A stretch of DNA of 64,000 bases from Vicinamibacterales bacterium. GTDB taxonomy: Bacteria > Acidobacteriota > Vicinamibacteria > Vicinamibacterales > 2-12-FULL-66-21. The translations under genes and the position numbers were made by a program. Positions within the stretch are counted from its first letter, which is position 1. The number at the start of each line of letters is the position of its first letter. Under the pieces are notes generated by a model. The model had not been told where the DNA came from, made no database searches, and was given only the letters and a program-made list of their open reading frames with translations. The stretch lies in contig DASSPH010000016.1 in NCBI GenBank assembly GCA_035699745.1, forward strand, positions 1 through 64,000, written 5' to 3'. Shown here in pieces: positions 1 to 64,000 of the stretch.

Positions 1-492
<492 letters not shown>

Positions 493-675
493 ATTATTTT
501 TCTCTGCATTCAATGTGCGGAGCGGTCGGGCAAAACTACCGTTTGCAGGATATTCAATTGGCTCCGCCGTCGCCGTCGGGCGTCGGCGGCACAGGCTCTT
601 TGACATCGTCTGGGACGATCCTCGATCACGCGCCGGTATCTTGCGCGTCTACCGGGGAACCCCAGGCACACACTT
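493..675 (+). other. 23S-5S internal transcribed spacer
   Basis: A spacer of about 180 nt between 23S and 5S with no tRNA that I can fold. It contains a boxA-like antitermination motif at 594-605 and, just before it (about 565-591), an imperfect GC-rich hairpin. The remainder probably holds the precursor-processing stems; I see no gene. Confidence 0.7.
594..605 (+). promoter_or_regulatory. boxA-like antitermination element
   Basis: GGCTCTTTGACA resembles the boxA consensus TGCTCTTTAACA bound by the NusB/NusE complex in rRNA antitermination. It sits in the 23S-5S spacer rather than in the leader or the 16S-23S spacer, where boxA is usually described, so function here is inferred from the motif alone. 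Confidence 0.45.
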
Positions 676-793
<118 letters not shown>

Positions 794-803
794 TTTATGC
801 ACC

Positions 804-837
804 AAAAAAGGCCGTCGCGCGTGCGACGGCCTTTTTT
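804..837 (+). terminator. Rho-independent terminator of the rRNA operon
   Basis: A perfect stem (AAGGCCGTCGC pairing with GCGACGGCCTT) with a 2-4 nt loop, flanked by A-run and T-run (TTTTTT at the 3' side). It lies 11 nt after the 5S gene. The A and T tracts make it potentially bidirectional. Confidence 0.93.
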
Positions 838-840
838 ATT

Positions 841-880
841 TGGAAATCTGGAAATCTGGAAATCTGGAAATCGGGCGATC
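841..880. repeat. Octamer tandem repeat tract (TGGAAATC-type)
   Basis: Four tandem copies of the 8-bp unit TGGAAATC followed by one diverged unit GGGCGATC. The unit is related to the octamers at 39366-39496 (ATCGGGAA, ATCGGGTG, TTCCAGAT on the opposite strand). The tract ends only a few bases before the start codon at 884, leaving no room for a conventional ribosome binding site. Confidence 0.8.
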
Positions 881-883
881 TGA

Positions 884-1958
884 ATGTGGAAGCCCGCCCT
901 GGCGGCGATCGCCCTCCTGCTCCTCACCGCCGCTGACCCCGACCGCCCCGCCCCGGCGCTCAAGCCGCTGGCCTTCAGCATCCTCGAGGACTACGACAAG
1001 GGAGACGACCTCGCAGACGTCGCGCGTGACTTCGCGCTGATGCGCGACATCGGGGTGCGCACCTGGCGCGGCAGCTTCGGCTGGGACGACTTCGAGCCCG
1101 AACGCGGACGCTACGACTTCGACTGGCTGCACCGGTTCGTCGCCCTCGCCGCCGCGCGCGGCATCACGCTGCGTCCCTACATCCGGCTACACGCCGGCAT
1201 GGGCCGCCGCCGGGACCGGCCAGGACGGCCAGGCCTGGAACCAGCCGCCCGCGGATCAGCGCGCCTGGCGCGCCTTCGTGTCCGCGCTCGCGCGCGAGCT
1301 GCGGCACCATCCCAACGTGCCCTCGCTCGAGATCTACAACGAGGAAAACGTCGCGCAGTGGTGGGACGGATCGCGCGACGACTACACCCGCACGCTGATC
1401 GCCGCGAGCCGCACCGCGCGGGCGCAGCGCCGCTTCCAGATCCGCCACGGCGGTCTCGTGTTTCCCGACGTCGAGTGGATGGAGGACGTCTGCGCACAGC
1501 CCCCCGCCCGCGCCGCCTTCGACATCGTTCCCGTGCACGCCTATCCCGAAAGGATCTGGCTCCCGGCGGTCATCGGCGACGCGCCGAACTACCACCTCGG
1601 GATCACGCGCGTCGATCGCTCACCCAAGCTCGCCTACCGCACCGTGAGGCGCCTCGTGGAGCTCGTCGGATCCGGAGGCGTGCTGATCGCCGGGAACGCC
1701 GCCGCGGTGCAGCCGATCGTGGACGCGGGCGAGCTGCATCACCGGACGTTCGTCCGCGCCGACGGCACGCGCCTGTCCTTCGTCTGGAACCAGACCGCGG
1801 ATCAACGGGTCCGCGTCACGCTGCGCGGCGCCGGCACGATCGCCGAATACGGCCTCGACGGATCGCTGCAGCCGGACGCTCCGGTCTCGCCCTTCGAGAC
1901 GACGCTCGAGCGCGGGGTTCCGCGCGTCTATCGCTGGGCGGCTGCGGGCGAGCGGTAG
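884..1958 (+). pseudogene. Secreted clan GH-A glycoside hydrolase, frameshifted
   Basis: The N-terminal part (from ATG 884, with a hydrophobic signal peptide in residues 4-16) reads in one frame to about 1183. The homologous continuation (PAWAAAG, then the catalytic NEEN motif near 1335-1350) is in the next frame and ends at 1958. Removing one C from the CC at 1183-1184 restores a continuous TIM-barrel protein of about 357 residues. NE in EIYNEEN is the expected acid/base of a GH-A enzyme (GH39/GH42/GH5-like). Downstream, the protein passes from HAYPE to a C-terminal beta region within a few residues. The stretch that normally carries the nucleophile glutamate is not visible, so an internal deletion is also likely. 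A sequencing error could explain the frameshift but not the missing nucleophile region. Confidence 0.7.
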
Positions 1959-1981
1959 CGCCGCGCGCGCGGCAGATCGAG

Positions 1982-1987
1982 TAATCT
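1982..1987 (+). promoter_or_regulatory. -10-like hexamer TAATCT (leaderless start)
   Basis: TAATCT ends 9 nt before ATG 1997 with no Shine-Dalgarno between. This is the spacing expected if transcription starts at or next to the start codon. Confidence 0.45.
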
Positions 1988-1996
1988 GTGGCGCTC

Positions 1997-3424
1997 ATGC
2001 CGCCCACGACGCGCGCCCCCGCCGCCGGCACCTGGCGGAGGCGTCTCGCGCTCGGCCTCGAAATCCTCATCGTCGTCTACGCCGCGGCGCTGCTCCTCTT
2101 TCTGGCGGGTGTCGAGGACCTCGGCTTCGCGACGATCAGCCGCGGCGAGAAGCCGCTGCTGATCCTGCTGATCGCGATTCCCTTGCGAGTCACGCTGGGG
2201 GGATCGTCCTGGCTGCTGGAGCGCGGCCGCGGGATGCTCCGCGACCCTGCCGCGCTGCGCGCCGCCACCATCGATCGGGTGCCGCCGGCCGTCCTCGACC
2301 CGCTGTTCGCGCTGGCCGTCATCCGCGTCGGATCGATCTTCGTCGGTTTCGTCGCCAACGTGGTGTTCCCCCCGTGGCGGCTGCGCGCCATCGAGATGCC
2401 CTTCCGCCAGTCGAAGTTCTTCGAGATCTTCGCCGCGTGGGACTCGGGCTGGTACTTCGACATCGCGAGGCGCGGCTACTACTGGAACGCCGACGGGCAG
2501 AGCAGCATCGCCTTCTTCCCGCTGTATCCGATGCTGATCCGCGCCGGCGCGTGGCCCTTCGGGGGGAGCGACCATGCGCTGTGGATCAGCGCGATCAGCA
2601 TCTCGGCGATCGCCTACTTCCTCGCCCTCGTGGCGCTGCACCGCCTCACCGAGCGCTGGTCCGGCGATCGCGAGGTCGCCCGGCGCACCGTTCTCTACCT
2701 CTCCATCTTTCCCTTTGCGCTGTTCTTCACGCGCGTCTACGCCGAGTCGATCTTTCTGCTGACGAGCGTCATGGCGGTGAGCCGGGCGTGGGACGGCCGC
2801 TGGTGGCGCGCCGGCGCGTGGGGCGCGCTGGCGACGCTCGCCCGGCCGAACGGCATTCTGATCGCCGTCCCGCTGGTCCTGCTCGCGCTGCGCGATCGTC
2901 CGGGCGTGCCGGCGCTGGCGCGCCGATCCGTTCCCCTCGCGCTCCTGCCCGCCGCGCTCGGCGGATTCTGCCTGTTCGCGTACTCGCTCTCCGGCGATCC
3001 GCTCGCCTGGCTCCACGCGCAGTCGCAGTGGGGATACACGCTCGGGCATCCGCCGTGGCAGCTGCTGCTGTCGCTGCTCGGACGCATCCTCAAGCACGGC
3101 GCCTACGATTACTTCTTCCTGTCGCCGATGGCGCCGTTCCGGCTGTTCCACGGCGTCGCCGCGCTGCTCTTCCTGGCGCTCACGCCGGCGGTGTTCAAGC
3201 GGCTGGGGCCGGCGATGGGCGCGTACGTGCTCGTGAGCCTGCTCGTGCCGCTCAGCGGCAATGCGCTCGAGGGAGTCGGACGCTATGCGGCGGTGCTCTT
3301 TCCGGTGTTCATGATGCTCGGCGGACTGCACTCGCAGCGGCTGCACGAGGCGCTGTTGATCGTCGCGGCGCTGCTGCGCTCGCTGTTCGTGATTCTATTC
3401 GTGACCCTTCGACCGATCTATTGA
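1997..3424 (+). CDS. PIG-V-like membrane mannosyltransferase
   Basis: A polytopic membrane protein of 475 residues with about 10 hydrophobic segments. After the second membrane segments it carries the motif AAWDSGWYFDIARRGYY, with an Asp of the type that serves as catalytic base in GT-C glycosyltransferases of the PIG-V/GPI mannosyltransferase II family (GT76-like). Such enzymes use polyprenyl-phosphate mannose to glycosylate lipid or protein acceptors on the outer face of the cytoplasmic membrane. The acceptor here is unknown. An in-frame GTG exists at 1988, but ATG 1997 is preferred because TAATCT lies 9 nt before it. The 3' end overlaps the convergent alpha-galactosidase gene by 30 bp, which is unusual and leaves no terminator between them. 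Confidence 0.75.
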   Translation: MPPTTRAPAAGTWRRRLALGLEILIVVYAAALLLFLAGVEDLGFATISRGEKPLLILLIAIPLRVTLGGSSWLLERGRGMLRDPAALRAATIDRVPPAVLDPLFALAVIRVGSIFVGFVANVVFPPWRLRAIEMPFRQSKFFEIFAAWDSGWYFDIARRGYYWNADGQSSIAFFPLYPMLIRAGAWPFGGSDHALWISAISISAIAYFLALVALHRLTERWSGDREVARRTVLYLSIFPFALFFTRVYAESIFLLTSVMAVSRAWDGRWWRAGAWGALATLARPNGILIAVPLVLLALRDRPGVPALARRSVPLALLPAALGGFCLFAYSLSGDPLAWLHAQSQWGYTLGHPPWQLLLSLLGRILKHGAYDYFFLSPMAPFRLFHGVAALLFLALTPAVFKRLGPAMGAYVLVSLLVPLSGNALEGVGRYAAVLFPVFMMLGGLHSQRLHEALLIVAALLRSLFVILFVTLRPIY

Positions 3425-5587
3425 TCGTGCCGCCGCCGGCGGACGATCGGGACGAAGCACGAGCACGTGGCCGGCCGACTCGGCCGACTCTTCGATGGTG
3501 ATGCCGTCGCGCATCAGGTCGCCGCCCCGGGCGGATCCGAGAACCAGACCGTTGGCCCGGCTGATCGTGTAGATCGCCTCGGCAGTGAGGCCGCGCGGCT
3601 GGACCGCCACCGCGGGAATCGCGCGGTCCTGTTGAAACGCGAAGAGCACCGCCTCCCCGGTCGACGCCGACAGTTCCTCGAGGACGTCCCACGCCGGACC
3701 GCCCTCCGGCTCGGCCTGCGCGCTGAGCAGGATCGCGCTCGCCTCGCGCTGGATGTCGCGGATCGACTTGTAGATGCCGATCTCACGCGCCATATCGAAC
3801 TGATCGCCCTCGCTGAGCTCCGCCGCGCGATACGTCAGGCCGAGGATGCCGGGCATCCGGCTGCGCAGGTACAACCCGAGATCGGGCGCCCCCGACAGCG
3901 GCTCTCCCGCGTGGCTGATCGCGAACGAGAGCAGGTACGCCGGCGGAAAGAACGTCGTCAATCCGTGGAGGTTGTGCCGGACGTGGACCGACGGGCCGGT
4001 GCGATCGTCCATCCACCCGACGTCGCTGTAGCGCAGCAGCCCGAAATCGGCGCGATTCCCGCCCTGCGAGCAGTTCTCGATGAGCAGGTTGGGATATCGA
4101 TCGCGCAGCGCCGCCAGCACTTCGTAGAGCCCCTTCACGTGCCAGAAGTTGCCGTCGCTCGCCGCGTGGCCGTGACCGCTCCGCGTGCAATTCACCCAGG
4201 AGTTGTTGTCCCACTTCAGATAGTCGGCGTTCGACTGATCGATCAGCTCCGAGACGCGTTCGAACACCCACTCGCGGGCCGCGGCGCTGGCGAGGCAGAT
4301 CTGCGGGTTCCTCGACGAGCCGGGGTTGCCGTTGTTGGTGGCGAGCCAGGACTGCTGCGCCAGGCCGGGTCGTCCGACGGTGCTCTGATCGACGCGCTCG
4401 GGCTCGACCCAGATGCCGAAGCGGAGTCCCAGGTCGTGGGCGTAGTCGCTCAGCGGGCGCAGCCCCTCCGGAAACTTCACCGGATCGACGCGCCACGTTC
4501 CCAGACCGGCATCGAAATCACTGCCTCGTCCGGCGCCGGCATACCATCCGGCGTCCACGACGAAGAGCTCGACGCCGTTGGCCGCCGCGTTCGCCATCTC
4601 CTCGCGCATCGAGTCCTCGTCTATCTCGGTGCCGTAGGCGAACCAGGTATTGCTCGTCACCAGCGGCTGGAACGGACGTCCGCCGCGCACGCCCTGCATG
4701 ACGAAGCCGCGCAACGCCGTGCCGACGTCACTGCGATCGCCCGGCGTGAATCCAAAAAAGCCGTGCGGCGTCTCCAGGGGCCGTCCGCCGTCCACCGCGA
4801 CCGTGACGTTAGGCAGGGTGGCCGAGAACCGCGTCACGCCTGCACCGACTGCCTGCGCCTGGATCTGCCACGACCCGGACCAGGCCAGCCCGCCGAAGAA
4901 CTCCTCCTCGCGGAGGTCGGCGGCAATCATCGGCAGGTATTGCTCCGTCGACCGATTCCGTTCAATCAGCGTGAGCGGCGACACCGAGTCGACGCGCTGC
5001 GTCCTCAGCGAAAACGCGTCCTCGACGGGCGCCCCCGCGGCGTCGCCGCGCAGGCCGTGGCTGTAGTGCACCAGCGTCGCCGGGACCGTGATCTCCCAGA
5101 TCTTCATGTTCCCGATGGTCACGGACGACGAGCCGGTGGCGCGGTACGTTGTCCAGGCTTCGATGGTCGGCGACGGCTCGTAGCAGGCGAACGTACGTTC
5201 CGCGATGACCGGAGCCCGCGTCGAGCGGAAGGTGAAAACCAGGCGGCTCGCGGTGTCGCTGGCCTGGTGGTCGACCCCCTCGAGAATCCAGCCGGCGGCG
5301 CTTGCCCCAAGCGCGGCGGTCGTTCCGTTCACCGTGGCGCCGCTGGTCGCCGTCTCGCCGACGGTCAGCGTCGCGCCTGTTTGAGGATTGACGATGCCGC
5401 TGACGAGCAGCCCGTCGGCCGACAGGCGGAGCGTGGCCTGGATGCGGCTGTTGCCAATGGTCCAGGTTTCTTCGGTCGAGACGCGATCGTGGGAGGACAC
5501 CGCCGCGATGACGAGCGCGGCCAGCAGCCCGATGGTTGAGCGCGCGCGGGATCGGGTTGCATCGTTGACAGACGGCACAGCCGCCAT
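3395..5587 (-). CDS. Secreted GH36-family alpha-galactosidase
   Basis: 730 residues with an N-terminal signal peptide (hydrophobic residues about 19-30), an N-terminal beta-sandwich and a TIM barrel. Diagnostic motifs appear in order: FVVDAGWY, FGIWVEPERV, DYLKWDNNSW (nucleophile Asp near residue 459), ENCSQGGNRADFG and SDVGWMDDR (acid/base Asp near residue 524). These identify GH36/GH27 clan D alpha-galactosidases, which remove terminal alpha-galactose from oligosaccharides such as raffinose or galactomannan. Export suggests action in the periplasm or outside. A TATACT hexamer ends 1 nt before ATG 5587 and 10 nt before an in-frame GTG at 5578, so the true start may be 5578. It is divergent from the gene at 5605. 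Confidence 0.9.
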   Translation of the reverse strand: MAAVPSVNDATRSRARSTIGLLAALVIAAVSSHDRVSTEETWTIGNSRIQATLRLSADGLLVSGIVNPQTGATLTVGETATSGATVNGTTAALGASAAGWILEGVDHQASDTASRLVFTFRSTRAPVIAERTFACYEPSPTIEAWTTYRATGSSSVTIGNMKIWEITVPATLVHYSHGLRGDAAGAPVEDAFSLRTQRVDSVSPLTLIERNRSTEQYLPMIAADLREEEFFGGLAWSGSWQIQAQAVGAGVTRFSATLPNVTVAVDGGRPLETPHGFFGFTPGDRSDVGTALRGFVMQGVRGGRPFQPLVTSNTWFAYGTEIDEDSMREEMANAAANGVELFVVDAGWYAGAGRGSDFDAGLGTWRVDPVKFPEGLRPLSDYAHDLGLRFGIWVEPERVDQSTVGRPGLAQQSWLATNNGNPGSSRNPQICLASAAAREWVFERVSELIDQSNADYLKWDNNSWVNCTRSGHGHAASDGNFWHVKGLYEVLAALRDRYPNLLIENCSQGGNRADFGLLRYSDVGWMDDRTGPSVHVRHNLHGLTTFFPPAYLLSFAISHAGEPLSGAPDLGLYLRSRMPGILGLTYRAAELSEGDQFDMAREIGIYKSIRDIQREASAILLSAQAEPEGGPAWDVLEELSASTGEAVLFAFQQDRAIPAVAVQPRGLTAEAIYTISRANGLVLGSARGGDLMRDGITIEESAESAGHVLVLRPDRPPAAARSIDRSKGHE

Positions 5588-5604
5588 CAGTATAGCGGCC
5601 AGCC

Positions 5605-6252
5605 ATGAGAACTCGACAGGCCGGTGTCTGGTTGCTGGCGGCGATATTGACGAGTTTCGCGCAGGCTGTCGAGGCGCAGACGCCGATCAGCGAGAGTGCC
5701 TACGTCACGGGAGGCACGTTCGTGGACGTGAAGCGATTCTCCGGCGACCCGACGGAGAGCAGGCTCGACGGCACCGCCACCGGCGCCACCGTCGCCGTCG
5801 GGACGTCGATTGGCTCCCGGTGGGACCTGCAGCTTGGGCTGGACGTGACCGGATTCAGCCGCACGCAGCGTCCGCGCAACGTCACGTTTCAGCGCGAAAC
5901 GATCACGCTGACGTCGGTCGCGGAGAATCAGGTGCTGTCGGTGGCGACGCTGCTGCGTTTCCGCTCGGCGGCCCACGGGCGCCTCCGCCTCGGCTACCTC
6001 GGCGGACTCAGTTTCGTGCGGCTCCACCGCCGGTTCCATACCGATGCGCCTGACGGCACGCCCGCAGGGTTGATCCCGCGCCCCGACGAACGCGTCGACT
6101 ACAGCGCCGCCCCGACCGTCGGCATCGACGCGCGCATCGCGGTGACGGAGCACCTGTCCGTGATTCCCGGCATTCACGCCTGCGTCTTCCGCTTCGCCGA
6201 CGAGAGCGGGCTTCTGGTTCGGCCCCGCGTCGGGATCAGGTGGGCGTTCTGA
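5605..6252 (+). CDS. Outer-membrane beta-barrel protein, unknown role
   Basis: 215 residues. A signal peptide (cleavage after VEAQ, about residue 25) is followed by alternating hydrophobic/polar strands, many aromatic and glycine residues, and a terminal aromatic residue in RWAF*, the C-terminal signature of barrels inserted by BamA. It resembles small opacity/OmpW-size barrels but I recognise no specific family. It starts 17 bp from the divergent alpha-galactosidase. TATAGC lies 8 nt before the ATG as a weak -10. The amidohydrolase gene follows 10 bp downstream and is probably co-transcribed. Confidence 0.7.
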   Translation: MRTRQAGVWLLAAILTSFAQAVEAQTPISESAYVTGGTFVDVKRFSGDPTESRLDGTATGATVAVGTSIGSRWDLQLGLDVTGFSRTQRPRNVTFQRETITLTSVAENQVLSVATLLRFRSAAHGRLRLGYLGGLSFVRLHRRFHTDAPDGTPAGLIPRPDERVDYSAAPTVGIDARIAVTEHLSVIPGIHACVFRFADESGLLVRPRVGIRWAF

Positions 6253-6262
6253 AGCATTTCCC

Positions 6263-7609
6263 ATGCGGTTGACGGCTGCGGCATTGGCGGCGGCTCTTGC
6301 GGTCGGATCGGGCGCGCAGGCGCCGGTCCCGGCAGGCAGAACGACGGCGCTCGTCGGCGGGACGCTGATCGACGGTTTCGGCGGCCCGCCGATCCAGAAC
6401 AGCGTCGTCCTCATTGCCGGCGAGAAGATCGCCGCCGTCGGCCGCGTCGGCCAGCTCGCCGTTCCGCAAGCGGCGGAGGTGATCTCGACCGAAGGCATGA
6501 CGGTGCTCCCCGGCCTGTGGGACATGCACGTGCACACGATGATCGTCGGGCACGCCGACTACGGCCACTGGGACAAGGCGTACTTCAACCAGTTCGAGTC
6601 GGTGATCATGCCGGCCGCGGCGAAGCAGCTTCTCTCCGCCGGCGTGACCAGCGCGCGCGACCTCGGCGGTCCGCTCGAACAGAGCATCAGCGTCCGCGAT
6701 CGGATCAACAGCGGCAGGATCCGCGGAGCCACGCTCTACGTGTCCGGCCCCTTCATCCAGCACGAGCCCTACCCGAACACCGAAGCGTATCGTTGGGGCG
6801 TCAAGGGGCCCGACGACGGCCGCGCCAAGGTCAAGCAGATCGCCGCCGCCGGCGTCGACGTCGTGAAACTGATCGACCAGGATCAGATGACGATGGACGA
6901 GGTGCGGGCGGTGGTGGAGGAAGCGCACCGCCACGGCAAGCCGGTGATCGCGCACTCGCATCGCCCGGAGGAGATCCGCGTCGGCCTGCGCGCCGGTGTC
7001 GACGGCTTCGAGCACACCGGCCTCGCTACCGCTCCGGCCTATCCCGACGACATCCTGGGGATGATCCGCGAGCGGACGGGGAAGATGAGTCTCGGCCCTT
7101 TGTTCTGGACGCCGACGATCGAGGGGCTGCTCAACTACGAATACCTGCGCGACAATCCCGAGGCGCTGGACGACCCGGCGTGGCAGGCGGATCTGCCGGC
7201 GGCGATCGTGGCGGACATCAAGAAGTCACTCGAGCACGTCGACCGGCTGCCGTACTTCCAGCTGACGGCGGCGCGGCGCCCGACGCTGGCGCACAAGTTC
7301 AAGCAGCTCCGCGAGGCGGGGGTGGTGCAGCTGATAGGCACGGACAGCGGCATCCCGATGAACTTCCATACGCACTCCACCTGGCGCGAGCTCGACGCGT
7401 GGGTCACGGTGCTCGGCGTCGACCCGATGACAGCGATCCGCGCGGCGACCTACTGGCCGTCGGTGGCGATGAACGTGGACGCGAGGGTCGGCACGGTCAG
7501 TCCGGGCAAGGACGCCGACGTCATTGCCGTCCGCGGGGACGTGCTGCGCTACATCTCGCTCCTGCAGCGCGTCGACGTCGTCGTCAAGCGCGGCGTACGC
7601 TACAAGTAG
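6263..7609 (+). CDS. Secreted amidohydrolase-family enzyme
   Basis: 448 residues with a short signal peptide (residues 1-20). It has the amidohydrolase fold: an N-terminal beta domain (ALVGGTLIDGFGG), the metal motif DMHVHT (HxH), a conserved Lys in DVVKLIDQ, His in IAHSH and GFEHTG, and the catalytic Asp in IGTDSG. The C-terminal GKDADVIAVRGD strand returns to the beta domain. This subgroup (imidazolonepropionase/prolidase-like, secreted) usually hydrolyses dipeptides or cyclic amides. The substrate cannot be read from the sequence. It follows the barrel gene by 10 bp. Confidence 0.85.
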   Translation: MRLTAAALAAALAVGSGAQAPVPAGRTTALVGGTLIDGFGGPPIQNSVVLIAGEKIAAVGRVGQLAVPQAAEVISTEGMTVLPGLWDMHVHTMIVGHADYGHWDKAYFNQFESVIMPAAAKQLLSAGVTSARDLGGPLEQSISVRDRINSGRIRGATLYVSGPFIQHEPYPNTEAYRWGVKGPDDGRAKVKQIAAAGVDVVKLIDQDQMTMDEVRAVVEEAHRHGKPVIAHSHRPEEIRVGLRAGVDGFEHTGLATAPAYPDDILGMIRERTGKMSLGPLFWTPTIEGLLNYEYLRDNPEALDDPAWQADLPAAIVADIKKSLEHVDRLPYFQLTAARRPTLAHKFKQLREAGVVQLIGTDSGIPMNFHTHSTWRELDAWVTVLGVDPMTAIRAATYWPSVAMNVDARVGTVSPGKDADVIAVRGDVLRYISLLQRVDVVVKRGVRYK

Positions 7610-7780
7610 GCGGCGGCCGAGAGCCCGAGTCCGCGTCGGGCGGCATTCTGTGCTGACGGATTGTGCCGTCCGAGTTCGACAGGAAAGGTACTTCGGGTGA
7701 CAAAACCGTGATCGCGCGCCGGCGGGAAACGCCGCGAACAACGGGCATTCGCGCGATCGACCGCGGTACACCGCTTGCCA
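7610..7780. other. Intergenic region upstream of the bactofilin operon
   Basis: 171 bp without a gene. A short GC hairpin (GCCCGA at 7623-7628 with TCGGGC at 7636-7641) has no T-run, so it is at best a weak terminator for the amidohydrolase transcript. TACACC ending 8 nt before ATG 7781 is a poor -10 candidate. Confidence 0.4.
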
Positions 7781-8137
7781 ATGTCGCGCGGCATGCAGAA
7801 CGCAGCGCGTAAGGGATCAACCCTCGTCATCCGCGGAGAGATTACGGCGCAGGAAGCGCTCACGATTGCCGGCCAGGTCGACGGCACCATCGACGTCGCC
7901 GGGCACATCGTGACCGTCGAGGAAGGGGCGGTCGTCGCAGCCGACATTTCCGCGGCGGCCATCGTGGTGTGCGGCAGGGTGCAGGGCACGTTGGCGGCGG
8001 CTACCCGGATTCACCTCCAGTCGGGCGCCGAGGTTCAGGGCAGTCTGAACGCGCCGCGGCTCGCCGTCGAAGACGGTGCCGTCGTCCAGGGGAAGGTGCT
8101 CGTCGAAGGACAGGAACGCGCCACAATGGTGGCGTGA
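7781..8137 (+). CDS. Bactofilin-family polymer-forming protein
   Basis: 118 residues dominated by a right-handed beta-helix: repeated six-residue-type turns with small and hydrophobic residues (GQVDGTIDVAGHIVTVEEGA, then VAADISAAAIVVCG and VQGTLAAATRI). This is the DUF583 bactofilin fold. Bactofilins self-assemble without nucleotides into membrane-associated filaments that localise cell-wall enzymes, polar proteins or chromosome partners. ATG 7781 is chosen over TTG 7775; ATG 7793 is also possible. Its stop overlaps the GTG of the DUF72 gene by 4 bp, and the third gene is an L,D-transpeptidase, which fits a cell-wall role. Confidence 0.88.
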   Translation: MSRGMQNAARKGSTLVIRGEITAQEALTIAGQVDGTIDVAGHIVTVEEGAVVAADISAAAIVVCGRVQGTLAAATRIHLQSGAEVQGSLNAPRLAVEDGAVVQGKVLVEGQERATMVA

Positions 8138-8844
8138 TCCATGTCGGCACCGCGGGGTGGAACATCCCGCGCGCCCACCGGGGGCGCTTTCCCGAAGCGG
8201 GATCTCAGCTGCAGCGGTACGCCGCCCGCCTGAACGCCGCCGAGATCAATACGTCGTTCTATCGCCCGCACGCCGCCGCCATCTACGAGCGCTGGTCGGC
8301 TGCGGTACCGGCGGGATTCCGCTTTTCCGTGAAAGTCCCCAAGGCGATCACGCACGAGCGCGGGCTGACGCGCGCCCGCGATCCGCTGGTGCGGTTCCTC
8401 GACGAAATCGCCGGCCTCGGCCGGCATCTCGGCCCGCTGCTCGTGCAGCTGCCGCCGTCGCATGCGTTCGAGTCGCGGCGGGTGGGGCGCTTCCTCGAGC
8501 TGCTGCGATCGCGTCACGATGGCGCAGTGGTCTGCGAGCCGCGGCATGTCACCTGGACGACGAAGACGGCGGAGGCGCTGTTGAAGAGGTTTCGCGTGGC
8601 GCGCGTGGCGGCGGACCCGCCGCGCGCCGCGGGACTGGAGACGCCGGGCGGGTGGACGGGGATCGTCTATTACCGCTGGCATGGATCGCCGCGCCCGTAC
8701 TTCTCTCCCTACTCGCTGGAACAATTGCGCGCCCTCGCGGTCAAATTGTCCGGATGCGCGTGCGACGCCTGGTGCGTCTTCGACAATACGGGCTCGGGAT
8801 CCGCCGCAGGCAACGCGCTCGACCTGCGCCGCCTGGTTGCGTGA
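8134..8844 (+). CDS. DUF72 (YecE-like) TIM-barrel protein
   Basis: 236 residues starting at GTG 8134, inside the bactofilin stop (GTGA overlap). It opens with the DUF72 signature IHVGTAGWNIP and contains NTSFYRPH, FRFSVKVPKAITHE, GPLLVQLPPSHAFE and the C-terminal YYRWHGSPR. The family folds as a TIM barrel resembling UV-endonuclease/xylose-isomerase-like enzymes, but no biochemical activity is firmly established. Its position between a bactofilin and an L,D-transpeptidase, with 4-bp overlaps on both sides, suggests coordinated expression with cell-envelope functions. Confidence 0.85.
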   Translation: MIHVGTAGWNIPRAHRGRFPEAGSQLQRYAARLNAAEINTSFYRPHAAAIYERWSAAVPAGFRFSVKVPKAITHERGLTRARDPLVRFLDEIAGLGRHLGPLLVQLPPSHAFESRRVGRFLELLRSRHDGAVVCEPRHVTWTTKTAEALLKRFRVARVAADPPRAAGLETPGGWTGIVYYRWHGSPRPYFSPYSLEQLRALAVKLSGCACDAWCVFDNTGSGSAAGNALDLRRLVA

Positions 8845-9716
8845 GGCGCCGGTTCGCGATCCCGTGCGCCGTCGTCGTTGCCGTTGCCATGCCGTCCGCC
8901 GCGGTGCGGGCGCAGGCGCAAGCGCCGGCCGCGCCGGCCGCCGCCGTCCTCACCTACCGCATCGAACCGCTGCCGAAGACGGCGGCGGAGCTCGACAAAC
9001 GGTTCACGCCGGCGCAGATCGAACTGCTCGAGATGCTCAATCGGCGCGATCGCGAGCATCTCGTTCGCGCCGATCCGCCGGTGCCGGGGCTGATCGTGCC
9101 CGAGGCGTGGAGTCCCGATCCGCTCGCCTACAGCCCGTTCCCGGCGACGTGGCCGGCGGCGGAGGCGCATCCGAAGGTACTCCTCGTCCATCAGCCGGTG
9201 CAGGCGTTCGCCGCCTACGAGTACGGGCGTCTGATTCGCTGGGGACCGGTCAGCACCGGCCGCAAGGAGACGCCGACGCCGGAGGGAGCGTTCCACCTGA
9301 CGTGGCGGGCCCGCAGCCGCCGATCGACGGACAACGAGAACTGGCTGCTCGAGTGGTACTTCAACTTCGTGAACGCGCGCGGCGTGTCGTTCCATCTGTT
9401 CGACCTGCCCGGCTATCCGGCGAGCCATGCGTGCGTGCGGCTGCTGCTGCGCGATGCGCAGTGGCTGTACGGGTGGGGAGAGCAGTGGACGCTGGATGAG
9501 TCGAAGCGCACCGTGACGACCACCGGCACGCCGGTCGTGATCCACGGCAGCTATGGGTACGGCAGCCCGGCGCCGTGGCTGTCGCTCGACACCCTCACCG
9601 TCCCCCTCGGTCTCCCTGCGCTGTCTATCCCCGGGGCCAGGTCTGTAAACCGGCGCTCCGGGGTGCCAGGTCTGCAGATCGACGCTTCCGGTGCCAGGTC
9701 TGCACAACGGCCTTGA
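8841..9716 (+). CDS. L,D-transpeptidase (YkuD) with repeat-encoded tail
   Basis: 291 residues from GTG 8841 (GTGA overlap with the DUF72 stop). It has an N-terminal signal peptide ending near AVRAQA and a YkuD catalytic domain in residues about 110-250. The active-site motif has His185 in SFHLFDLPG and Cys198 in ASHACVR. The canonical SHGCVR has Gly where this protein has Ala197. L,D-transpeptidases form 3-3 peptidoglycan cross-links or attach proteins to peptidoglycan in the periplasm. From residue about 266 onward the protein is encoded by the minisatellite array beginning near 9631. The last 26 or so residues are therefore repeat-derived, and the natural stop seems to have been lost or displaced. 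Confidence 0.85.
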   Translation: MRRRFAIPCAVVVAVAMPSAAVRAQAQAPAAPAAAVLTYRIEPLPKTAAELDKRFTPAQIELLEMLNRRDREHLVRADPPVPGLIVPEAWSPDPLAYSPFPATWPAAEAHPKVLLVHQPVQAFAAYEYGRLIRWGPVSTGRKETPTPEGAFHLTWRARSRRSTDNENWLLEWYFNFVNARGVSFHLFDLPGYPASHACVRLLLRDAQWLYGWGEQWTLDESKRTVTTTGTPVVIHGSYGYGSPAPWLSLDTLTVPLGLPALSIPGARSVNRRSGVPGLQIDASGARSAQRP

Positions 9717-10045
9717 CGGTGCCAGGTCTCCGGATCGGCGTCGGAAGGTGCCGGGTCTGCGGATCGGCCTTGATGGTGCCAGGTCTGTGGATCGGCGTCG
9801 GAAGGTGCCAGGTCTGCACAACGGCCTTGACGGTGCCAGGTCTGAGACAGGCTTCGAAGTGTCAGGTCCTGTGGTTGTCCCGGGCTTGCCCGTTTGCAGA
9901 CCTGGCACCCCGGTCTGCCAGTTTGCAGACCAGGCACCCCGGTTCGCCCGTTGGCAGACCTGGCACCCCGATCTGCCCGTTGGCAGACCTGGCACCCCGG
10001 TCTGCCCGTTGGCAGACCTGGCACCCGGCACCTGGCACCCGGTGG
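9631..10045. repeat. Inverted 28-29 bp minisatellite array, copy 1
   Basis: Nine forward units have their cores (CCAGGTCTG, usually preceded by GGTG) at 9637, 9666, 9694, 9722, 9751, 9779, 9808, 9836 and 9862 (diverged), a period of 28-29 bp. After a short centre come five reverse-oriented units (GCAGACCTGGCACC and variants) at 9896, 9925, 9954, 9983 and 10012, period exactly 29. Units 3 and 7 are identical over 28 bp and units 4 and 6 nearly so, which points to duplication. The left end lies inside the L,D-transpeptidase frame; the right end touches the stop codon of the convergent SLATT-like gene. The same repeat recurs at 55751-56102. Confidence 0.92.
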
Positions 10046-10657
10046 TCAGGAGGGGGAGGCGGCGGTCGTCGGCGGCTCCTTGCGGAGCGACTCGGGCAGG
10101 TAGCGATCGATCAGCCAGTCCGGATAGCCCTTGCCCTTCGGTCCGGACAGCGCGTCCCGCGCGATCTCGTAGGTGTAGCGATCGTCGGGCGCTGCCTGCT
10201 CCAGCACGGTTGCCGCTTCGTTGAGCAGCGCGGTCCGGCGTTCCTGCAGCGTCGGCAGGTCGATCGCGTCCTCCTGCATCTCGGCGAGCAGCGCGCGGTA
10301 CTTCTCGCACACCACCCATAGCTTCGCCGCGCTGATCCGGTGGCCGTACATCAGCGGCTGCTGACTCAGCGCGACGTATGCCGCGCAGCACCCGAACAGG
10401 ACGGCGGTCAGGATCGCCGTCGCCTTCTGCCAGCCGCTGCCGCCTTGCAGCGCGATCGTGCCGGTCGTCGCCGCCAGGCCGGACAGCGTCAGGAGCACGA
10501 TCTTGCCGTATGAGTTCCAGCGCGCGAGACGGGCCGCGGCTTCCGCGTGCCCTTCGTACGCCGCAAGCACGCTGGCGAAGCTGAGACGGACGTGATCCAC
10601 GATCGAGATCTGGAACATGCGGAGGCGACGAGGCAAGGTCCGCGCCAGCTCGAGCAT
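10046..10657 (-). CDS. SLATT-like two-TM membrane protein
   Basis: 203 residues from ATG 10657 (TTG 10669 and ATG 10618 are alternatives). An N-terminal amphipathic segment (DHVRLSFASVLAAYEGHAEA) precedes two closely spaced transmembrane helices (about residues 49-66 and 73-94). A long cytoplasmic helical part follows (AAKLWVVCEKYRALLAEMQE and after). This is the architecture of SLATT domains, two-TM proteins predicted to be membrane-acting effectors in nucleotide-signal conflict systems. No SMODS/CD-NTase or SLOG gene is nearby, so this would be a solitary member. The assignment is by pattern; a plain two-TM membrane protein remains possible. The stop codon abuts the minisatellite array. Confidence 0.55.
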   Translation of the reverse strand: MLELARTLPRRLRMFQISIVDHVRLSFASVLAAYEGHAEAAARLARWNSYGKIVLLTLSGLAATTGTIALQGGSGWQKATAILTAVLFGCCAAYVALSQQPLMYGHRISAAKLWVVCEKYRALLAEMQEDAIDLPTLQERRTALLNEAATVLEQAAPDDRYTYEIARDALSGPKGKGYPDWLIDRYLPESLRKEPPTTAASPS

Positions 10658-10747
10658 GCGTAAATTCAAGTGTTTCCGTGTGTTCCGACGATTTTCGCGC
10701 GTCCAGCGCGTATTCGATCCGACAGCCCCGTGAAAATTTGGGGTGGT

Positions 10748-11320
10748 TCAGAAGCGGATCAGGAGCCCGATCGACGGGCCGATCGCCTCGATGTCCGGGT
10801 TGCGTGAAGAGCCCTTGATGCCGTTGTTCGAGATGTGGACCAGCTGCAGCGCGGACACGAGATGGACGCGCGGATGGACGCGGACCATCGCGCCGCCGCC
10901 GCCGATCGCGACGTAGTTGAACCGCGTGCCGCGCGGCGGCGTGGCCAGCGCGGTGTGAGAGACCCCGAGATCCCCCTGCAGAAACGCGGACCATCGTCCG
11001 CGCGTCACGAGGCGCGCCCGCACGCCGATGGTCAGGCCGAGGACGACGGCGTCCTGCGATCGCTGCGAGACGTAAATGAAGCGCTGCTGCATGCGCAGGG
11101 CGAGCCCGTCGCGCAGCCCGTAGACCACTCCCTGATCGAGGCCGTACAGCTCTTCGTGCGAGATGTTGTAGTTCCACGCTTCGAGCGCGGCGATCGCCGC
11201 GGTCTCGAAATGCCACGCGCCGCGGGCGAAGGGATCGAGCGAAGCGGGCTCGGGCCCCTGCGCCCCGACACGCGCGGCGCAGGCGAGCAGCAGCAGGGCG
11301 TGGAGTATCGTAAGCCGAAT
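10748..11320 (-). CDS. PagL-like lipid A 3-O-deacylase (outer-membrane barrel)
   Basis: About 190 residues. A hydrophobic signal (LHALLLLACAARVGAQ) is followed by a small beta-barrel ending in an aromatic residue (LLIRF*). Near the C-terminus the sequence LVHISNNGIK...NPDIEAIG carries His-x-Ser-Asn and a downstream Glu, matching the PagL catalytic His/Ser/Glu arrangement. PagL removes the 3-O acyl chain of lipid A at the outer membrane. No ATG, GTG or TTG starts the signal peptide: the frame is open far upstream, but upstream codons overlap the divergent gene at 11319. ATT 11320 is given provisionally; CTG 11296, 7 nt after a GATACT hexamer, is an alternative. Confidence 0.65.
   Translation of the reverse strand: MRLTILHALLLLACAARVGAQGPEPASLDPFARGAWHFETAAIAALEAWNYNISHEELYGLDQGVVYGLRDGLALRMQQRFIYVSQRSQDAVVLGLTIGVRARLVTRGRWSAFLQGDLGVSHTALATPPRGTRFNYVAIGGGGAMVRVHPRVHLVSALQLVHISNNGIKGSSRNPDIEAIGPSIGLLIRF
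11304..11312. promoter_or_regulatory. Shared divergent -10 core AGTATCGTA
   Basis: On the plus strand TATCGT (11306-11311) ends 7 nt before ATG 11319. On the minus strand the same bases read TACGAT/GATACT and point into the PagL-like gene. This is one of several tight divergent junctions with a bidirectional AT core. Confidence 0.4.
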
Positions 11321-12389
11321 GCATTCTGCCGCGCGCGTCGTCGCGCTCGCCGCGCTGCTGTGGATGGGAGTGCCGTGGGGCGGGCGCGCCGTCTGCGCGC
11401 AGGGAAGCGTCACGCTGCGATCCGACATCCTGTTGTACGGCGACAACACGGAGTTCCGCAACCCCTTTCGCGAAGGGGAGACGATCTTCGGCGCCGCCGC
11501 GCGCGTGTTCGCGGACCTGCGGCTTGGACCGGCGGCCGCGATCTCGCTCGGCGTCTTCGGCAAGCAGCGATTCGGCGACGAGCGCGCGCTCGAGCAGGTG
11601 CGTCCCGTGATCGCGCTGACGGTGGGCGGAGGTCGATCGCGCTTCGTCTTCGGGACGCTGCCGGCCGCCGATCCGGCGCGCCCGATGGGACCCGATCGCG
11701 GCGGACCTCACGGACTGCTGCCCGCGCTGCAGCGCGAGACGCTTGCCTTCGAGCGCGCCTACGAGCCGGGTCTCGCGTGGCGGTACGCCGGCGATCGCCT
11801 GTCGCACACGCTCTGGCTCGAGTGGCAGCGGCTCAACACCGCCGCACACCGCGAGCGCTTCGACGGCGGCGTCGAGGGACGCGTCTCGTTCTCACGACAG
11901 ATCGCGGTCCCCTTTCAGCTGCACGTCGTGCACGAGGGGGGACAGCAGTTCGCGTCCGGTCCGGTGACGGACTCGGCAGCCGGGGCGCTCGGCATCGCGT
12001 TCACGCGCGGGATCGTCGAGCTCGAGTGGTACGGTCTGGCCGGAAAGTCAGTGCCGGATCGCGAGCGCCCGAGCGACGATCGCAACGGGCGCGCGTGGCT
12101 GGCGCGGGCCGCGGTGGAAAGGCAAGGCTGGCGGGCGCACGCGCTGGTCTGGCGCGGCCGCGACTTCATCAAGGACGAAGGGGACGCGAACTACGGGTCG
12201 CTGCGGCGGGACGGCCACCGCTATGGCGGAACGCGTGACTACGCGGAAGCGGGTCTGGCGCGGCGGTTCAACGTCGCGCCCGGTGCGGTGATGGAAGTCT
12301 CCGGCCGGCTTCACCGCACCGAGCGCTTTTATGAATACTCGTATCGCGTGATCGCGATCGCGTCGGTCAGAACCCCGCTCGGTAAGTAA
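11319..12389 (+). CDS. Outer-membrane beta-barrel protein, unknown role
   Basis: 356 residues. A signal peptide (residues 1-28, cleavage after AVCAQ) is followed by regularly spaced amphipathic strands of 9-12 residues (ISLGVFGKQRF, HTLWLEWQRL, VELEWYGLAG, YSYRVIAIASV) separated by charged loops, as in a barrel of roughly 12-16 strands. I do not recognise a named family. The start codon sits in the palindrome GAATGCATTC, which also contains an ATG on the opposite strand. TATCGT lies 7 nt upstream. The 3' end overlaps the convergent PEGA-like gene by 23 bp. Confidence 0.65.
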   Translation: MHSAARVVALAALLWMGVPWGGRAVCAQGSVTLRSDILLYGDNTEFRNPFREGETIFGAAARVFADLRLGPAAAISLGVFGKQRFGDERALEQVRPVIALTVGGGRSRFVFGTLPAADPARPMGPDRGGPHGLLPALQRETLAFERAYEPGLAWRYAGDRLSHTLWLEWQRLNTAAHRERFDGGVEGRVSFSRQIAVPFQLHVVHEGGQQFASGPVTDSAAGALGIAFTRGIVELEWYGLAGKSVPDRERPSDDRNGRAWLARAAVERQGWRAHALVWRGRDFIKDEGDANYGSLRRDGHRYGGTRDYAEAGLARRFNVAPGAVMEVSGRLHRTERFYEYSYRVIAIASVRTPLGK

Positions 12390-13119
12390 TCGTCTGTCCG
12401 GGGCGGATGAACACGTCGAACGCAATCGCTCCGTAGTTGTCGTCTTCTACCTCAATACGATGCGGACCCGCTTCCAGGTTCAGATGCTGGAAGATGCCGT
12501 CGAAATCGTTGACCAGGCCCACGTAGTACCCGTCGGCGAACACGCGCGCCCAGCGCGGCGCATCGGTGATCCGCAGTCCGCCATACGGACGCCCGGGGAT
12601 CGGATCGTAGTACGCGCGCGGCGTGTAGCCGTACGGATAGTAGCCGTCGGCGCCGTAGATCACGCCGATGCGATAGCTCGGACGATAGACGTACGGGCGA
12701 TACGGAATCACGCGCACGACCGTGGGACGAATGATCCGCGGCGTGTAGCGGCGAGGCACCGCGCGGCCGTAGCCGTAGCGCCGCGTATCGTAGCGGCCGT
12801 CGTAGCGTCCGTTGCCGGGGCCGCGGTAGGTGCGGGAGTCGCGATCGTAGCGCCCGTCATCCCGGCGAGCCTGCGGCGACGGCTGAATTGGCGCCGGCCG
12901 CACGGGACGGGCTTCGGGTTGCGCGTCGCGCGGCGCCTCGGCGCGCGGCCCCTGGCCGCGCGGCACCGCGCGATCGCGTCCGGCCCGCTCCGGCGCGCGG
13001 GCGCCTTGTTCCTGGTTGCCGTTGGCGTCCGGACGCCGCCGTCCGGCCCGCTCCTGGGCCAGGGCCGGGGACGCGACGGCCGCGGTCAAGGCGAGGATGG
13101 TCAACACTCTGAGTGCCAT
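12367..13119 (-). CDS. Secreted PEGA-like protein with basic low-complexity linker
   Basis: 250 residues with a clear signal peptide (ALRVLTILALTAAVASPALA) and a good ribosome binding site AGGAGA 5 nt before ATG 13119. Residues about 22-110 are low-complexity and rich in Arg, Pro, Gly and Tyr. The C-terminal 70 residues (VFADGYYVGLVNDFDGIFQH, LEAGPHRIEVE, GQTITYRAGF) match the PEGA carbohydrate-binding-like beta fold found on many surface proteins. It is probably periplasmic or cell-surface. The strongly basic linker could bind polysaccharide or nucleic acid, but that is speculation. It is one of the few genes here with a classical Shine-Dalgarno. Confidence 0.75.
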   Translation of the reverse strand: MALRVLTILALTAAVASPALAQERAGRRRPDANGNQEQGARAPERAGRDRAVPRGQGPRAEAPRDAQPEARPVRPAPIQPSPQARRDDGRYDRDSRTYRGPGNGRYDGRYDTRRYGYGRAVPRRYTPRIIRPTVVRVIPYRPYVYRPSYRIGVIYGADGYYPYGYTPRAYYDPIPGRPYGGLRITDAPRWARVFADGYYVGLVNDFDGIFQHLNLEAGPHRIEVEDDNYGAIAFDVFIRPGQTITYRAGF

Positions 13120-13298
13120 GGGGGTCTCCTGCCAGCCTCGTCCGCAACGGCTGTGCCAATGGTCGCGCTTGATTTTGCTGATGCAATTCGCGATGCGACG
13201 GCGGCGTGCTCTGGCCAGAGGACGGAGAACCGAGGACGGCGTCCTTGCGTCCGCAGAAACCCGGCGCGGCAAGCTGACGTAGACTGGCGCGCACAGCC
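13120..13298. other. Divergent intergenic region
   Basis: 179 bp between the PEGA-like gene (minus) and the alpha/beta hydrolase gene (plus). It has the Shine-Dalgarno of the minus gene at 13124-13130 and a TAGACT hexamer at 13280-13285, 13 nt before ATG 13299, as a possible -10 of the plus gene. No other structure seen. Confidence 0.4.
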
Positions 13299-14444
13299 AT
13301 GAAGCAGCCCACGTTCATCGTGCTCTCCGCCGCTCTGGCGGCAAGCGTTCTCCCCGTATCCGCCCAGCAGCCGCAACAACCACAGGCTCCGCCCGCAGCC
13401 GCGGCCGCCCAGCGCCCGCAGCCCAGGATGGATCCCGAGCGGGCGCGCCGGCTCTACGTCAGCAACGATCCGGCGGACCACGGCGCCGGCGTGAACTTCG
13501 ATCGGCAGATGCAGGCCAAGGCTGAGACCGATCGCCGCTACGCCGAGGTCGCCAAAGGAGTGGTGGACTTCGCGAAGGTCACCTACCGCAGCAGCGTCGG
13601 CGATCTCGACATCCCGGCGTACCTGTTCCAGCCGCTGCAGAAGCGCGGTCCGAAAGGGCATGCGGCTCTGATCTGGGTCCACGGCGGCGTGCACGGCGAC
13701 TGGTCGATCGCCATGTGGCCGTTCGTCAAGGACGCCGTCGCCCGCGGCTACGTCGTCATCTGCCCCGAGTACCGCGGCAGCACCGGCTACGGCCGCGAGC
13801 ACTACATGAAGATCGACTACGGCGGCTACGAGGTGGACGACGTGATGAGCGCGGTGGATTTCCTGAAGACGGTGCCGCACGTCGATCAGGACCGGCTCGG
13901 GATGATGGGATGGAGTCACGGCGGCTACATCACGCTGTTCTCGGTGTTCCGCGAGACCACCCCGATCAAGGCGGCGGCGGCAATCGTGCCGGTGACGAAC
14001 CTGATATTCCGGCTGTCCTACAAGGGACCTGGCTATCAGTCGAGCTTTTCTACGCAGGAGCGGATTCGGGGGCTGCCGTTCGAGAAGCAGGACGAGTACA
14101 TCAAGCGCTCGCCGCTGTATCACGTCGATAAACTGAAGACGCCGCTGCTCGTGCACGTCGCGACCAACGACGAAGACGTGAACTACGTCGAGGATCAGCA
14201 GATCGTCGACGCCCTCCGATCGCGCAAGCCGGAACTGGCGGAGACGAAGACCTACGTCGATCCGGCGCCGTGGGGCCCGAGCGTCGGCCACGCCTTCAGC
14301 CGCCGGGTCGATCCCCAGACGCTGGAGCGGGTCGACTCACCGGAACAGATCGATTCGTGGAACCGGACGTGGGTGTTCTTCGAGTGGCATCTGCGGCCCT
14401 ACGAAGACCGCTCGAAGCCGGCGCCGCCGGTGCGGGTGAGATAG
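13299..14444 (+). CDS. Secreted prolyl-oligopeptidase-like alpha/beta hydrolase
   Basis: 381 residues: signal peptide (to about VSAQQ), a Gln/Pro/Ala-rich spacer (residues 24-45), then a single alpha/beta-hydrolase domain. The nucleophile Ser is in GWSHGG (GxSxGG, the S9 peptidase form), the acid Asp in ATNDEDVNY and the His in VGHAFSRR. HGGVHG forms the oxyanion loop. It lacks the beta-propeller of full prolyl oligopeptidases, so it may be a dipeptidyl-peptidase-like or esterase relative (acetyl xylan esterase-like proteins share this layout). It is exported. The penicillin-acylase gene converges from the other side after 18 bp. Confidence 0.85.
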   Translation: MKQPTFIVLSAALAASVLPVSAQQPQQPQAPPAAAAAQRPQPRMDPERARRLYVSNDPADHGAGVNFDRQMQAKAETDRRYAEVAKGVVDFAKVTYRSSVGDLDIPAYLFQPLQKRGPKGHAALIWVHGGVHGDWSIAMWPFVKDAVARGYVVICPEYRGSTGYGREHYMKIDYGGYEVDDVMSAVDFLKTVPHVDQDRLGMMGWSHGGYITLFSVFRETTPIKAAAAIVPVTNLIFRLSYKGPGYQSSFSTQERIRGLPFEKQDEYIKRSPLYHVDKLKTPLLVHVATNDEDVNYVEDQQIVDALRSRKPELAETKTYVDPAPWGPSVGHAFSRRVDPQTLERVDSPEQIDSWNRTWVFFEWHLRPYEDRSKPAPPVRVR

Positions 14445-14462
14445 ACACCGGCGAGGCCGGAC

Positions 14463-16691
14463 TCACGGTTTCAACGTCAGCTTGTACTTCGCCGCGCTCT
14501 CAATCGCCTTCGCCGTGAACGCGAGCGGGAAGTACTGGTTGTCCGCCCACATCCTCAACAGGTTGTCGTAGAACGGGCTGCCCGGCTGGCCGGACTGGCC
14601 GGGGACGTTGATCACGAGCGATCGATCCCAGTCCGCGACGTCGAAGATCTCCCGGTACGACGCGCCGTCGGCGGCGACGGTGCCGGCGCCGCCGCCGCGC
14701 TCCACCGGGCCGAGATCGAACACGCGCAGCAGCGGGTGCCTGAACGCGCGCGTGTGCATCCGGCCCCAGGTGCGGTCCGGGCTGCTGCTCGCCTGCGCCA
14801 TCGCCTGGAGCCGCTTCTCGGCCTCTTCACGCGTCGACGGCGCGGGCGCGCCTGCCGTGCCGCGACCCCGGCCGCCGCCATCGCCGCCGCCGCGCCACGT
14901 CTCGTACAGCGCTGCCGCACGGCTGCCGCCGGCGTACACGCCGTCCCATGCGGCAATCTCCGCGCGCAGGCGTTCGACTGCGGGGTCCTGTGACGTCCAT
15001 CCGCGGAACAGCGGCAGATCCGCGATCGCGCGCAGCGACAAGGCGTCGTGCTGCATCCGTTGGTGATCCTCCAGCGTCAGCTTTGCCGGAGGCCCGTCGA
15101 GCATCTGCCGCAGGCGGGTAATGCGCTCGAACCGCGTGTTCGCCGTCTTGAACATGAGCGGCGGCGAGTACCCGGGCGGATTGATGTTGTGATTGGCGGT
15201 CGCGATGTAACCGCGCTGGGGATTCAACTCCGATGGCAGATCTTTCCTGAACCCTTGCCATTCGTACCGCCCGGCGCCGGGCACGGGCAGCCGGCCGTTC
15301 CAGCCCTTGCGTGCCGGCGACAGGGCAGCCGGGCGCCACGAGATGTTGTCGTCCACGTCGCCGCAGATCAGATTCTCGGTCGGCGCCTTCCAGTGCATCG
15401 CGGCGTCGAGGAACTCGCGGCAGTCCTTCGCCTGGGAGAGGCGCAGGCCGGCGAGATACGGCGCCGTGCCTGGTTCGGCGGCGGCGCGCCGCACGGCGTA
15501 GGCGAGACCGCGCGTCGAGTCCTCATGGAAGATCGGACCGTGGCGGCTGTATTTCAGTTCGACGGCAATCGGATCGCCGCCTTTGACGCGGATGGTGTCC
15601 TTCACGATCCTCAGCGGCTCCCACCGGCCGTCGAAGCGAACCTCGTTCCGATTCGCGGGATTCACCGACTCCACATAGACGTCTTCCTGATCGGTGCCGA
15701 CGATCGTGAGCCCCCACGCCACCCGCTCGTTGTGGCCGATCGCCACGCCCACGAACGGCGGCTCTCCCGCCCCGGCGACGTTCCAGCCCGGCGCCCGCAG
15801 GTGGACGATGTAGCGCAGGGACGGGTTCGTCACGTCACGATGCGGATCGTTGGCCACGACGGGATGGCCGGTGGCCGAACGTGACTTGCCGACCACCCAG
15901 TTGTTGCTGCCCGGCTCGCTCACGGCCGTGTCGTCGCGGCGGTCGGTCGCGGAGGGCCGGTATTGCGGCAGCGGCTCCAGCGGCGGGTTTGCCGGCACGC
16001 GTGCGGCGGCGATGACCTCCTCCGAGATCGCCGCGGGGTCGAAGCCATCCGGAACGACCAGGGTGTCCGGCGGATCGGGGTTGCGGAGGCGGTTCGCTTC
16101 GGCCGCGCCCAGCCGCGCCACGTTTCGCGCCAGCTGCAGCTCCGCCGCGGCGTCGCCGAACGACGGCGGCCGCAGCACGAGCTGTTCGATCGTCCACGGC
16201 TCGGGGACGATCCCGGTGACGACGAATTCGATCGGCAGCCGGTCCCGGTGTGCCGCGATGAACGCATTCACGCCGTTGACGTAGGCCGTGAAGATCCGGC
16301 GTGCGTCCGGGTGATAGCTGGTCCACTCCGAGTCGTCCATCGGACCGCGGTACTTGAGCAGCCGCGTCACGCGATCGCGGGGCAGGGCGGCCGGACCGAC
16401 GACTTCCGCCAGCCGCCCCTCCGCGGCGCGGCGCCACATCTCCATCTGCCACAGACGGTCCTGCGCCATGACGTAGCCCTGCGCGAAGAACAGATCGTCG
16501 GCGGACTGCGCCGAGATGTGCGGCACGCCCCACCTGTCGCGCACGACCTGCACCGGCGCCTTCAGGCCCGTGACCTTCAGCTCGCCCTCGATCTGCGCCA
16601 GCCTGGCCGCGGCAAGCGTTCGGAGATCGCTCGAGTTCTGCGCGGCGAGTGCCGCCGCTGACAGCGCAACCGCCGCTGCAAGCCACCTCAT
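14463..16691 (-). CDS. Penicillin-acylase family Ntn-hydrolase
   Basis: 742 residues with a signal peptide (to about LAAQ). The family is autocatalytically split: the motif EPGSNNWVVGKS gives Ser262 as the N-terminal nucleophile of the beta chain, preceded by the alpha chain with RDRWGVPHI and FAQGYVMAQDRLWQMEMWRR. Later motifs GAGEPPFVGVAIGHNERVAWG and NLICGDVDDNISW are typical. Members hydrolyse beta-lactams, acyl-homoserine lactones or other N-acyl amides in the periplasm, and the substrate is not readable here. It lies 30 bp downstream of pepF; the gap contains the heptamer tract at 16694-16720. Quorum-quenching activity is possible but unproven. Confidence 0.9.
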   Translation of the reverse strand: MRWLAAAVALSAAALAAQNSSDLRTLAAARLAQIEGELKVTGLKAPVQVVRDRWGVPHISAQSADDLFFAQGYVMAQDRLWQMEMWRRAAEGRLAEVVGPAALPRDRVTRLLKYRGPMDDSEWTSYHPDARRIFTAYVNGVNAFIAAHRDRLPIEFVVTGIVPEPWTIEQLVLRPPSFGDAAAELQLARNVARLGAAEANRLRNPDPPDTLVVPDGFDPAAISEEVIAAARVPANPPLEPLPQYRPSATDRRDDTAVSEPGSNNWVVGKSRSATGHPVVANDPHRDVTNPSLRYIVHLRAPGWNVAGAGEPPFVGVAIGHNERVAWGLTIVGTDQEDVYVESVNPANRNEVRFDGRWEPLRIVKDTIRVKGGDPIAVELKYSRHGPIFHEDSTRGLAYAVRRAAAEPGTAPYLAGLRLSQAKDCREFLDAAMHWKAPTENLICGDVDDNISWRPAALSPARKGWNGRLPVPGAGRYEWQGFRKDLPSELNPQRGYIATANHNINPPGYSPPLMFKTANTRFERITRLRQMLDGPPAKLTLEDHQRMQHDALSLRAIADLPLFRGWTSQDPAVERLRAEIAAWDGVYAGGSRAAALYETWRGGGDGGGRGRGTAGAPAPSTREEAEKRLQAMAQASSSPDRTWGRMHTRAFRHPLLRVFDLGPVERGGGAGTVAADGASYREIFDVADWDRSLVINVPGQSGQPGSPFYDNLLRMWADNQYFPLAFTAKAIESAAKYKLTLKP

Positions 16692-16693
16692 AC

Positions 16694-16720
16694 CGAACCT
16701 CGCTCCTCGAACCTCGAGCC
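16694..16720. repeat. Heptamer tract (CCTCGAN), site 1
   Basis: Tandem heptamers of type CCTCGAN between pepF and the acylase gene. The 27-bp block matches the block at 24168-24194 with a single mismatch (C for A at the tenth base). The two sites are unrelated in gene context, so this is a dispersed element. On the minus strand it reads GAGG-rich and could act as a ribosome binding region for the acylase. Confidence 0.75.
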
Positions 16721-16721
16721 T

Positions 16722-18599
16722 TCACTTCTTAGCGAGCAGCTTCTCCATCTCGTCCATCACCGCGTTCATCTTCTTCAGCGTCAACTGCAGCGGCTCGCCC
16801 GTCGTCATGTCGACCCCTGCGTCCTTCAGCAGGTCGATCGGGTATTTCGATCCGCCGGCCGAGAGAAACGTCAGGTAACGCCTGGTGGCGGCGGCATCGC
16901 CGGCGAGGACCCTGGAGGCCAGCGCTTCGGACGCGGTGAACGACGTGGCGTACTGGAAGACGTAGAAGTTGTAATAGAAGTGCGGGATGAACGCCCACTC
17001 GTGGGCGATGTAGTCGGGGACGCCGCAGACGTTCTTGTCGTGCCCGTAGTACTTGCGCGTGATCTCGAGATAGAGCTTGTCCAGCGCCTCGCCGGTGATC
17101 GGCGCCCCTTTTTCCGCCATCTCGTGCATCCGCAGCTCGAACTCGGCGAACTGGGTCTGGCGGAACACGGTCCCCTTGATGTTCTCGAGATAGCTGCCGA
17201 GCAGCGACAGCCGCGTGTCGTTGTCTTTGATCGTCTTCAGCATGTAGTCGTTGAGCAGCGCCTCGTTGAACGTCGAGGCGACCTCGGCGACGAAGATCGG
17301 GTAGTTGGCCAGATGGAACGGCTGCGTCTTGTTCGACAGGTAGCTCTGCATCGTGTGGCCGAGCTCGTGCGCCACCGTGCTGACGTCGTTGTACTTGCCG
17401 TTGAAGTTGATCAGCATGTAGGGGTGGACGTCGTAGGCGGCGCCGTTCGAGTACGCGCCGGAGCGCTTGCCGTCGTTCGGCAGCAGGTCGATCCACCGGT
17501 CGTTGAACGCGCGGCGGACCGCGGCGACGTAGTCGGCGCCGAGCGGCGCCAGCGCCGCGAGGATGTGCTTCTCCGCCTCTTCGGGCGTGTAGGTCAGATC
17601 GGCGGACGCCACCAGCGGCGCGTAGAGATCGTAGTACTGCAGGTCGGGCAGTCCCATCATCCGCTTGCGCAGCTGCAGGTAGCGATGGAACGTCGGCAGC
17701 CCCTGGTTCACGCCGTCGACCAGGCTCTTGTAGACCGGCGCCGGCACGTTCGGCCCGTCGAGCGCCGAATCGAGCGCGGTCTCGTACTTGCGGGCGTTGG
17801 CGTAGAACAGGTTCGCCTGCACCTGACCGTTCAGCGTGGTGCCGAAGGTGCCCTTGTAGCGGCCGAGCGCGTTGAAGAACGCGTCCATCACCTTCTTGCG
17901 ATCCTCGCGGTTGGGCACGCCGCGATAGAGGCTGAAGGCCGAGGAGTCGAGCTTCACCGATTTCCCGTCGCTCAGCGTCACCGTGGGATACGGGAAATCC
18001 GCGTTCGACAGGATGTTGTAGGTGGACGACGAGGCGTTGGCGACGAGCGAGGAGGCGGCGAGCAGCTTCTCCTCCGCGTCGGACAAGGTGTGCGGCCGCC
18101 GGCGCTGGATGTCGTTGAGATAGTGCGTGTAGGTCTTGAGGCGCGGTTCCTTCGCCGTCCAGCCGTCGAGCGTCGCCTTGTCGATCTTCAGGATCTCGGG
18201 CTCGATGAACGCGACCTGCTGGCCGAAGCCCGCCGCGACCTGCTGCATCTCCTGCTGCATGCCTTGGTACTTGCTGACCCGGGTGTCCTGATCGGCAAGC
18301 AGGCTGGCGTAGAGATAGACGCGCTGCAGATCCTTGCTGATCGCGTTCGCGGCATCGAGCGCATCGGCCAGCCGCGCCGGTGACGATCCCAGGGTGCCCT
18401 GGAATGCGGCGATCTTCGGAATGCCGGCGGTGAGCTTTTCCTTGGCGGCCCGCCAGGCCTCTTCACTCGCATAGAGGTCGGCGACGTTCCACTTGTACTT
18501 ATCGGGAATCTTCGCGCGGTCGCGTTCCTGCCCGGAGGCGACGAGCGTGAGCGAGAGAACGGCGGCGGATGCAAGGGCGGGAATGCGGATGTTGCGCAT
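16722..18599 (-). CDS. pepF: Exported oligoendopeptidase F (M3B)
   Basis: 625 residues. A signal-peptide-like start (IPALASAAVLSLTLVASGQE) precedes a full M3 thimet-oligopeptidase-like fold. The zinc site is VAHELGHTMQSYLS (HExxH, near residue 410) with the third ligand in FVAEVASTFNEAL. The YKWNVADLYAS N-terminus is typical of PepF. The enzyme cleaves short peptides of about 7-17 residues. A signal peptide on PepF is less common than the cytosolic form and suggests periplasmic peptide turnover. TATCCT ends 6 nt before ATG 18599 with no Shine-Dalgarno, so this is probably the leaderless head of the pepF-acylase unit. Confidence 0.9.
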   Translation of the reverse strand: MRNIRIPALASAAVLSLTLVASGQERDRAKIPDKYKWNVADLYASEEAWRAAKEKLTAGIPKIAAFQGTLGSSPARLADALDAANAISKDLQRVYLYASLLADQDTRVSKYQGMQQEMQQVAAGFGQQVAFIEPEILKIDKATLDGWTAKEPRLKTYTHYLNDIQRRRPHTLSDAEEKLLAASSLVANASSSTYNILSNADFPYPTVTLSDGKSVKLDSSAFSLYRGVPNREDRKKVMDAFFNALGRYKGTFGTTLNGQVQANLFYANARKYETALDSALDGPNVPAPVYKSLVDGVNQGLPTFHRYLQLRKRMMGLPDLQYYDLYAPLVASADLTYTPEEAEKHILAALAPLGADYVAAVRRAFNDRWIDLLPNDGKRSGAYSNGAAYDVHPYMLINFNGKYNDVSTVAHELGHTMQSYLSNKTQPFHLANYPIFVAEVASTFNEALLNDYMLKTIKDNDTRLSLLGSYLENIKGTVFRQTQFAEFELRMHEMAEKGAPITGEALDKLYLEITRKYYGHDKNVCGVPDYIAHEWAFIPHFYYNFYVFQYATSFTASEALASRVLAGDAAATRRYLTFLSAGGSKYPIDLLKDAGVDMTTGEPLQLTLKKMNAVMDEMEKLLAKK

Positions 18600-18605
18600 T
18601 CCCGC

Positions 18606-18611
18606 AGGATA
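18606..18611 (-). promoter_or_regulatory. -10-like hexamer TATCCT (leaderless start of pepF)
   Basis: On the minus strand TATCCT is followed by exactly 6 nt and then ATG 18599. No Shine-Dalgarno is visible. Confidence 0.45.
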
Positions 18612-18613
18612 GC

Positions 18614-19189
18614 TCAGGTAGCCGACGCCCGCGGCTGGCGCACCGCGTCGATGATGAGCTCGACCAGGCGCGCCGGCTCCATCGCGTTCAGGATCGCCGG
18701 ATCTTCGTCACTCAGCTCGTACCGGCGGATGATGTTCACGAGGTGCCAGCCCGCCAGCGCGGAGAGCTGCCGCCGCAGCAGCGCCTCCCCCTTCCGGTAG
18801 ACGGAGAACGGGTCCAAGACGCTCTCGGTCGTCGGGCTCGTCCCCGGTGAAGGAGCGGGACCGTCGAACAACGGCGGGAGGACCTCCGGCGCGACCGGAC
18901 GGACCAGCGGTTTGAGCGCGCGATGCAGCGCCCCTTCGAGATACACGTACGTGAGACCTGTCGCCCAGTATTCCAGATCGCGGCGATTGGGCTGTGTCGT
19001 CTCGCGCGACGACCGCACGGGTTCGCCGTTCCCGAGCGGGAGGAATTCGATCCAGCCTTGCCAGCGGCCGTCGGGCATCTCGGAACCGCACGCACGCGCC
19101 GTGTAGTTCTTCCCGTCCTCCGACGTGATTGCCTCCGCGAATTCCAGCAGTACTTCAGCCAACACGACCTCCGTCCGCGCGGATTGCAA
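18614..19189 (-). CDS. Conserved hypothetical protein, about 190 residues
   Basis: A soluble, acidic protein without signal peptide or membrane helix. Recognisable blocks are VVLAEVLLEFAEAIT, ARACGSEMPDGRWQGWIEFLP, RETTQPNRRDLEYWATGLT and YVYLEGALHRAL, and a C-terminal helical part with LVNIIRRYELSDED. I have a general impression of a family of uncharacterised bacterial proteins but cannot name it. The start is uncertain: TTG 19189 is the most upstream. A GGAGG lies at the right distance from TTG 19162, which would shorten the protein by nine residues. It is in the same direction as, and 15 bp upstream of, pepF. Confidence 0.6.
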   Translation of the reverse strand: MQSARTEVVLAEVLLEFAEAITSEDGKNYTARACGSEMPDGRWQGWIEFLPLGNGEPVRSSRETTQPNRRDLEYWATGLTYVYLEGALHRALKPLVRPVAPEVLPPLFDGPAPSPGTSPTTESVLDPFSVYRKGEALLRRQLSALAGWHLVNIIRRYELSDEDPAILNAMEPARLVELIIDAVRQPRASAT

Positions 19190-19209
19190 GAGATCGACCA
19201 GCCGGAATG

Positions 19210-20184
19210 CTAGAGCTTCACCGGCCGCGCGCTGCGCGCCGATTCGTACAACGCCGACAGCGTCGCGACGGTTCGGCGGGATTCGGCGAGCGATACGCGC
19301 GGCGCGGCGCCGTCGAGCACCGCCGCTTCCATGTCGGCAATCTCACCGGAGAATGGCGGGGCGGAGGGAAACGGAAGAATCTCGCGCTCGTCCCCGCTGG
19401 TGAGGATCAACCGGCTGAGGTCGTCCGTGCGGAACGGACGCTCGACGCGAAGCGAGGCGTCGCGGCCGACGACCTCCATTTCGGCGCGGAACGGGCCGAC
19501 GAAGCCGCAGTCGAACTGCGCCACGCCGCCGCCGGCGAAGCGCATCATGCCCGAGAACTCGAGATCGATGCCCGTCGCCGACGTCTGCTGCCAGCCGAAC
19601 ACCTCCTGCGGGGGCGCTGCTGCCAGCATGCAGCTGTAACTCACGGGATAGCAGCCGACGTCCCACAGCGAGCCTCCGCCGAGCGCGGGATCGAACCGCA
19701 CGTCCCCTTCGCGGGTGAGCGGAAACGTGAACGCGCCCTTGAAGCTGCGGACTTCCCCCAGCCGGCCGCTGCCGACGACGGTCTCCACGGCGTGCGTGAG
19801 CGGCTGATGACGGTACATGAACCCTTCCGTCGCCACTCGTCCGGTGCGGGCGGCCGCGCCGGCGACGCGATCGACCTCCTCGACGCTGAGCGCCAGCGGC
19901 TTCTCACAGAGCACGTGCTTGCCTGCCTCGAGCGCCCGGATCGTCCATTCGACGTGCAGGCTGTTGGGCAGCGGGATGTAGACGACGTCGATCTCCGGAT
20001 CGTCGAGCAGCGCCTCGTACGATCGCGCCACGCGAGGAATCTTCCATTCGGCGGCGTAGGCGCGTCCCCTGTCGATCGAGCGTGAGGCGACAGTGGTGAG
20101 CCGGCTGCGCGCCGAGGCGCGCACGGCGGGGATGATCAACCGGTTGATTCGTGCGGTGCTCAGCAGAGCCCAGCGCAGCGTCAT
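19210..20184 (-). CDS. Gfo/Idh/MocA family NAD(P)-dependent oxidoreductase
   Basis: 324 residues. An N-terminal Rossmann fold (LRWALLSTARINRLIIPAV, here with a diverged GxGxxG) is followed by DVVYIPLPNSLHVEWTIRAL and the conserved EKP of GKHVLCEKPLALS. The C-terminal alpha/beta domain has GGGSLWDVGCYPVSY, where Asp and Tyr/His-type residues form the catalytic region. The family oxidises or reduces sugars, inositols or related polyols. The substrate is unknown. The start ATG 20184 overlaps the stop of the metallo-beta-lactamase-fold gene (ATGA, 20181-20184), so the two are translationally coupled. The much longer open frame upstream to 22236 is a shadow of opposite-strand genes. Confidence 0.88.
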   Translation of the reverse strand: MTLRWALLSTARINRLIIPAVRASARSRLTTVASRSIDRGRAYAAEWKIPRVARSYEALLDDPEIDVVYIPLPNSLHVEWTIRALEAGKHVLCEKPLALSVEEVDRVAGAAARTGRVATEGFMYRHQPLTHAVETVVGSGRLGEVRSFKGAFTFPLTREGDVRFDPALGGGSLWDVGCYPVSYSCMLAAAPPQEVFGWQQTSATGIDLEFSGMMRFAGGGVAQFDCGFVGPFRAEMEVVGRDASLRVERPFRTDDLSRLILTSGDEREILPFPSAPPFSGEIADMEAAVLDGAAPRVSLAESRRTVATLSALYESARSARPVKL

Positions 20185-21026
20185 CTGATTCGCACGATAC
20201 CGTCGCCCACGCGCTCGAACCGCTCGAAGACGGCGGGATCGTGTCCCGGGACGATCAGCCGCGGACTGGATGCGAGCGTGCGCACGCGATCCTGCGCCTT
20301 GACGTTGCTGCCGGCGTCGAGGGTCTGCGCGATGGCGGCGCGCTTGTCGAGATTCTCGTAGAGATACACGTTGTCGGAGGTGAACACCGCCGTTCCCGCC
20401 GGCGTCGCGGCGCTGACGTACTGTGACGCGAACGTGTGCCGGCCTCCCGTGTAGGCGCGAATCCCGGGCAGGATCTCCCGATCGTCGCCCTCGACGAATC
20501 GCAGCCGCCCGTCGGTGTTGATCTTCAGCAGCGCCGCCATGTCTTCGGCGTCGACGCCGCCGTGCGTGTTGCGGGCGTGCCACGCGTCGCCGGTGTAATA
20601 GCGATACTCCTCGCGCTGGATCCAGACGGTTGCCTTGGGGAACAGGTCCGCGCCGTCGACGTGATCCCAGTGCGCGTGAGAGATGATGATGTCGGTGATC
20701 GCCTCCGCGGGAACGCCCGCGGCGGCAACCGCCGCGGCCGGCGACCGATGGTCGCGCGGCTTCCACTGGTCGAGGAACTTCTGGCGGTAGAACCCGGCGT
20801 CGATCAACACCTGCCGCCCGTTCGATCCCTTGAGGAGCCAGACCATGACGGGGATGTCCAGCCGGCGCGCCGGGTCGGCGCCGGCAACCAGGCTGGACAC
20901 CGGAAACGCAGGTAGTATGCCGAAGCGAACGGCGAACGCCTCGTAGGTCACCGCGCCCGGCGTCTGCGTCGGCCGCGCGGCGTGCGCGAACAGCAGACAG
21001 CAGAGGACGATCGATGTCCGGATCAT
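20181..21026 (-). CDS. Exported metallo-beta-lactamase-fold hydrolase (lactonase-like)
   Basis: 281 residues from ATG 21026 with a signal peptide (SIVLCCLLFAHAARP). The zinc motif IISHAHWDHVDGADL (HxHxDH) is followed by GGRHTFASQ, VFTSDNVYLYEN and the terminal IVPGHD. These give the metal ligands of the AHL-lactonase/glyoxalase II branch. N-acyl-homoserine lactonase-like activity is one option, given the penicillin-acylase relative 4 kb away, but the substrate cannot be deduced. TATACT ends exactly 6 nt before the ATG (leaderless arrangement). The divergent allantoinase starts 16 bp away. Confidence 0.85.
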   Translation of the reverse strand: MIRTSIVLCCLLFAHAARPTQTPGAVTYEAFAVRFGILPAFPVSSLVAGADPARRLDIPVMVWLLKGSNGRQVLIDAGFYRQKFLDQWKPRDHRSPAAAVAAAGVPAEAITDIIISHAHWDHVDGADLFPKATVWIQREEYRYYTGDAWHARNTHGGVDAEDMAALLKINTDGRLRFVEGDDREILPGIRAYTGGRHTFASQYVSAATPAGTAVFTSDNVYLYENLDKRAAIAQTLDAGSNVKAQDRVRTLASSPRLIVPGHDPAVFERFERVGDGIVRIR

Positions 21027-21032
21027 CGCCGG

Positions 21033-21040
21033 AGTATACG
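21033..21040. promoter_or_regulatory. Shared divergent -10 core AGTATACG
   Basis: On the minus strand TATACT (21038 to 21033) ends 6 nt before ATG 21026. On the plus strand the same bases give TATACG just before GTG 21043, with GGAG at 21031-21034 as a possible ribosome binding site for the plus gene. The two start codons are only 16 bp apart. Confidence 0.45.
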
Positions 21041-21042
21041 TC

Positions 21043-22308
21043 GTGATCATCCGCGCCGAACGCGTCCTGCTCCCGGCGGGCATCGCCGCCGCCGAGATTC
21101 ACGTGGACGGGGGCCGCATCGTCCGCGTGCGCACCCTGGGGACGGCAGGCACCGCGGGCGGCACCGTGCTCTTCCCTGGCCTGATCGATCCCCACGTTCA
21201 CGTCAACGAACCCGGACGCACCGACTGGGAAGGTTTCGCGACCGCGAGTGCGGCTGCGGCCGCCGGCGGGATTACCACGATCGTCGACATGCCGCTCAAC
21301 AGCGTGCCGGCGACGACGGACGTGCGCGCGCTCGAGTTGAAACGCCGCGCGGCACGTGGCGCGCCGGTCAACGTGGAGTTCTGGGGCGGCGTGGTCCCGG
21401 GGAACGGCGAAGCGCTCGATGCGCTGGCGGACGCCGGGGTCCGCGGCTTCAAGTGTTTTCTGTCGCCGTCGGGGGTCGACGAATTCGAGCACGTCACCGA
21501 GCGGGACCTGCGCCTGGCGCTGCCGGTTCTCGCGCGCCGCGGCCTGCCGCTGCTGGTGCATGCGGAGTCGCCGGCCGCGCTCGTGGCGGTGGAACCTGCC
21601 GCGGATCCCCGGCGGTACGCGACCTGGCTCGCCTCGCGCCCCGCGCAGGCCGAAGTGGACGCCATCCACTTGCTGGTGACGCTCTGCCGCGAGTACCGCG
21701 CGCGCATCCACGTGGTCCACGTGGCGGCGGCGGATGGGCTCGATCTGATTGCGGCCGCCAGGAAGGAACGGCTGCCGCTGACGGCGGAAACCTGTCCGCA
21801 CTACCTCACGTTCTGCGCGGAGCAGATCGCGGACGGCGACACGCTGCTGAAATGCGCTCCGCCGATTCGCGGCCGCGCGCATCGCGACTCGCTGTGGCGC
21901 GCGCTCGACGAAGGGGTGCTGGATCTCGTGGCCACGGATCATTCGCCGTGTCCGCCGTCGATGAAAGGGGATGGGGATTTCGTCAAGGCCTGGGGCGGCA
22001 TCGCGTCGCTCGAGCTGTCGCTCGCCGCGGTGTGGACGGCCGCCGCGGCGCGGGGCTGTCCGCTCGAGCGGCTCGCCGGCTGGCTCTGCGCCGCGCCGGC
22101 GCGTCTCGCCGGTCTGGCCGACCGCGGCGTCATCGCGGAGGGGATGCGCGCGGACCTCGTCGAGTGGGATCCGGACGCGGCGTTCGTCGTCGACCAGGAG
22201 GCGCTGCGGCAGCGCCACAAGCGGACGCCGTATCACGGGCTGCGGTTGCGCGGCCGCGTGCGGCGCACCTGGGTCGGCGGCCGGGTCGTGTATGGTGATG
22301 CGGGATGA
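21043..22308 (+). CDS. allB: Allantoinase
   Basis: 421 residues from GTG 21043. It is a cyclic amidohydrolase of the dihydroorotase/allantoinase type: metal motif DPHVHVNEPGRTDWEGF, bridging carboxylated Lys in GVRGFKCFLSPSG, His in LLVHAES and HVVHVAAADG, catalytic Asp in VATDHSPC, and the CPHYLTF block. KGDGDFVKAWGGIASLE is characteristic of allantoinase rather than dihydroorotase. It opens the ring of allantoin to give allantoate. The next gene (allantoicase-UraD) overlaps its stop by 4 bp, so pathway steps are coupled in one operon. Confidence 0.92.
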   Translation: MIIRAERVLLPAGIAAAEIHVDGGRIVRVRTLGTAGTAGGTVLFPGLIDPHVHVNEPGRTDWEGFATASAAAAAGGITTIVDMPLNSVPATTDVRALELKRRAARGAPVNVEFWGGVVPGNGEALDALADAGVRGFKCFLSPSGVDEFEHVTERDLRLALPVLARRGLPLLVHAESPAALVAVEPAADPRRYATWLASRPAQAEVDAIHLLVTLCREYRARIHVVHVAAADGLDLIAAARKERLPLTAETCPHYLTFCAEQIADGDTLLKCAPPIRGRAHRDSLWRALDEGVLDLVATDHSPCPPSMKGDGDFVKAWGGIASLELSLAAVWTAAAARGCPLERLAGWLCAAPARLAGLADRGVIAEGMRADLVEWDPDAAFVVDQEALRQRHKRTPYHGLRLRGRVRRTWVGGRVVYGDAG

Positions 22309-23837
22309 GCGAGTTCACGCACCTCATCGATCTGGCGTCCGCGCGGCTGGGCGGGCAGGCGATCGCCGCCAATGACGACTTCTTCGCCGAGAAGGAGAAC
22401 CTGATCAAGCCGGAGCCGCCGGTCTTCATTCCGGGCAAGTACACGGATCGCGGCAAGTGGATGGACGGTTGGGAGTCTCGCCGCCGCCGCACGCCCGGAC
22501 ACGACTGGTGCATCGTGAAGCTCGGGGTGCCCGGTGTGGTTCACGCCTTCATCGTCGACACGGCGTTCTTCACCGGCAATTATCCGACGCACTGCTGGAT
22601 CGACGGGTGCGGCCTGCCCGAAGGGGCGGATGCGGCGGCGCCCGATGTCGAATGGCATCCGGTGCTCGCGCGCAGCGAGTTGGGCGGCGACACGCAGAAC
22701 ACTTTCACGCTTCGGCTGAATCCGCGCAACGAGCGGCGCTTCACGCACCTGCGCCTCAACATCTTTCCCGACGGCGGCGTGGCGCGGCTGCGCGTCATGG
22801 GTGAATCGCTGCCGGACTGGTCGCGCGTGCTTGCCGGCGGCAAGGCCATCGATCTCGCGGCGGCGATCCACGGCGGCTACGTGGTGGACACCAGCGACCG
22901 GTTCTACGGGGAGCCGCGCAACATGCTGATGCCGTACCGCGCCGCCAACATGGGGGACGGGTGGGAGACGAAGCGGCGGCGCGGTCCGGGGCACGACTGG
23001 GCGATCGTCCGGCTGGGGCTCGAGGCGGCGGTCGCCGGCGCGGAGGTCGACACCGCCCATTTCAAGGGAAACTATCCCGACAGCGCCTCGATCGAGGCGG
23101 CTCTGATCCGCGACGAAGGCAAAGGGGTCTCGGCGGACGTGGCGGCACGCGCCATCGCGCACTGGGCGATGCTGCTGGCGCCAACCAGGCTGCGGGCGGA
23201 TCACCGGCACGTGTTCGGTCCGGACGTGGCGCCGAACGTCGTCGCCTCGCACGTGCGGCTCAACATCTTTCCCGATGGCGGCGTCAGCCGGTTTCGCGTC
23301 CACGGCGTCCCTGTTGCGGAGGCGCGGCGGGCGGCGGTGCTGCGGCAGTTGAACGCGATGGACGCCCCCGAGCTGCGTGCGCTGCTCGCCGACTTCTGCG
23401 CCGCCCCGGCGTGGATCGAGCGTGTCGCGCTGGCGCGCCCGTTCGCGTCGGCCGATGCGGTGTTCGCGGCGGCGGATGCGGCGGGGGAGGGGATTTCGAT
23501 GGACGACTGGCGCGAGGCCTTCCGGCACCATCCGCGCATCGGCGAGCGTGGGGCGGAGAAGCGTCAATCGGACGCGGCGCGGGCGATGTCCTCCGAGGAG
23601 CAGCAGGCTGCCGCGGCCGCCGAGGCGCCCGAGCGCGCCGCGCTGGCCGAGGCGAACCTGCAGTACGAGCAACGCTTCGGCCACGTGTTCATCGTGTCGG
23701 CGGCGGGCCGGAGCGCCGGTGAGATTCTCGCGCTGATCCGTCAGCGGATGCCGAACGATCCCGCGGCGGAGCTGGCGATCGCGGCAGCGGAGCAGCGCGC
23801 CATCACGCGTCTTCGTCTCGAACGGGTGCTGGGGTGA
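22305..23837 (+). CDS. Allantoicase fused to OHCU decarboxylase (UraD)
   Basis: 510 residues. Residues 1 to about 340 are allantoicase: two similar beta-sandwich repeats, each with DGWE[ST][KR]RRR(T/G)PGHDW, a later KGNYP or TGNYP, and RLNIFPDGGV(A/S)R(L/F)R. Allantoicase hydrolyses allantoate to ureidoglycolate and urea. From about residue 345 (VLRQLNAMDAPELRALLADF) the chain continues in frame into 2-oxo-4-hydroxy-4-carboxy-5-ureidoimidazoline decarboxylase, with the catalytic HHPRIGE and RFGHVFIVSAAGRS. UraD acts two steps before allantoicase (before allantoinase), so the fusion joins non-consecutive steps. ATGA overlap upstream and GTGA overlap with uraH downstream. Confidence 0.93.
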   Translation: MSEFTHLIDLASARLGGQAIAANDDFFAEKENLIKPEPPVFIPGKYTDRGKWMDGWESRRRRTPGHDWCIVKLGVPGVVHAFIVDTAFFTGNYPTHCWIDGCGLPEGADAAAPDVEWHPVLARSELGGDTQNTFTLRLNPRNERRFTHLRLNIFPDGGVARLRVMGESLPDWSRVLAGGKAIDLAAAIHGGYVVDTSDRFYGEPRNMLMPYRAANMGDGWETKRRRGPGHDWAIVRLGLEAAVAGAEVDTAHFKGNYPDSASIEAALIRDEGKGVSADVAARAIAHWAMLLAPTRLRADHRHVFGPDVAPNVVASHVRLNIFPDGGVSRFRVHGVPVAEARRAAVLRQLNAMDAPELRALLADFCAAPAWIERVALARPFASADAVFAAADAAGEGISMDDWREAFRHHPRIGERGAEKRQSDAARAMSSEEQQAAAAAEAPERAALAEANLQYEQRFGHVFIVSAAGRSAGEILALIRQRMPNDPAAELAIAAAEQRAITRLRLERVLG

Positions 23838-24166
23838 CGATTTCCACGCACGTCCTCGACACGTCGCTCGGGCGCCCCGCCGGTGGTGTGGCAGTCGCGC
23901 TGATGAAGCAGCAGGGGGCGGTGTGGATCGAGGTGTTCACCGGCGCGACCGACGCCGACGGCCGCGTTCCGCCGCTGCGCGACGTCGCGACGGCGACGGG
24001 GTCGTGGCGTCTCACGTTCGACGCCGGCGCCTACTTCGCGCGCCGCGGCGTCGAGTCCTTCTACACGGTCATCGCCATCGACTTCGTCGTCCGGTCGCCG
24101 GACGCGCACTATCACGTGCCGCTCTTGATCAGTCCGTTCGGCTATTCGACGTATCGCGGCAGTTGA
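23834..24166 (+). CDS. uraH: 5-hydroxyisourate hydrolase (transthyretin-like)
   Basis: 110 residues from GTG 23834 (GTGA overlap). The transthyretin-fold enzyme shows its N-terminal ISTHVLDTSLGRPA motif with the active-site His, the central FFxRRG(V)ESFYT-type segment (FARRGVESFYTVIAIDF), HYHVPLLISPFGYSTYRGS and the YRGS C-terminus that defines HIU hydrolase rather than transthyretin. It converts 5-hydroxyisourate, the product of urate oxidation, to OHCU, which the preceding fused UraD domain decarboxylates to (S)-allantoin. Length is normal for the family. Confidence 0.95.
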   Translation: MTISTHVLDTSLGRPAGGVAVALMKQQGAVWIEVFTGATDADGRVPPLRDVATATGSWRLTFDAGAYFARRGVESFYTVIAIDFVVRSPDAHYHVPLLISPFGYSTYRGS

Positions 24167-24167
24167 T

Positions 24168-24194
24168 CGAACCTCGATCCTCGAACCTCGAGCC
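24168..24194. repeat. Heptamer tract (CCTCGAN), site 2
   Basis: Tandem CCTCGAT, CCTCGAA, CCTCGAG units between uraH and puuD, matching 16694-16720 at 26 of 27 positions. It ends 5 nt before ATG 24200 and contains no Shine-Dalgarno on the coding strand, so it does not look like a ribosome binding region in this orientation. Confidence 0.75.
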
Positions 24195-24199
24195 CGACC

Positions 24200-24997
24200 A
24201 TGAACATCACCGAATGGCTCAACTTGATCTTCCGCTGGATCCACGTCGTCGCCGCGATTCTGTGGGTCGGCTCGACCTTCTACTTCACCTGGCTCGACGG
24301 CCGGATGCGGCGGCTCGAGGCGGGGCAGGAGCGATCCGGCGTCTGGATGGTGCACAGCGGCGGGTTCTACACCGTCGTCAAGCAGACGTCGCTGGGTGTC
24401 GCGCCGGATCAGGTGCACTGGTTCCGCTGGGAGGCGATGGTCACGTTCCTCAGCGGCTTCGCGCTGATGACCGTCGTCTACTATCACGGCGGGCTGATGG
24501 TCGATCCGATCGAGCCGGCGGTGTCGCCGGTGGTGGCCTCGGCGATCGGCGTCGGCACGCTGTTCTTCGGCTGGCCGGTGTATGACCTGCTGGCGCGTTC
24601 GCCGCTGGCGAAGCACACCGCGGTGTTCGGGGCGATCGGATTGGCCGTCATCGTCGCGATCGCCGCCGGGCTGTCGGCGGTGCTCAGCACGCGCGCGACC
24701 TACATCCACATCGGGGGGTTGTTCGGGGTCATCATGGTGAACAACGTGTGGATGCGCATCCTGCCGCCGCAGCGGCGGATGATCGCCGCCGGCGTCCGCG
24801 GCGAGCCGTTCGATCCGGCGGCCGCGGCCGGGGCGAAGCGCCGTTCGATGCACAACACGTTTCTCGCGATCCCGACCGTGCTGGTGATGATCAGCAACCA
24901 CTATCCGACGGCGACGTATGGGAATCGCTACGCGATTCCGATTCTCGCCGCGCTGATCCTCGTCGGCTGGGCCGCCGCGGCCTGGCTGCGCCGCTGA
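24200..24997 (+). CDS. puuD: Membrane urate oxidase PuuD, short form
   Basis: 265 residues with about seven to eight membrane helices. The start ITEWLNLIFRWIHVVAAILW carries the conserved His of the haem-type membrane, and GSTFYFTWLD, PDQVHWFRWEAM, YIHIGGLFGVIMVNNVWMRILPPQ and ISNHYP are hallmark PuuD blocks. PuuD oxidises urate to 5-hydroxyisourate and passes electrons to the respiratory chain. The well-known form has a C-terminal cytochrome c domain. Here the protein ends after the last membrane helix (AAAWLRR), so a separate electron acceptor is needed. The TGA stop is contributed by the inverted-repeat element at 24989-25083. Confidence 0.9.
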   Translation: MNITEWLNLIFRWIHVVAAILWVGSTFYFTWLDGRMRRLEAGQERSGVWMVHSGGFYTVVKQTSLGVAPDQVHWFRWEAMVTFLSGFALMTVVYYHGGLMVDPIEPAVSPVVASAIGVGTLFFGWPVYDLLARSPLAKHTAVFGAIGLAVIVAIAAGLSAVLSTRATYIHIGGLFGVIMVNNVWMRILPPQRRMIAAGVRGEPFDPAAAAGAKRRSMHNTFLAIPTVLVMISNHYPTATYGNRYAIPILAALILVGWAAAAWLRR

Positions 24998-25083
24998 AAT
25001 GGGGACAGCCCCCTTTTTCCGCGCAATTTTCCTGGCATATTTGCGGGGTTTTGAAAAAGGGGGCTGTCCCCGTTTCAGCGGCG
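24989..25083. repeat. Inverted-repeat element (REP/MITE-like) between convergent genes
   Basis: Two arms of about 31 bp (24989-25019 and 25053-25083) are reverse complements with one mismatch; a loop of 33 nt separates them. The inner part of each arm is GGGGACAGCCCCCTTTTTC. The outer CTGAAA of each arm provides the TGA stop of its neighbour: puuD at 24995-24997 and the DUF6986 gene at 25075-25077 on the other strand. Strong hairpin potential plus T/A runs could make it a bidirectional terminator. Similar GGGGACAG palindromes in other bacteria are associated with REP-associated (RAYT) transposases; none is in the window. Confidence 0.88.
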
Positions 25084-26289
25084 GCCGCGGACGATGGTCA
25101 CGAAGGAGCCGGAGCGCAGTTCGTCCAGCGTCAGGCCGGTGAGCCCGCCGATCTCGTCCTCACCCACCGCGCCGCAGTTCAGCGCGCGCAGGAAGAAGTT
25201 CAGCAGCCCCTGCCCGGTCGCCGCATCGTCGAACACGTCGCCGACGAGCGTGGCCTGCGCCGCCCTGGCGATGAAGTTGCGCAGCCGCTCCGAGGCGGCG
25301 TCGAGGCCCTCGACGAAGAAGGCGTAGACCGTCGCGTAGCGCGAGACCAGCTGCGCCGGATGCAGATCCCAGCCCTGATAGAACCCGTTGGTCAGCGAGT
25401 GCCGGATGTCGTCGTGATGCCGCCGCCACGCGCGATGGATGGCGTCCCGATCCTTGCCGACCGGCAGCACATTCGTCGCCCCGTCCGACAGCCAGACGCC
25501 GGTGCCGGCGAGCGCGACCTGCATGACGCCGCGCGCGAAGTCGCACACCGGATGGCGCATGTGCTGGTGCGCCGCGGTGATGCCGAGCGACGCGGTGTAG
25601 TCGTAGGTGCCGAAGTGCGCCGCCGTCACGCGGCCGTCCCCTTCGCCGATCAGGGACGGGAGGCTCACGGCGCCCCGGTCGTCGACGATCGAGAACGGCG
25701 TCTCGACCATCAGCTCCATGCGCAGCGCGCGCTCGGACAGCCCGTGCCGCTGCTCGAACGCGGCGAACGCCGACGCGAGGCGCGCCACCTGACCGCGCGC
25801 GGTGATCTTCGGCAGCGTCACGACGAAATTCGGCGGGAGGGCGCCGCCCGATTCGGCGAGCAGCCGCTCGAGGAACAGGTGCGCCGTCCTCAGCGCCCGC
25901 TCGCGCAGCTCGTCGCCGAGATTCTTGATCCGGATGCCGATGAACGGCGGCGAGGTGCCGCGCGTCACCGCCGCGGCGACTTCGCAGGCCGCCGACCGGG
26001 CGTGGCCGTCTTCCTCCGAATCGGGCCGGTTGCCGTAGCCGTCCTCGAAGTCGAGACGGAAATCCTCGACCGGCTCGCGCTGCAGCTTCTCGCGGACCCG
26101 GACATGGACCCGTTCGGCCGCCGACGGCGCAATGCCGAGAGCGCGCGCGAGCGCCGCTGCGTCAGGCGCATGCTCGTCCAGCGCGCGCAGCGCCGTCGCG
26201 CCCAGCCGCGAGGCCGTGTCCGCCTTGAACAGATGCGCGCCGCCATACACCGTGTGAATCGGCTGCCGCCGATGGGCTGAGTGGTCCAC
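25075..26289 (-). CDS. DUF6986-type aldolase / citrate-lyase-beta-like protein
   Basis: 404 residues from GTG 26289; GTG 26304 and TTG 26310 are upstream alternatives, but TACGTT ends 6 nt before GTG 26289, matching other leaderless starts here. It contains FRLDFEDGYG, NFVVTLPKIT, RMELMVETPFSI, HFGTYDYTASLGI and GWDLHPAQLVSRY. The Glu/Asp metal-binding and TIM-barrel pattern is that of the HpcH/HpaI aldolase, citrate lyase beta and malate synthase superfamily. Genes of this uncharacterised family often sit beside urate and allantoin genes. A role in handling glyoxylate or a related C2/C3 product at the end of purine breakdown is a reasonable inference, not proven. Confidence 0.75.
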   Translation of the reverse strand: MDHSAHRRQPIHTVYGGAHLFKADTASRLGATALRALDEHAPDAAALARALGIAPSAAERVHVRVREKLQREPVEDFRLDFEDGYGNRPDSEEDGHARSAACEVAAAVTRGTSPPFIGIRIKNLGDELRERALRTAHLFLERLLAESGGALPPNFVVTLPKITARGQVARLASAFAAFEQRHGLSERALRMELMVETPFSIVDDRGAVSLPSLIGEGDGRVTAAHFGTYDYTASLGITAAHQHMRHPVCDFARGVMQVALAGTGVWLSDGATNVLPVGKDRDAIHRAWRRHHDDIRHSLTNGFYQGWDLHPAQLVSRYATVYAFFVEGLDAASERLRNFIARAAQATLVGDVFDDAATGQGLLNFFLRALNCGAVGEDEIGGLTGLTLDELRSGSFVTIVRGRR

Positions 26290-26295
26290 CGTATC

Positions 26296-26301
26296 AACGT
26301 A
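26296..26301 (-). promoter_or_regulatory. -10-like hexamer TACGTT
   Basis: On the minus strand TACGTT is followed by 6 nt and then GTG 26289, which favours this start over the two in-frame codons upstream. Confidence 0.35.
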
Positions 26302-26312
26302 CACCAGCAAGC

Positions 26313-26328
26313 CCGGCCTTTAGGCCGG
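26313..26328. promoter_or_regulatory. Palindrome CCGGCCTTTAGGCCGG between divergent purine genes
   Basis: A perfect 16-bp palindrome lies between the starts of the DUF6986 gene (minus) and the xanthine dehydrogenase operon (plus), 8 nt upstream of the TAGAAT hexamer. There is no T-run, so an operator is more likely than a terminator. It could be the binding site of a purine-responsive regulator encoded elsewhere; a remnant of a repetitive element is the alternative. Confidence 0.4.
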
Positions 26329-26336
26329 CGTGACGG

Positions 26337-26342
26337 TAGAAT
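26337..26342 (+). promoter_or_regulatory. -10 hexamer TAGAAT (leaderless start of XDH operon)
   Basis: TAGAAT matches TATAAT at 5 of 6 positions and ends 7 nt before GTG 26350. No Shine-Dalgarno lies between. The palindrome at 26313-26328 would overlap the -35 region. Confidence 0.5.
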
Positions 26343-26349
26343 CACCATC

Positions 26350-28581
26350 GTGGAGCCTCCCCAGATCGGCCGCCCCGTCCGCCGCAAGGAAGGGCGCGCG
26401 AAAGTCACCGGCGAGGCCGTCTACGTCGACGACCTGTCGCCGGCCGGCGTGCTGCACGGCGTCACCGTCCGCAGCCCGGCCGCTCGCGGCCGCATCGCCG
26501 GCCTCCGCTTCGATCCGCGCGTGCCCTGGGACGAGTTCGTCGTCGTGACCGCGGCAGACATCCCCGGCCGCAACCGCGTGACGCTGATCACCGACGATCA
26601 GCCGTATCTCGCGTCCGACGCCGTCAATCATCCGGAAGAGCCGATCGCGCTCATCGCGCATCCCGACCGCGCCCGCGCCGACGACGCGCGACGTCACGTC
26701 ACCGTCGAGATCGAGCCGCTCCCGGCGGTGTTGACGATCGACGACGCCCTCGCCGCGCGCGAGGTCATCTGGGGCACCGACAACGTGTTCAAGCGCTACG
26801 CCGTCGTCAAAGGGGACGTCGACGCGGCGTTCGCATCCGGCGCGCTCATCGTCGAGGGGGAGTACGAAACCGGATCGCAGGAGCAGCTCTACATCGAGCC
26901 GAACGGGATGCTGGCGATCGCCGATCGCGGCCGCGTCACCGTCTGGGGATCGATGCAGTGTCCGTACTACATCCACCACGCGCTCGCGGCGCTGTTCGGG
27001 CTGCCCGAAAACCGCATCCGCGTGGTGCAGATGGAGACCGGGGGCGGGTTCGGCGGCAAGGAAGAGTATCCGTCCATGATCGCCGGGCATGCGGCGCTGC
27101 TCGCCTGGAAGTCCGGACGGCCGGTCAAGATGATCTACGGCCGCAGCGAAGACATGGCGGCGACGACGAAGCGGCATCCGTCGAGGACGAGACACCGCAC
27201 CGCCGTGTCGCCCGACGGAACGCTCCTCGCCATGGACATCGACTTCACGATCGACGGCGGCGCGTATTGCACGCTGTCGCCGGTCGTGCTGTCGCGCGGC
27301 ACGATCCACGCCGCCGGCCCGTACGCCTGTCCCAACGTGCGCGTCCAGGGACGCGCCGTCGCCACCAACGTGCCGCCGCACGGCGCGTTCCGCGGCTTCG
27401 GCGCGCCGCAGAGCCTGTTCGCGCTCGAGCGCCACATGGATCGCGTCGCCGCCGCCGCCGGCCTGTCGCCCGACGAGTTCCGCCGCCGCAACTTCATCCG
27501 CAGCGGCGATACCCTCGCCGTCGGTCAGACGATCGCGGAGCCGGTGAACCTGTCCGGCCTGCTCGATCGGGCGATGGCGGTGTCCGGCTACCGCAAGAAG
27601 CGCGAGCGGTTCGCGCGCGAGAACGACGGCCGCACCGTCAAGAAGGGGATCGGCCTCGCGAGCTTCATGCACGGCGCCGGCTTCACCGGCTCCGGTGAAG
27701 TGCACCTGCAGTCGGCCGCGTCGGTCGAAGCGACGCACGAAGGAGGAATCCGCGTGCTGGCGGCCAGCACCGAGATCGGGCAGGGAACGAACACGATCTT
27801 CTCCCAGATCGCCGCCGAGGCGCTGGGCATCGACTGCGACGACGTCGAGGTCGTGCAGCCTGACACCTCCGTCGTTCCCGACAGCGGCCCCACCGTCGCG
27901 TCCCGCACCTGCATGGTCGTCGGCAAGCTGGTGGAATCGGCCGCCACCGCGCTGAAGCATTCGCTGGTGGATGCCGGGCTGCTGCCGGCGACCTACACGC
28001 GCGCCGAGTTCCACGCCGCCTGCCGCCGCTACGTCGCCGCGTTCGGCAACCTCCGCCACACCAGCCACTACAAGCCGCCCGCGGGACTCAGGTGGGACGA
28101 CGAGCGGTACCTCGGTGACGCGTACGGCACGTACGGCTGGGCGGTGTACGTCGCCGAGGTGTCCGTGGACATGACGACCTGGGAGACGCGCGTCGACGAC
28201 TTCGTCGCCGTGCAGGAAGTCGGACGCGTCATCAATCCGACGCTGGCCGCGGGGCAGATCGAAGGCGGCGTGGCGCAGGGCATCGGCTGGGCCCTCTACG
28301 AGGACGTCGTGTGGCGCGACGGCCGGATGGCGAATGCGCAGATGACGAACTACATCATCCCGACGTCGCTCGACCTGCCGGAGATCCGCGTCTACTTCGA
28401 CGAGGTGCCGTACCGGCACGGCCCCGGCGGCGCCAAGGGGATCGGCGAGCTGCCGATGGACGGTCCGGCGCCGGCGATCTTCAACGCCGTGGCGCATGCG
28501 ACGGGCGTCGACGTGCGGCGGCTGCCGCTGACGCCGGAGCGTCTCATGATGGCGGCGGAACCGGCGGACGCGCGCGTATGA
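26350..28581 (+). CDS. Xanthine dehydrogenase, molybdopterin-binding subunit
   Basis: 743 residues from GTG 26350. The N-terminal domain (IGRPVRRKEGRAKVTGEAVY, VDDL) is followed by the molybdopterin domains with GGGFGGKEEYPS, APHGAFRGFG-like PHGAFRGFGAPQS, EIGQGTNTIFSQIAAEALG and the catalytic Glu in AKGIGELPMDGPAPAIFNAV. It is a xanthine oxidase-family large subunit. Together with the next two genes it forms a three-subunit LSM enzyme that oxidises hypoxanthine and xanthine to urate. The order L-S-M and 4-bp overlaps (ATGA) show an operon. No XdhC-type cofactor-insertion gene is in the window. The family also contains other purine or aldehyde oxidoreductases, but the neighbourhood supports xanthine. 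Confidence 0.92.
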   Translation: MEPPQIGRPVRRKEGRAKVTGEAVYVDDLSPAGVLHGVTVRSPAARGRIAGLRFDPRVPWDEFVVVTAADIPGRNRVTLITDDQPYLASDAVNHPEEPIALIAHPDRARADDARRHVTVEIEPLPAVLTIDDALAAREVIWGTDNVFKRYAVVKGDVDAAFASGALIVEGEYETGSQEQLYIEPNGMLAIADRGRVTVWGSMQCPYYIHHALAALFGLPENRIRVVQMETGGGFGGKEEYPSMIAGHAALLAWKSGRPVKMIYGRSEDMAATTKRHPSRTRHRTAVSPDGTLLAMDIDFTIDGGAYCTLSPVVLSRGTIHAAGPYACPNVRVQGRAVATNVPPHGAFRGFGAPQSLFALERHMDRVAAAAGLSPDEFRRRNFIRSGDTLAVGQTIAEPVNLSGLLDRAMAVSGYRKKRERFARENDGRTVKKGIGLASFMHGAGFTGSGEVHLQSAASVEATHEGGIRVLAASTEIGQGTNTIFSQIAAEALGIDCDDVEVVQPDTSVVPDSGPTVASRTCMVVGKLVESAATALKHSLVDAGLLPATYTRAEFHAACRRYVAAFGNLRHTSHYKPPAGLRWDDERYLGDAYGTYGWAVYVAEVSVDMTTWETRVDDFVAVQEVGRVINPTLAAGQIEGGVAQGIGWALYEDVVWRDGRMANAQMTNYIIPTSLDLPEIRVYFDEVPYRHGPGGAKGIGELPMDGPAPAIFNAVAHATGVDVRRLPLTPERLMMAAEPADARV

Positions 28582-29039
28582 CCTCGCGCCTCAGATGCAC
28601 CATCAACGGGACGCCGTACGACCTCCAGGCGCACCCGATGACCCGGCTGCTCGACGTGATCCGCGGGCTCGGGCTCACCGGCACGAAGGAAGGCTGCGGC
28701 GAAGGGGAGTGCGGCGCCTGCGGCGTGCTGCTCGACGGCATGCTGGTGAACAGCTGTCTGACGCCGGCCGCGCATGCGGCCGGCGCGTCGATCACCACGA
28801 TCGAAGGGCTCGCCTCCGGCGACACGCTGCACGAAGTGCAGGAGGCGTTTCTCGAGCACGGCGGCGCGCAGTGCGGCATCTGCACGCCCGGCATGGTGCT
28901 GGCCGCGCACGAACTGCTGTCGCGCAACCCCGAGCCGACCGAGGACGAGATCCATGCCGCGCTGGCCGGAAACCTGTGCCGGTGCACCGGCTACCTGCGC
29001 ATCTTCGAGGCGGTGCTCGAAGCGTCACGCCGGCAATGA
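28578..29039 (+). CDS. Xanthine dehydrogenase, [2Fe-2S] subunit
   Basis: 153 residues. The plant-type ferredoxin domain has the cluster motif CGEGECGACGVLLDG with the fourth Cys in VNSCLTPA. The second, helical [2Fe-2S]-binding domain has AQCGICTPGMV and GNLCRCTGYLRI. This is the electron-transfer subunit that passes electrons from the molybdenum centre to FAD. It overlaps the large-subunit stop (ATGA, 28578-28581) and the following FAD-subunit start (ATGA, 29036-29039). Confidence 0.96.
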   Translation: MTSRLRCTINGTPYDLQAHPMTRLLDVIRGLGLTGTKEGCGEGECGACGVLLDGMLVNSCLTPAAHAAGASITTIEGLASGDTLHEVQEAFLEHGGAQCGICTPGMVLAAHELLSRNPEPTEDEIHAALAGNLCRCTGYLRIFEAVLEASRRQ

Positions 29040-29950
29040 TCCCGCGGCTCGAGGACTACGCGCTGACGGTGCCGGCGTCGCTGGGCGAGGCGCTCGACGA
29101 TCTCGCGCGGCACCCGGACGCGCGTCCGTTCGCCGGCGGCACCGATCTGATGGTCGTGCTCGAAGCAGGCCACCTGCCGCCGGGACGCTACGTCAGTCTG
29201 CAGCACTGCCGCGAGCTCCAGGGCATCGCCGACGGATCCAACGGCGGCGTCGCGATCGGCGCGCTCACCACCTACACGCAGATCCGCGACTCCGTCCGGC
29301 TCGCCCGCGACTACCCGCTGCTCGGCGCCGCGGCGAGAGAGACCGGCGGGATCGCGACGCAGAACCGCGGCACGATCGGCGGCAACATCGCCAACGCCTC
29401 GCCCGCCGCCGATACGCCGCCCGTGCTGCTCGTCTACGACGCGGAGCTGGAGATCGCGTCGGCCTCGGGCTCGCGCCGCGTTCCCTACGCCGGGTTCCAC
29501 CGCGGCTACAAGCAGATGGACCTCGCACCCGGCGAGCTGATCGCGCGCATCCATCTGCCGCCGCGGATCGGGACGCACGCGGCCTCGGGATTGTTCTCCG
29601 GCGCTGGCGAGGGAAGCGTCAGCTACTACCGCAAGGTCGGCACGCGCCGGGCGCAGGCGATCTCCAAGGTCTGTTTCGCCGGCACGATTCGAGTCGAAGC
29701 GGGCGCCGTGCAGGAGGTGCGGATCGCCCTCGGCAGCGTCGCGCCGACGGCGATCCGCGCCGTTCGGACCGAAGACGAGCTCCGCGGTCAGCCGCTCGAC
29801 ATGGACGCCGTTGCCGCGGCCGAGCGCACGCTTCTCTCGGAGATCGCGCCGATCGACGACCTGCGATCGACCGCGCGCTACCGCGCGCGCGTCGCCGCGA
29901 ACCTCCTCCGAGAGTTCCTCGGCCGCGCCGCGGGTCAGGAGCCGGGATAG
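29036..29950 (+). CDS. Xanthine dehydrogenase, FAD-binding subunit
   Basis: 304 residues. The VAO-type FAD domain carries PFAGGTDLMV and TIGGNIANASPAADTPPVLL, both pyrophosphate/isoalloxazine contacts, and YYRKVGTRRAQAISKVC leads into the CO-dehydrogenase flavoprotein C-terminal domain. It accepts electrons from the [2Fe-2S] subunit and reduces NAD+. It is the last gene of the coupled XDH operon. Its 3' end overlaps the convergent beta-barrel gene by 16 bp. Confidence 0.95.
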   Translation: MIPRLEDYALTVPASLGEALDDLARHPDARPFAGGTDLMVVLEAGHLPPGRYVSLQHCRELQGIADGSNGGVAIGALTTYTQIRDSVRLARDYPLLGAAARETGGIATQNRGTIGGNIANASPAADTPPVLLVYDAELEIASASGSRRVPYAGFHRGYKQMDLAPGELIARIHLPPRIGTHAASGLFSGAGEGSVSYYRKVGTRRAQAISKVCFAGTIRVEAGAVQEVRIALGSVAPTAIRAVRTEDELRGQPLDMDAVAAAERTLLSEIAPIDDLRSTARYRARVAANLLREFLGRAAGQEPG

Positions 29951-30474
29951 AAGACGACGCCGATCCCGGCGCGCGTCCCCCAGCCGTGCGCGGTGCCTTC
30001 GGTCGAGAACGCCACCGTGTCCGTCTTCAACCGCGAGTAGCTGAATCCGACCTCTCCGAACACGCCGAAGCGCCGGTTGGGCGTGTACTGGGCGCCGAAC
30101 GATCCGGAGACGCCCCACGCGTTCGCCGTCCGGGTGGTATCCCCGCCGATCGCCGTCTCGACGGAGAAGCTGCTGCGCTGATAGGTGAGGCGGGGACTGA
30201 AGTAGGTCCGGACGTTCTCCGCCTCGCCCATGTAGATCAGCGCGCTCACCCCGGTGCCCAGCGTCCACGAGCTCGAATCCCCTGGATCGGTGGACGACCC
30301 GCTGAAACTCAGATCCGGACGGATCGCGACGGTGTCGGTCGCGTGCCACAGCACGCCGATCGACGCCGGGAAACCCATGGTGATGCCAACGTCCCCGCGC
30401 TCCTGCGCGCTCGCCGCGGCCACCGCGAGTCCGCTGCACAACATCATTGATGGAAGAATCCGGCTGATGCGCAT
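29935..30474 (-). CDS. Small outer-membrane beta-barrel protein
   Basis: 179 residues: a signal peptide (cleavage after ASAQ near residue 24) and about eight amphipathic strands, including SFGAQYTPNRRFGVFGEVGFSY and RAGIGVVFYPGS, of the OmpA-TM/opacity type. There is no periplasmic OmpA domain. A good ribosome binding site (GAGGAGG, about 8 nt upstream of ATG 30474) contrasts with the many genes here that lack one. Function is unknown; barrels of this size usually act as adhesins or structural proteins. Confidence 0.7.
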   Translation of the reverse strand: MRISRILPSMMLCSGLAVAAASAQERGDVGITMGFPASIGVLWHATDTVAIRPDLSFSGSSTDPGDSSSWTLGTGVSALIYMGEAENVRTYFSPRLTYQRSSFSVETAIGGDTTRTANAWGVSGSFGAQYTPNRRFGVFGEVGFSYSRLKTDTVAFSTEGTAHGWGTRAGIGVVFYPGS

Positions 30475-30548
30475 TCGATACGCCTCCTCTGTTGTCTACG
30501 ACGGATACGCCACGAGCACGGTTTGGCGTTTCGTCACATTTGTGTCGG

Positions 30549-30554
30549 TATAAT
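30549..30554 (+). promoter_or_regulatory. Consensus -10 TATAAT (near-leaderless start)
   Basis: A perfect TATAAT ends 10 nt before TTG 30565. The predicted transcription start lies about 4 nt before that codon. No convincing -35 at 16-18 bp. Confidence 0.5.
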
Positions 30555-30564
30555 CCGAACACCG

Positions 30565-31197
30565 TTGAGGAGCCTGTCAGTCCCCGTCCTGCTTTGCGCG
30601 GCACTCGCCTGCCCCGCGTGCTCCGATTCGGGGCACGCCCGCGCCAGGGAGACCACCCGCCCCACCTACGACAAGGCGACAGGCAGGCTGAAAGAGCTCA
30701 CCTACGACGCCAACCGGAACGGCACGATCGACACGTGGACGGAGATGGACGGCGCCCGTCCCGTGCGATCGCGGATCGATCGCGACGAAGACGGACGGAT
30801 CGACCGCTGGGAGTATTACGACGCGTCCGGCGCCCTCGCGAAGGTCGGATTCTCGCGCCGTCAGAGCGGCGCGCCTGACGCGTGGGCCTTCTCAGGGCCG
30901 GACGGCGAGGTCGAGCGGGTCGAGAGCTCGTCGACCGGCGACGAGGCGAAGATCGATCGCCGCGAGTTCTACGCGCGCGGCGCCATCACGCGATCCGAGG
31001 CGGACACCAACGCCGACGGCCGCGTCGATCAATGGGAAACCTACGAAAGCGGCGTCGTCAAGACGGTCGCGCGCGACGAGAACGCCGACGGCCGCCCCGA
31101 TCGCCGGCTCACATACGGCGCCGGCGGCGCGCTGGTGTCGATCGAGTCCGACCCCGATCCATCCGGATCGTTCCGCAAGCGGGTCATCGTCCGTTGA
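30565..31197 (+). CDS. Putative lipoprotein with Asp-rich calcium-type repeats
   Basis: 210 residues from TTG 30565; TTG 30523 is an upstream alternative, but it would start before the TATAAT. The signal (SLSVPVLLCAALACPACSDS) ends in a cysteine, so it is likely a lipoprotein. The mature part consists of imperfect repeats of the type D(A/E/T)N.(D/N)G..D.W(E/T) (DANRNGTIDTWTEM, DRDEDGRIDRWEYY, DTNADGRVDQWETY, DENADGRPDRRLTY). These resemble dockerin/EF-hand or thrombospondin type 3 calcium loops. A calcium-stabilised periplasmic or surface protein is inferred; no catalytic motif is seen. wecB follows after 8 bp. Confidence 0.7.
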   Translation: MRSLSVPVLLCAALACPACSDSGHARARETTRPTYDKATGRLKELTYDANRNGTIDTWTEMDGARPVRSRIDRDEDGRIDRWEYYDASGALAKVGFSRRQSGAPDAWAFSGPDGEVERVESSSTGDEAKIDRREFYARGAITRSEADTNADGRVDQWETYESGVVKTVARDENADGRPDRRLTYGAGGALVSIESDPDPSGSFRKRVIVR

Positions 31198-31205
31198 GAG
31201 GGACA

Positions 31206-32294
31206 TTGTCAGCCAAGATTCTGCACGTCGTCGGAGCACGTCCGAATTTCATGAAGGTCGCGCCCGTGTTCCGGGCGCTCGCGGCACGGGGCGTGCCCCA
31301 GAGCGTCGTCCACACCGGCCAGCACTACGACGCGGTGATGTCCGACAACATCCTGCGCGAGCTCGGACAGCCCGAGCCCGACGTCAATCTCGGCGTCGGG
31401 TCCGGCACGCACGCGCAGCAGACCGGGCAGGTCATGATCGCCATGGAGGCGCACATGACGGAACATCGTCCGGACGTGCTCCTGGTGTACGGCGACGTCA
31501 ATTCGACGATGGCGGCCACCCTCGTCGCGGCAAAGCTCGGGGTGCCGGTCGGCCACGTCGAAGCCGGGCTCCGGTCCGGCGATCGATCGATGCCCGAGGA
31601 GATCAATCGGCTGGTGACCGACCGGCTGTCGCGGTGGCTGCTGACCCCGTCCTCCGACGGCGACGCGAACCTGATCGCCGAAGGCGTGGATCCGGCGTCG
31701 ATCCACCGCGTCGGCAACGTGATGATCGACACCTTGATCCGGCTCCTGCCGGTTGCGGACGGCGAGGCGCAGCTCCGGCAGTTCGATCTGCTGCGCGGCA
31801 GCGGCGCGCGGCCGTTCGTGCTGGTCACCCTCCATCGCCCTTCCAACGTCGACGACCCGCAGGTGCTCGCGCGGCTGATGGCCGCGCTCGAGAACATCGC
31901 GAAGCAGGCGCCGGTGATCTTCCCGGTGCACCCGCGCACGCGCGAGCGGATCGCGCGGTTCTCCATTCCGCACGAACGCACGGTTCTCTCCGAGCCGCTG
32001 ACCTACCTGCCGTTTCTCGGCCTGCAGCGGCACGCGGCGGTGGTCGTCACCGACTCGGGCGGAATTCAGGAAGAGACCACCTATCTCGGCATTCCCTGTC
32101 TGACGATGCGGGCGAACACCGAGCGGCCGATCACGGTCACGGTCGGCACCAATCAACTGCTCGGCAGCGACACGGTGAAGCTGCAGCGCGAAGTGCAGCG
32201 CGTGCTCGAGGGGAACGGCAAGCAGGGACGCGTGCCGGAGCTGTGGGACGGCCGCGCCGGCGAGCGGATCGCGGATGTCCTGACGACGATGTGA
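31206..32294 (+). CDS. wecB: UDP-N-acetylglucosamine 2-epimerase (non-hydrolysing)
   Basis: 362 residues from TTG 31206, preceded by GAGAGGG at a suitable distance (TTG 31194 is an alternative). Motifs: ILHVVGARPNFMKVAPV, VHTGQHYD, LVYGDVNSTMAA, GHVEAGLRSGD, MPEEINRLVTDRLS, VTLHRPSNVDD and VVTDSGGIQEET. These define the GT-B fold epimerase that interconverts UDP-GlcNAc and UDP-ManNAc, supplying ManNAc for polysaccharide or O-antigen synthesis. Cytoplasmic. It is the only sugar-nucleotide gene in this part of the window; the exopolysaccharide operon is 25 kb downstream. Confidence 0.95.
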   Translation: MSAKILHVVGARPNFMKVAPVFRALAARGVPQSVVHTGQHYDAVMSDNILRELGQPEPDVNLGVGSGTHAQQTGQVMIAMEAHMTEHRPDVLLVYGDVNSTMAATLVAAKLGVPVGHVEAGLRSGDRSMPEEINRLVTDRLSRWLLTPSSDGDANLIAEGVDPASIHRVGNVMIDTLIRLLPVADGEAQLRQFDLLRGSGARPFVLVTLHRPSNVDDPQVLARLMAALENIAKQAPVIFPVHPRTRERIARFSIPHERTVLSEPLTYLPFLGLQRHAAVVVTDSGGIQEETTYLGIPCLTMRANTERPITVTVGTNQLLGSDTVKLQREVQRVLEGNGKQGRVPELWDGRAGERIADVLTTM

Positions 32295-32308
32295 GCGATG
32301 ATTAGGGC

Positions 32309-33202
32309 ATGGCCGATCCCATCGATCCCCGGGTAGACATCGGGCACGTCCACCTCAAGGTCGCTGATCTCGACCGCGCGCTGGCGTTCTATTCAGGCGT
32401 GCTCGGCTTCGAGCTCACGACACGGATGGGTCAGCAGGCCGCGTTCCTCAGTGCCGGCGGCTATCACCATCACATCGGACTGAATACCTGGGAGAGCCGG
32501 AACGGGTCTCCTCCGCCGCCGGGAGCGACCGGCCTGTACCACGTGGCGATCCGCTACCCGGATCGCGCCGCCCTGGCCCAGGCGCTGCGCCGTCTGGTCG
32601 ACGCGCGCATCCCGCTCGAAGGGGCATCCGATCACGGCGTCAGTGAAGCGCTGTATCTGCGCGATCCCGACGGCAACGGCCTCGAGCTCTATCGCGATCG
32701 CCCGCGCTCGGAGTGGCCGCGCGCGGCGGATGGATCGCTGCGCATGACGACGGAGCGGCTCGACGTGGATGCGCTGCTCGCCGAGGCGCAGGGAAGCCAT
32801 GCCCTGCCGCCGCCGGCGCGAACGCAGCTGGCGGAGCTGCGCACCCGCCTGCTGGCGCTGCACAAGGCGCTGCTGGACGACGCCAAGAGCGCCTACGAGA
32901 TGGATCGCGGCCGGATCGGATCGACCGGCGCGCTGCTGCAGCTGGTGATCCACGATCCGTGGTTCGCCTGGCTGCATCAGATTTCCGAGCTGATCGTCCG
33001 CATCGACGAGATGACGGCGCCGGACGCCAAGGCCACGGCGCAGGAAGCGCGCGCCGCCATCGAGCAGATCGATCGCCTGCTGATTCCGTCCGAGAGCGGC
33101 GAACCGTTCGCGCGGCGCTACTTCGAGGCCATCCAGCGGCAGCCCGCCGTCGTGCTGGCGCACGGGGACGTCAAGAAGCTGCTCAAGCAGTTCAACGGCT
33201 GA
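32309..33202 (+). CDS. VOC (glyoxalase/dioxygenase-like) domain fused to helical domain
   Basis: 297 residues. Residues 1 to about 165 are a double VOC module of catechol-2,3-dioxygenase type: VHLKVADLDRALAFYSGVLG, the metal ligand His in GHVHL and YHHHIGLN, LYHVAIRYPD, and RDPDGNGLELYRDRP with Glu. Residues about 170-297 form an unrelated helical domain (LLALHKALLDDAKSAYE, GALLQLVIHDPWFAWLHQIS, ELIVRIDE) that I know as a stand-alone small uncharacterised protein in other bacteria. No stop or frameshift separates them. VOC enzymes handle aromatic or thiol substrates; what the fusion does is unknown. Confidence 0.8.
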   Translation: MADPIDPRVDIGHVHLKVADLDRALAFYSGVLGFELTTRMGQQAAFLSAGGYHHHIGLNTWESRNGSPPPPGATGLYHVAIRYPDRAALAQALRRLVDARIPLEGASDHGVSEALYLRDPDGNGLELYRDRPRSEWPRAADGSLRMTTERLDVDALLAEAQGSHALPPPARTQLAELRTRLLALHKALLDDAKSAYEMDRGRIGSTGALLQLVIHDPWFAWLHQISELIVRIDEMTAPDAKATAQEARAAIEQIDRLLIPSESGEPFARRYFEAIQRQPAVVLAHGDVKKLLKQFNG

Positions 33203-33262
33203 GGTGCGGCGCGACTGAGGCGCTGGCACGCCGAGTGCTAACCTACCGCGGCGGAGGTGCTG

Positions 33263-34141
33263 ATGCGCTGGAGCGCCGGGGATCGCAGCAACATCGAGGA
33301 TTTGCGGGGCCGCTCGGGTGGACGCGGGATGATCCCGCTCGGCGTCGGCGGCCTCGGCATCGGCGGTTTCATCGTCATCCTGCTGCTCAGCATGTTCACC
33401 GGGGTGGACTTCTTTTCCATGCTGGGGGGCGGGGGCTCGTCACCGCCCGACTCCAGCGCGGTGGGCACTTCCGGCGGCGCGCCGGTGAGGACCACGCCGG
33501 CCGAGGAGCGGATGGTCGACATGGTGGATGCGATCGCGCGCGACGCGCAGCAGACCTGGACGGAGAAGCTCGGGTCCCGCTATCAACCGACGCGCGTGGT
33601 GCTCTTCCGCGACGCGATTCAGTCGGCGTGCGGCTATGCCGGCGCGGCGACCGGACCGTTCTATTGTCCCGGCGATCGCAAGGTCTATCTCGATCTCGGA
33701 TTCTTCGAGGAGCTGCAGCGGCGGTTCGGCGCCCCGGGTGACTTCGCGCAGGCGTACGTGCTGGCGCACGAGATCGGCCATCACGTCCAGGCGATCACCG
33801 GCGCCGAAGGGCAGGTCCGCCAGATGCAGCGTTCCGACCCGGGCAGCGCGAACGCGCTGTCGGTGCGGCTCGAGCTGCAGGCGGACTGCTACGCCGGGGT
33901 GTGGGGGCACGACGCGGCGAAGCCGGGGCGCGCCGCCGCCGGGAGCGTCGAGCTGGATCCGGGGGATCTCGAGGAAGCGCTCGGCGCGGCGGCCGCGATC
34001 GGGGACGACCGCCTGCAGAAGCTCGGCACCGGGCGCGTGATGCCGGAGAAGTTCACGCACGGATCGTCCGAACAGCGCATGACCTGGTTCAAGCGCGGCT
34101 TCGACTCCGGCGACCCGGGAGCCTGCGACACGTTCAGATAG
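33263..34141 (+). CDS. YpfJ-type neutral zinc metallopeptidase
   Basis: 292 residues from ATG 33263, which has a good Shine-Dalgarno (GGAGG at 33253-33257); GTG 33257 is less likely. The N-terminus RWSAGDRSNIEDLRGRSGG is the family signature, followed by one membrane helix (GVGGLGIGGFIVILLLSMFTG). The catalytic HExxH is in VLAHEIGHHVQAITG and the family block LELQADCYAGVWGHDA supplies further ligands. C-terminal GSSEQRMTWFKRGFDSGDPGACDTF is also typical. The protein is membrane-anchored with the domain probably in the periplasm. Physiological substrate not known for the family. Confidence 0.9.
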   Translation: MRWSAGDRSNIEDLRGRSGGRGMIPLGVGGLGIGGFIVILLLSMFTGVDFFSMLGGGGSSPPDSSAVGTSGGAPVRTTPAEERMVDMVDAIARDAQQTWTEKLGSRYQPTRVVLFRDAIQSACGYAGAATGPFYCPGDRKVYLDLGFFEELQRRFGAPGDFAQAYVLAHEIGHHVQAITGAEGQVRQMQRSDPGSANALSVRLELQADCYAGVWGHDAAKPGRAAAGSVELDPGDLEEALGAAAAIGDDRLQKLGTGRVMPEKFTHGSSEQRMTWFKRGFDSGDPGACDTFR

Positions 34142-34186
34142 CGGATCGCGGGCGAGGGAGTCCGGGGATGCGCACCTCGGATCAGT

Positions 34187-34192
34187 TAAGAT
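34187..34192 (+). promoter_or_regulatory. -10-like hexamer TAAGAT before a possible ATT start
   Basis: TAAGAT ends 6 nt before ATT 34199, which opens the conserved N-terminus of the MATE transporter. The spacing is identical to several ATG/GTG leaderless starts in the window. Confidence 0.4.
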
Positions 34193-34198
34193 CGCAGG

Positions 34199-35584
34199 AT
34201 TCAGAACGCCAAGCGATTCGATCGGTCGATCGTCGAAGGTCCCATCTCGCGCGCCGTGTGGCGGCTGGCGTGGCCCACGGTGATCCAGAACATGATCGGC
34301 GGTCTCCAGGGGATCGTCGATCACGTCATGGTCGGTCACTACGTCGGGTTCACCGGCAACGCCGCGATCGGCGTCGGGTGGCAGATCTTCCTCGTCGTGG
34401 TGGTGTTCATCTCGTCGCTGTTCACCGGCATGGGGGTGCTCGTCGCGCGCTTCGCCGGCGCGAACGACCACGACAAGGTGAACCGGGTCGTCTACCAGGC
34501 GTTCCTCACCGCCGTGGTGCTCGCGCTCGGCGTGCTCGCGCCCATCGGGTACGTGCTGTCGCCGTCGCTGCTGGAGCTGGTGCACGCGTCGCCCGAGGTC
34601 CGCGCCGGGGCGCTGCCCTATCTGCGGACGATGTTCGTGTGCAGCATCGGGCAGCTGCTGTACTTCATGATCGCCGGCGCGCTGCGCGCCGCCGGGGATC
34701 CGCGCACCGGGCTGCGCATCGGCATGTGGATCGTCGGGCTGAACGTCGGGCTCAACATGATTCTGATCCGCGGTCTCGGACCGATCCCGGGATTCGGCGC
34801 GCAGGGGGCGGCGCTGGGGACGTCGATCGCCTCGGCGGTCGCGTCCGGCTACGCGCTGTGGCTGATGGCGAGCGGCCGCGTGGTGGTCAGCCTGCGGGGC
34901 GTGCCGCGCGCGCCCGACTGGCAGATCATCCGGTCGTTGTTCAAGTTCGGGCTCCCGGCCGGGGTGCAGGGGGTGGCGATGAACGTCGCCGGGGTGCTGC
35001 TGCTGCGCTTCATGGGGTCGCTCGAGCACAGCGCCGAAGTGCAGGCGGCGTTTGCGGTGTGCTACACCGAGCTGTTCGCGTTCATCACGTGGACGTCGGT
35101 CGGATTGATGAGCGCGGCGGCGACGATCGCGGGGCAGAACCTCGGGGCGGGTCACCCGCATCGCAGCGTCGAAGGGGTGCAGGTCGCGGCGCGATTCGGG
35201 CTGGCGATCGCCGGAACCATCGGGTTGATCTTCCTGGTCGGCGCCGATCACCTGCTCGCCGCCTTCGGTCTCAGCGATCCGACCGTCGTCCGGATCGGCC
35301 GCGAGCTGCTTCGCTACTTGAGCGTCTCCGGACTCTTCATCACCGTCGCGCTGACCTACACCGGCGGCCTGCAGGGGACCGGCGATACGCGGAGCCCGCT
35401 GTTCATCACCTTGATCGCGCAGGTCGTCGTGCCGCTGGGGTTGTGCTTCTATCTCCAGGCCACCGGCCAGCTGCAGGCCTCGTGGATCTGGCTGGCCATC
35501 CTGCTCGGCCATTTCACCCGCTGCGTGCTCTCCACCGCGCGTTTTCACCAGGGCCGGTGGAAGACCATCGCCGTGGGGGTGTGA
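34199..35584 (+). CDS. MATE-family multidrug/toxin efflux transporter
   Basis: A 12-TM transporter with two MatE halves (WRLAWPTVIQNMIGGLQGIVD, VMVGHYVG, and in the second half FGLPAGVQGVAMNVAGVLLL and GQNLGAGHP). MATE proteins exchange cationic drugs or metabolites for H+ or Na+ across the inner membrane. The usual start codon would be GTG 34256. However, the upstream in-frame residues KRFDRSIVEGPISRAVWRLAW match the family N-terminus, and the only codon that could start them is ATT 34199, 6 nt after TAAGAT. Either ATT is used, or the base is an error for ATG. From ATT the protein is 461 residues. Confidence 0.85.
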   Translation: MQNAKRFDRSIVEGPISRAVWRLAWPTVIQNMIGGLQGIVDHVMVGHYVGFTGNAAIGVGWQIFLVVVVFISSLFTGMGVLVARFAGANDHDKVNRVVYQAFLTAVVLALGVLAPIGYVLSPSLLELVHASPEVRAGALPYLRTMFVCSIGQLLYFMIAGALRAAGDPRTGLRIGMWIVGLNVGLNMILIRGLGPIPGFGAQGAALGTSIASAVASGYALWLMASGRVVVSLRGVPRAPDWQIIRSLFKFGLPAGVQGVAMNVAGVLLLRFMGSLEHSAEVQAAFAVCYTELFAFITWTSVGLMSAAATIAGQNLGAGHPHRSVEGVQVAARFGLAIAGTIGLIFLVGADHLLAAFGLSDPTVVRIGRELLRYLSVSGLFITVALTYTGGLQGTGDTRSPLFITLIAQVVVPLGLCFYLQATGQLQASWIWLAILLGHFTRCVLSTARFHQGRWKTIAVGV

Positions 35585-35596
35585 GCTGACTGCCAT

Positions 35597-37129
35597 ATGA
35601 AGCCGGCCCGCTGGTTCATCGGCATCGTCGGGGGCGTCCTCGTCGGCCTGTGGATCGCGCTGACGGCGGTGTCGCGCGCGCCGGTTCTGCAGAAGAAGCT
35701 GATCGAGACGTTGAACGATCAGCTCGATGCGCAGGTGGAGCTCGAGAGCTTCACCGTCGACTCGTTCCCGACGCTCCGCATCTATGGCGACAATCTGAGG
35801 CTGCGGCTGAAGGATCAGCAGCAGGCGGCGCCGTTCATCGAAATCCGGCACTTCGAGGTCGCCGGCGGCATTCTCGGTCTGCTGCGGAAGCAGCGGCGCT
35901 TCACGTTCGTGGAACTGGTCGGCCTGCGGATCACGATCCCGCCGCGCACGCCGGACGACAAGGAGGCCGGCAGCCGGGCGGCCGCAACCGTGGACGAAGG
36001 GCCGGTCCTCATCGATCACGTCATCGCGCGTGATGCGCAGCTCGTCATCGTGCCGAGAGATCCGCGCAAGGAGCCGAAGGTCTGGACGATTCATCATCTC
36101 GACCTGCAGTCCGTCGGGTTCAACCGGGCGATGCCCTTCCTGGCCACGCTGACCAATCCGATCCCGAAAGGGGACATCGCGACCCAGGGCACGTTCGGGC
36201 CGTGGCGGAAGCGCGAGCCGGGACTGACGCCGCTCAGCGGCACCTACAAGTTCGAACGCGCCGATCTGAACACGATCAAAGGCATCGGCGGCACGCTGAC
36301 GTCCACCGGCGAGTTCGCCGGCTACCTGGAAGAGATCCAGGTGAAGGGCACGACCGACACGCCTGATTTCACGCTCGACGTGGGCGGGGTCCCGGTGCCG
36401 CTCGTGACGACGTTCCAGACCGTGGTGGACGGCACCAACGGCAACACGTATCTGAAGCAGGTCGACGCGATGCTCGACAAGACGCCGATTGCCGCCGCCG
36501 GCGCGATCGAGTCCCAGCCCGGCGTCAAGGGACGGCACATCAATCTCGACGTCAGGATCGCGGACGGGCGCATCCAGGACGTGTTGCGGCTCGCCGTCAA
36601 GGCGAAGACGCCGGTGATGCTCGGACGGCTCGCGATGGAAGCCAGGCTGGTGCTGCCGCCCGGCGAGTCGCCGGTCGCGGACCGCTTGAGCCTCAACGGC
36701 CGGTTCGCGCTCGAGAATGCCCACTTCACGGACCGCGACGTGCAGGAGCAGATCAAGATGCTGAGCCGCCGCGCGCAGGGCAAGACGCCGACCGACCCGA
36801 TCGGCCGCATCGACTCCGACATGCGCGGCCGCTTCACGCTGCGCGACGGCATGATGCGCTTCCATCCGTTCGGCTTCGACGTTCCCGGCGCCGACGTCGA
36901 GGTCCGCGGCGTCTACGGGCTGCGCAGCGAGTATCTCGATTTCACCGGCACGCTCAACATGGACGCGCCGATCTCGAAGGCGGCCGGCGGCGGCATCAAG
37001 GGATTCTTCCTCAAGCCGTTCGACCCGATCTTCCGCAAGAACGGCAAAGGGGCGGTGATCCCCATCACCATCAAGGGCCCCCGCGAGCAGCCGAAGTTCG
37101 GCATGGACTGGGGGAAGGTGTTTAAGTAG
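35597..37129 (+). CDS. AsmA-like envelope protein
   Basis: 510 residues with one N-terminal membrane helix (WFIGIVGGVLVGLWIALTAV) and a long periplasmic part rich in beta-strands. The N-terminal LIETLNDQLDAQVELESFTV and C-terminal VEVRGVYGLRSEYLDFTGTL, followed by PISKAAGGGIKGFF, are typical of the AsmA/TamB superfamily of proteins that bridge the periplasm and affect outer-membrane lipid or protein transport. It is probably anchored in the inner membrane. It follows the MATE gene by 12 bp and msrB by 35 bp, and is likely co-transcribed with the former. Confidence 0.75.
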   Translation: MKPARWFIGIVGGVLVGLWIALTAVSRAPVLQKKLIETLNDQLDAQVELESFTVDSFPTLRIYGDNLRLRLKDQQQAAPFIEIRHFEVAGGILGLLRKQRRFTFVELVGLRITIPPRTPDDKEAGSRAAATVDEGPVLIDHVIARDAQLVIVPRDPRKEPKVWTIHHLDLQSVGFNRAMPFLATLTNPIPKGDIATQGTFGPWRKREPGLTPLSGTYKFERADLNTIKGIGGTLTSTGEFAGYLEEIQVKGTTDTPDFTLDVGGVPVPLVTTFQTVVDGTNGNTYLKQVDAMLDKTPIAAAGAIESQPGVKGRHINLDVRIADGRIQDVLRLAVKAKTPVMLGRLAMEARLVLPPGESPVADRLSLNGRFALENAHFTDRDVQEQIKMLSRRAQGKTPTDPIGRIDSDMRGRFTLRDGMMRFHPFGFDVPGADVEVRGVYGLRSEYLDFTGTLNMDAPISKAAGGGIKGFFLKPFDPIFRKNGKGAVIPITIKGPREQPKFGMDWGKVFK

Positions 37130-37149
37130 GACGCAGTGCGCAGCCGGCT

Positions 37150-37155
37150 TATCCT
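37150..37155 (+). promoter_or_regulatory. -10-like hexamer TATCCT upstream of msrB
   Basis: TATCCT ends 9 nt before ATG 37165. A GGGAGA lies in the gap, so a very short leader with a ribosome binding site is also possible. Confidence 0.35.
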
Positions 37156-37164
37156 GGGAGAACC

Positions 37165-37563
37165 ATGAGCGAACGATATCCGGTCGAGAAGACCGACGAG
37201 GAATGGCGGCGAATCCTGACGCCCGAGCAGTACCAGATTCTGCGCGGGCATGCGACGGAGCGGCCGGGGAGCTGTGCGCTGCTCACCGAGAAGCGGGCGG
37301 GGACGTTCTCGTGCGCCGGCTGCGGCCAGGAGCTGTTCACCAACGACACCAAGTTCGAGTCGGGGACCGGCTGGCCCAGTTTCGTCGCCCCCAATCCCGG
37401 CGCCATCGGCACCACCGTGGATCGCAGCTACGGGATGACGCGCACCGAGGTCCACTGCTCGCAGTGCGGCGGCCATCTCGGCCACGTCTTTCCCGACGGC
37501 CCTCCCCCGACGGGCCAGCGGTACTGCATCAACGGTGCGGTGCTGAACTTCACGCCCAGGTAG
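37165..37563 (+). CDS. msrB: Peptide-methionine (R)-S-oxide reductase
   Basis: 132 residues without a signal peptide. Two CxxC zinc pairs (CAGCGQELF and HCSQCGGHLGHVF), the FESGTGWPSF block and the catalytic Cys121 in QRYCINGAVLNF identify MsrB. It reduces the R-epimer of methionine sulfoxide in proteins using thioredoxin; a thioredoxin gene is at 51858 and MsrA, for the S-epimer, at 40609. Between msrB and msrA lie the SPFH and zinc-ribbon genes, which suggests a common oxidative or envelope-stress theme. Confidence 0.95.
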   Translation: MSERYPVEKTDEEWRRILTPEQYQILRGHATERPGSCALLTEKRAGTFSCAGCGQELFTNDTKFESGTGWPSFVAPNPGAIGTTVDRSYGMTRTEVHCSQCGGHLGHVFPDGPPPTGQRYCINGAVLNFTPR

Positions 37564-37573
37564 GCGTTCGCTC

Positions 37574-38302
37574 TCAGCTTCGACGCAGCTGATCGAACAA
37601 TCTCTGGATGTCGGCGCGCGTCCACGCGTCGTAGTCGAAGTCTCCCGCCGGCGCGGGGCGTGCCATCTGCGCCCGGCGCAGGCGGTCCTCCTGCTCCTTC
37701 AGATCGTCGATCTGCCGCTGGCGCGCGCGATCGAGGCCGCCGCCCTGGATGAAGCGCACGATGCGGTGCAGCTCGCCGGCGTCCAGGAACGTGCCGTGCC
37801 CGCGGCAGACGTCGACGATCGTTCCCGACAGACGCCCGAAATTGAGGCGGTTCATCATCGTCCCGCAGGCCACACATTTCCGGTAGCGGACGCCGGCCTC
37901 TGTCCCTGGCTTTGCCGCCGCACCCGGTGAACGCTCGCCCTCGGTCCATCGGTGCAGCACCGCCGCCTGCGCCTCGTTGCTGGCGCAGATGTGTTCGAAC
38001 GTCTTCGCGTCCACCCAGGCGGCATGGCACCGCTCGCATTCGAGCAGCACGGTGTCGCCAATCTCCAGCTCGCGCATGACCCCCTTGCACGCCGGGCACG
38101 GCGCGTGCCGCTCCGACGCCGACGTCCTCGCGCGGCGCGCGCCGCACGACGGGCAGTAGACCGCCCCGTCGAACATCAGAGCGAAGCAGCTCGGACAGCT
38201 GACCGTCGCGAGAGCCGCCTTGCAGTAGCGGCAGGCCGCGTCCCCGGGGCCTGCCGGTCCGCCGCAGTTCGGGCAATGCAACGCTCGGGCGTCAGGTGCC
38301 AT
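37574..38302 (-). CDS. Multi-zinc-ribbon protein with TFIIB-type zinc finger
   Basis: 242 residues, soluble, with at least three CxxC-type ribbons in the first half (HCPNCGGP...CRYCK, CPSC...CPSCG, CPACKG...CERCHAAWVD), and a later pair in YRKCVACGTMMN with GTIVDVCRGHGTFLD. The CPxC-x20-C-xxC-H-xxW(V/F)D pattern is that of zf-TFIIB ribbons. The C-terminus is helical and charged (RARQRQIDDLKEQEDRLRRAQ). It faces the SPFH gene divergently over 22 bp, and the two share a -10 core, so they are probably co-regulated. Function unknown; a nucleic-acid or protein-binding adaptor is plausible. Confidence 0.8.
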   Translation of the reverse strand: MAPDARALHCPNCGGPAGPGDAACRYCKAALATVSCPSCFALMFDGAVYCPSCGARRARTSASERHAPCPACKGVMRELEIGDTVLLECERCHAAWVDAKTFEHICASNEAQAAVLHRWTEGERSPGAAAKPGTEAGVRYRKCVACGTMMNRLNFGRLSGTIVDVCRGHGTFLDAGELHRIVRFIQGGGLDRARQRQIDDLKEQEDRLRRAQMARPAPAGDFDYDAWTRADIQRLFDQLRRS

Positions 38303-38309
38303 GGTCGGC

Positions 38310-38316
38310 TAGAATA
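38310..38316. promoter_or_regulatory. Bidirectional -10 core TAGAATA
   Basis: On the plus strand TAGAAT (38310-38315) ends 9 nt before ATG 38325. On the minus strand TATTCT (38316 to 38311) ends 8 nt before ATG 38302. Only 22 bp separate the two start codons, so RNA polymerase can serve only one direction at a time. Confidence 0.5.
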
Positions 38317-38324
38317 GCGCCATT

Positions 38325-39365
38325 ATGGGATTGATGGACTTCATCAAAGGCGAGCTGATCGACGTCATCGAATGGACGGACGACTCGCGCGACACGCTCT
38401 CGTTCCGCTTTCCGGACGATGACAAGGCGATCAAGAACGGCGCCCAGCTGATCGTCCGCGAGTCGCAGCAGGTGCAGTTCGTCTACCTCGGCGAGTTCGG
38501 CGACACCTTCGGACCCGGCAAGCACACGCTCACCACCGACAACATCCCGGTCCTCACCAGGCTGAAGTCGTGGAAGTACGGCTTCAACTCGCCGTTCAAG
38601 GCGGATGTCTACTATCTCAACACCCGCCTCTTCACCGGCAACAAGTGGGGGACCTCCAACCCGGTGATGATGCGCGACGAGGATCTCGGCATCGTCCGCG
38701 TGCGCGCCTTCGGGACGTTCGACTTCCGGATCGTCGACGCCAGGCGGTTTCTCAAGGACGTCGCCGGATCGGACCAGAACTTCCGCCTCGACGAGTTCGC
38801 CGACACCATGCGCTCCCGGATCGTGAGCGTGTTCGCCGACGCGCTGGCGACGGCGAAGATTCCGGTGTTCGACGTGGCGAGCCGCTACACCGAGCTGGGC
38901 GAGGCGCTGCTGCCGCTGATCAATCCGGTCATCCAGGCCAAGTACGGCATCGAGATGCCGAGCTTCATCGTCGAGAACGTGTCGGTGCCGCCGGAGGTGG
39001 AGCAGGCGGTCGACAAGCGCTCCAGCATGGCGGCGGTCGGCAATCTGAACGACTACGTGAAGTTTCAGATGGCCCAGGGCATGGAGAAGGGCGGCAGCGC
39101 GGGCGGCGCGGCGACCGAGATGGCGGTCGGCCTGGCGATGGCGCAACAGATGATCCAGCAGGGGCTCACGGCTCCGACGGCCGCGAAGTCTGCCGCGGGC
39201 GCCGGAACGGTGGACCTGCTCTCCACCGCCGAAGCGGCGCAGCTGCTCGGCGTGAGCGAGACGGACGTCCAGCACGTCCTCGAATCCGGCGAGCTGGTGG
39301 GCAAGAAGATCGGATCGACCTGGCGGATCAAACGGTCCGCGATCGACGACTACCTTGCAAAGTAA
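38325..39365 (+). CDS. SPFH protein (YdjI-like) with C-terminal excisionase-type HTH
   Basis: 346 residues. Residues 1 to about 240 are an SPFH/band 7 protein of the YdjI 'virion core' type (GLMDFIKGELIDVIEWTDDS, IVRESQQVQFVYLG, GNKWGTSNPVMMRDEDLGIV, VSVPPEVEQAVDKRSSMAAV). After a Gly/Ala-rich linker, residues 298-346 (LLSTAEAAQLLGVSETDVQ, VLESGELVGKKIGSTWRIKR) form an excisionase/MerR-type winged HTH. In Bacillus subtilis YdjI works with YdjG and YdjH in membrane recruitment of PspA. The following gene encodes a YdjG-like protein. An SPFH scaffold fused to this HTH is unusual; the HTH may bind protein or DNA. Confidence 0.85.
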   Translation: MGLMDFIKGELIDVIEWTDDSRDTLSFRFPDDDKAIKNGAQLIVRESQQVQFVYLGEFGDTFGPGKHTLTTDNIPVLTRLKSWKYGFNSPFKADVYYLNTRLFTGNKWGTSNPVMMRDEDLGIVRVRAFGTFDFRIVDARRFLKDVAGSDQNFRLDEFADTMRSRIVSVFADALATAKIPVFDVASRYTELGEALLPLINPVIQAKYGIEMPSFIVENVSVPPEVEQAVDKRSSMAAVGNLNDYVKFQMAQGMEKGGSAGGAATEMAVGLAMAQQMIQQGLTAPTAAKSAAGAGTVDLLSTAEAAQLLGVSETDVQHVLESGELVGKKIGSTWRIKRSAIDDYLAK

Positions 39366-39497
39366 TCGGATCATCGGGCGATCGGATCATCGGGCGATCG
39401 GGTCATCGGGTGATCGGGTGATCGGGTGATCGGGAAATCTGAGGAAGCGGCCGCTTAGATTCCCAAATTTCCAGATTCCCAAATTTCCAAATCCCCG
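39366..39497. repeat. Octamer repeat tract with central palindrome
   Basis: The whole 132-bp gap is organised in 8-bp steps. The left half is built of ATCGGATC, ATCGGGCG, ATCGGGTC, three ATCGGGTG and ATCGGGAA. The right half is built of AGATTCCC, AAATTTCC, AGATTCCC, AAATTTCC and AAATCCCC, the reverse-complement type. A perfect 12-bp palindrome AAGCGGCCGCTT lies between the halves near 39446-39457. The same octamer family occurs at 841-880. It ends immediately before ATG 39498. Confidence 0.85.
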
Positions 39498-40589
39498 ATG
39501 CCTGTTTCAGCCCTCGAGAAACATCCCTGCCCGGCCTGCGGCGCGCAGGCCGAGTGGAATCCAGGCAAGCAGAAGCTCGTCTGTCCCTTCTGCGGCACCG
39601 AATCTCCCTACACCATCACGCCGGCGGGCGAGATTCAGGAGCTGGATCTCGTGCGCGCGCTGCGCGAGATTCCGGAGGATGCCCGCGGGTGGCAGGCGGA
39701 GAAGCGCACCGTGCAGTGTCAGAGCTGCAAGGCGGTGTCGGTCTTCGATCCCGAGCGCGTGGGGCAGCGCTGCGAGTTCTGCGGCTCGCCGGCGCTGGTG
39801 GACTACAAGGAGATCAAGTCGCCGATCCGTCCGCAGAGCCTGCTGCCCTTCCGGGTCGCCGACACTGCGGTCCGGGAGCAGATCCGGCGCTGGTACAAGA
39901 GCAAGTGGCTGGCGCCCGGCAGTCTCAAGTCACGCGCGCTGGTCGATACGGTCAAGGGTGTCTACATCCCCTACTGGACGTTCGACGCCCAGGTCGTGTG
40001 TCCCTGGGAAGCGGACGCGGGGCACTACTACTACACGACCGAAACGTATCGCGACAACAAGGGGCAGATGCAGACGCGGCAGGTGCGCCACGTCCGCTGG
40101 GAGCCGGCATCCGGCGTCGTCAATCACTTTTTCGACGACGAGCCGATTCCCGGGACGCACGGGATCGCCCGATCTCTGCTGGCCGGCGTCGAACCGTTTC
40201 CGACCAACGAGCTGGTGCCGTACGACACCGCCTATCTCTCGGGATTCGTCGTCGAGCACTACCAGGTGGTGCTGCTCGATGCGGCCAAGGCGTCGGAAGA
40301 GTCGATGCGCGAGAAGCTCGAGGAGCTCTGCGCCGCGCAGGTCCCCGGCGATACCTGCCGCAACCTGGTGATCCACCCGACGTTCTCGGCGCAGACCTTC
40401 AAGCACATTCTGGTGCCGGTGTGGCTGCTCACCTACACCTACGGCGCGCGCACGTTTCACGTGCTCGTGAATGGCGCCACCGGCCGGATGACCGGCGAGT
40501 ACCCGAAGAGCTTCTGGAAGGTGTTCTTCCTCGTCGTGGGGATTATCATTGTTCTGATCATTGTGTTGCTGGCGCAAGGCGACCAGTAG
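39498..40589 (+). CDS. YdjG-like zinc-ribbon membrane protein
   Basis: 363 residues. Two N-terminal zinc ribbons (Cys11/14 with Cys29/32, and a second in [12 protein letters not shown] with QRCEFCG), a conserved central domain ([52 protein letters not shown]) and one C-terminal membrane helix ([18 protein letters not shown], about residues 340-358). This is the layout of Bacillus YdjG and related tail-anchored proteins that accompany YdjI-type SPFH proteins. It is sometimes misnamed a primosomal protein because of the ribbons. Pairing with the SPFH gene at 38325 supports a membrane-stress complex. No PspA gene lies in the window. Confidence 0.8.
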
Positions 40590-40608
40590 ACCTGCCGAAA
40601 GAGATCCC

Positions 40609-41256
<648 letters not shown>

Positions 41257-41263
41257 CAGGCGC

Positions 41264-41707
41264 GTGGCCGAATACCCGGTCAGAGCCACGCTCGCCGGCG
41301 TGCTGCTGTTCGTGATCGGCCTGGCGATCGCCGGCAGCACGGTGATCGCCGAGCTGCGCGACCGGGAAGCGCGCGAGGCCTGGATCAAGGCGAACGGCAC
41401 CGTCGTCGACGTGTTGCCGGCGCCGGCGAACGGATCGCCGCGGCCCGTGGTCTCGTTCGATACGCCTGAAGGGGAGCGCATCCGCTTCACGCCGATCGGG
41501 CCGAGCCCCTGGCGCGCGCTGAAGGTCGGCGATTCCATTCCGGTGATCTATCCGTTCGGCCTGCCCGGCCAGGCGCGCATCGACCCCCGATCGTTCCGCC
41601 GGACGCGCACCGCGATCGCGCTCGGCGCGGCGCTGGTCCTGATGGCGCTCGGCGGCTACGTCGCACGCTACGCGTCCCGCCGCGGCGCGCCGGACGGTTT
41701 CAAGTAG
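41264..41707 (+). CDS. DUF3592 membrane protein
   Basis: 147 residues from GTG 41264. Two membrane helices (TLAGVLLFVIGLAIAGSTV and ALGAALVLMALGGYVARY) flank a small soluble beta domain (GTVVDVLP, RPVVSFDTPEGERIRFTPIG, VGDSIPVIYPFG). This matches DUF3592, a membrane protein family of unknown function. It lies 7 bp after msrA and 18 bp before nfeD, so it sits in the same cluster of envelope genes. Confidence 0.75.
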   Translation: MAEYPVRATLAGVLLFVIGLAIAGSTVIAELRDREAREAWIKANGTVVDVLPAPANGSPRPVVSFDTPEGERIRFTPIGPSPWRALKVGDSIPVIYPFGLPGQARIDPRSFRRTRTAIALGAALVLMALGGYVARYASRRGAPDGFK

Positions 41708-41710
41708 AAT
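41705..41710 (+). promoter_or_regulatory. -10-like hexamer TAGAAT upstream of nfeD
   Basis: TAGAAT overlaps the stop of the DUF3592 gene and ends 15 nt before ATG 41726, which would leave a leader of about 9 nt. Confidence 0.35.
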
Positions 41711-41725
41711 GGCCGCATCAATCTC

Positions 41726-42175
41726 ATGGCGATTGTCTGGTGGCACTGGCTGGTCCTGGGCCTGCTCCTGATCGCGCTCGAGCTCGCCGCGTCCGGCGGC
41801 TTCTACATCATCTTCTTCGGGATTGCGGCGGTCGTCATCAGCCTGATGGCGGCGCTCGGGGCCGAGACGCCGGTGTGGGCCGAGCTCGCGCTGTTCTCGG
41901 TGATGTCGGTGGGATCGCTGCTGCTCTTCCGCGGGCCGCTGATGCGCTGGTTGAACGTCGACGGCGCCGGCGCCGACGTGGATTCGCTGGTCGGCGAGAC
42001 CGGCGTGGTGCAGCAGGACATTGCGCCGCACGACATCGGCCGCGTCGAGCTGCGCGGCAGCTCGTGGCGCGCCCGCAACAATACCGCGACGCTGCTGCCG
42101 GCCGGGCGCCGCGTCACCGTGGTCCGCGTTGATCGCCTCATGCTGATCGTCGAGGCGGAAGGAGCCCCTTCATGA
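41726..42175 (+). CDS. nfeD: NfeD-family membrane protein
   Basis: 149 residues: two to three membrane helices (WWHWLVLGLLLIALELAASG, FYIIFFGIAAVVISLMAAL, LALFSVMSVGSLLLF) and a C-terminal OB-fold soluble domain (SLVGETGVVQQDIAP, GRVELRGSSWRARN, VVRVDRLMLIVE). NfeD proteins partner SPFH/stomatin proteins in membrane microdomains. As is typical, the gene is immediately followed by a stomatin-like gene with a 4-bp ATGA overlap. The short form lacks the ClpP-like protease domain of long NfeD. Confidence 0.9.
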   Translation: MAIVWWHWLVLGLLLIALELAASGGFYIIFFGIAAVVISLMAALGAETPVWAELALFSVMSVGSLLLFRGPLMRWLNVDGAGADVDSLVGETGVVQQDIAPHDIGRVELRGSSWRARNNTATLLPAGRRVTVVRVDRLMLIVEAEGAPS

Positions 42176-43095
42176 CCGGCGGCATCGTCGTGTTCGGCAT
42201 CCTCGCCCTGCTGGTGATCGTCATCATCGCCAAGACGGCGGTGGTGGTCCCGCAGCAGAGCGCCTACGTGGTCGAGCGGCTGGGCCGCTATCACGCGACG
42301 CTGTCGGCGGGGTTCCACGTGCTGCTGCCGTTCGTCGACGCGATCCGCTACCGCCACTCGCTGAAGGAGACGGCGATCGACATTCCGGCGCAGGTCTGCA
42401 TCACGCGCGACAACGTGCAGGTCGGCGTCGACGGCATTCTCTACCTCAAGGTGCTGAACCCCGAGCGCGCCTCCTACGGCATCTCCGACTTCATCTTCGC
42501 CATCTCGCAGCTGGCGCAGACGACGCTGCGCAGCGAGGTCGGCAAGATCGATCTCGACCGCACCTTCGAGGAGCGCACCAACATCAACCTGCAGGTCGTG
42601 ACCGAACTGGACAAGGCGTCGGAGGCGTGGGGCGTCAAGGTGCTGCGCTACGAAATCAAGAACATCACGCCGCCGCACGACGTGCTCGCCGCGATGGAGA
42701 AGCAGATGCGCGCCGAGCGGGAGAAGCGCGCCGTCATCCTGACCTCCGAAGGGCAGCGCGACGCGGCGGTGAACACCGCCGAAGGCGAGAAGCAGCAGGT
42801 GATCAAGGCGTCGGAAGCCCGCAAGCAGCAGCAGATCAACGAGGCGGACGGCCAGGCCGCGGCGATTCTCTCGGTCTCGAGCGCGACCGCGGAAGGCATT
42901 CGCCGCGTGGCGGAGGCGATCAAGCAGCCCGGCGGCTTCGAAGCGGTCCAGCTGCGCGTCGCCGAGCAGTACGTGGAACAGTTCGGCCGCCTGGCGAAAG
43001 AGTCCAACACGCTCATCCTGCCGGCCAACGCGTCGGACGTCGGGTCGATGATCGCGCTGGCCATGAAGTCCATCCAGGCAGGACGTTCATCGTGA
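42172..43095 (+). CDS. Stomatin/paraslipin-type SPFH membrane protein
   Basis: 307 residues: an N-terminal membrane hairpin (IVVFGILALLVIVIIAKTAV), the band 7 domain (VVPQQSAYVVERLGRYHATL, CITRDNVQVGVDGILYLKV, RSEVGKIDLDRTFEERTNIN) and a long coiled coil (MRAEREKRAVILTSEGQRDA onward). It is the QmcA/paraslipin class that forms oligomeric cages with NfeD partners and modulates membrane proteases. It overlaps nfeD upstream (ATGA) and the PspC-like gene downstream (GTGA). Confidence 0.93.
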   Translation: MTGGIVVFGILALLVIVIIAKTAVVVPQQSAYVVERLGRYHATLSAGFHVLLPFVDAIRYRHSLKETAIDIPAQVCITRDNVQVGVDGILYLKVLNPERASYGISDFIFAISQLAQTTLRSEVGKIDLDRTFEERTNINLQVVTELDKASEAWGVKVLRYEIKNITPPHDVLAAMEKQMRAEREKRAVILTSEGQRDAAVNTAEGEKQQVIKASEARKQQQINEADGQAAAILSVSSATAEGIRRVAEAIKQPGGFEAVQLRVAEQYVEQFGRLAKESNTLILPANASDVGSMIALAMKSIQAGRSS

Positions 43096-43298
43096 CCAGC
43101 GGCCGCCGCCGTCTCACCCGGTCGACCGACAAGATGATCGCCGGCGTCTGCGCCGGCATCGCGGAATACTTCGGCTGGGACGTGACGCTCTTTCGCGTCG
43201 TTTACGTGATCGTGTCGATCATCTCCGCCGCCTTCCCGGGCATCCTGGTCTACCTGCTGCTCTGGGTGGTGATGCCGCGCCCGGAGGCCCCGGTATAG
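43092..43298 (+). CDS. PspC-domain protein
   Basis: 68 residues from GTG 43092, overlapping the stomatin stop (GTGA). The motif RRLTRSTDKMIAGVCAGIAE followed by YFGWDVTLFRVVYVIVS and a membrane helix (GILVYLLLWVVMP) is the PspC domain, the inner-membrane sensor of phage-shock/envelope stress. No pspA, pspB or pspF is in the window. Its coupling to SPFH and NfeD genes suggests the three products act together at the membrane. Confidence 0.92.
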   Translation: MTSGRRRLTRSTDKMIAGVCAGIAEYFGWDVTLFRVVYVIVSIISAAFPGILVYLLLWVVMPRPEAPV

Positions 43299-43320
43299 CC
43301 GTCACGTCCGTGACAGCCGC

Positions 43321-44463
43321 TCACAACGACTTCAGCCGTTCCGCCGCCGCGCGCAGCGTCTCGTCCTTCTTGGCGAAACAGAAGCGCAGCGCCAGGGGCG
43401 GCGCCTGCTTGTAGAGAAACGCGGACGTGGGGATCGACGCGACGCCGTGCTCGCGAGTGAGGCGCAGCGCGAAGTCCATGTCCGCTTCGCCGGTGATCGC
43501 CGAATAATCGAGCAGCTGGAAGTAGGTTCCGCGCGACGGGAGCGGCTTCCATCGCGATCCGCCGATCAAATCGAGGAACAGGTCCCGCTTCCGCTGGTAG
43601 AACGCCGCCAGCTCGGGGTAGCCGCGTTTCGCCGCGAGGAATTCCGCGAGGGCGTGCTGCGTCGGCGTATTGGTGGAGAAGGTGACGAACTGATGCACCT
43701 TTCTGAACTCGCCGGTCAGCGCCGCCGGGGCCACGACGTAGCCGACCTTCCAGCCGGTCACGTGATAGGTCTTGCCGAACGAGCCGACGATGAAGCTGCG
43801 GGCGCGGAGCTCGTCGTATGACGCCATGCTCTCGTGCCGCGCGCCGTCGAAGATGATGTGCTCGTAGACCTCGTCGCTGACGATGGCGATCCCGGTGCCC
43901 TTCACCGTTTCGACGAGCTGCGCCATGTCGCCGGCGGAGAGGATCGTGGCCGTCGGATTGTGCGGCGAATTGAGCATGATCACGCGGGTGCGCGGCGAGA
44001 TCGCGGCGCGGACCTCGTCCCAGGGCACCCGGTAGTCCGGATAGCGCAGCGAAATCACCATCGCCTTGCCGCCGTTGACCTCGATCGCCGGGACGTACGA
44101 GTCGTAGCACGGCTCGAACACGATCGCCTCGTCGCCCGGATGCACCACCGCGGCGACGGCGTCGAAGATCGCTTCCGTCCCGCCGGACGTGACGGTGACC
44201 TCGCTGTCCGGGTCGTAGGCGGCGCCGTAGAGCTCGCGGAACTTTGCGGCGATCGCCTGGCGCAGGACGGGCACGCCCTGCATCGGCGCGTACTGGTTCC
44301 GCCCTGCCTTCATGTGCCGGGCGACGGCGTCGACCAGCGCCGGATCGCAGTCGAAATCCGGGAAGCCCTGGGACAGGTTGATGGCGCCGAGATCCGCCGC
44401 GAGCTTCGACATCACGGTGAAGATCGTGGTTCCGACGTTGGGGAGCTTCGACTGGTGAATCAC
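43321..44463 (-). CDS. PLP-dependent class I aminotransferase (YbdL/KAT-like)
   Basis: 380 residues. Fold-type I motifs are NLSQGFPDFDCDPALVDAV, TVTSGGTEAIFDA, LNSPHNPTATIL, IVSDEVYEH and the PLP Lys231 in SFGKTYHVTGWKVG. The QGFPDF start and overall pattern resemble methionine aminotransferase YbdL and kynurenine aminotransferases. The reaction is transamination of methionine or an aromatic amino acid to its 2-oxo acid. ATG 44463 overlaps the asparaginase stop (ATGA), so it belongs to the operon that begins at 47512 or 48638. Confidence 0.9.
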   Translation of the reverse strand: MIHQSKLPNVGTTIFTVMSKLAADLGAINLSQGFPDFDCDPALVDAVARHMKAGRNQYAPMQGVPVLRQAIAAKFRELYGAAYDPDSEVTVTSGGTEAIFDAVAAVVHPGDEAIVFEPCYDSYVPAIEVNGGKAMVISLRYPDYRVPWDEVRAAISPRTRVIMLNSPHNPTATILSAGDMAQLVETVKGTGIAIVSDEVYEHIIFDGARHESMASYDELRARSFIVGSFGKTYHVTGWKVGYVVAPAALTGEFRKVHQFVTFSTNTPTQHALAEFLAAKRGYPELAAFYQRKRDLFLDLIGGSRWKPLPSRGTYFQLLDYSAITGEADMDFALRLTREHGVASIPTSAFLYKQAPPLALRFCFAKKDETLRAAAERLKSL

Positions 44464-44948
44464 AGCGGCTCGAAGGTGCCGGTCGTGCGGTTCTTGTGCA
44501 CCGCGTCCCAGCGGAAGTGGCGGCCGTTCATCGCCACGTAGACCCCCGGCGGCAGCACCTGGACGAACGACAGCGCGCTGCCGAGATTGAACAGGCCGTC
44601 CGAGCTGCCGAAGGCGTACGGCACCATCGCGCCGGTGAGCACCACCGTCTTGTCGAGCGCGGCGGCCGCGAGCGCGCCGGCCGTCTCGACCATGGTGTCG
44701 GTGCCGTGGGTGACGACGATGGCGCGTTCGCCGGCGGCGCGGCAGCGTTCCACGATCCGCGACCGCCCGGCGTCGTCGAGCTCGAGGCTGTCGATCATCA
44801 TCACCGTCTCGACGGCGAGATCGAGCCGGGCGCGGCCGCGGCGCAGCATCTCGTCCACATGCGTGTCGCGGAAGAAGAGGCGGCCGGTCAGCTCGTCGTA
44901 TTCCTTGTCGAACGTCCCCCCGGTGACGAGAATGCGGATCGCGCTCAT
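44460..44948 (-). CDS. Single-domain (short) L-asparaginase-like protein
   Basis: 162 residues from ATG 44948. The two Thr motifs of bacterial asparaginases are present: VTGGTFDKEYDELTG and VVTHGTDTMVETAGAL, with VVLTGAMVPYAFGSSDGLFN and a conserved Lys in AVHKNRT-type sequence (DAVHKNRTTGTF). The protein stops after the N-terminal domain, about half the 320-330 residues of a full type I/II enzyme. Short forms of this kind exist and may need oligomerisation for activity. It overlaps its neighbours by 4 bp on both sides (ATGA), so it is fully coupled to the M1 peptidase and the aminotransferase. It may release aspartate and ammonia from asparagine produced by peptidases. Confidence 0.8.
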   Translation of the reverse strand: MSAIRILVTGGTFDKEYDELTGRLFFRDTHVDEMLRRGRARLDLAVETVMMIDSLELDDAGRSRIVERCRAAGERAIVVTHGTDTMVETAGALAAAALDKTVVLTGAMVPYAFGSSDGLFNLGSALSFVQVLPPGVYVAMNGRHFRWDAVHKNRTTGTFEPL

Positions 44949-47512
44949 CGGCCCCGGATCCGCGTCGCGCGGAAGAGATCGTCGGCGGACGACAGGATGA
45001 TGCGGCGGAGCCGCTCGGGATAGTCGGCCGGCAGACGGTCCAGGAACTCGCGGATGGTGGCGGCGGCGCTCGCCGATTGGTACCCGCTCAAGGTCGCATC
45101 CATCCACCGCTTCGGAAAGAAGATGTCTCCGGTGCGCTGGATTTCACGGACCAGCAGCAGGCTGGGCTCGAGGTACTTCTCGGAGGCATCGGCCCGGAGC
45201 GGATGGTGCAGGTAGCGCAGCCCTTCGAGCACCCACGGCTCGCGCCGCCGGTTCGACACGTCGGCGAGCGCGGCAAACCACGCGTCGCGCTCCTTCCCGC
45301 TGGGGGAGATCGCCGGCCGCACGAACTCGAACTGTGCCTTGCGATCCGGGTTCTTGATCTTCGCGTATTGCTCGTCGAGGATGCTCTTCGCGCCGGCCGC
45401 GTTGCGAACCGCCAGGTCCTGCGCGAGCCGGATGTAATCGAGCTCGGCGAGGGTGAGCCCCGGAACTTTCTCCTCCTGCTTCCAGACCCGCGTCAGCCAC
45501 ATGACGGTCGCCGGCGTATCCGCGACGTCGCGCAGCGCCGAGAACCAGACCGATTTGAGCGTCGTGGTCGGGGCCGCCGCGAGCCCGGCGCGCAGCACGG
45601 GCTCGAGCCGCCGGGCCAGCGGCCGGCGCGCCGGCGGCTCGGTGTGGCGCCAGTACGCCTCGCGTACGTACGCGAGGACGCGGGTGATGTTCAGCTCGTT
45701 CGTCTCGACGCCGAGCGCCGCGATCGCGAGATCGAGGAATGCCGCGGGCTTCACCTGGCCGGCCAGCATCGAGTCCCAGAGCGTGACCCAGGCGCTGCCG
45801 CGCGTCAGCTCGTCCTCGATGGCCGGGAGGTTGGCCATCAGCCACGCGAGGCTGGCGCGGTCCAGGTGGAACTCTCCGTAGGCGATGCCGCCGCCGTTGG
45901 GCAGCACGAACCGCGCCGGCAGCCCGCGCGCCGCAGGCACCTCGACCCGAGGGGCGTTCAGCTGCACCGGCAGGAGGGTCGTGTCCTTCGCGCCGACCGC
46001 GACCTGCATCCGCTGGTTCCAGATCAGGTTGCGCCGGGCGTCTCCGTCGTGCTGCTTGAACGCGAGCCGGCGTATCCGTCCGTTCTCCAGGCTCACTTCC
46101 GTGGTCACGATCGGCCGTCCACGCTCTTCCACCCACGCATGGCTCCACCCGGCGAGGTCCTCGGGCGTGCGATCGTCGAGCAGCGCGATCAGGTCGTGCC
46201 ATGACGCGTTGCCGAACGCGTACATCTTGAGATACTCGCGCAGCCCGTCGCGGAACCCTTCGCTGCCGATCAGCGTCTCGAGCTGCCGCATGACGATGGG
46301 CGCCTTCTGATAGATGATGGCGCCGTAGAGCGTGCCCGCCTCGTTCAGATTCGCCAGCGGCTGGCGGATCTCGTTGGTGCCGGCGGTTCGATCGACCGCG
46401 TACGCGGCCGGGAAGTGATCGATGAGGTAGCGCAGATCGTGGTTGATCGCGGGGAATGCCGGGTTGACGATCTTCGCCGCCAGGTGATTGGCGAAGACCT
46501 CCTTCATCCACACGTCGGAAAACCACCGCATCGTCACCAGGTCGCCGAACCACATGTGCGCGGTTTCGTGCGCGATGATGCTGGCGCGGTTGAGCGTCTG
46601 ATCCTGTGTCGCGCTCTCGTCCAGCAGCAGCCCGTTGGCGTTGTAGAAGATCGATCCCGGGTGCTCCATGCCGCCGAACTGGAACGCGGGCGCCAGCAGG
46701 AAATCGAACTTGCCGAACGGGTAGGGAATGGCGGTGAAGTCCTCCAGCCAGGCGAGCGCGCCGGCGTGCAGGTCGAAAATCGCGTCGCGGTTCCGCGCCA
46801 CCTTGGCGGCGTCGGTCTCGCGATGGAACATGCGGAAGGTGCGGCCGTTGCGCTCGGCCTGCTCGACGGCGAACTTGCCCGCCGCGAACGCGAACAGGTA
46901 GGTCGACACCGGCGGCGTTCCGGCGAAGCGGACGCGGGTGCGGCCGCCGGCGTTCTGGCGTTCGAGCTCGGCGCCGTTGCCGAGCGCCTGCCACCCTTCC
47001 GGCACGTCGAGCGCCAGCGACCACCGGGCCTTCAGATCGGGTTGATCGAAGCAGGGAAACGCCTGGTGGGCGCGGGCCGGCACGAAGACCGTGTAGAGGA
47101 ACTCGTCGTTGCGGTTGAGCGGGCCGTCGCCGGCGTTGAACTCCAGCGCGAGGCTGTTCTCTCCCTCGCGCAGGACGTCGGGCGGGACGATGATGTGGCC
47201 GTTCACCTGCCGGACGCTCGTCTCCTTCCCGTTGGCTTCGACGCTGCGGAGAAACCCCGCGCGATCGGGCTGGTAGTCGAGCACCAGCGGATCCGACGTG
47301 CCCTTCAACACGAACCGGATCAGCGCGCGCCCCGCCACGGGCTGACTGCGTGCGGCGGGAATCGTGAACGCGAGGTCGTAGCGGATGCTGGTCAGCCGCG
47401 CGCTGCGATCGCGCGCCAGCGCTTCGCTGATTCCCAGATCCGGGTCGAGTCTCACCTGCATCACGAATCCGAGAAGCCACACCGCGGCCAGCGCGTGCGC
47501 CACGAACGCCAC
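44945..47512 (-). CDS. Secreted M1-family aminopeptidase
   Basis: 855 residues from GTG 47512, with an N-terminal hydrophobic signal/anchor (FVAHALAAVWLLGFVM). The M1 domain has HETAHMWFGDLVTMRWFSDVWMKEVFA, the HExxHx18E zinc site near residue 315. The exopeptidase motif normally written GAMEN reads GGMEHPG, with His for Asn. A long ERAP-like C-terminal helical domain follows. It cleaves N-terminal amino acids from peptides. The gene lies 1 bp downstream of the GT87 gene and is coupled by ATGA to the asparaginase-like gene. Confidence 0.92.
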   Translation of the reverse strand: MAFVAHALAAVWLLGFVMQVRLDPDLGISEALARDRSARLTSIRYDLAFTIPAARSQPVAGRALIRFVLKGTSDPLVLDYQPDRAGFLRSVEANGKETSVRQVNGHIIVPPDVLREGENSLALEFNAGDGPLNRNDEFLYTVFVPARAHQAFPCFDQPDLKARWSLALDVPEGWQALGNGAELERQNAGGRTRVRFAGTPPVSTYLFAFAAGKFAVEQAERNGRTFRMFHRETDAAKVARNRDAIFDLHAGALAWLEDFTAIPYPFGKFDFLLAPAFQFGGMEHPGSIFYNANGLLLDESATQDQTLNRASIIAHETAHMWFGDLVTMRWFSDVWMKEVFANHLAAKIVNPAFPAINHDLRYLIDHFPAAYAVDRTAGTNEIRQPLANLNEAGTLYGAIIYQKAPIVMRQLETLIGSEGFRDGLREYLKMYAFGNASWHDLIALLDDRTPEDLAGWSHAWVEERGRPIVTTEVSLENGRIRRLAFKQHDGDARRNLIWNQRMQVAVGAKDTTLLPVQLNAPRVEVPAARGLPARFVLPNGGGIAYGEFHLDRASLAWLMANLPAIEDELTRGSAWVTLWDSMLAGQVKPAAFLDLAIAALGVETNELNITRVLAYVREAYWRHTEPPARRPLARRLEPVLRAGLAAAPTTTLKSVWFSALRDVADTPATVMWLTRVWKQEEKVPGLTLAELDYIRLAQDLAVRNAAGAKSILDEQYAKIKNPDRKAQFEFVRPAISPSGKERDAWFAALADVSNRRREPWVLEGLRYLHHPLRADASEKYLEPSLLLVREIQRTGDIFFPKRWMDATLSGYQSASAAATIREFLDRLPADYPERLRRIILSSADDLFRATRIRGR

Positions 47513-47513
47513 G

Positions 47514-48638
47514 TTACGCCGCCCTCCGGAATCGCAGCGTCACCAGCGCGGCGTATTCGACCAGCACGAAGACGGTGATCAGCGAGAGCTGCATGAAGGT
47601 CGCGTACGCCTCGCGTCCCATCAGATCGAAAATGCTCAGGGCAATCGCGGCGATCGATGCCGTCGCCGCGTAGCGCAGCTCGCGCGGCAGCGCCGGCAGC
47701 TCGTCGATCAGCAGCATCACCGCCGGCGTGGCGATCAGGAACACGTAGTCCCATCCCTGCGGCGAGAGCAGCGGGATCAGGAGCAGCAACAGGCCCGCCT
47801 CCAGTGTGTCCGGCGCCTTCAGCTGACCCCGCCCGGCCATGACGATCGCGGCGAGAAGCAGGAGGATGCCGCCGGCGGCGGCAGCGAGGATCGCCGCGGC
47901 CGAATCGGGGCCGATCCACTTGGCGAACATCGCGCCGAGCGACACGTTGTCCTGGTTCAACACGTTGGGTGCGCTGGTCGTCGTCACCGTCCGCCACCAG
48001 TCGCCGAGCAGCCGGAGATTGCCCTCCCAGCCGTAGCGCGCCGCGGGCAACAGGAGGAGGACGACGAGTCCCGCCGTCATCGCGAGCAACGCGCCCCGGC
48101 GCCGGCGTGTCGCCAGCCACGGCGCGAAAATCACGGCGTAGGGCTTGACCACGACGGCGAGCGCCAGCAGCAGCCCCGCGCCGGCTTCCCGCCCGCGCCG
48201 CATCCACACGACGGCGAGCGCCGCGAGGACGGCGAACAGCAGATTGACCTGGCCCAGCACCAGCTCGTGGGCGTAGAACTTGGCCATCGCGAGGAAGGTC
48301 AGCACCAGAAGCAGGATCGGCGGACGCCGCAGGTTCGGCAGCGCCCGCAGGCTGAGGCCGAGCAGGACGACCATCGCCACCGCCGACGCCGCGAACCACG
48401 CGCCCTTCGCCGCCGCGAGCGGCATCGCCGCGAGCGGCACGGCCAGCAGCGCGAACGCGGGCAGGTACTTGAATTGATAATGGCCGTCGGACTCGCGGTA
48501 GAGCGGCTGCGCCGCCGCGGCCCTGGCCCCGGCTGTCCAATACACTTCGAAATCCGGCATCTTTCGCGACACGCGCGTGGTGAAGACCGCGACCAGCGAC
48601 ACGAGCGCCAGCACACCGAGCAGCACGCGTGTCCGCAT
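47514..48638 (-). CDS. GT87 (DUF2029) polyprenyl-phosphate mannosyltransferase-like protein
   Basis: 374 residues with about ten membrane helices and the GT-C signature after the first one: MPDFEVYWTAGARAAAAQPLY, with the conserved Asp-Phe of the DUF2029/GT87 family, followed by YQFKYLPAFALLAVPLAAMP. QVNLLFAVLAALAVV and PYAVIFAPWL are further family blocks. Members transfer mannose or arabinose from lipid carriers outside the inner membrane. The product is unknown. ATG 48638 is preceded by GATAAT/TAATGT at 6-8 nt, and a divergent gene starts at 48661. Confidence 0.8.
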   Translation of the reverse strand: MRTRVLLGVLALVSLVAVFTTRVSRKMPDFEVYWTAGARAAAAQPLYRESDGHYQFKYLPAFALLAVPLAAMPLAAAKGAWFAASAVAMVVLLGLSLRALPNLRRPPILLLVLTFLAMAKFYAHELVLGQVNLLFAVLAALAVVWMRRGREAGAGLLLALAVVVKPYAVIFAPWLATRRRRGALLAMTAGLVVLLLLPAARYGWEGNLRLLGDWWRTVTTTSAPNVLNQDNVSLGAMFAKWIGPDSAAAILAAAAGGILLLLAAIVMAGRGQLKAPDTLEAGLLLLLIPLLSPQGWDYVFLIATPAVMLLIDELPALPRELRYAATASIAAIALSIFDLMGREAYATFMQLSLITVFVLVEYAALVTLRFRRAA

Positions 48639-48644
48639 CAGCGC

Positions 48645-48654
48645 ACATTATCCT
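48645..48654. promoter_or_regulatory. Bidirectional -10 core ACATTATCCT
   Basis: On the plus strand TATCCT (48649-48654) ends 6 nt before ATG 48661. On the minus strand TAATGT (48650 to 48645) ends 6 nt, and GATAAT (48652 to 48647) ends 8 nt, before ATG 48638. The start codons are 22 bp apart. Confidence 0.5.
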
Positions 48655-48660
48655 GTACTC

Positions 48661-48981
48661 ATGGCCTCTTCCGGCTGGCTCATTCAGATCCTGCTGCCGC
48701 TCTACGACAACCGCGGCAGCCGTTTCGACGAGGAGACGTTCGCGCGGACGCGCGTCGAGCTGCTCGAACGGTTCGGCGGCATGACCGCGCATCAGCGGGC
48801 GCCGGCGCGCGGCTTGTGGAAGACGGATGAGGGCGGGGTCGCGCGAGACGACGTCGCCGTGTTCGAAGTGATGGCGGCCGAACTGGATCGCGCGTGGTGG
48901 GACGGCTATCGCCGGGAGCTGGAGCGCCGCTTCCGTCAGGAGACGATCGTCGTCCGCGCGCTGGCGCAGCAGTTGTTGTAG
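48661..48981 (+). CDS. Hypothetical 106-residue protein
   Basis: A small soluble protein (SGWLIQILLPLYDNRGSRFD, LLERFGGMTAHQRAPARGLW, VFEVMAAELDRAWWDGYRRE) without signal peptide. It resembles a family of unknown small proteins found beside methyltransferases, but I cannot name it. It starts 6 nt after TATCCT without a Shine-Dalgarno and is followed after 6 bp by the FkbM methyltransferase, so the two probably share a transcript. Confidence 0.6.
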   Translation: MASSGWLIQILLPLYDNRGSRFDEETFARTRVELLERFGGMTAHQRAPARGLWKTDEGGVARDDVAVFEVMAAELDRAWWDGYRRELERRFRQETIVVRALAQQLL

Positions 48982-48987
48982 GGCCGG

Positions 48988-49878
48988 ATGCGCGAACTGT
49001 CCTGGCGAGCGCGTCTGCTCCGCGCGGCTCTGCGCCGGGTGCCCCGCGGGCGGTACCGCCTCCTCGACCTGCTGGCGCCCTCGCGCGGCCGGGTGATCGC
49101 GAGGCTCGCCGGCGATCTCGGCGGCGCAAGGTTCGAGGCGGACCTCGGCGACGCGCTGTCGCGCGAAGTGTGCTTCACCGGCATCTACGAGCCGCCGATC
49201 GCGCGTGTGTTCCAGCGCCACGTCCCCCGCGGCGGCACGGTGGTCGACGCCGGAGCGAATTGGGGCTACTTCACGCTGATTGCGGCCGCCGCCGCGGGTG
49301 GCGCCGGCCGGGTCATCGCGCTCGAGCCGGACCCGCGCCACTTCGCAGCGCTCGAGCGCAACCTGTCGCTGAACGGCTTTACGCAGGTCCGCGCGATGCG
49401 CGCTGCCGCCGCGTCAGGCGACGGGACGCTGATGTTTGCCGGCTACGACGACGGGGAGGCGAATCGCGGCGTCTCGCGGCTGGTGCCCAGGGCGGACGCC
49501 GCGGCGGCCAATCAGTTCGCAGTCCGGGCGACGACCGTCGATGCCGTGACCGGGACGGCTTCCACGGTGGATCTCGTGAAGATCGACGTCGAAGGGGCGG
49601 AAGATCTGGTGCTGCAGGGAATGCAGGCGGGGCTCGCATCCCGCCGCTACCGCGCCGTGCTCCTGGAACTGCATCCGTCTCTGCTCCGCGAGCGCGGCGT
49701 CGATCCGGAATCCTGCCTGCGGCGCCTGCAGCAAGCCGGATACCGCGGCTGGTCGATCGATCCGTCTCCGGCGGCCTATCGCGCGGCGATCGATCCCGCC
49801 GTGCCGGTCGAATCGCTGCTGCGGCCGCTCGACGACTGGCGGCGGTCGCCGTGGCCGCATTTGCTGTGGCTCTGTTAG
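48988..49878 (+). CDS. FkbM-family methyltransferase
   Basis: 296 residues. The SAM-binding motif is GTVVDAGANWGYFTLIAAAA with GRVIALEPDPRHFAALERNL. The family signature appears in TVDLVKIDVEGAEDLVLQGM and AVLLELHPSLL. FkbM-type enzymes O-methylate polyketides, sugars or lipopolysaccharide residues. With glycosyltransferase genes downstream (50624) and the exopolysaccharide operon at 57 kb, a saccharide substrate is likely but not shown. No signal peptide. Confidence 0.9.
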   Translation: MRELSWRARLLRAALRRVPRGRYRLLDLLAPSRGRVIARLAGDLGGARFEADLGDALSREVCFTGIYEPPIARVFQRHVPRGGTVVDAGANWGYFTLIAAAAAGGAGRVIALEPDPRHFAALERNLSLNGFTQVRAMRAAAASGDGTLMFAGYDDGEANRGVSRLVPRADAAAANQFAVRATTVDAVTGTASTVDLVKIDVEGAEDLVLQGMQAGLASRRYRAVLLELHPSLLRERGVDPESCLRRLQQAGYRGWSIDPSPAAYRAAIDPAVPVESLLRPLDDWRRSPWPHLLWLC

Positions 49879-49881
49879 AGT
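49876..49881 (+). promoter_or_regulatory. -10-like hexamer TAGAGT
   Basis: TAGAGT overlaps the FkbM stop and ends 9 nt before GTG 49891. Confidence 0.35.
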
Positions 49882-49890
49882 ACGAGGCGC

Positions 49891-50646
49891 GTGCTTCCCC
49901 GATCGATTCTCCCGCCGTCCTACGAGCAGGTCCACGGCCAGGCCCGGCGCATCGAGCTGGCGTCGGATCGCCGGATCCGCGAGCGAAACAAGATCAGCTA
50001 CCGCCTGAATCACTGGCCGATCTGGATCTTCGTCTTCTTCATCGCGCCCGGGCCGATGACCTTCACGCTGTTCGAGCACGGCTTCAACGCCCGCATGGCG
50101 GCGTGGATGGGCACCGTGCTCCTCGGCACCGGCATCGCCGGTCTGTTCGGGAAGCTGCCCGGCGTCGAGCCGCGGCCGTACATCATCCGGTTCACGGAGG
50201 ATCGGCCGAATCCGCTGTACCGCCGCATCTGTTACACGCTGGCGTGGAGCGAGGCGGTCACCTTCGCGGTGCTCAACATCGCCGGGCTCGCCGTCGCGGT
50301 GGCGACGGGTGAGTGGCGCCTCCGCCAGATGTACGAAGCGGCGTACTTCCCGATCGCCGGCACGATCTGGCTGCTCGGCGCCCTGGGACTGCTGCCGCGC
50401 GTGAAGCGCTCGACGAAAGGCGAAGGACACGAGCGGCGCTATTTCTATGGATCCGTCTGGGCGGTGTGTATTGCGCAGCCGGTGCTGTGGCTGATGTGGA
50501 AGGTGCTGCCGCGGTCGCAGCCGTCCGACGCGATCAAGCTGGCGATCTTCCTCGCGATCCTCATCTGGGTGGGAAATCTCGCGCGCCGCGGGCTGCTCCC
50601 GCGGACGCGTCCGATCGTGCCGGGTGAACTCGCCGTTTCCGACTGA
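49891..50646 (+). CDS. Conserved membrane protein, unknown function
   Basis: 251 residues from GTG 49891 with six or seven membrane helices (WPIWIFVFFIAPGPMTFTLF, AWMGTVLLGTGIAGLFG, ITFAVLNIAGLAVAV-type segment, PIAGTIWLLGALGLLPR, VWAVCIAQPVLWLMWKV, AIFLAILIWVGNLA). Between helices lie charged loops (RPYIIRFTEDRPNPLYRRI). I do not recognise a named family. The neighbours make a role in envelope or polysaccharide synthesis possible. Its end overlaps the start of the glycosyltransferase at 50624 by 23 bp. Confidence 0.6.
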   Translation: MLPRSILPPSYEQVHGQARRIELASDRRIRERNKISYRLNHWPIWIFVFFIAPGPMTFTLFEHGFNARMAAWMGTVLLGTGIAGLFGKLPGVEPRPYIIRFTEDRPNPLYRRICYTLAWSEAVTFAVLNIAGLAVAVATGEWRLRQMYEAAYFPIAGTIWLLGALGLLPRVKRSTKGEGHERRYFYGSVWAVCIAQPVLWLMWKVLPRSQPSDAIKLAIFLAILIWVGNLARRGLLPRTRPIVPGELAVSD

Positions 50647-51865
50647 CGCAGGGGACGAGCCGGAGGGAGCGGGCGCGACGCCTCCGCCCCGCGCGCCAGG
50701 AGTGCCGCCGCGCGCAGCGTTCGTCAACGGCGGCATCCTCGGGCTGCTCTCGTACGCCAACTGGCTGCGGCGCGCCTTTCCCGACGATCGCGAGATTCAC
50801 GCCGAACACTTCGTGCTCACCGAGGATCTGACGCCAGCCGAGCGCGTCGTCCGCCGCGCGCTCTGCGCCCGGCTGTGGCCGGACGCTCTGGGGCCGCGGA
50901 ACCTCGATCTCGCGCGCTATCGACAGGAGATGCACTCCGGGCTGCAGGCGCGCCGGCGGCTGCTCGCCCGCGGGCTGGAGCATTTCGACGTGCTCCACTT
51001 TCATCGCCAGGCGACCGCGTACGCGGCGCTCGACCTGATGCGCCGCGTGCCCTCGATTGTATCGATGGACTGCACGCAGACATGCGTGCTGCAGGACGCG
51101 CGGTCCGCAGCCGAACGGTGGTCGCTCGGATTCAACGCGCGCCGCGACGGCCGGATCTTCCGCCGCGCCGCCGCGATCGTGTCGACGTCGCGGTGGGCCG
51201 AGCGGGACCTGCGGCAGATGTATCCGGACTGCCGGACGCCGATCCACGTCATGCCGAATCCCGTACCGCTCGACCTGTTCGAGGCCTCGTGGCTCGACGA
51301 GCGGCGCGCCCGGGCGCGGCTGCGGCCGCAGTGCCTGTTCATGGGGGGCGATTTCCCACGGAAGGGAGGCTACGACTTGTTGGCGGCCTGGGAGGCGGGC
51401 GGGTTCGCCCAGCGTGCCGATCTCACGCTCGTCACGGAATGGCGCCTCGGCCCGCTGCCCGCCGGCGTGCGGCAGGTGCGCGGCGTCCGCGGGCACACGC
51501 CGGCCTGGATTCGCACCTGGCGCGAGGCCGACCTGTTCGTCATGCCGACGCGCAGCGAGGCCTTCGGCCTCGTGTACCAGGAGGCCGCCGCGGCCGGTCT
51601 GCCGGCGATTGGCTCGGATCTCAATGCCGTGCCCGAGATCATCACCGACGGCCACACCGGACTGCTCGTCGCGCCGGGCGATCGCGCCGCCCTCGCCCGA
51701 GCGCTCGACACGCTGATCGGTTCGGCCGAGCTGCGGGATCGGCTGGGCCGGAACGCGCGTCGAAAGATCGAGGAAGACGCTCACCCCGACCAACACCGCC
51801 GCCAGCTGGTGGCGCTCCTGACCCGGGTGGCATCGATCCGGCAAGGACCGGATTCTCATGGCTGA
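50624..51865 (+). CDS. GT4-type glycosyltransferase
   Basis: 413 residues from GTG 50624. A GT-B fold: FVNGGILGLLSYANWL in the acceptor domain, FDVLHFHRQATAYAALDLM, IHVMPNPVPLDLFE, and the donor-binding motif MPTRSEAFGLVYQEAAAAGL (E-x7-E) followed by DLNAVPEIITDGHTGLLV. Retaining GT4 enzymes add a sugar from a nucleotide donor to a lipid-linked or soluble acceptor in the cytoplasm. The first 30 residues are a Pro/Ala-rich extension. It overlaps upstream and downstream genes (23 bp and 8 bp). Confidence 0.88.
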   Translation: MNSPFPTDAGDEPEGAGATPPPRAPGVPPRAAFVNGGILGLLSYANWLRRAFPDDREIHAEHFVLTEDLTPAERVVRRALCARLWPDALGPRNLDLARYRQEMHSGLQARRRLLARGLEHFDVLHFHRQATAYAALDLMRRVPSIVSMDCTQTCVLQDARSAAERWSLGFNARRDGRIFRRAAAIVSTSRWAERDLRQMYPDCRTPIHVMPNPVPLDLFEASWLDERRARARLRPQCLFMGGDFPRKGGYDLLAAWEAGGFAQRADLTLVTEWRLGPLPAGVRQVRGVRGHTPAWIRTWREADLFVMPTRSEAFGLVYQEAAAAGLPAIGSDLNAVPEIITDGHTGLLVAPGDRAALARALDTLIGSAELRDRLGRNARRKIEEDAHPDQHRRQLVALLTRVASIRQGPDSHG

Positions 51866-52325
51866 CCTGTCGCTCGACAACAAGGGAGTCGTCGCGCCGT
51901 GCCCGTCCTGCGGCCAGCGCAACCGGCTGGTCTTCGGCCGGCTCACGTCCGAGACCCGCTGCGGTAAGTGTCATGCGCCGCTGGCGGCACCGTCCGCGCC
52001 AATCGAGGCGCCGGACGCCGCCGCCTTCGACGCCGCCATCACCGCGTCGCAATTGCCGGTCGTCGTGGACTTCTGGGCCCCGTGGTGCGGCCCGTGCCGG
52101 ATGGTCGCGCCGGAACTGGCCCGCGTCGCCGCGTCGAACGCCGGGCGCTATCTCGTCGTCAAGGTGAACACCGACGCGATCCCGGAGCTCGGCGAGCGCT
52201 TCGGCATCCGCTCGATTCCGACGATGGCGGTGTTCGACGGGGGGCGGGAACAGGGACGGACCGCCGGGGCGCGTCCGGCGGCCGACATCGAGGCGTTTAT
52301 ACAATCCACGCTCGGTCGTCGATAA
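51858..52325 (+). CDS. trxC: Thioredoxin 2-type (zinc-binding) thioredoxin
   Basis: 155 residues. An N-terminal zinc module with Cys15/18 and Cys35/38 (VAPCPSCGQRNRL, TRCGKCHAPL) precedes a standard thioredoxin domain with the redox motif WAPWCGPCRMVAPEL (Cys77/80) and the cis-Pro in IRSIPTMAVF. This is the Trx2/TrxC class, which reduces protein disulfides, is often induced by oxidative stress and supports methionine sulfoxide reductases. Zn-coordinating N-terminal cysteines may sense oxidants. It overlaps the glycosyltransferase by 8 bp. Confidence 0.93.
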   Translation: MADLSLDNKGVVAPCPSCGQRNRLVFGRLTSETRCGKCHAPLAAPSAPIEAPDAAAFDAAITASQLPVVVDFWAPWCGPCRMVAPELARVAASNAGRYLVVKVNTDAIPELGERFGIRSIPTMAVFDGGREQGRTAGARPAADIEAFIQSTLGRR

Positions 52326-52328
52326 TCT
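52321..52328 (+). promoter_or_regulatory. -10 core GATAATCT (leaderless start of E1 gene)
   Basis: GATAAT (52321-52326) ends 8 nt and TAATCT (52323-52328) ends 6 nt before ATG 52335; the trxC stop TAA is inside the motif. A CTCCTG lies in the gap, which is not a Shine-Dalgarno. Confidence 0.5.
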
Positions 52329-52334
52329 CTCCTG

Positions 52335-54809
52335 ATGGCTGACCCCGTGGCCGTGCAGGCGCGCGCCTCCGTCGCCGCGCGCTTGACGGCGTTCGTCCTC
52401 GAACGCTTTCCGTTCGCCGCGTCGGCGGTTGCCTCCGCGCTCGAGTCGCTGGCCCCCGGCGATGTCGCCGATGCCGCCGCGATCGAGCGCGTGCGCGGCT
52501 TGCTGCCTCAAGCGCTGCGCCGCGTGCTGCCGGCGCCGCCGCACGGGCTGCCCGAGACGACGCCCGCGGTCGCCGCCGCGGCGCGCTGGTCCGCCGCCGT
52601 GGACGAGCTGATCGAAGCGTGCGACGGGTTCCTCCGCCGCGCGGCGCTCGCGTGTTCGCTGACCGCTGAAGAGCGCCGCGAGATGCTCCGCGGCATGGCG
52701 CTGACCCGCGCCACCGACAACCGCCTGAAAGCGTTCTTTGCCGGCGGCGACGTCCGCTACGGCGGCGCCGCGTTCCAGGGGAAGGGCTTCCGGTCGCTGG
52801 GACAGGAGGCGATCTACGCCGCCGGCCTGCGGCTGCGCCGCGGTGACGCGTACCGGTCCGATCGCGGCTGGCAGGGAGACGTGGTCGCGCCGCTGATTCG
52901 CGATCTCGGCGTCGCGCTGGCGATGAAGCCCGACGCATCCACCGTGCGCATGGTGCTGGCCGCGCAGATGGCCAAAGCGGGGCCGCCGATGAACGGCAAG
53001 GATCTGCACATCGGCGATTTCGAGTCCGGCATCCTGCCGGCGTCCGCGCCGCTGGCGATCGGCACGCTGACCGTCGCGGGAATGGCGATGGCGTTCGCGC
53101 AGCAGGGCGACGGACGCGTCGCGCTCTCCTTCATCGGCGAGGGAGGCTCGTCGCTCGGCGAGTGGCACGAGGCCATCAACCTCTGCGCGGCGCGGCGTCT
53201 CCCTGCCGTGTTCTGCGTGCAGAACAACCAGACCGCATTGTCGACGCCGGTGGCGGATCAGTCGGCGGTGCGCGTGTTCGCCGACAAGGCGCAGGGCTAC
53301 GGGATCCCGGGGGTCACGATCGACGGAACCGATCCCGACGAGATTGCCGCGGCGTTCGCCTGGGCCGTGGAGCGGGCGCGCGAAGGCCGGGGACCGTCGC
53401 TGATCGAGCTGGTGTGCATGCGGATGTGCGGCCATGCGCATCATGACGACATGCTGTATCTCGGCAAGGATCCGCAGCCGTCGTGGCAGTATCCGGCGCT
53501 TGGCGAGCAGGGCTACGCGAACCCGCGGCTGTACGCCTACTGGAGCGCGCGCGATCCGATCGCCACGTACGCGGCGCGCCTCGAGTCCGAAGGGGTGATC
53601 GCGTCCGGCGACGTCGATCGCCTGCGCGCCGACGCGGAGGCGCTCGTCGAGGAACAGGCGCGGGCGGTGATCGAGGCGCCGTGGCCCGAGGCGGCGATCG
53701 CCGGCGAGGGCGTGCTGGCGGGTGAACCGCGGCGAACGCGGGTCGAAGTGCTCGATCCCGCCGTCCGCAATGCCGTGGCCGTCGCCCCGGCGCTGCCGCC
53801 GGTGGAAGAAAACGCGCCGCGCGATCCCAGGGGGCGCACGTTCCTCGAGGCGGTGATGCTCGGTGTCGGCGACGCGCTGCGCGCCGATCCGCGCGTCTTC
53901 GTGTACGGCGAGGACGTCGGCGGCAGTTACGGCAACGCCTTCCTGCTGCTGCGGCCGCTGCTCGAGGAGTTCGGATCGCGCATCCTGAATTCCCCGCTCG
54001 CCGAAGGGGCGGTGCTGGGCGTGTGCGTCGGCGCCGCGCTCGCCGGCCAGCGGCCGATCGGCGAGATGCAGTTCAACGACTTCGTCGCCACCGGCTTCAA
54101 TCAACTGGTGAACAACGCGGCGAAGATCCGCTATCGCTGGGGCGGATCGGTGCCGATGGTCGTTCGCATGCCGTGGGGCGGCCTGCGTCATGCCGGTCCG
54201 TATCACAGCCAGAACACCGAGCCATGGTTCTACCGCGTTCCCGGCCTGAAGATCGTCGTGCCGTCCACGCCGGCGGACGCCCGCGCCCTGATGGCCGCGG
54301 CAGTCGCCGATCCTGACCCCGTCCTCTATTACGAGCACATCGCCCTCTATCGCGATCCGCGCGTCAAACAACGGCTCGCGGCCGAGCCGCCCGCCCCGAT
54401 CGCGATCGGCCGCGCCGCGCTGCGCCGCGCCGGCGACGATCTCGCGATCGTGTCCTACGGCGCCTACGTGCACACGGCGCTCGCCATCGCCGAGCGGCTG
54501 GCGGACGACGGCATCGCGGCGTCGGTGCTCGATTTGCGGACGCTGTCGCCGCTCGATCGCGAGACGCTGCTCGCCGTCGCGCGGCACTGCGGCCGCGTGC
54601 TGATCGTTCACGAGGATTCGCGCACCGGCGGCATCGGCGAGAGCGTCGCGGCGATCGTGCAGGAGGAGGCGTTCGAGTGGCTCGACGCTCCGGTGCGGGT
54701 GATCGGCGCGCTCGACACGCCGGTGCCGTACTCGCCGCCGCTCGAGGAGGCGTTCCTGCCCGGCGAGGCGGCGATCGAGCGCGCCGCCCGTCTTCTCGCG
54801 GCCTACTGA
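52335..54809 (+). CDS. Fused E1 alpha/beta 2-oxo acid dehydrogenase
   Basis: 824 residues containing both E1 halves in one chain. Residues about 1-125 are an Ala-rich helical N-terminal extension. The alpha half follows (FQGKGFRSLGQEAIYAAGLR, IGEGGSSLGEWHEAINLCAA with VQNN as the thiamine-diphosphate/Mg site, RMCGHAHHDDMLYL). After about residue 495 comes the beta half (RTFLEAVMLGVGDALRADPR, VYGEDVGGSYGNAFLL, QFNDFVATGFNQLVNNAAKI, VVRMPWGGLRHAGPYHSQNT). The enzyme decarboxylates pyruvate or branched-chain 2-oxo acids within a lipoyl E2 complex. No E2 or E3 gene lies near, so the complex partner is elsewhere. Confidence 0.9.
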   Translation: MADPVAVQARASVAARLTAFVLERFPFAASAVASALESLAPGDVADAAAIERVRGLLPQALRRVLPAPPHGLPETTPAVAAAARWSAAVDELIEACDGFLRRAALACSLTAEERREMLRGMALTRATDNRLKAFFAGGDVRYGGAAFQGKGFRSLGQEAIYAAGLRLRRGDAYRSDRGWQGDVVAPLIRDLGVALAMKPDASTVRMVLAAQMAKAGPPMNGKDLHIGDFESGILPASAPLAIGTLTVAGMAMAFAQQGDGRVALSFIGEGGSSLGEWHEAINLCAARRLPAVFCVQNNQTALSTPVADQSAVRVFADKAQGYGIPGVTIDGTDPDEIAAAFAWAVERAREGRGPSLIELVCMRMCGHAHHDDMLYLGKDPQPSWQYPALGEQGYANPRLYAYWSARDPIATYAARLESEGVIASGDVDRLRADAEALVEEQARAVIEAPWPEAAIAGEGVLAGEPRRTRVEVLDPAVRNAVAVAPALPPVEENAPRDPRGRTFLEAVMLGVGDALRADPRVFVYGEDVGGSYGNAFLLLRPLLEEFGSRILNSPLAEGAVLGVCVGAALAGQRPIGEMQFNDFVATGFNQLVNNAAKIRYRWGGSVPMVVRMPWGGLRHAGPYHSQNTEPWFYRVPGLKIVVPSTPADARALMAAAVADPDPVLYYEHIALYRDPRVKQRLAAEPPAPIAIGRAALRRAGDDLAIVSYGAYVHTALAIAERLADDGIAASVLDLRTLSPLDRETLLAVARHCGRVLIVHEDSRTGGIGESVAAIVQEEAFEWLDAPVRVIGALDTPVPYSPPLEEAFLPGEAAIERAARLLAAY

Positions 54810-54843
54810 CGCGTGGCCGCGATGACCGGCGCGCGGGTGTTCC

Positions 54844-55740
54844 GTGCCTGAGCTGCCCGACATCGAGCTGTACCTGGCCGCGCTGCGGCCGCGCGTCACC
54901 GACCGCATCATCGAACGGGTGCGCGTGGCGAGCCCGTTCTTCGTCCGCACCTACGATCCCCCAGTCACCGCGATCGAGGGGCATGCGATTCGATCGCTTT
55001 CGCGCCTCGGCAAGCGGCTGGTCTTGGCACTCGACGCGGACCTGTTCGTCGTCGTCCACCTCATGATCGCGGGGCGGCTGCGCTGGCGCGAGCGCGGCGC
55101 CGCCGTCCCGGCGAAGGTTGGCCTGGCGGCGTTCGACTTCGCCGACGCAACGCTGCTCTTCACCGAAGCGGGATCGCGCAAGCAGGCGTCGCTGCACGTC
55201 GTCCGCGGCCGAGCCGCCGTCGACGCGATGGATCCGGGCGGCGTGGACGTGGACACGCTGTCGCGCGAGGAGTTTGCCGCCGCGCTGCGCAGCGGCAATC
55301 ACACGCTGAAGCGCATGCTGACCGATCCGCACGTGTTCAGCGGCATCGGCAACGCCTATTCCGACGAGATCCTGCACGCGGCGCAGCTGTCGCCGGTGAA
55401 GCTCACGCGGGCGCTGAGCGACGACGAGGTGGCGCGGCTGCATGCCGCGACGCTCGACGTCCTGCGCCGGTGGACGGCGCGGCTGCGCGAGGAGACCGGC
55501 GACGCGTTTCCCGACAAGGTGACCGCGTTCCGTCCCGGGATGGCGGTCCACGGCCGGTTCGGCCAGCCGTGTCCGCGCTGCGGCGCGCCGGTGCAGCGGA
55601 TCGTCTACGCGCGCAACGAAGCGAACTACTGCGCGCCGTGCCAGACCGAAGGGCGCCTGCTCGCCGATCGCGCGCTGTCCCGGCTGCTGCGGGAGGACTG
55701 GCCGAGGACGCTGGAAGAAGCCGAGCGCCGCCGCCGCTGA
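54844..55740 (+). CDS. mutM: Formamidopyrimidine-DNA glycosylase / Nei-type repair enzyme
   Basis: 298 residues from GTG 54844. The N-terminus PELPDIELYLAAL provides the catalytic Pro2 and Glu3. The H2TH domain is around HTLKRMLTDPHVFSGIGNAY with the DNA-binding Asn. The C-terminal zinc finger has CPRCGAPVQRIVYARNEANY followed by CAPCQTEG, the four cysteines and the damage-binding Arg region. Fpg/Nei enzymes excise oxidised bases (8-oxoG, FapyG or pyrimidines) and cut at the abasic site. The 'VHGRFGQPCPRCG' block favours an Fpg/Nei2-like subgroup. The gene ends 10 bp before the second minisatellite array. Confidence 0.9.
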   Translation: MPELPDIELYLAALRPRVTDRIIERVRVASPFFVRTYDPPVTAIEGHAIRSLSRLGKRLVLALDADLFVVVHLMIAGRLRWRERGAAVPAKVGLAAFDFADATLLFTEAGSRKQASLHVVRGRAAVDAMDPGGVDVDTLSREEFAAALRSGNHTLKRMLTDPHVFSGIGNAYSDEILHAAQLSPVKLTRALSDDEVARLHAATLDVLRRWTARLREETGDAFPDKVTAFRPGMAVHGRFGQPCPRCGAPVQRIVYARNEANYCAPCQTEGRLLADRALSRLLREDWPRTLEEAERRRR

Positions 55741-55750
55741 CTCGGTGACT

Positions 55751-56102
55751 CGGGTGCCAGGTCTGCAGACGGGCAGATCGGGGGTCAGGTCTGCAAAGTG
55801 TCACTCCTGGGGCCAGGTCTGCCGACGGTAGATCCGGAGGGTCAGGTCTGCAAACCGTCACATGTGAGGGTCAGGTCCGCGTTTTGAAAGCTGGATTGCG
55901 GAATCTGCCACCCGCCCGCTGCCGTGTGAGGCGTCCGTCTGCAGACCTGACCCCCGGGTGGCGTCCGTCTGCAGACCTGACCCCCGGGCGCGTCCGTCTG
56001 CAGACCTGACCTGCGAACGCATCCGTCTCGCAGACCTGACCCCCGGGTGCGCCCGTTTGCAGACCTGGCACCCCACGCGCGCGAACCGCAGACCTGGCAC
56101 CG
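55751..56102. repeat. Inverted 28-30 bp minisatellite array, copy 2
   Basis: Five forward units have cores (CCAGGTCTGC or TCAGGTCTGC) at 55757, 55785, 55813, 55842 and 55871. After a central stretch of about 57 bp there are six reverse units (GCAGACCTGACCC or GCAGACCTGGCACC) at 55941, 55971, 56000, 56030, 56059 and 56088. The core GG(T/G)(G/T)CAGGTCTGC and the forward-then-reverse architecture are the same as in the array at 9631-10045. The array occupies the gap after mutM and ends 36 bp before the promoter of the EPS regulator. Confidence 0.92.
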
Positions 56103-56128
56103 GCTGTGTCCGGATTGCACCGTTTTGC

Positions 56129-56144
56129 GTGTCGTAATTGACAC
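56129..56144 (+). promoter_or_regulatory. Operator-like inverted repeat over the -35 box
   Basis: GTGTC (56129-56133), 6 nt, GACAC (56140-56144). The right arm shares GACA with the -35 box TTGACA. A regulator bound here would block RNA polymerase; the adjacent degenerate NtrC-type protein with its HTH is a candidate for autoregulation. Confidence 0.4.
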
Positions 56145-56166
56145 AGCAGCGCGTTCCTGCGACAAT
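56138..56166 (+). promoter_or_regulatory. Sigma-70-type promoter of the EPS operon
   Basis: TTGACA (56138-56143), a 17-bp spacer and GACAAT (56161-56166, 4 of 6 to TATAAT). The predicted transcript starts near 56173, about 78 nt before ATG 56251. There is no -24/-12 sigma-54 element (GG-N10-GC with the right context) here. Confidence 0.6.
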
Positions 56167-56208
56167 GCGCAGCAGCTCCCCGCAACCTCCGATAACCCCT
56201 TTGGTCCC

Positions 56209-56228
56209 GCCGGCGCCTCCGCGCCGGC
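56209..56228 (+). other. Leader hairpin before the EPS regulator gene
   Basis: Perfect 8-bp stem GCCGGCGC / GCGCCGGC with loop CTCC, ending 8 nt before the Shine-Dalgarno. No T-run follows, so it is not a simple terminator. It could protect the mRNA or modulate ribosome access. Confidence 0.45.
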
Positions 56229-56250
56229 CTGTGACTGAGAGGGCGAAGCT

Positions 56251-57234
56251 ATGTCCACACACACCCCCCCGGCGCTGGCCGGAAGCTCCCTCGAGGTCAC
56301 TCGTGCGCGGCACGCCGCCCAAGCGGCCATGGCCGAGCGAACGCCGCTGTTACTGATTGCCGAAGAAGGCTTCGACCCGACGGCGATCGCGCAGTGGATT
56401 CACGAGGCGTCGCGTCCAGGGCAGCCGTTCGTCCTGGTGAGTCCCGCCCGCGAGGAACCGGCGGATATCGAGGCCTCGCTGTTCGGCGCCAGCTCGCGCA
56501 GCCCGGCGCAGCCCGTCGAAGTGCTGGGTGCCGGCTCGGCGTTCATCCGCGCCGGCCACGGCACCGTGTTCATCGACGGGATCGGCGAGCTGCCGGCGGT
56601 CGTGCAGCGCCGGCTCGCGCGGCTGCTGCGCGACGGCGAAGCGAAGGCATCCGGACGCGTACCCGCGCCGGTACAGGCGCGCGTGATCGCCTCCGCGCAG
56701 CCCACCATCCACGGCGACGTCAACGAGGGACGCGTGCGCGCGGATCTCTACCGGCGGCTCGCCTCCCAGGAGATCGTCGTGCCGCCGCTCCGCACCCGCC
56801 CCGGCGATTTTGCCACCCTCGTGCCGGCCGTCGCCGCGGTCGTCAGCCGCCGGCTGGATCGTCCCGTGCCGACGTTCACGCAGTCCGCGCTCACCGTGCT
56901 CGCCGCGCTGCCGTGGCGGCGCAACCTCGAGGAGCTCGACGGCCTCCTCGAGCGCATCCTGCGCGCCGCGCCCGACGACGGGATCAAGCAGGAGGACGTG
57001 CTGGCGCAGTTGTCCTTCGACGGCGCCTTCTCGCGCCGCGCGCCCTCGGCGAGTCTGCGGGAAGCGCGCCTGCGGTTCGAGCGCGAATACATCGCCGCCG
57101 TCCTCGAACAGCATCACTGGCGGATGAGCGACGCCGCCCGGGCGCTGGGCATCGAGCGCGCGAACCTGTATCGAAAGACCCGGCAGCTCGGGATCTCCCG
57201 CGCGATGCCGGCGCAGCCCGCCGCCTCACGCTAG
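56251..57234 (+). CDS. Degenerate NtrC-type regulator (AAA-dead, Fis HTH intact)
   Basis: 327 residues aligned throughout to the sigma-54 activator domain, but key parts are replaced. The Walker A region is LLLIAEEGFDPTAIAQWIHE (no GxxGxGK). After EASLFG the GAFTGA loop is missing. Walker B reads GHGTVFIDGIGELP with Gly in place of the catalytic Glu. The RADLYRRL segment and the C-terminal Fis-type HTH (MSDAARALGIERANLYRKTRQLGI) are preserved. It should bind DNA but neither hydrolyse ATP nor contact sigma-54. It heads the exopolysaccharide operon (7 bp before the next gene) and probably regulates it, perhaps as a repressor. Confidence 0.85.
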   Translation: MSTHTPPALAGSSLEVTRARHAAQAAMAERTPLLLIAEEGFDPTAIAQWIHEASRPGQPFVLVSPAREEPADIEASLFGASSRSPAQPVEVLGAGSAFIRAGHGTVFIDGIGELPAVVQRRLARLLRDGEAKASGRVPAPVQARVIASAQPTIHGDVNEGRVRADLYRRLASQEIVVPPLRTRPGDFATLVPAVAAVVSRRLDRPVPTFTQSALTVLAALPWRRNLEELDGLLERILRAAPDDGIKQEDVLAQLSFDGAFSRRAPSASLREARLRFEREYIAAVLEQHHWRMSDAARALGIERANLYRKTRQLGISRAMPAQPAASR

Positions 57235-57241
57235 GAGCGAC

Positions 57242-58456
57242 ATGTTTCGACGCCTGCTGCTGGCCGTCCTCTTCACCGCCGCCGCGGCGCCGCCCGCAGC
57301 CGCGCAGATCACGCCGCCGCCCGACCCGGACACGCCGCTCATCCAGGCGGGCCCGTTCGGCATCAGCCCGACACTGATGCTGCGGGAGCTGGGACGCGAT
57401 GAGAACGTCTTCAACGAGCGCGACGATCCGAAAGGGGACTTCACCTTCACGCTGCTGCCGCGCGCCGAGGTGCTGTTCAAGCCGCGCGCGCTCCGCGTCT
57501 CGTACGTCGCGTCGACCGAATACGTCTACTACCGCACCTACGAGAGCGAGCGCTCCACGAACGTGTCGTCTGCCGTCCGCGCGGATCTCGCGCTCCGGTG
57601 GCTCCACCCGTACGTGATGGCCAGCGGCACCAACACCCGCCAGCGGCTCAATCAGGAAGTCGACATTCGCGCCCGGCGCCGCGAACGCGTCTACGGCGGC
57701 GGCGTCGGCGTCCGGGTCGGCACCCGGCTGACGCTCGGCGCCGCGGGCCGGACGACGCGCCTGCGCTTCGACGAAGGCACGTTCCGCGGTGAAGATCTGG
57801 CGGCCAGCTTCGACAGCGATCTCGACGCCGTCGACGCGTCGGCGGGGCTGCAGCTCACGCCCTTCACGTCGTTCGTGCTGACGGTCTCCCACGAGCAGCA
57901 GCGCTTCCGGGCCGCCGGCGAGCGCGATTCGGATTCGCTCCGCATCACGCCGTCGTTCACGTTCAGTCCCGAAGCGGTCCTGAACGGCTCGATCGCGCTC
58001 GGCTACCGCAGGTTCTCGCCGCGCAACCGCGCCCTCGCCGACTATGCCGGGCTCGTCGCCACCGCCACGGTCGGCACCACGCTGTGGAGCCGGCATCGGC
58101 TGGAGATGATCTTCGCGCGCGACCTGCGATATTCGTACGAGCGGGCGACGCCGTATTACCTCGCCACCGGCGGCAACGTGACCGTGACCAGCCAGCTCGC
58201 CGGTCCGTTCGATCTGCGGCTGATCGGCGGATGGCAGTCGCTGGACTACCGCGGCGTGCAGGGGCCATCGGCGGTCGCGCAGCCGGGCAACGACACGTTC
58301 AGCACCTACGGCGGCGGGCTCGGCTACCGTCTGCGCGATCAACTCCGCCTCGGGATCAACGCGGAATGGTCCGGGCGCGACTCCGAGCTTTCTCTCGACC
58401 GCGAGTATCGGAACCGGCGCATCTTTGCGTCCGTGACGTGGGGTAAACAGATATGA
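57242..58456 (+). CDS. Outer-membrane beta-barrel of the EPS locus
   Basis: 404 residues: a signal peptide (cleavage near AAAQI), a Pro-rich start and then about 16 amphipathic strands (ALRVSYVASTEYVYYR, FVLTVSHEQQRF, RLEMIFARDLRYSYE, RIFASVTWGKQI). The LMLRELGRDENVFNE start followed by repeated strand pairs resembles the 'outer membrane beta-barrel' proteins found next to polysaccharide export genes. It has SD AGGAG before ATG 57242. Its stop overlaps the ATG of the export protein (ATGA). A role as outer-membrane polysaccharide channel or assembly partner is inferred. Confidence 0.75.
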   Translation: MFRRLLLAVLFTAAAAPPAAAQITPPPDPDTPLIQAGPFGISPTLMLRELGRDENVFNERDDPKGDFTFTLLPRAEVLFKPRALRVSYVASTEYVYYRTYESERSTNVSSAVRADLALRWLHPYVMASGTNTRQRLNQEVDIRARRRERVYGGGVGVRVGTRLTLGAAGRTTRLRFDEGTFRGEDLAASFDSDLDAVDASAGLQLTPFTSFVLTVSHEQQRFRAAGERDSDSLRITPSFTFSPEAVLNGSIALGYRRFSPRNRALADYAGLVATATVGTTLWSRHRLEMIFARDLRYSYERATPYYLATGGNVTVTSQLAGPFDLRLIGGWQSLDYRGVQGPSAVAQPGNDTFSTYGGGLGYRLRDQLRLGINAEWSGRDSELSLDREYRNRRIFASVTWGKQI

Positions 58457-59283
58457 AGACGCTTCTCGCCGCGCTGCTCGTCGCGCTGCCGTACGTTCAA
58501 CAGCCGGCGGCGCCGCCCGCCACCGCGCCGCCGCCCTCATCGCCGCCCGAGTACATCGTCGGACCGCAGGATCTGCTGGCGGTGTCCGTGCAGGGGGTCG
58601 CCGAGCTGACGCGCGACGTGATCGTCGATCAGGACGGCACCTTCGACTTCCCGTACATCGGGCGGATCAGCGCGGCGGGCAAGGGCGTGCGCGCGATCGA
58701 AGCGGAGATCAAGAGCCGGCTGTCACCGCGTTACCTGGTGAACCCGGTCGTCAACGTCGACGTGAAGGCGTTTCGATCGCAGGTCGTCTACGTGCTCGGC
58801 GCGGTGGTCAGGCCCGGTTCCATCAGGATCGCCGGCAACGCGACGCTGATGAGCGTGCTCGCCGAGGTGGGCTTCAGCACCAAGTCGGGCTCGGTGATCA
58901 CCATCACGCGCCGGCCCAGGGGATCGCGCGCGAGCGGCCCGGCGGCGAACGCACCGAACGCCGAGACGATCAAAGTGAACCGGAAGGAGCTCGAGCTCGG
59001 CAGCGCCCAGACCATCGTCCTGCAGGACGGCGACACGATCAGCGTGCCGGAAGCGGAGAAGTTCACGGTCACCGGCTACGTGCGATCCCCCGGGGTGTTC
59101 GAGCTGGACGGCGACATCAGCGTGCTCCAGGCGCTCGCGATCGCGGGGGGCGCGACCGAGCAGGGAGCGACGAACCGGATCGAGATCCAGCGCGCCGGCG
59201 AGGCCAAGCCGCTCAAGAACGTGAAGATGAGCGAGATGGTGAAGCCCGGCGACATCATCACCGTTCCGCGCAAGCGAATCTGA
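58453..59283 (+). CDS. Wza-like polysaccharide export protein (SLBB)
   Basis: 276 residues with a signal peptide and a Pro/Ala linker. The poly-export domain (EYIVGPQDLLAVSVQGVAEL, VIVDQDGTFDFPYIGRISAA, IEAEIKSRLSPRYLVNPVVN) is followed by two SLBB beta-grasp domains (VYVLGAVVRPGSIRIAGNAT and FTVTGYVRSPGVFELDGDIS). The family forms the periplasmic ring and conduit of Wza-type exporters. There is no lipobox Cys, so the protein may be a soluble or signal-peptide-processed variant. Starts by ATGA overlap; its TGA overlaps the next ATG by one base. Confidence 0.93.
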   Translation: MKTLLAALLVALPYVQQPAAPPATAPPPSSPPEYIVGPQDLLAVSVQGVAELTRDVIVDQDGTFDFPYIGRISAAGKGVRAIEAEIKSRLSPRYLVNPVVNVDVKAFRSQVVYVLGAVVRPGSIRIAGNATLMSVLAEVGFSTKSGSVITITRRPRGSRASGPAANAPNAETIKVNRKELELGSAQTIVLQDGDTISVPEAEKFTVTGYVRSPGVFELDGDISVLQALAIAGGATEQGATNRIEIQRAGEAKPLKNVKMSEMVKPGDIITVPRKRI

Positions 59284-60374
59284 TGCGGGTGCTTCACGTC
59301 GCCGCCGGCAACCTGTATGGCGGCGTCGAACGGATGCTCGTCGAGATCGCCCGCGCCGCGCCGGGGGCGCGCCACGAGTTCGCGGTGTCGTTCGAGGGAC
59401 GGCTGTCGCGCGAGCTGGATGCCGCCGGGGCGCGCCGACATGCGATCGGCGAGGTGCGGTTCAGACGTCCGCTGTCGGTCTGGCTGGCGCGGCGCCGCCT
59501 GGGGGCGCTGCTGCGCGGCACGAAATACGACGCCGTCGTGTGTCATTCGCCGTGGCCGTATGCGATCGCGTCGCCGGTCCTCGACACGCCGCCGGTCCTG
59601 TGGGCGCACGACGCACAGCGCGGCGATCACTGGACCGAGCGCCGCGTCGCCGAACGCGCGCCGTCGCTGGTGATCTGCAACAGCCGCTACACCGCCGCGG
59701 CGCTCGCCGCGTGGCTTCCCGACAGCCCCAGGGAGGTCGTCTACGCGCCAGTGGCTCCCCCCGTCCCCACGTTTCCGCGCTGGGAGATGCGCGCGCGCCT
59801 TGGCGCGACCGACGACACCGCAGTGATCGTCATGACCTGCCGCTTCGAGCGCTGGAAGGGGCACGTCGAGCTGTTGCGCGCGCTCACGGCGCTCGAGGGG
59901 AACTGGATGCTGTGGATCGCAGGCGGACCGCAGCGGCCCCACGAGCAGGAATACGAAGCGGAGCTGCGCGAGCTGAGCGCCTCCCCCGGGCTGGGGGACC
60001 GCGTCCGGTTTCTCGGCGAGCGCACCGACGTCGCGAATCTGCTCGCCGCGGCAGACATTCACTGCCAGCCCAACTCCGCCCCCGAACCGTTCGGCCTCGC
60101 GTTCGTCGAGGCGCTCCATGCCGGTCTCCCCGTGGTCACCAGCGATGCCGGCGGTGCGCGCGAGATCGTCACGCCGGCGTGCGGCGTGCTGGTGCCACCG
60201 GGCGACGTCGACGCGCTGCGCGCCGCGCTCGCGGAATTGACCGCGAGCCGCGAACGCCGGGCGGCGCTCGGCTCGGCGGGTCCGGCGCGGGCGCGCGAGT
60301 TGTGCGATCCGGCGCGGCAGGTCGCCTCGCTCGAGGCCGCGCTGACGGCGGCAAGGCCATGGGCGGCGGCGTGA
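59283..60374 (+). CDS. GT4 glycosyltransferase of the EPS operon
   Basis: 363 residues with a GT-B fold: RVLHVAAGNLYGGVERMLVE at the N-terminus, VMTCRFERWKGHVELLRAL, and the donor-site motif NSAPEPFGLAFVEALHAGLP (E-x7-E) with DAGGAREIVTPACGVLVPPG. It is a retaining transferase that builds the repeat unit on the cytoplasmic side. It begins on the A of the previous TGA (TGATG junction) and ends in a GTGA overlap with the methyltransferase. Confidence 0.92.
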   Translation: MRVLHVAAGNLYGGVERMLVEIARAAPGARHEFAVSFEGRLSRELDAAGARRHAIGEVRFRRPLSVWLARRRLGALLRGTKYDAVVCHSPWPYAIASPVLDTPPVLWAHDAQRGDHWTERRVAERAPSLVICNSRYTAAALAAWLPDSPREVVYAPVAPPVPTFPRWEMRARLGATDDTAVIVMTCRFERWKGHVELLRALTALEGNWMLWIAGGPQRPHEQEYEAELRELSASPGLGDRVRFLGERTDVANLLAAADIHCQPNSAPEPFGLAFVEALHAGLPVVTSDAGGAREIVTPACGVLVPPGDVDALRAALAELTASRERRAALGSAGPARARELCDPARQVASLEAALTAARPWAAA

Positions 60375-61048
60375 CCGCCGTCGCCGCGGACGTCGAGGCG
60401 CGTGCCAGGCAATCGCTTGGCCGCGCCCATCGCGCCATCCATGCGACGGTGGCTGCGCTCCTCCGCGCGCGCGGGGCGCGCGGCGTCCTGGCGGACGTCG
60501 GCTGCGGAACGGGCGATCTCGCGCGTGAAATGGGCGGAAGCTTCGAGTCGATTGTCGGGATCGACGCCGTTCGCTACGACGGCCTGCCGCCGGACGTCAC
60601 GTTCGTGCGAGCCGATCTGGACGCCGAACGGCTCCCGCTCGACGATGCATCGGTCGACGTCGCGGTGGCGGTGGAAGTGATCGAACATCTCGAGAATCCC
60701 CGCGCGTTCGTGCGCGAGCTGGCGCGAATCACGAAACCCGGCGGCTGGGTCGCGCTGACCACCCCGAACCAGTTGAGCGCGCTCAGCCTGCTGACCCTGA
60801 TCGTGAAGGGACGGTTCTCGGCGTTCCAGGAGCGTGACTATCCCGCGCATCGCACCGCGCTGCTGGAGATCGATCTTCGCCGCATCGCCGCCGAGTGCGG
60901 GCTCGGCGAGGTGGCCGTCGCTTATTCGCGCCGCGGGCGGCTGCCGCTGACGCGGTTCCACTATCCGGCCGCCATTGCGGCCGCCGCCCCGCGCTGGTTC
61001 TCGGACAATCTGGCCATGATCGGACGCCGATGCGCATCGCGTTCCTGA
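60371..61048 (+). CDS. Class I SAM-dependent methyltransferase of the EPS operon
   Basis: 225 residues from GTG 60371 (GTGA overlap with the preceding stop; ATG 60359 is an alternative giving four more residues). Motif I is VLADVGCGTGDLAREMG, followed by IVGIDAVRYDG, VAVAVEVIEHLENPRAFVREL and the post-motif PGGWVALTTPNQ. The fold is Methyltransf_11/25. It probably methylates a sugar of the polysaccharide or its lipid carrier. The next gene starts 19 bp before its end. Confidence 0.88.
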   Translation: MTAVAADVEARARQSLGRAHRAIHATVAALLRARGARGVLADVGCGTGDLAREMGGSFESIVGIDAVRYDGLPPDVTFVRADLDAERLPLDDASVDVAVAVEVIEHLENPRAFVRELARITKPGGWVALTTPNQLSALSLLTLIVKGRFSAFQERDYPAHRTALLEIDLRRIAAECGLGEVAVAYSRRGRLPLTRFHYPAAIAAAAPRWFSDNLAMIGRRCASRS

Positions 61049-62250
61049 CCGTCTCGGCGGAGATGGGCGGCTCGGAGCGCAGTCTCGTCGAGCTGCTGCG
61101 GGCGCTGCGCCGTCTCCGGCCGCACTGGTCGTTCGACGTGGTGCTGCCGCGCGAGGGGCCGTTGGCGGTGCAGGCACGAGACGCAGGTGCATCCGCCGTG
61201 CTGCTCCCGATGCCGGCAGCGCTGGCGCGCTTCGGCGAGTCGGGCGGCCTCGGCGCGCGCGGCGCGGCGCTGCCGCGGGCGGTTGGCGCCGCGGCCGGCT
61301 ACGCGCGGGCGCTGCGGCGTCTCCTCGAGACCCTCGGCACCGATGTGATCCACTCGAACGGGTTGAAGCATCACGTGCTCGCGGCCTGGGCGCATACGCG
61401 GCGGATGCCGCTCATCTGGCACATCCACGAGTACGTGACGCCGCGCCCGCTGTCGCGGACGCTGCTGCGCCGGTCGGCCGGGCGGGTCGCCGCCGCGGTC
61501 GCCAATTCGCGAAGCGTCGCGTGCGATCTGGCGGAAGCGATCGGCGGCGACTTGCGCATCGAGACGATCTACAACGGCATCGATCTGCGCGAGTTCTCCC
61601 CGTCGCCGGATCCCGCGGATCGCGCCGACCTGGACGGCCTCGCCGGGTGGCCGGCCGCGCCGCCGGACACGCTGCGCGTCGGCCTCGTGGCGACATTCGG
61701 GCGGTGGAAGGGGCACGACGTCTTCCTGCAGGCGCTGGCGCGGCTCGATCGGTCGCTGCCGATCCGCGCCTACATCGTCGGCGGCGCGGTGTACGACACG
61801 GCCGGCAGCCAGTATTCGCTCGAGGAGCTGCGCCGGATGACCGCGGATGCCGGCCTCGGCGATCGCGTGGCGTTCACCGGATTCGTGCCGCACACCGCGC
61901 CGGTGCTGCGCGCGCTCGACATCGTCGTCCATGCGAGCACACAACCGGAGCCCTTCGGGCTGGCGATTGCCGAGGCGATGGCCTGCGGCTGCGCCGTCAT
62001 TGTGAGCGACGCCGGCGGCGCGGCGGAGATCGTGGACGTCGGCGCGACGGCCCTCGCGCACCGGCCGGGGGATGCGGAGGAGTTGGCGCGGGCGCTCGCC
62101 GCACTCGCGAGTGACACGGCACTGCGGCGGCGGCTCGGTGCCGCGGCGCGCGCCGCGGCGCTGGCCAGGTTCGACGCCGAGACGTTCGCCGCCGGGTTCG
62201 CGCGGGTCTACGAATCGGTGGCGCTTGCGCCGGCCGGGGCGGGCGCATGA
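61030..62250 (+). CDS. GT4 glycosyltransferase of the EPS operon
   Basis: 406 residues from ATG 61030. N-terminal FLTVSAEMGGSERSLVELLR (GGSE loop), ETLGTDVIHSNGLKHHVLAA, ETIYNGIDLREF, VGLVATFGRWKGHDVFLQAL and the E-x7-E donor motif QPEPFGLAIAEAMACGCAVI followed by DAGGAAEIV. A GT-B retaining enzyme acting on the cytoplasmic face. It overlaps the methyltransferase by 19 bp and the following membrane gene by 4 bp (ATGA). Confidence 0.92.
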   Translation: MRIAFLTVSAEMGGSERSLVELLRALRRLRPHWSFDVVLPREGPLAVQARDAGASAVLLPMPAALARFGESGGLGARGAALPRAVGAAAGYARALRRLLETLGTDVIHSNGLKHHVLAAWAHTRRMPLIWHIHEYVTPRPLSRTLLRRSAGRVAAAVANSRSVACDLAEAIGGDLRIETIYNGIDLREFSPSPDPADRADLDGLAGWPAAPPDTLRVGLVATFGRWKGHDVFLQALARLDRSLPIRAYIVGGAVYDTAGSQYSLEELRRMTADAGLGDRVAFTGFVPHTAPVLRALDIVVHASTQPEPFGLAIAEAMACGCAVIVSDAGGAAEIVDVGATALAHRPGDAEELARALAALASDTALRRRLGAAARAAALARFDAETFAAGFARVYESVALAPAGAGA

Positions 62251-63614
62251 CGTTTCCCGCGCAGACCGTGCCGGTAACCGCTGCGCGCCAGCGTTCCGCG
62301 CCGGCGGCGATTCCGTGGGGTTTTCCCGAGTTCTTCATCATCAGTCAGACCGCGCTGCCGGCGCTGCTGTTCCTGCCGGGGACGCAGGCGTTCCGTCTGC
62401 CGATCCGGACTGCCGCGTTCGCGATCAGTCTCGCGGCGTTCGTGTGGTGGCTGGCGGACTCGAAAGTGCAGGTGCGCGCGTCGAAGGCGCAGAGCTGGGT
62501 CGCGGCGGTGATGGCGCTGCTTGCCATCATGCTGTTCCATCCGCTGACGCCGTCGCTCGGCGGCGGCTTCGCGCAGATCGCGGTGTATTTCTCGGTCATG
62601 GCGCCGCTGTTCTGGGCGCCGGTCTTCATCCGCACGCCGGACCATCTGGCGCGCATCCTGTGGATCCTGTTGGTCTGTTCGGGCTGCAACGCGCTCGTGG
62701 GGGTGCTGCAGGTCTACGATCCACGGTTCCTGCCGGCCGAGTTCTCCCGCGTCATCACCGGCAACGAAGTGGCCATGGGCTCGGTCACGTTCATCGGCCG
62801 CAACGGCGAGCGGCTGCTGCGTCCTCCGGGTCTGTTCGACACCCCGGGCGCGGTGGCGGGGCCGGCGATGTCGGCGGCGCTGCTGGGCCTGGTGTTCGCG
62901 GTCAGCGGCATCGCCGCATGGAAGCGGCTGACGGCGTTCACGTTCGCCTTCGCCGGGCTTGCCGCCATTTATCTGAGCCAGGTGCGGATCAGCCTCGTCA
63001 TGACGGTGCTGATGATGGGCGTCTACACGTTCACCTCCTTTCGGCAGGGCCGCCTGGGACGCGCCTCGCAGTTCGGCATCCTTGCCGGCGCGATCGTGCT
63101 CGGCGGATTCGTCACCGCGCTGGCGCTGGGCGGACCGGTGATCCGCGATCGCGTCATGACGCTCCTCGGCGGCGATCCCCTCGCGGTGTACCAGAGCGCG
63201 CGCGGCGTGCAGCTGTCGATGACGTTCACCGAGATGCTCTACGAGCATCCGCTCGGCGCAGGCGTGGGGCGCTGGGGGATGGCGGCGGCGTACTTCGGCG
63301 AGTTCACGCAGTTGTCGCAGCCGCTCTGGGCGGAGATCCAGTTCACCGGCTGGATGATCGACGGCGGCATCCTGATGATCGCGCTGTATTGCGGCGCATT
63401 GGCCGTCACCGCGATGACGCAGTGGAAGGTCGCGATGATCGAGACCTACCCGCGCCTGAACACCTGCGCCGCGGCGGTGTTGAGCGCCAATCTCGGGACG
63501 GCGGTGCTGATCTTCAGCTTCACGCCGTTCGTCACGCAGATCGGCATTCAGTACTGGTTTCTCGCCGGGGCGCTGCACGGCGTCGCGGTCTCGCACGGGA
63601 CGGAGGGCGCGTGA
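62247..63614 (+). CDS. O-antigen ligase/polymerase-like membrane protein (Wzy/WaaL type)
   Basis: 455 residues with 11 or 12 membrane helices and a large periplasmic loop (about residues 305-355, LTLLGGD-type region to EHPLGAGVGRWGMAAAYFGE). The motif EHPLGAGVGRWG resembles the Wzy_C/O-antigen ligase block hxxxGxGxG. The order in the operon, after the glycosyltransferases and an exporter, fits a Wzy-type polymerase that joins repeat units in the periplasm. ATGA overlap upstream and GTGA overlap downstream. Confidence 0.85.
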   Translation: MTFPAQTVPVTAARQRSAPAAIPWGFPEFFIISQTALPALLFLPGTQAFRLPIRTAAFAISLAAFVWWLADSKVQVRASKAQSWVAAVMALLAIMLFHPLTPSLGGGFAQIAVYFSVMAPLFWAPVFIRTPDHLARILWILLVCSGCNALVGVLQVYDPRFLPAEFSRVITGNEVAMGSVTFIGRNGERLLRPPGLFDTPGAVAGPAMSAALLGLVFAVSGIAAWKRLTAFTFAFAGLAAIYLSQVRISLVMTVLMMGVYTFTSFRQGRLGRASQFGILAGAIVLGGFVTALALGGPVIRDRVMTLLGGDPLAVYQSARGVQLSMTFTEMLYEHPLGAGVGRWGMAAAYFGEFTQLSQPLWAEIQFTGWMIDGGILMIALYCGALAVTAMTQWKVAMIETYPRLNTCAAAVLSANLGTAVLIFSFTPFVTQIGIQYWFLAGALHGVAVSHGTEGA

Positions 63615-64000
63615 GCCGGTGGCTGATGACGTCCGGCGACTTCACCACCCTGGGCGGGATGGATCGCGCCAACCATGCGCAGGCCCGTCATCTGGCGCTC
63701 CGCGGCGATGAAGTCCATCTCGTCGCCCATCGTGTCTCGGACGATCTCGCCACTCTGCCGAACGTGCACGTGCACACGGTGCCGCGGCCGCTCGGGGCGC
63801 ATCTTGCCGGCGCGCCGCTCCTGGCCGGCGAGGCGAAGCGGCAGCGCGGCACGCTCGGCCCGGCGGCGCACGTGCTCGTGAACGGCGGCAATGCGCCGGG
63901 GCCCGCCACCTGGATTCACTACCTCCACGCCGCCTACCAGTCGCGCGCCACCGCGTCGCTGCGCAGCCGGATGTCGAGCTCCGTCGGCCGCCGCTACTAC
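63611..64000 (+). CDS. GT4 glycosyltransferase, 5' part (cut by window end)
   Basis: The first 130 residues of a protein that continues past 64000. GTG 63611 overlaps the previous stop (GTGA). The sequence LMTSGDFTTLGGMDRANHAQ, followed by HLALRGDEVHLVAHRVSDDL and VNGGNAPGPATWIHYLHAAY, is an N-terminal GT-B domain of a GT4 transferase. The donor domain lies outside the window. It confirms that the EPS operon extends downstream. Confidence 0.8.
   Translation, partial: MSRWLMTSGDFTTLGGMDRANHAQARHLALRGDEVHLVAHRVSDDLATLPNVHVHTVPRPLGAHLAGAPLLAGEAKRQRGTLGPAAHVLVNGGNAPGPATWIHYLHAAYQSRATASLRSRMSSSVGRRYY

What the first reader, a model, noticed from the sequence alone, without database searches (positions are those of the whole stretch)
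1982..52335. Widespread leaderless-type starts: TANNNT 6-10 nt before the start codon
Many transcription-unit heads have a -10-like hexamer directly before the start and no Shine-Dalgarno. Examples (gap between hexamer and start): TAATCT/ATG 1997 (9), TATCGT/ATG 11319 (7), TATCCT/ATG 18599 minus (6), TATACT/ATG 21026 minus (6), TACGTT/GTG 26289 minus (6), TAGAAT/GTG 26350 (7), TATAAT/TTG 30565 (10), TAAGAT/ATT 34199 (6), TATCCT/ATG 37165 (9), TATTCT/ATG 38302 minus (8), TAGAAT/ATG 38325 (9), TAATGT/ATG 48638 minus (6), TATCCT/ATG 48661 (6), TAGAGT/GTG 49891 (9), TAATCT/ATG 52335 (6). At this GC content a TANNNT in a 5-position window should occur at roughly 2% of starts by chance; I count about half of the unit heads. 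Transcription would begin at or within a few nt of the start codon. Leaderless genes with this signal are established in Actinobacteria and Deinococcus; how common they are in this organism's phylum I cannot say.
Basis: partly seen in the sequence, partly recalled or inferred. Interest (0 to 1): 0.85.

Follow-up and report, generated by a model that had tools for sequence, protein, structure and literature searches.

The report
Leaderless gene starts in an acidobacterium
In this uncultured soil-type acidobacterium, about one in five transcription-unit heads carries its promoter directly in front of the start codon, so the messenger RNA probably begins at the gene itself; this is real but already predicted for the phylum, and the fresher detail is neighbouring genes that start back to back from one shared promoter core.

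Summary
All 15 hexamer/gap/codon claims are letter-exact, and the signal is genome-wide. In 1.55 Mb of the same genome (1,231 usable starts from my own gene caller), TANNNT at gap 5-10 precedes 12.3% of starts against 2.7% at control distances, 23% of divergent heads and 28% of unambiguous divergent heads. Among 64 XYNNNZ patterns TANNNT is the most enriched (6.2x), and no other A/T-only pattern exceeds 1.9x. Whole genome: TANNNT-N7-ATG 216 against TANNNT-N22-ATG 94. E. coli shows depletion. Orthologs of the SPFH gene keep the same start but alternate between an adjacent -10 without SD and an SD. Best explanation: leaderless mRNAs from -10-only promoters, beside a working SD system. RNA 5' ends were not tested. 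The phylum-level claim is published (Zheng 2011: Acidobacteria 3/3 genomes, mean 13.3%). Less described: 12 of 22 divergent pairs with both signals start 17-28 nt apart over overlapping -10 elements, statistically mixed and without RNA support.

The parts
1982..1987 (+). TAATCT, 9 nt before ATG 1997 (PIG-V type mannosyltransferase, Pfam PF04188)
   Evidence: exact; start 1997 within 0.4 score units of the best-called start 1988; Pfam
11306..11311 (+). TATCGT, 7 nt before ATG 11319 (unknown protein, N-terminus looks like a signal peptide)
   Evidence: unambiguous start, divergent head; no Pfam match
18606..18611 (-). TATCCT, 6 nt before ATG 18599 (-), M3-type peptidase by inspection
   Evidence: unambiguous start, 14 nt behind a same-strand gene
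21033..21038 (-). TATACT, 6 nt before ATG 21026 (-); divergent start GTG 21043 (+) only 16 nt away
26296..26301 (-). TACGTT, 6 nt before GTG 26289 (-)
   Evidence: near-equal alternative start
26337..26342 (+). TAGAAT, 7 nt before GTG 26350 (xanthine-dehydrogenase-like by inspection)
   Evidence: unambiguous start, divergent head
30549..30554 (+). TATAAT, 10 nt before TTG 30565
   Evidence: only near-optimal start of this ORF
34187..34192 (+). TAAGAT, 6 nt before ATT 34199 (MatE transporter); doubtful start
   Evidence: no ATG/GTG/TTG between the in-frame TAA and the conserved FDRSIVEGPI; relatives have a longer N-terminus, so a frameshift is an alternative
37150..37155 (+). TATCCT, 9 nt before ATG 37165 (MsrB-like by inspection)
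   Evidence: unambiguous start
38310..38316 (.). TAGAATA: TAGAAT on + is 9 nt before ATG 38325 (SPFH/Band 7 + HTH_17 protein); TATTCT on - is 8 nt before ATG 38302 (zinc-ribbon protein); fully overlapping -10 pair, starts 22 nt apart
   Evidence: ATG 38325 conserved in orthologs; start 38302 scores 5.8 units below the best-called start of that gene
48645..48654 (.). ACATTATCCT: TAATGT on - is 6 nt before ATG 48638 (GT87); TATCCT on + is 6 nt before ATG 48661; the two -10 elements share TA, starts 22 nt apart
   Evidence: GT87 orthologs carry TANNNT 6-9 nt before shifted starts
49876..49881 (+). TAGAGT, 9 nt before GTG 49891
   Evidence: unambiguous start; 12 nt behind a same-strand gene
52323..52328 (+). 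TAATCT, 6 nt before ATG 52335 (2-oxoacid dehydrogenase E1 fusion by inspection)
   Evidence: 9 nt behind a same-strand gene

Best explanation
These are promoters with a -10 element only (TANNNT, sigma-70/SigA type, no -35 box) placed so that transcription begins at, or up to about 4 nt before, the start codon. The mRNA is leaderless, and translation would start by direct recognition of the 5'-terminal start codon (70S or IF2-assisted route, as established for leaderless mRNAs elsewhere), without Shine-Dalgarno pairing. About 10% of all genes and roughly a fifth of unit heads in this Vicinamibacterales-type acidobacterium use it, beside an ordinary SD system with an intact anti-SD. A subset are divergent pairs whose start codons lie 17-28 nt apart and whose -10 elements overlap, so one stretch of DNA would start both leaderless mRNAs. 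Shown here: position, specificity, evolutionary pattern. Inferred: transcript 5' ends, sigma factor, translation route.
For: Position-locked enrichment with mode gap 6-7 and whole-genome 216 v 94. TANNNT is first of 64 patterns at that position in divergent, tandem-far and tandem-near starts (5.9x, 5.6x, 9.1x); other A/T-only patterns are at most 2.6x. Internal bases TATAAT-like, no -35, as reported for M. tuberculosis (PMC3898074). SD seldom together with TANNNT (9 v 32 expected). SPFH orthologs: fixed start; adjacent -10 without SD v SD with the -10 usually 26-47 nt away or not found (Fisher p 7e-6, phylogeny not corrected). GT87 orthologs: 11 of 28 have TANNNT at gap 6-9 of some in-frame start v 0-5 at other distances. 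nadB: TAGGATA-type element kept in 29 of 30 order members. Controls: E. coli depleted (4.0% v 10.7%), D. radiodurans plasmid MP1 enriched (9.2% v 3.1%). Divergent close starts: 12 of 35 with both hexamers v 1.3 from shuffles. Anti-SD CCTCC intact in the 16S of a same-family genome.
Against: No RNA or protein data. Starts come from a home-made caller on 25% of a fragmented assembly; about half are ambiguous. The SD/TANNNT exclusion is partly geometric overlap. In divergent pairs, having the signal on both sides is not significantly more frequent than independence (22 v 17.7, p=0.09), and the gene-call-free test of shared elements is negative for TANNNTA (2 v 2.9) and borderline for ANNNTANNNT (9 v 5.5, p=0.07; 1-3 at control gaps). 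Some individual window cases will be chance, since the background is 3-7% of heads.
Confidence: 0.88

Rival explanations
1. The hexamers are real promoters, but many of the assumed start codons are wrong: true starts lie tens of nt downstream and the mRNAs have ordinary leaders.
For: About half of the called starts have a near-equal alternative; some window genes too.
Against: The distance peak is tight (gap 6-9) and at least as strong for unambiguous starts (28% divergent, 20% tandem-far). The SPFH start is conserved in all 36 Acidobacteriota orthologs checked (ATG in 35, GTG in 1).
Confidence: 0.07
2. The signal is a non-SD ribosome site or general A/T-rich, unstructured DNA before starts (translation, not transcription).
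For: Non-SD A/T-rich sites are known, e.g. in Bacteroides (PMC9581028).
Against: Only TANNNT is strongly enriched, not other A/T-only patterns; more frequent at divergent unit heads than inside operons (23% v 6%); the SPFH orthologs have the same kind of TANNNT words about 26-47 nt upstream when an SD is present, as a promoter would.
Confidence: 0.03
3. Chance or composition artefact.
For: TANNNT has only three fixed bases.
Against: 4-6 fold over same-region controls, whole-genome 216 v 94, negative in E. coli.
Confidence: 0.01
4. For some divergent pairs the symmetric element is a regulator's operator rather than, or as well as, a shared promoter (for example TGnTAGGATAnCA between aroB and nadB).
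For: The conserved element is itself a dyad and is kept in 29 of 30 order members at variable distance from the start.
Against: Most shared elements have no common sequence beyond TANNNT on both strands; the distance from hexamer to start is what is kept.
Confidence: 0.15

Closest known systems
TA-led (leaderless) genes of Zheng et al. 2011 (PMC3160421)
   Same: TANNNT about 12 bp (first T) before the start, no SD; Acidobacteria 3/3 genomes, mean 13.3% (9.7-19.4%) of genes; here 12.3% raw, about 10% after background
   Different: The three acidobacterial genomes of that paper were not compared here; here also positional controls, ortholog switching and shared divergent elements
Leaderless transcriptome of Mycobacterium tuberculosis (PMC3898074)
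   Same: TANNNT without -35, transcription start at the start codon; juxtaposed divergent promoters are called common and prpD/Rv1129c are both leaderless
   Different: There measured by RNA ends (22-26% of expressed genes); here sequence evidence only, in a different phylum
Bidirectional promoters with symmetric -10 elements (Warman et al.; PMC12825309, PMC10268837)
   Same: Start sites most often 18 bp apart, also 10 and 23 bp, over a shared -10; the close pairs here fit TANNNTA (18 bp) or ANNNTANNNT (23 bp)
   Different: Neither of the two held papers mentions leaderless genes; the 2021 founding paper was not held and could not be checked
GeneMarkS-2 class of bacteria with leaderless transcription (as cited in PMC9581028)
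   Same: 21.6% of bacterial species predicted to use it in up to 40% of transcripts
   Different: GeneMarkS-2 itself was not run here

Membership tests
Leaderless (TA-led) genes | TANNNT -10 element about 6-10 nt before the start codon, above chance | tested here: met
Leaderless (TA-led) genes | No Shine-Dalgarno in the same genes | tested here: met
   9 of 152 TANNNT starts have SD against 32 expected; partly geometric
Leaderless (TA-led) genes | Start codon correct, supported by homology | tested here: inconclusive
   Good for SPFH 38325; GT87 relatives start at shifted codons; not settled for the rest; ATT 34199 doubtful
Leaderless (TA-led) genes | Transcript 5' end at or within about 5 nt of the start codon | not testable with these tools
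   needs 5'-end RNA sequencing
Leaderless (TA-led) genes | Translation of an mRNA without 5' UTR | not testable with these tools
   needs ribosome profiling or reporters
Warman-type bidirectional promoter | -10 elements on opposite strands overlap symmetrically | tested here: met
   12 pairs in the 1.55 Mb sample, including 48638-/48661+; 38302-/38325+ read from the confirmed coordinates
Warman-type bidirectional promoter | Divergent transcription starts 7-25 bp apart from that element | not testable with these tools
   RNA 5' ends needed; start codons are 18-29 bp apart
Warman-type bidirectional promoter | Shared elements with starts on both sides more often than expected | tested here: inconclusive
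   12 of 35 v 1.3 by shuffling, but 22 v 17.7 by independence and a borderline or negative gene-call-free test

The most novel reading that the evidence does not exclude
In this acidobacterial family a recurring architecture is the compact divergent leaderless pair: two genes start 17-28 nt apart, the whole space between them is one symmetric -10 element plus two spacers, and RNA polymerase orientation at that element decides which leaderless mRNA is made, tying the expression of the two genes together without any 5' UTR.
Probability: 0.5. Interest if true: 0.5.

Novelty: new member of a known kind. Interest (0 to 1): 0.4.

Why it matters
It puts an abundant, mostly uncultured soil phylum among bacteria with a mixed SD and leaderless start system, which matters for gene-start annotation (SD-based callers will misplace these starts), for designing expression constructs, and for antibiotics that act differently on leadered and leaderless translation. 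The SPFH orthologs show the same gene switching between the two modes, which makes the evolution of the switch directly testable. If the shared-promoter pairs are real, they are a very compact layout for coupling two genes.

Tried and rejected
16S is missing from this assembly; the anti-SD was read in a same-family genome. General A/T richness was tested and rejected. A -35 box was looked for and not found. CAT-Nk-ATG spacing counts are dominated by codon periodicity and were useless. The built-in 'read backwards' control of the pattern search (209) is not suitable because it changes the codon; I used the N22 control instead. The first gene-calling script failed. One search was a poorly chosen probe with an invented generic peptide and gave nothing. 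Luteitalea (G014; identified by its 7,480,314 bp from memory) has a weaker signal (8.1% v 2.2%) and no close shared pairs among 53 divergent pairs. Warman 2021 is not in the library.
Full report
What the window is. The window is G000:C16:1-64000 of a 6.30 Mb, 110-contig genome at about 69% GC without 16S. Orthologs of the SPFH protein are closest to MAGs titled Acidobacteria 'gp6', Vicinamibacteraceae and Vicinamibacterales, so this is a Vicinamibacterales-type acidobacterium. The window begins inside a 23S gene (1-494) followed by 5S (677-793).

Check of the observation. I tested the 15 listed cases letter by letter: all start codons, hexamers and gaps are exact. I then wrote a gene caller (dicodon model, starts chosen without looking at upstream motifs) and applied it to the window and to a growing sample of the genome. 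In 1.55 Mb, 12.3% of 1,231 starts have TANNNT at gap 5-10 against 2.7% at control distances; divergent heads 23.1% (5.2%), tandem heads at least 40 nt from the upstream gene 11.8% (2.9%), tandem genes closer than that 6.0% (0.9%); unambiguous divergent heads 27.6% (6.1%). The profile peaks at gap 6-9. Without any gene calls, ATG shows an excess of TANNNT at gaps 6-10, and the whole genome has 216 TANNNT-N7-ATG against 94 TANNNT-N22-ATG.

Is it a promoter element? Of all 64 patterns XYNNNZ, TANNNT is the most enriched at gap 6-9 in each class of start (5.6-9.1 fold), while other A/T-only patterns stay near or below 2.6 fold. The inner bases lean to TATAAT and no -35 box is visible, as in M. tuberculosis (PMC3898074). 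E. coli run through the same pipeline shows depletion at that place (4.0% v 10.7%) and strong SD (45%); the D. radiodurans plasmid MP1 shows enrichment (9.2% v 3.1%). SD is used in this genome too (21% v 7.5%), and a same-family genome has the normal 16S tail GGATCACCTCCTT. SD and TANNNT coincide in 9 starts where 32 are expected; part of that follows from the two search zones overlapping.

Evolutionary test. The SPFH gene (window 38325) has the same start position in all 36 distinct Acidobacteriota orthologs (35 ATG, one GTG). Seven have TANNNT 6-9 nt before it and no SD, 27 have SD and no adjacent hexamer, one has both, one neither (Fisher p 7e-6, not corrected for phylogeny). In most SD forms in which a TANNNT is visible it lies about 26-47 nt upstream, as expected for a promoter with a leader. 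GT87 orthologs (window 48638-) keep TANNNT 6-9 nt from start codons that lie at different positions: 11 of 28, against 0-5 at other distances. A glyoxalase-family gene (window 32309) lost the signal here, while three relatives have TATGAT 6-8 nt before the ATG. Between aroB and nadB an element TAGGATA, TACGATA or TAGAATA (once TATCCTA), often inside TGnTANNNTAnCA, is kept in 29 of 30 order members, close to the nadB start in some and further away in others.

Divergent pairs. Several listed cases are back-to-back starts: 48638-/48661+ (22 nt between) and 38302-/38325+ (22 nt); 21026-/21043+ (16 nt) has the signal on one side only. In the 1.55 Mb sample 22 of 171 divergent pairs have the signal on both sides, and 12 of these lie 17-28 nt apart with overlapping hexamers, in the form TANNNTA or ANNNTANNNT. 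These two forms give 18-bp and 23-bp start-site spacing if initiation is 7 bp from the element, the spacings reported as common for bidirectional promoters (PMC12825309). Dinucleotide shuffles of the spacers give 1.3 such pairs where 12 of 35 are seen. Against this, the signal on both sides is not clearly more frequent than independence (22 v 17.7, p=0.09), the gene-call-free test is negative for TANNNTA and borderline for ANNNTANNNT, and 53 Luteitalea pairs show none. With only the single best-called starts, 4 of 10 both-signal pairs are 19-23 nt apart.

Interpretation and novelty. The best reading is leaderless mRNAs from -10-only promoters in about a tenth of all genes, beside an SD system. 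For the phylum this was predicted in 2011 (Acidobacteria 3/3 genomes, 9.7-19.4% of genes; PMC3160421), and divergent leaderless pairs are mentioned for M. tuberculosis. So the main finding is a new member of a known kind. What may be fresh is the recurrent coincidence of both start codons with a shared symmetric -10, and the ortholog-level switching. No RNA evidence exists here, and that is the decisive missing piece.

Noticed in passing
L254-L283 (aroB-nadB intergenic region; G000:C17 about 24971-24990): A symmetric element TGnTAGGATAnCA (two facing extended -10 sequences, or an operator) is kept in 29 of 30 Vicinamibacterales genomes between divergent aroB and nadB; in several it lies 8 nt before the probable nadB start.
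   Followed up: partly
34187-34256: MatE transporter gene without ATG/GTG/TTG between an in-frame TAA and the conserved N-terminal motif; either a rare ATT start at 34199 or a frameshift.
   Followed up: partly
32309: Glyoxalase-family gene whose relatives have TATGAT 6-8 nt before the ATG, while the window copy has lost it.
   Followed up: partly
L131-L193 (Verrucomicrobiota loci): Pooled verrucomicrobial loci show practically no SD excess (5.4% v 4.6%) and a weak TANNNT excess (7.4% v 3.5%).
   Followed up: no
1-793: Contig starts inside a 23S rRNA gene followed by 5S; the assembly lacks 16S.
   Followed up: no
38325-39365: SPFH/Band 7 protein with a C-terminal HTH_17 domain, divergent from a zinc-ribbon protein; close relatives also in Verrucomicrobiota and Betaproteobacteria.
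   Followed up: no
G000:C42:12986-13015 and G000:C44:9929-9953: Two further divergent start pairs with overlapping TANNNT elements, seen in the list of whole-genome pattern matches.
   Followed up: no
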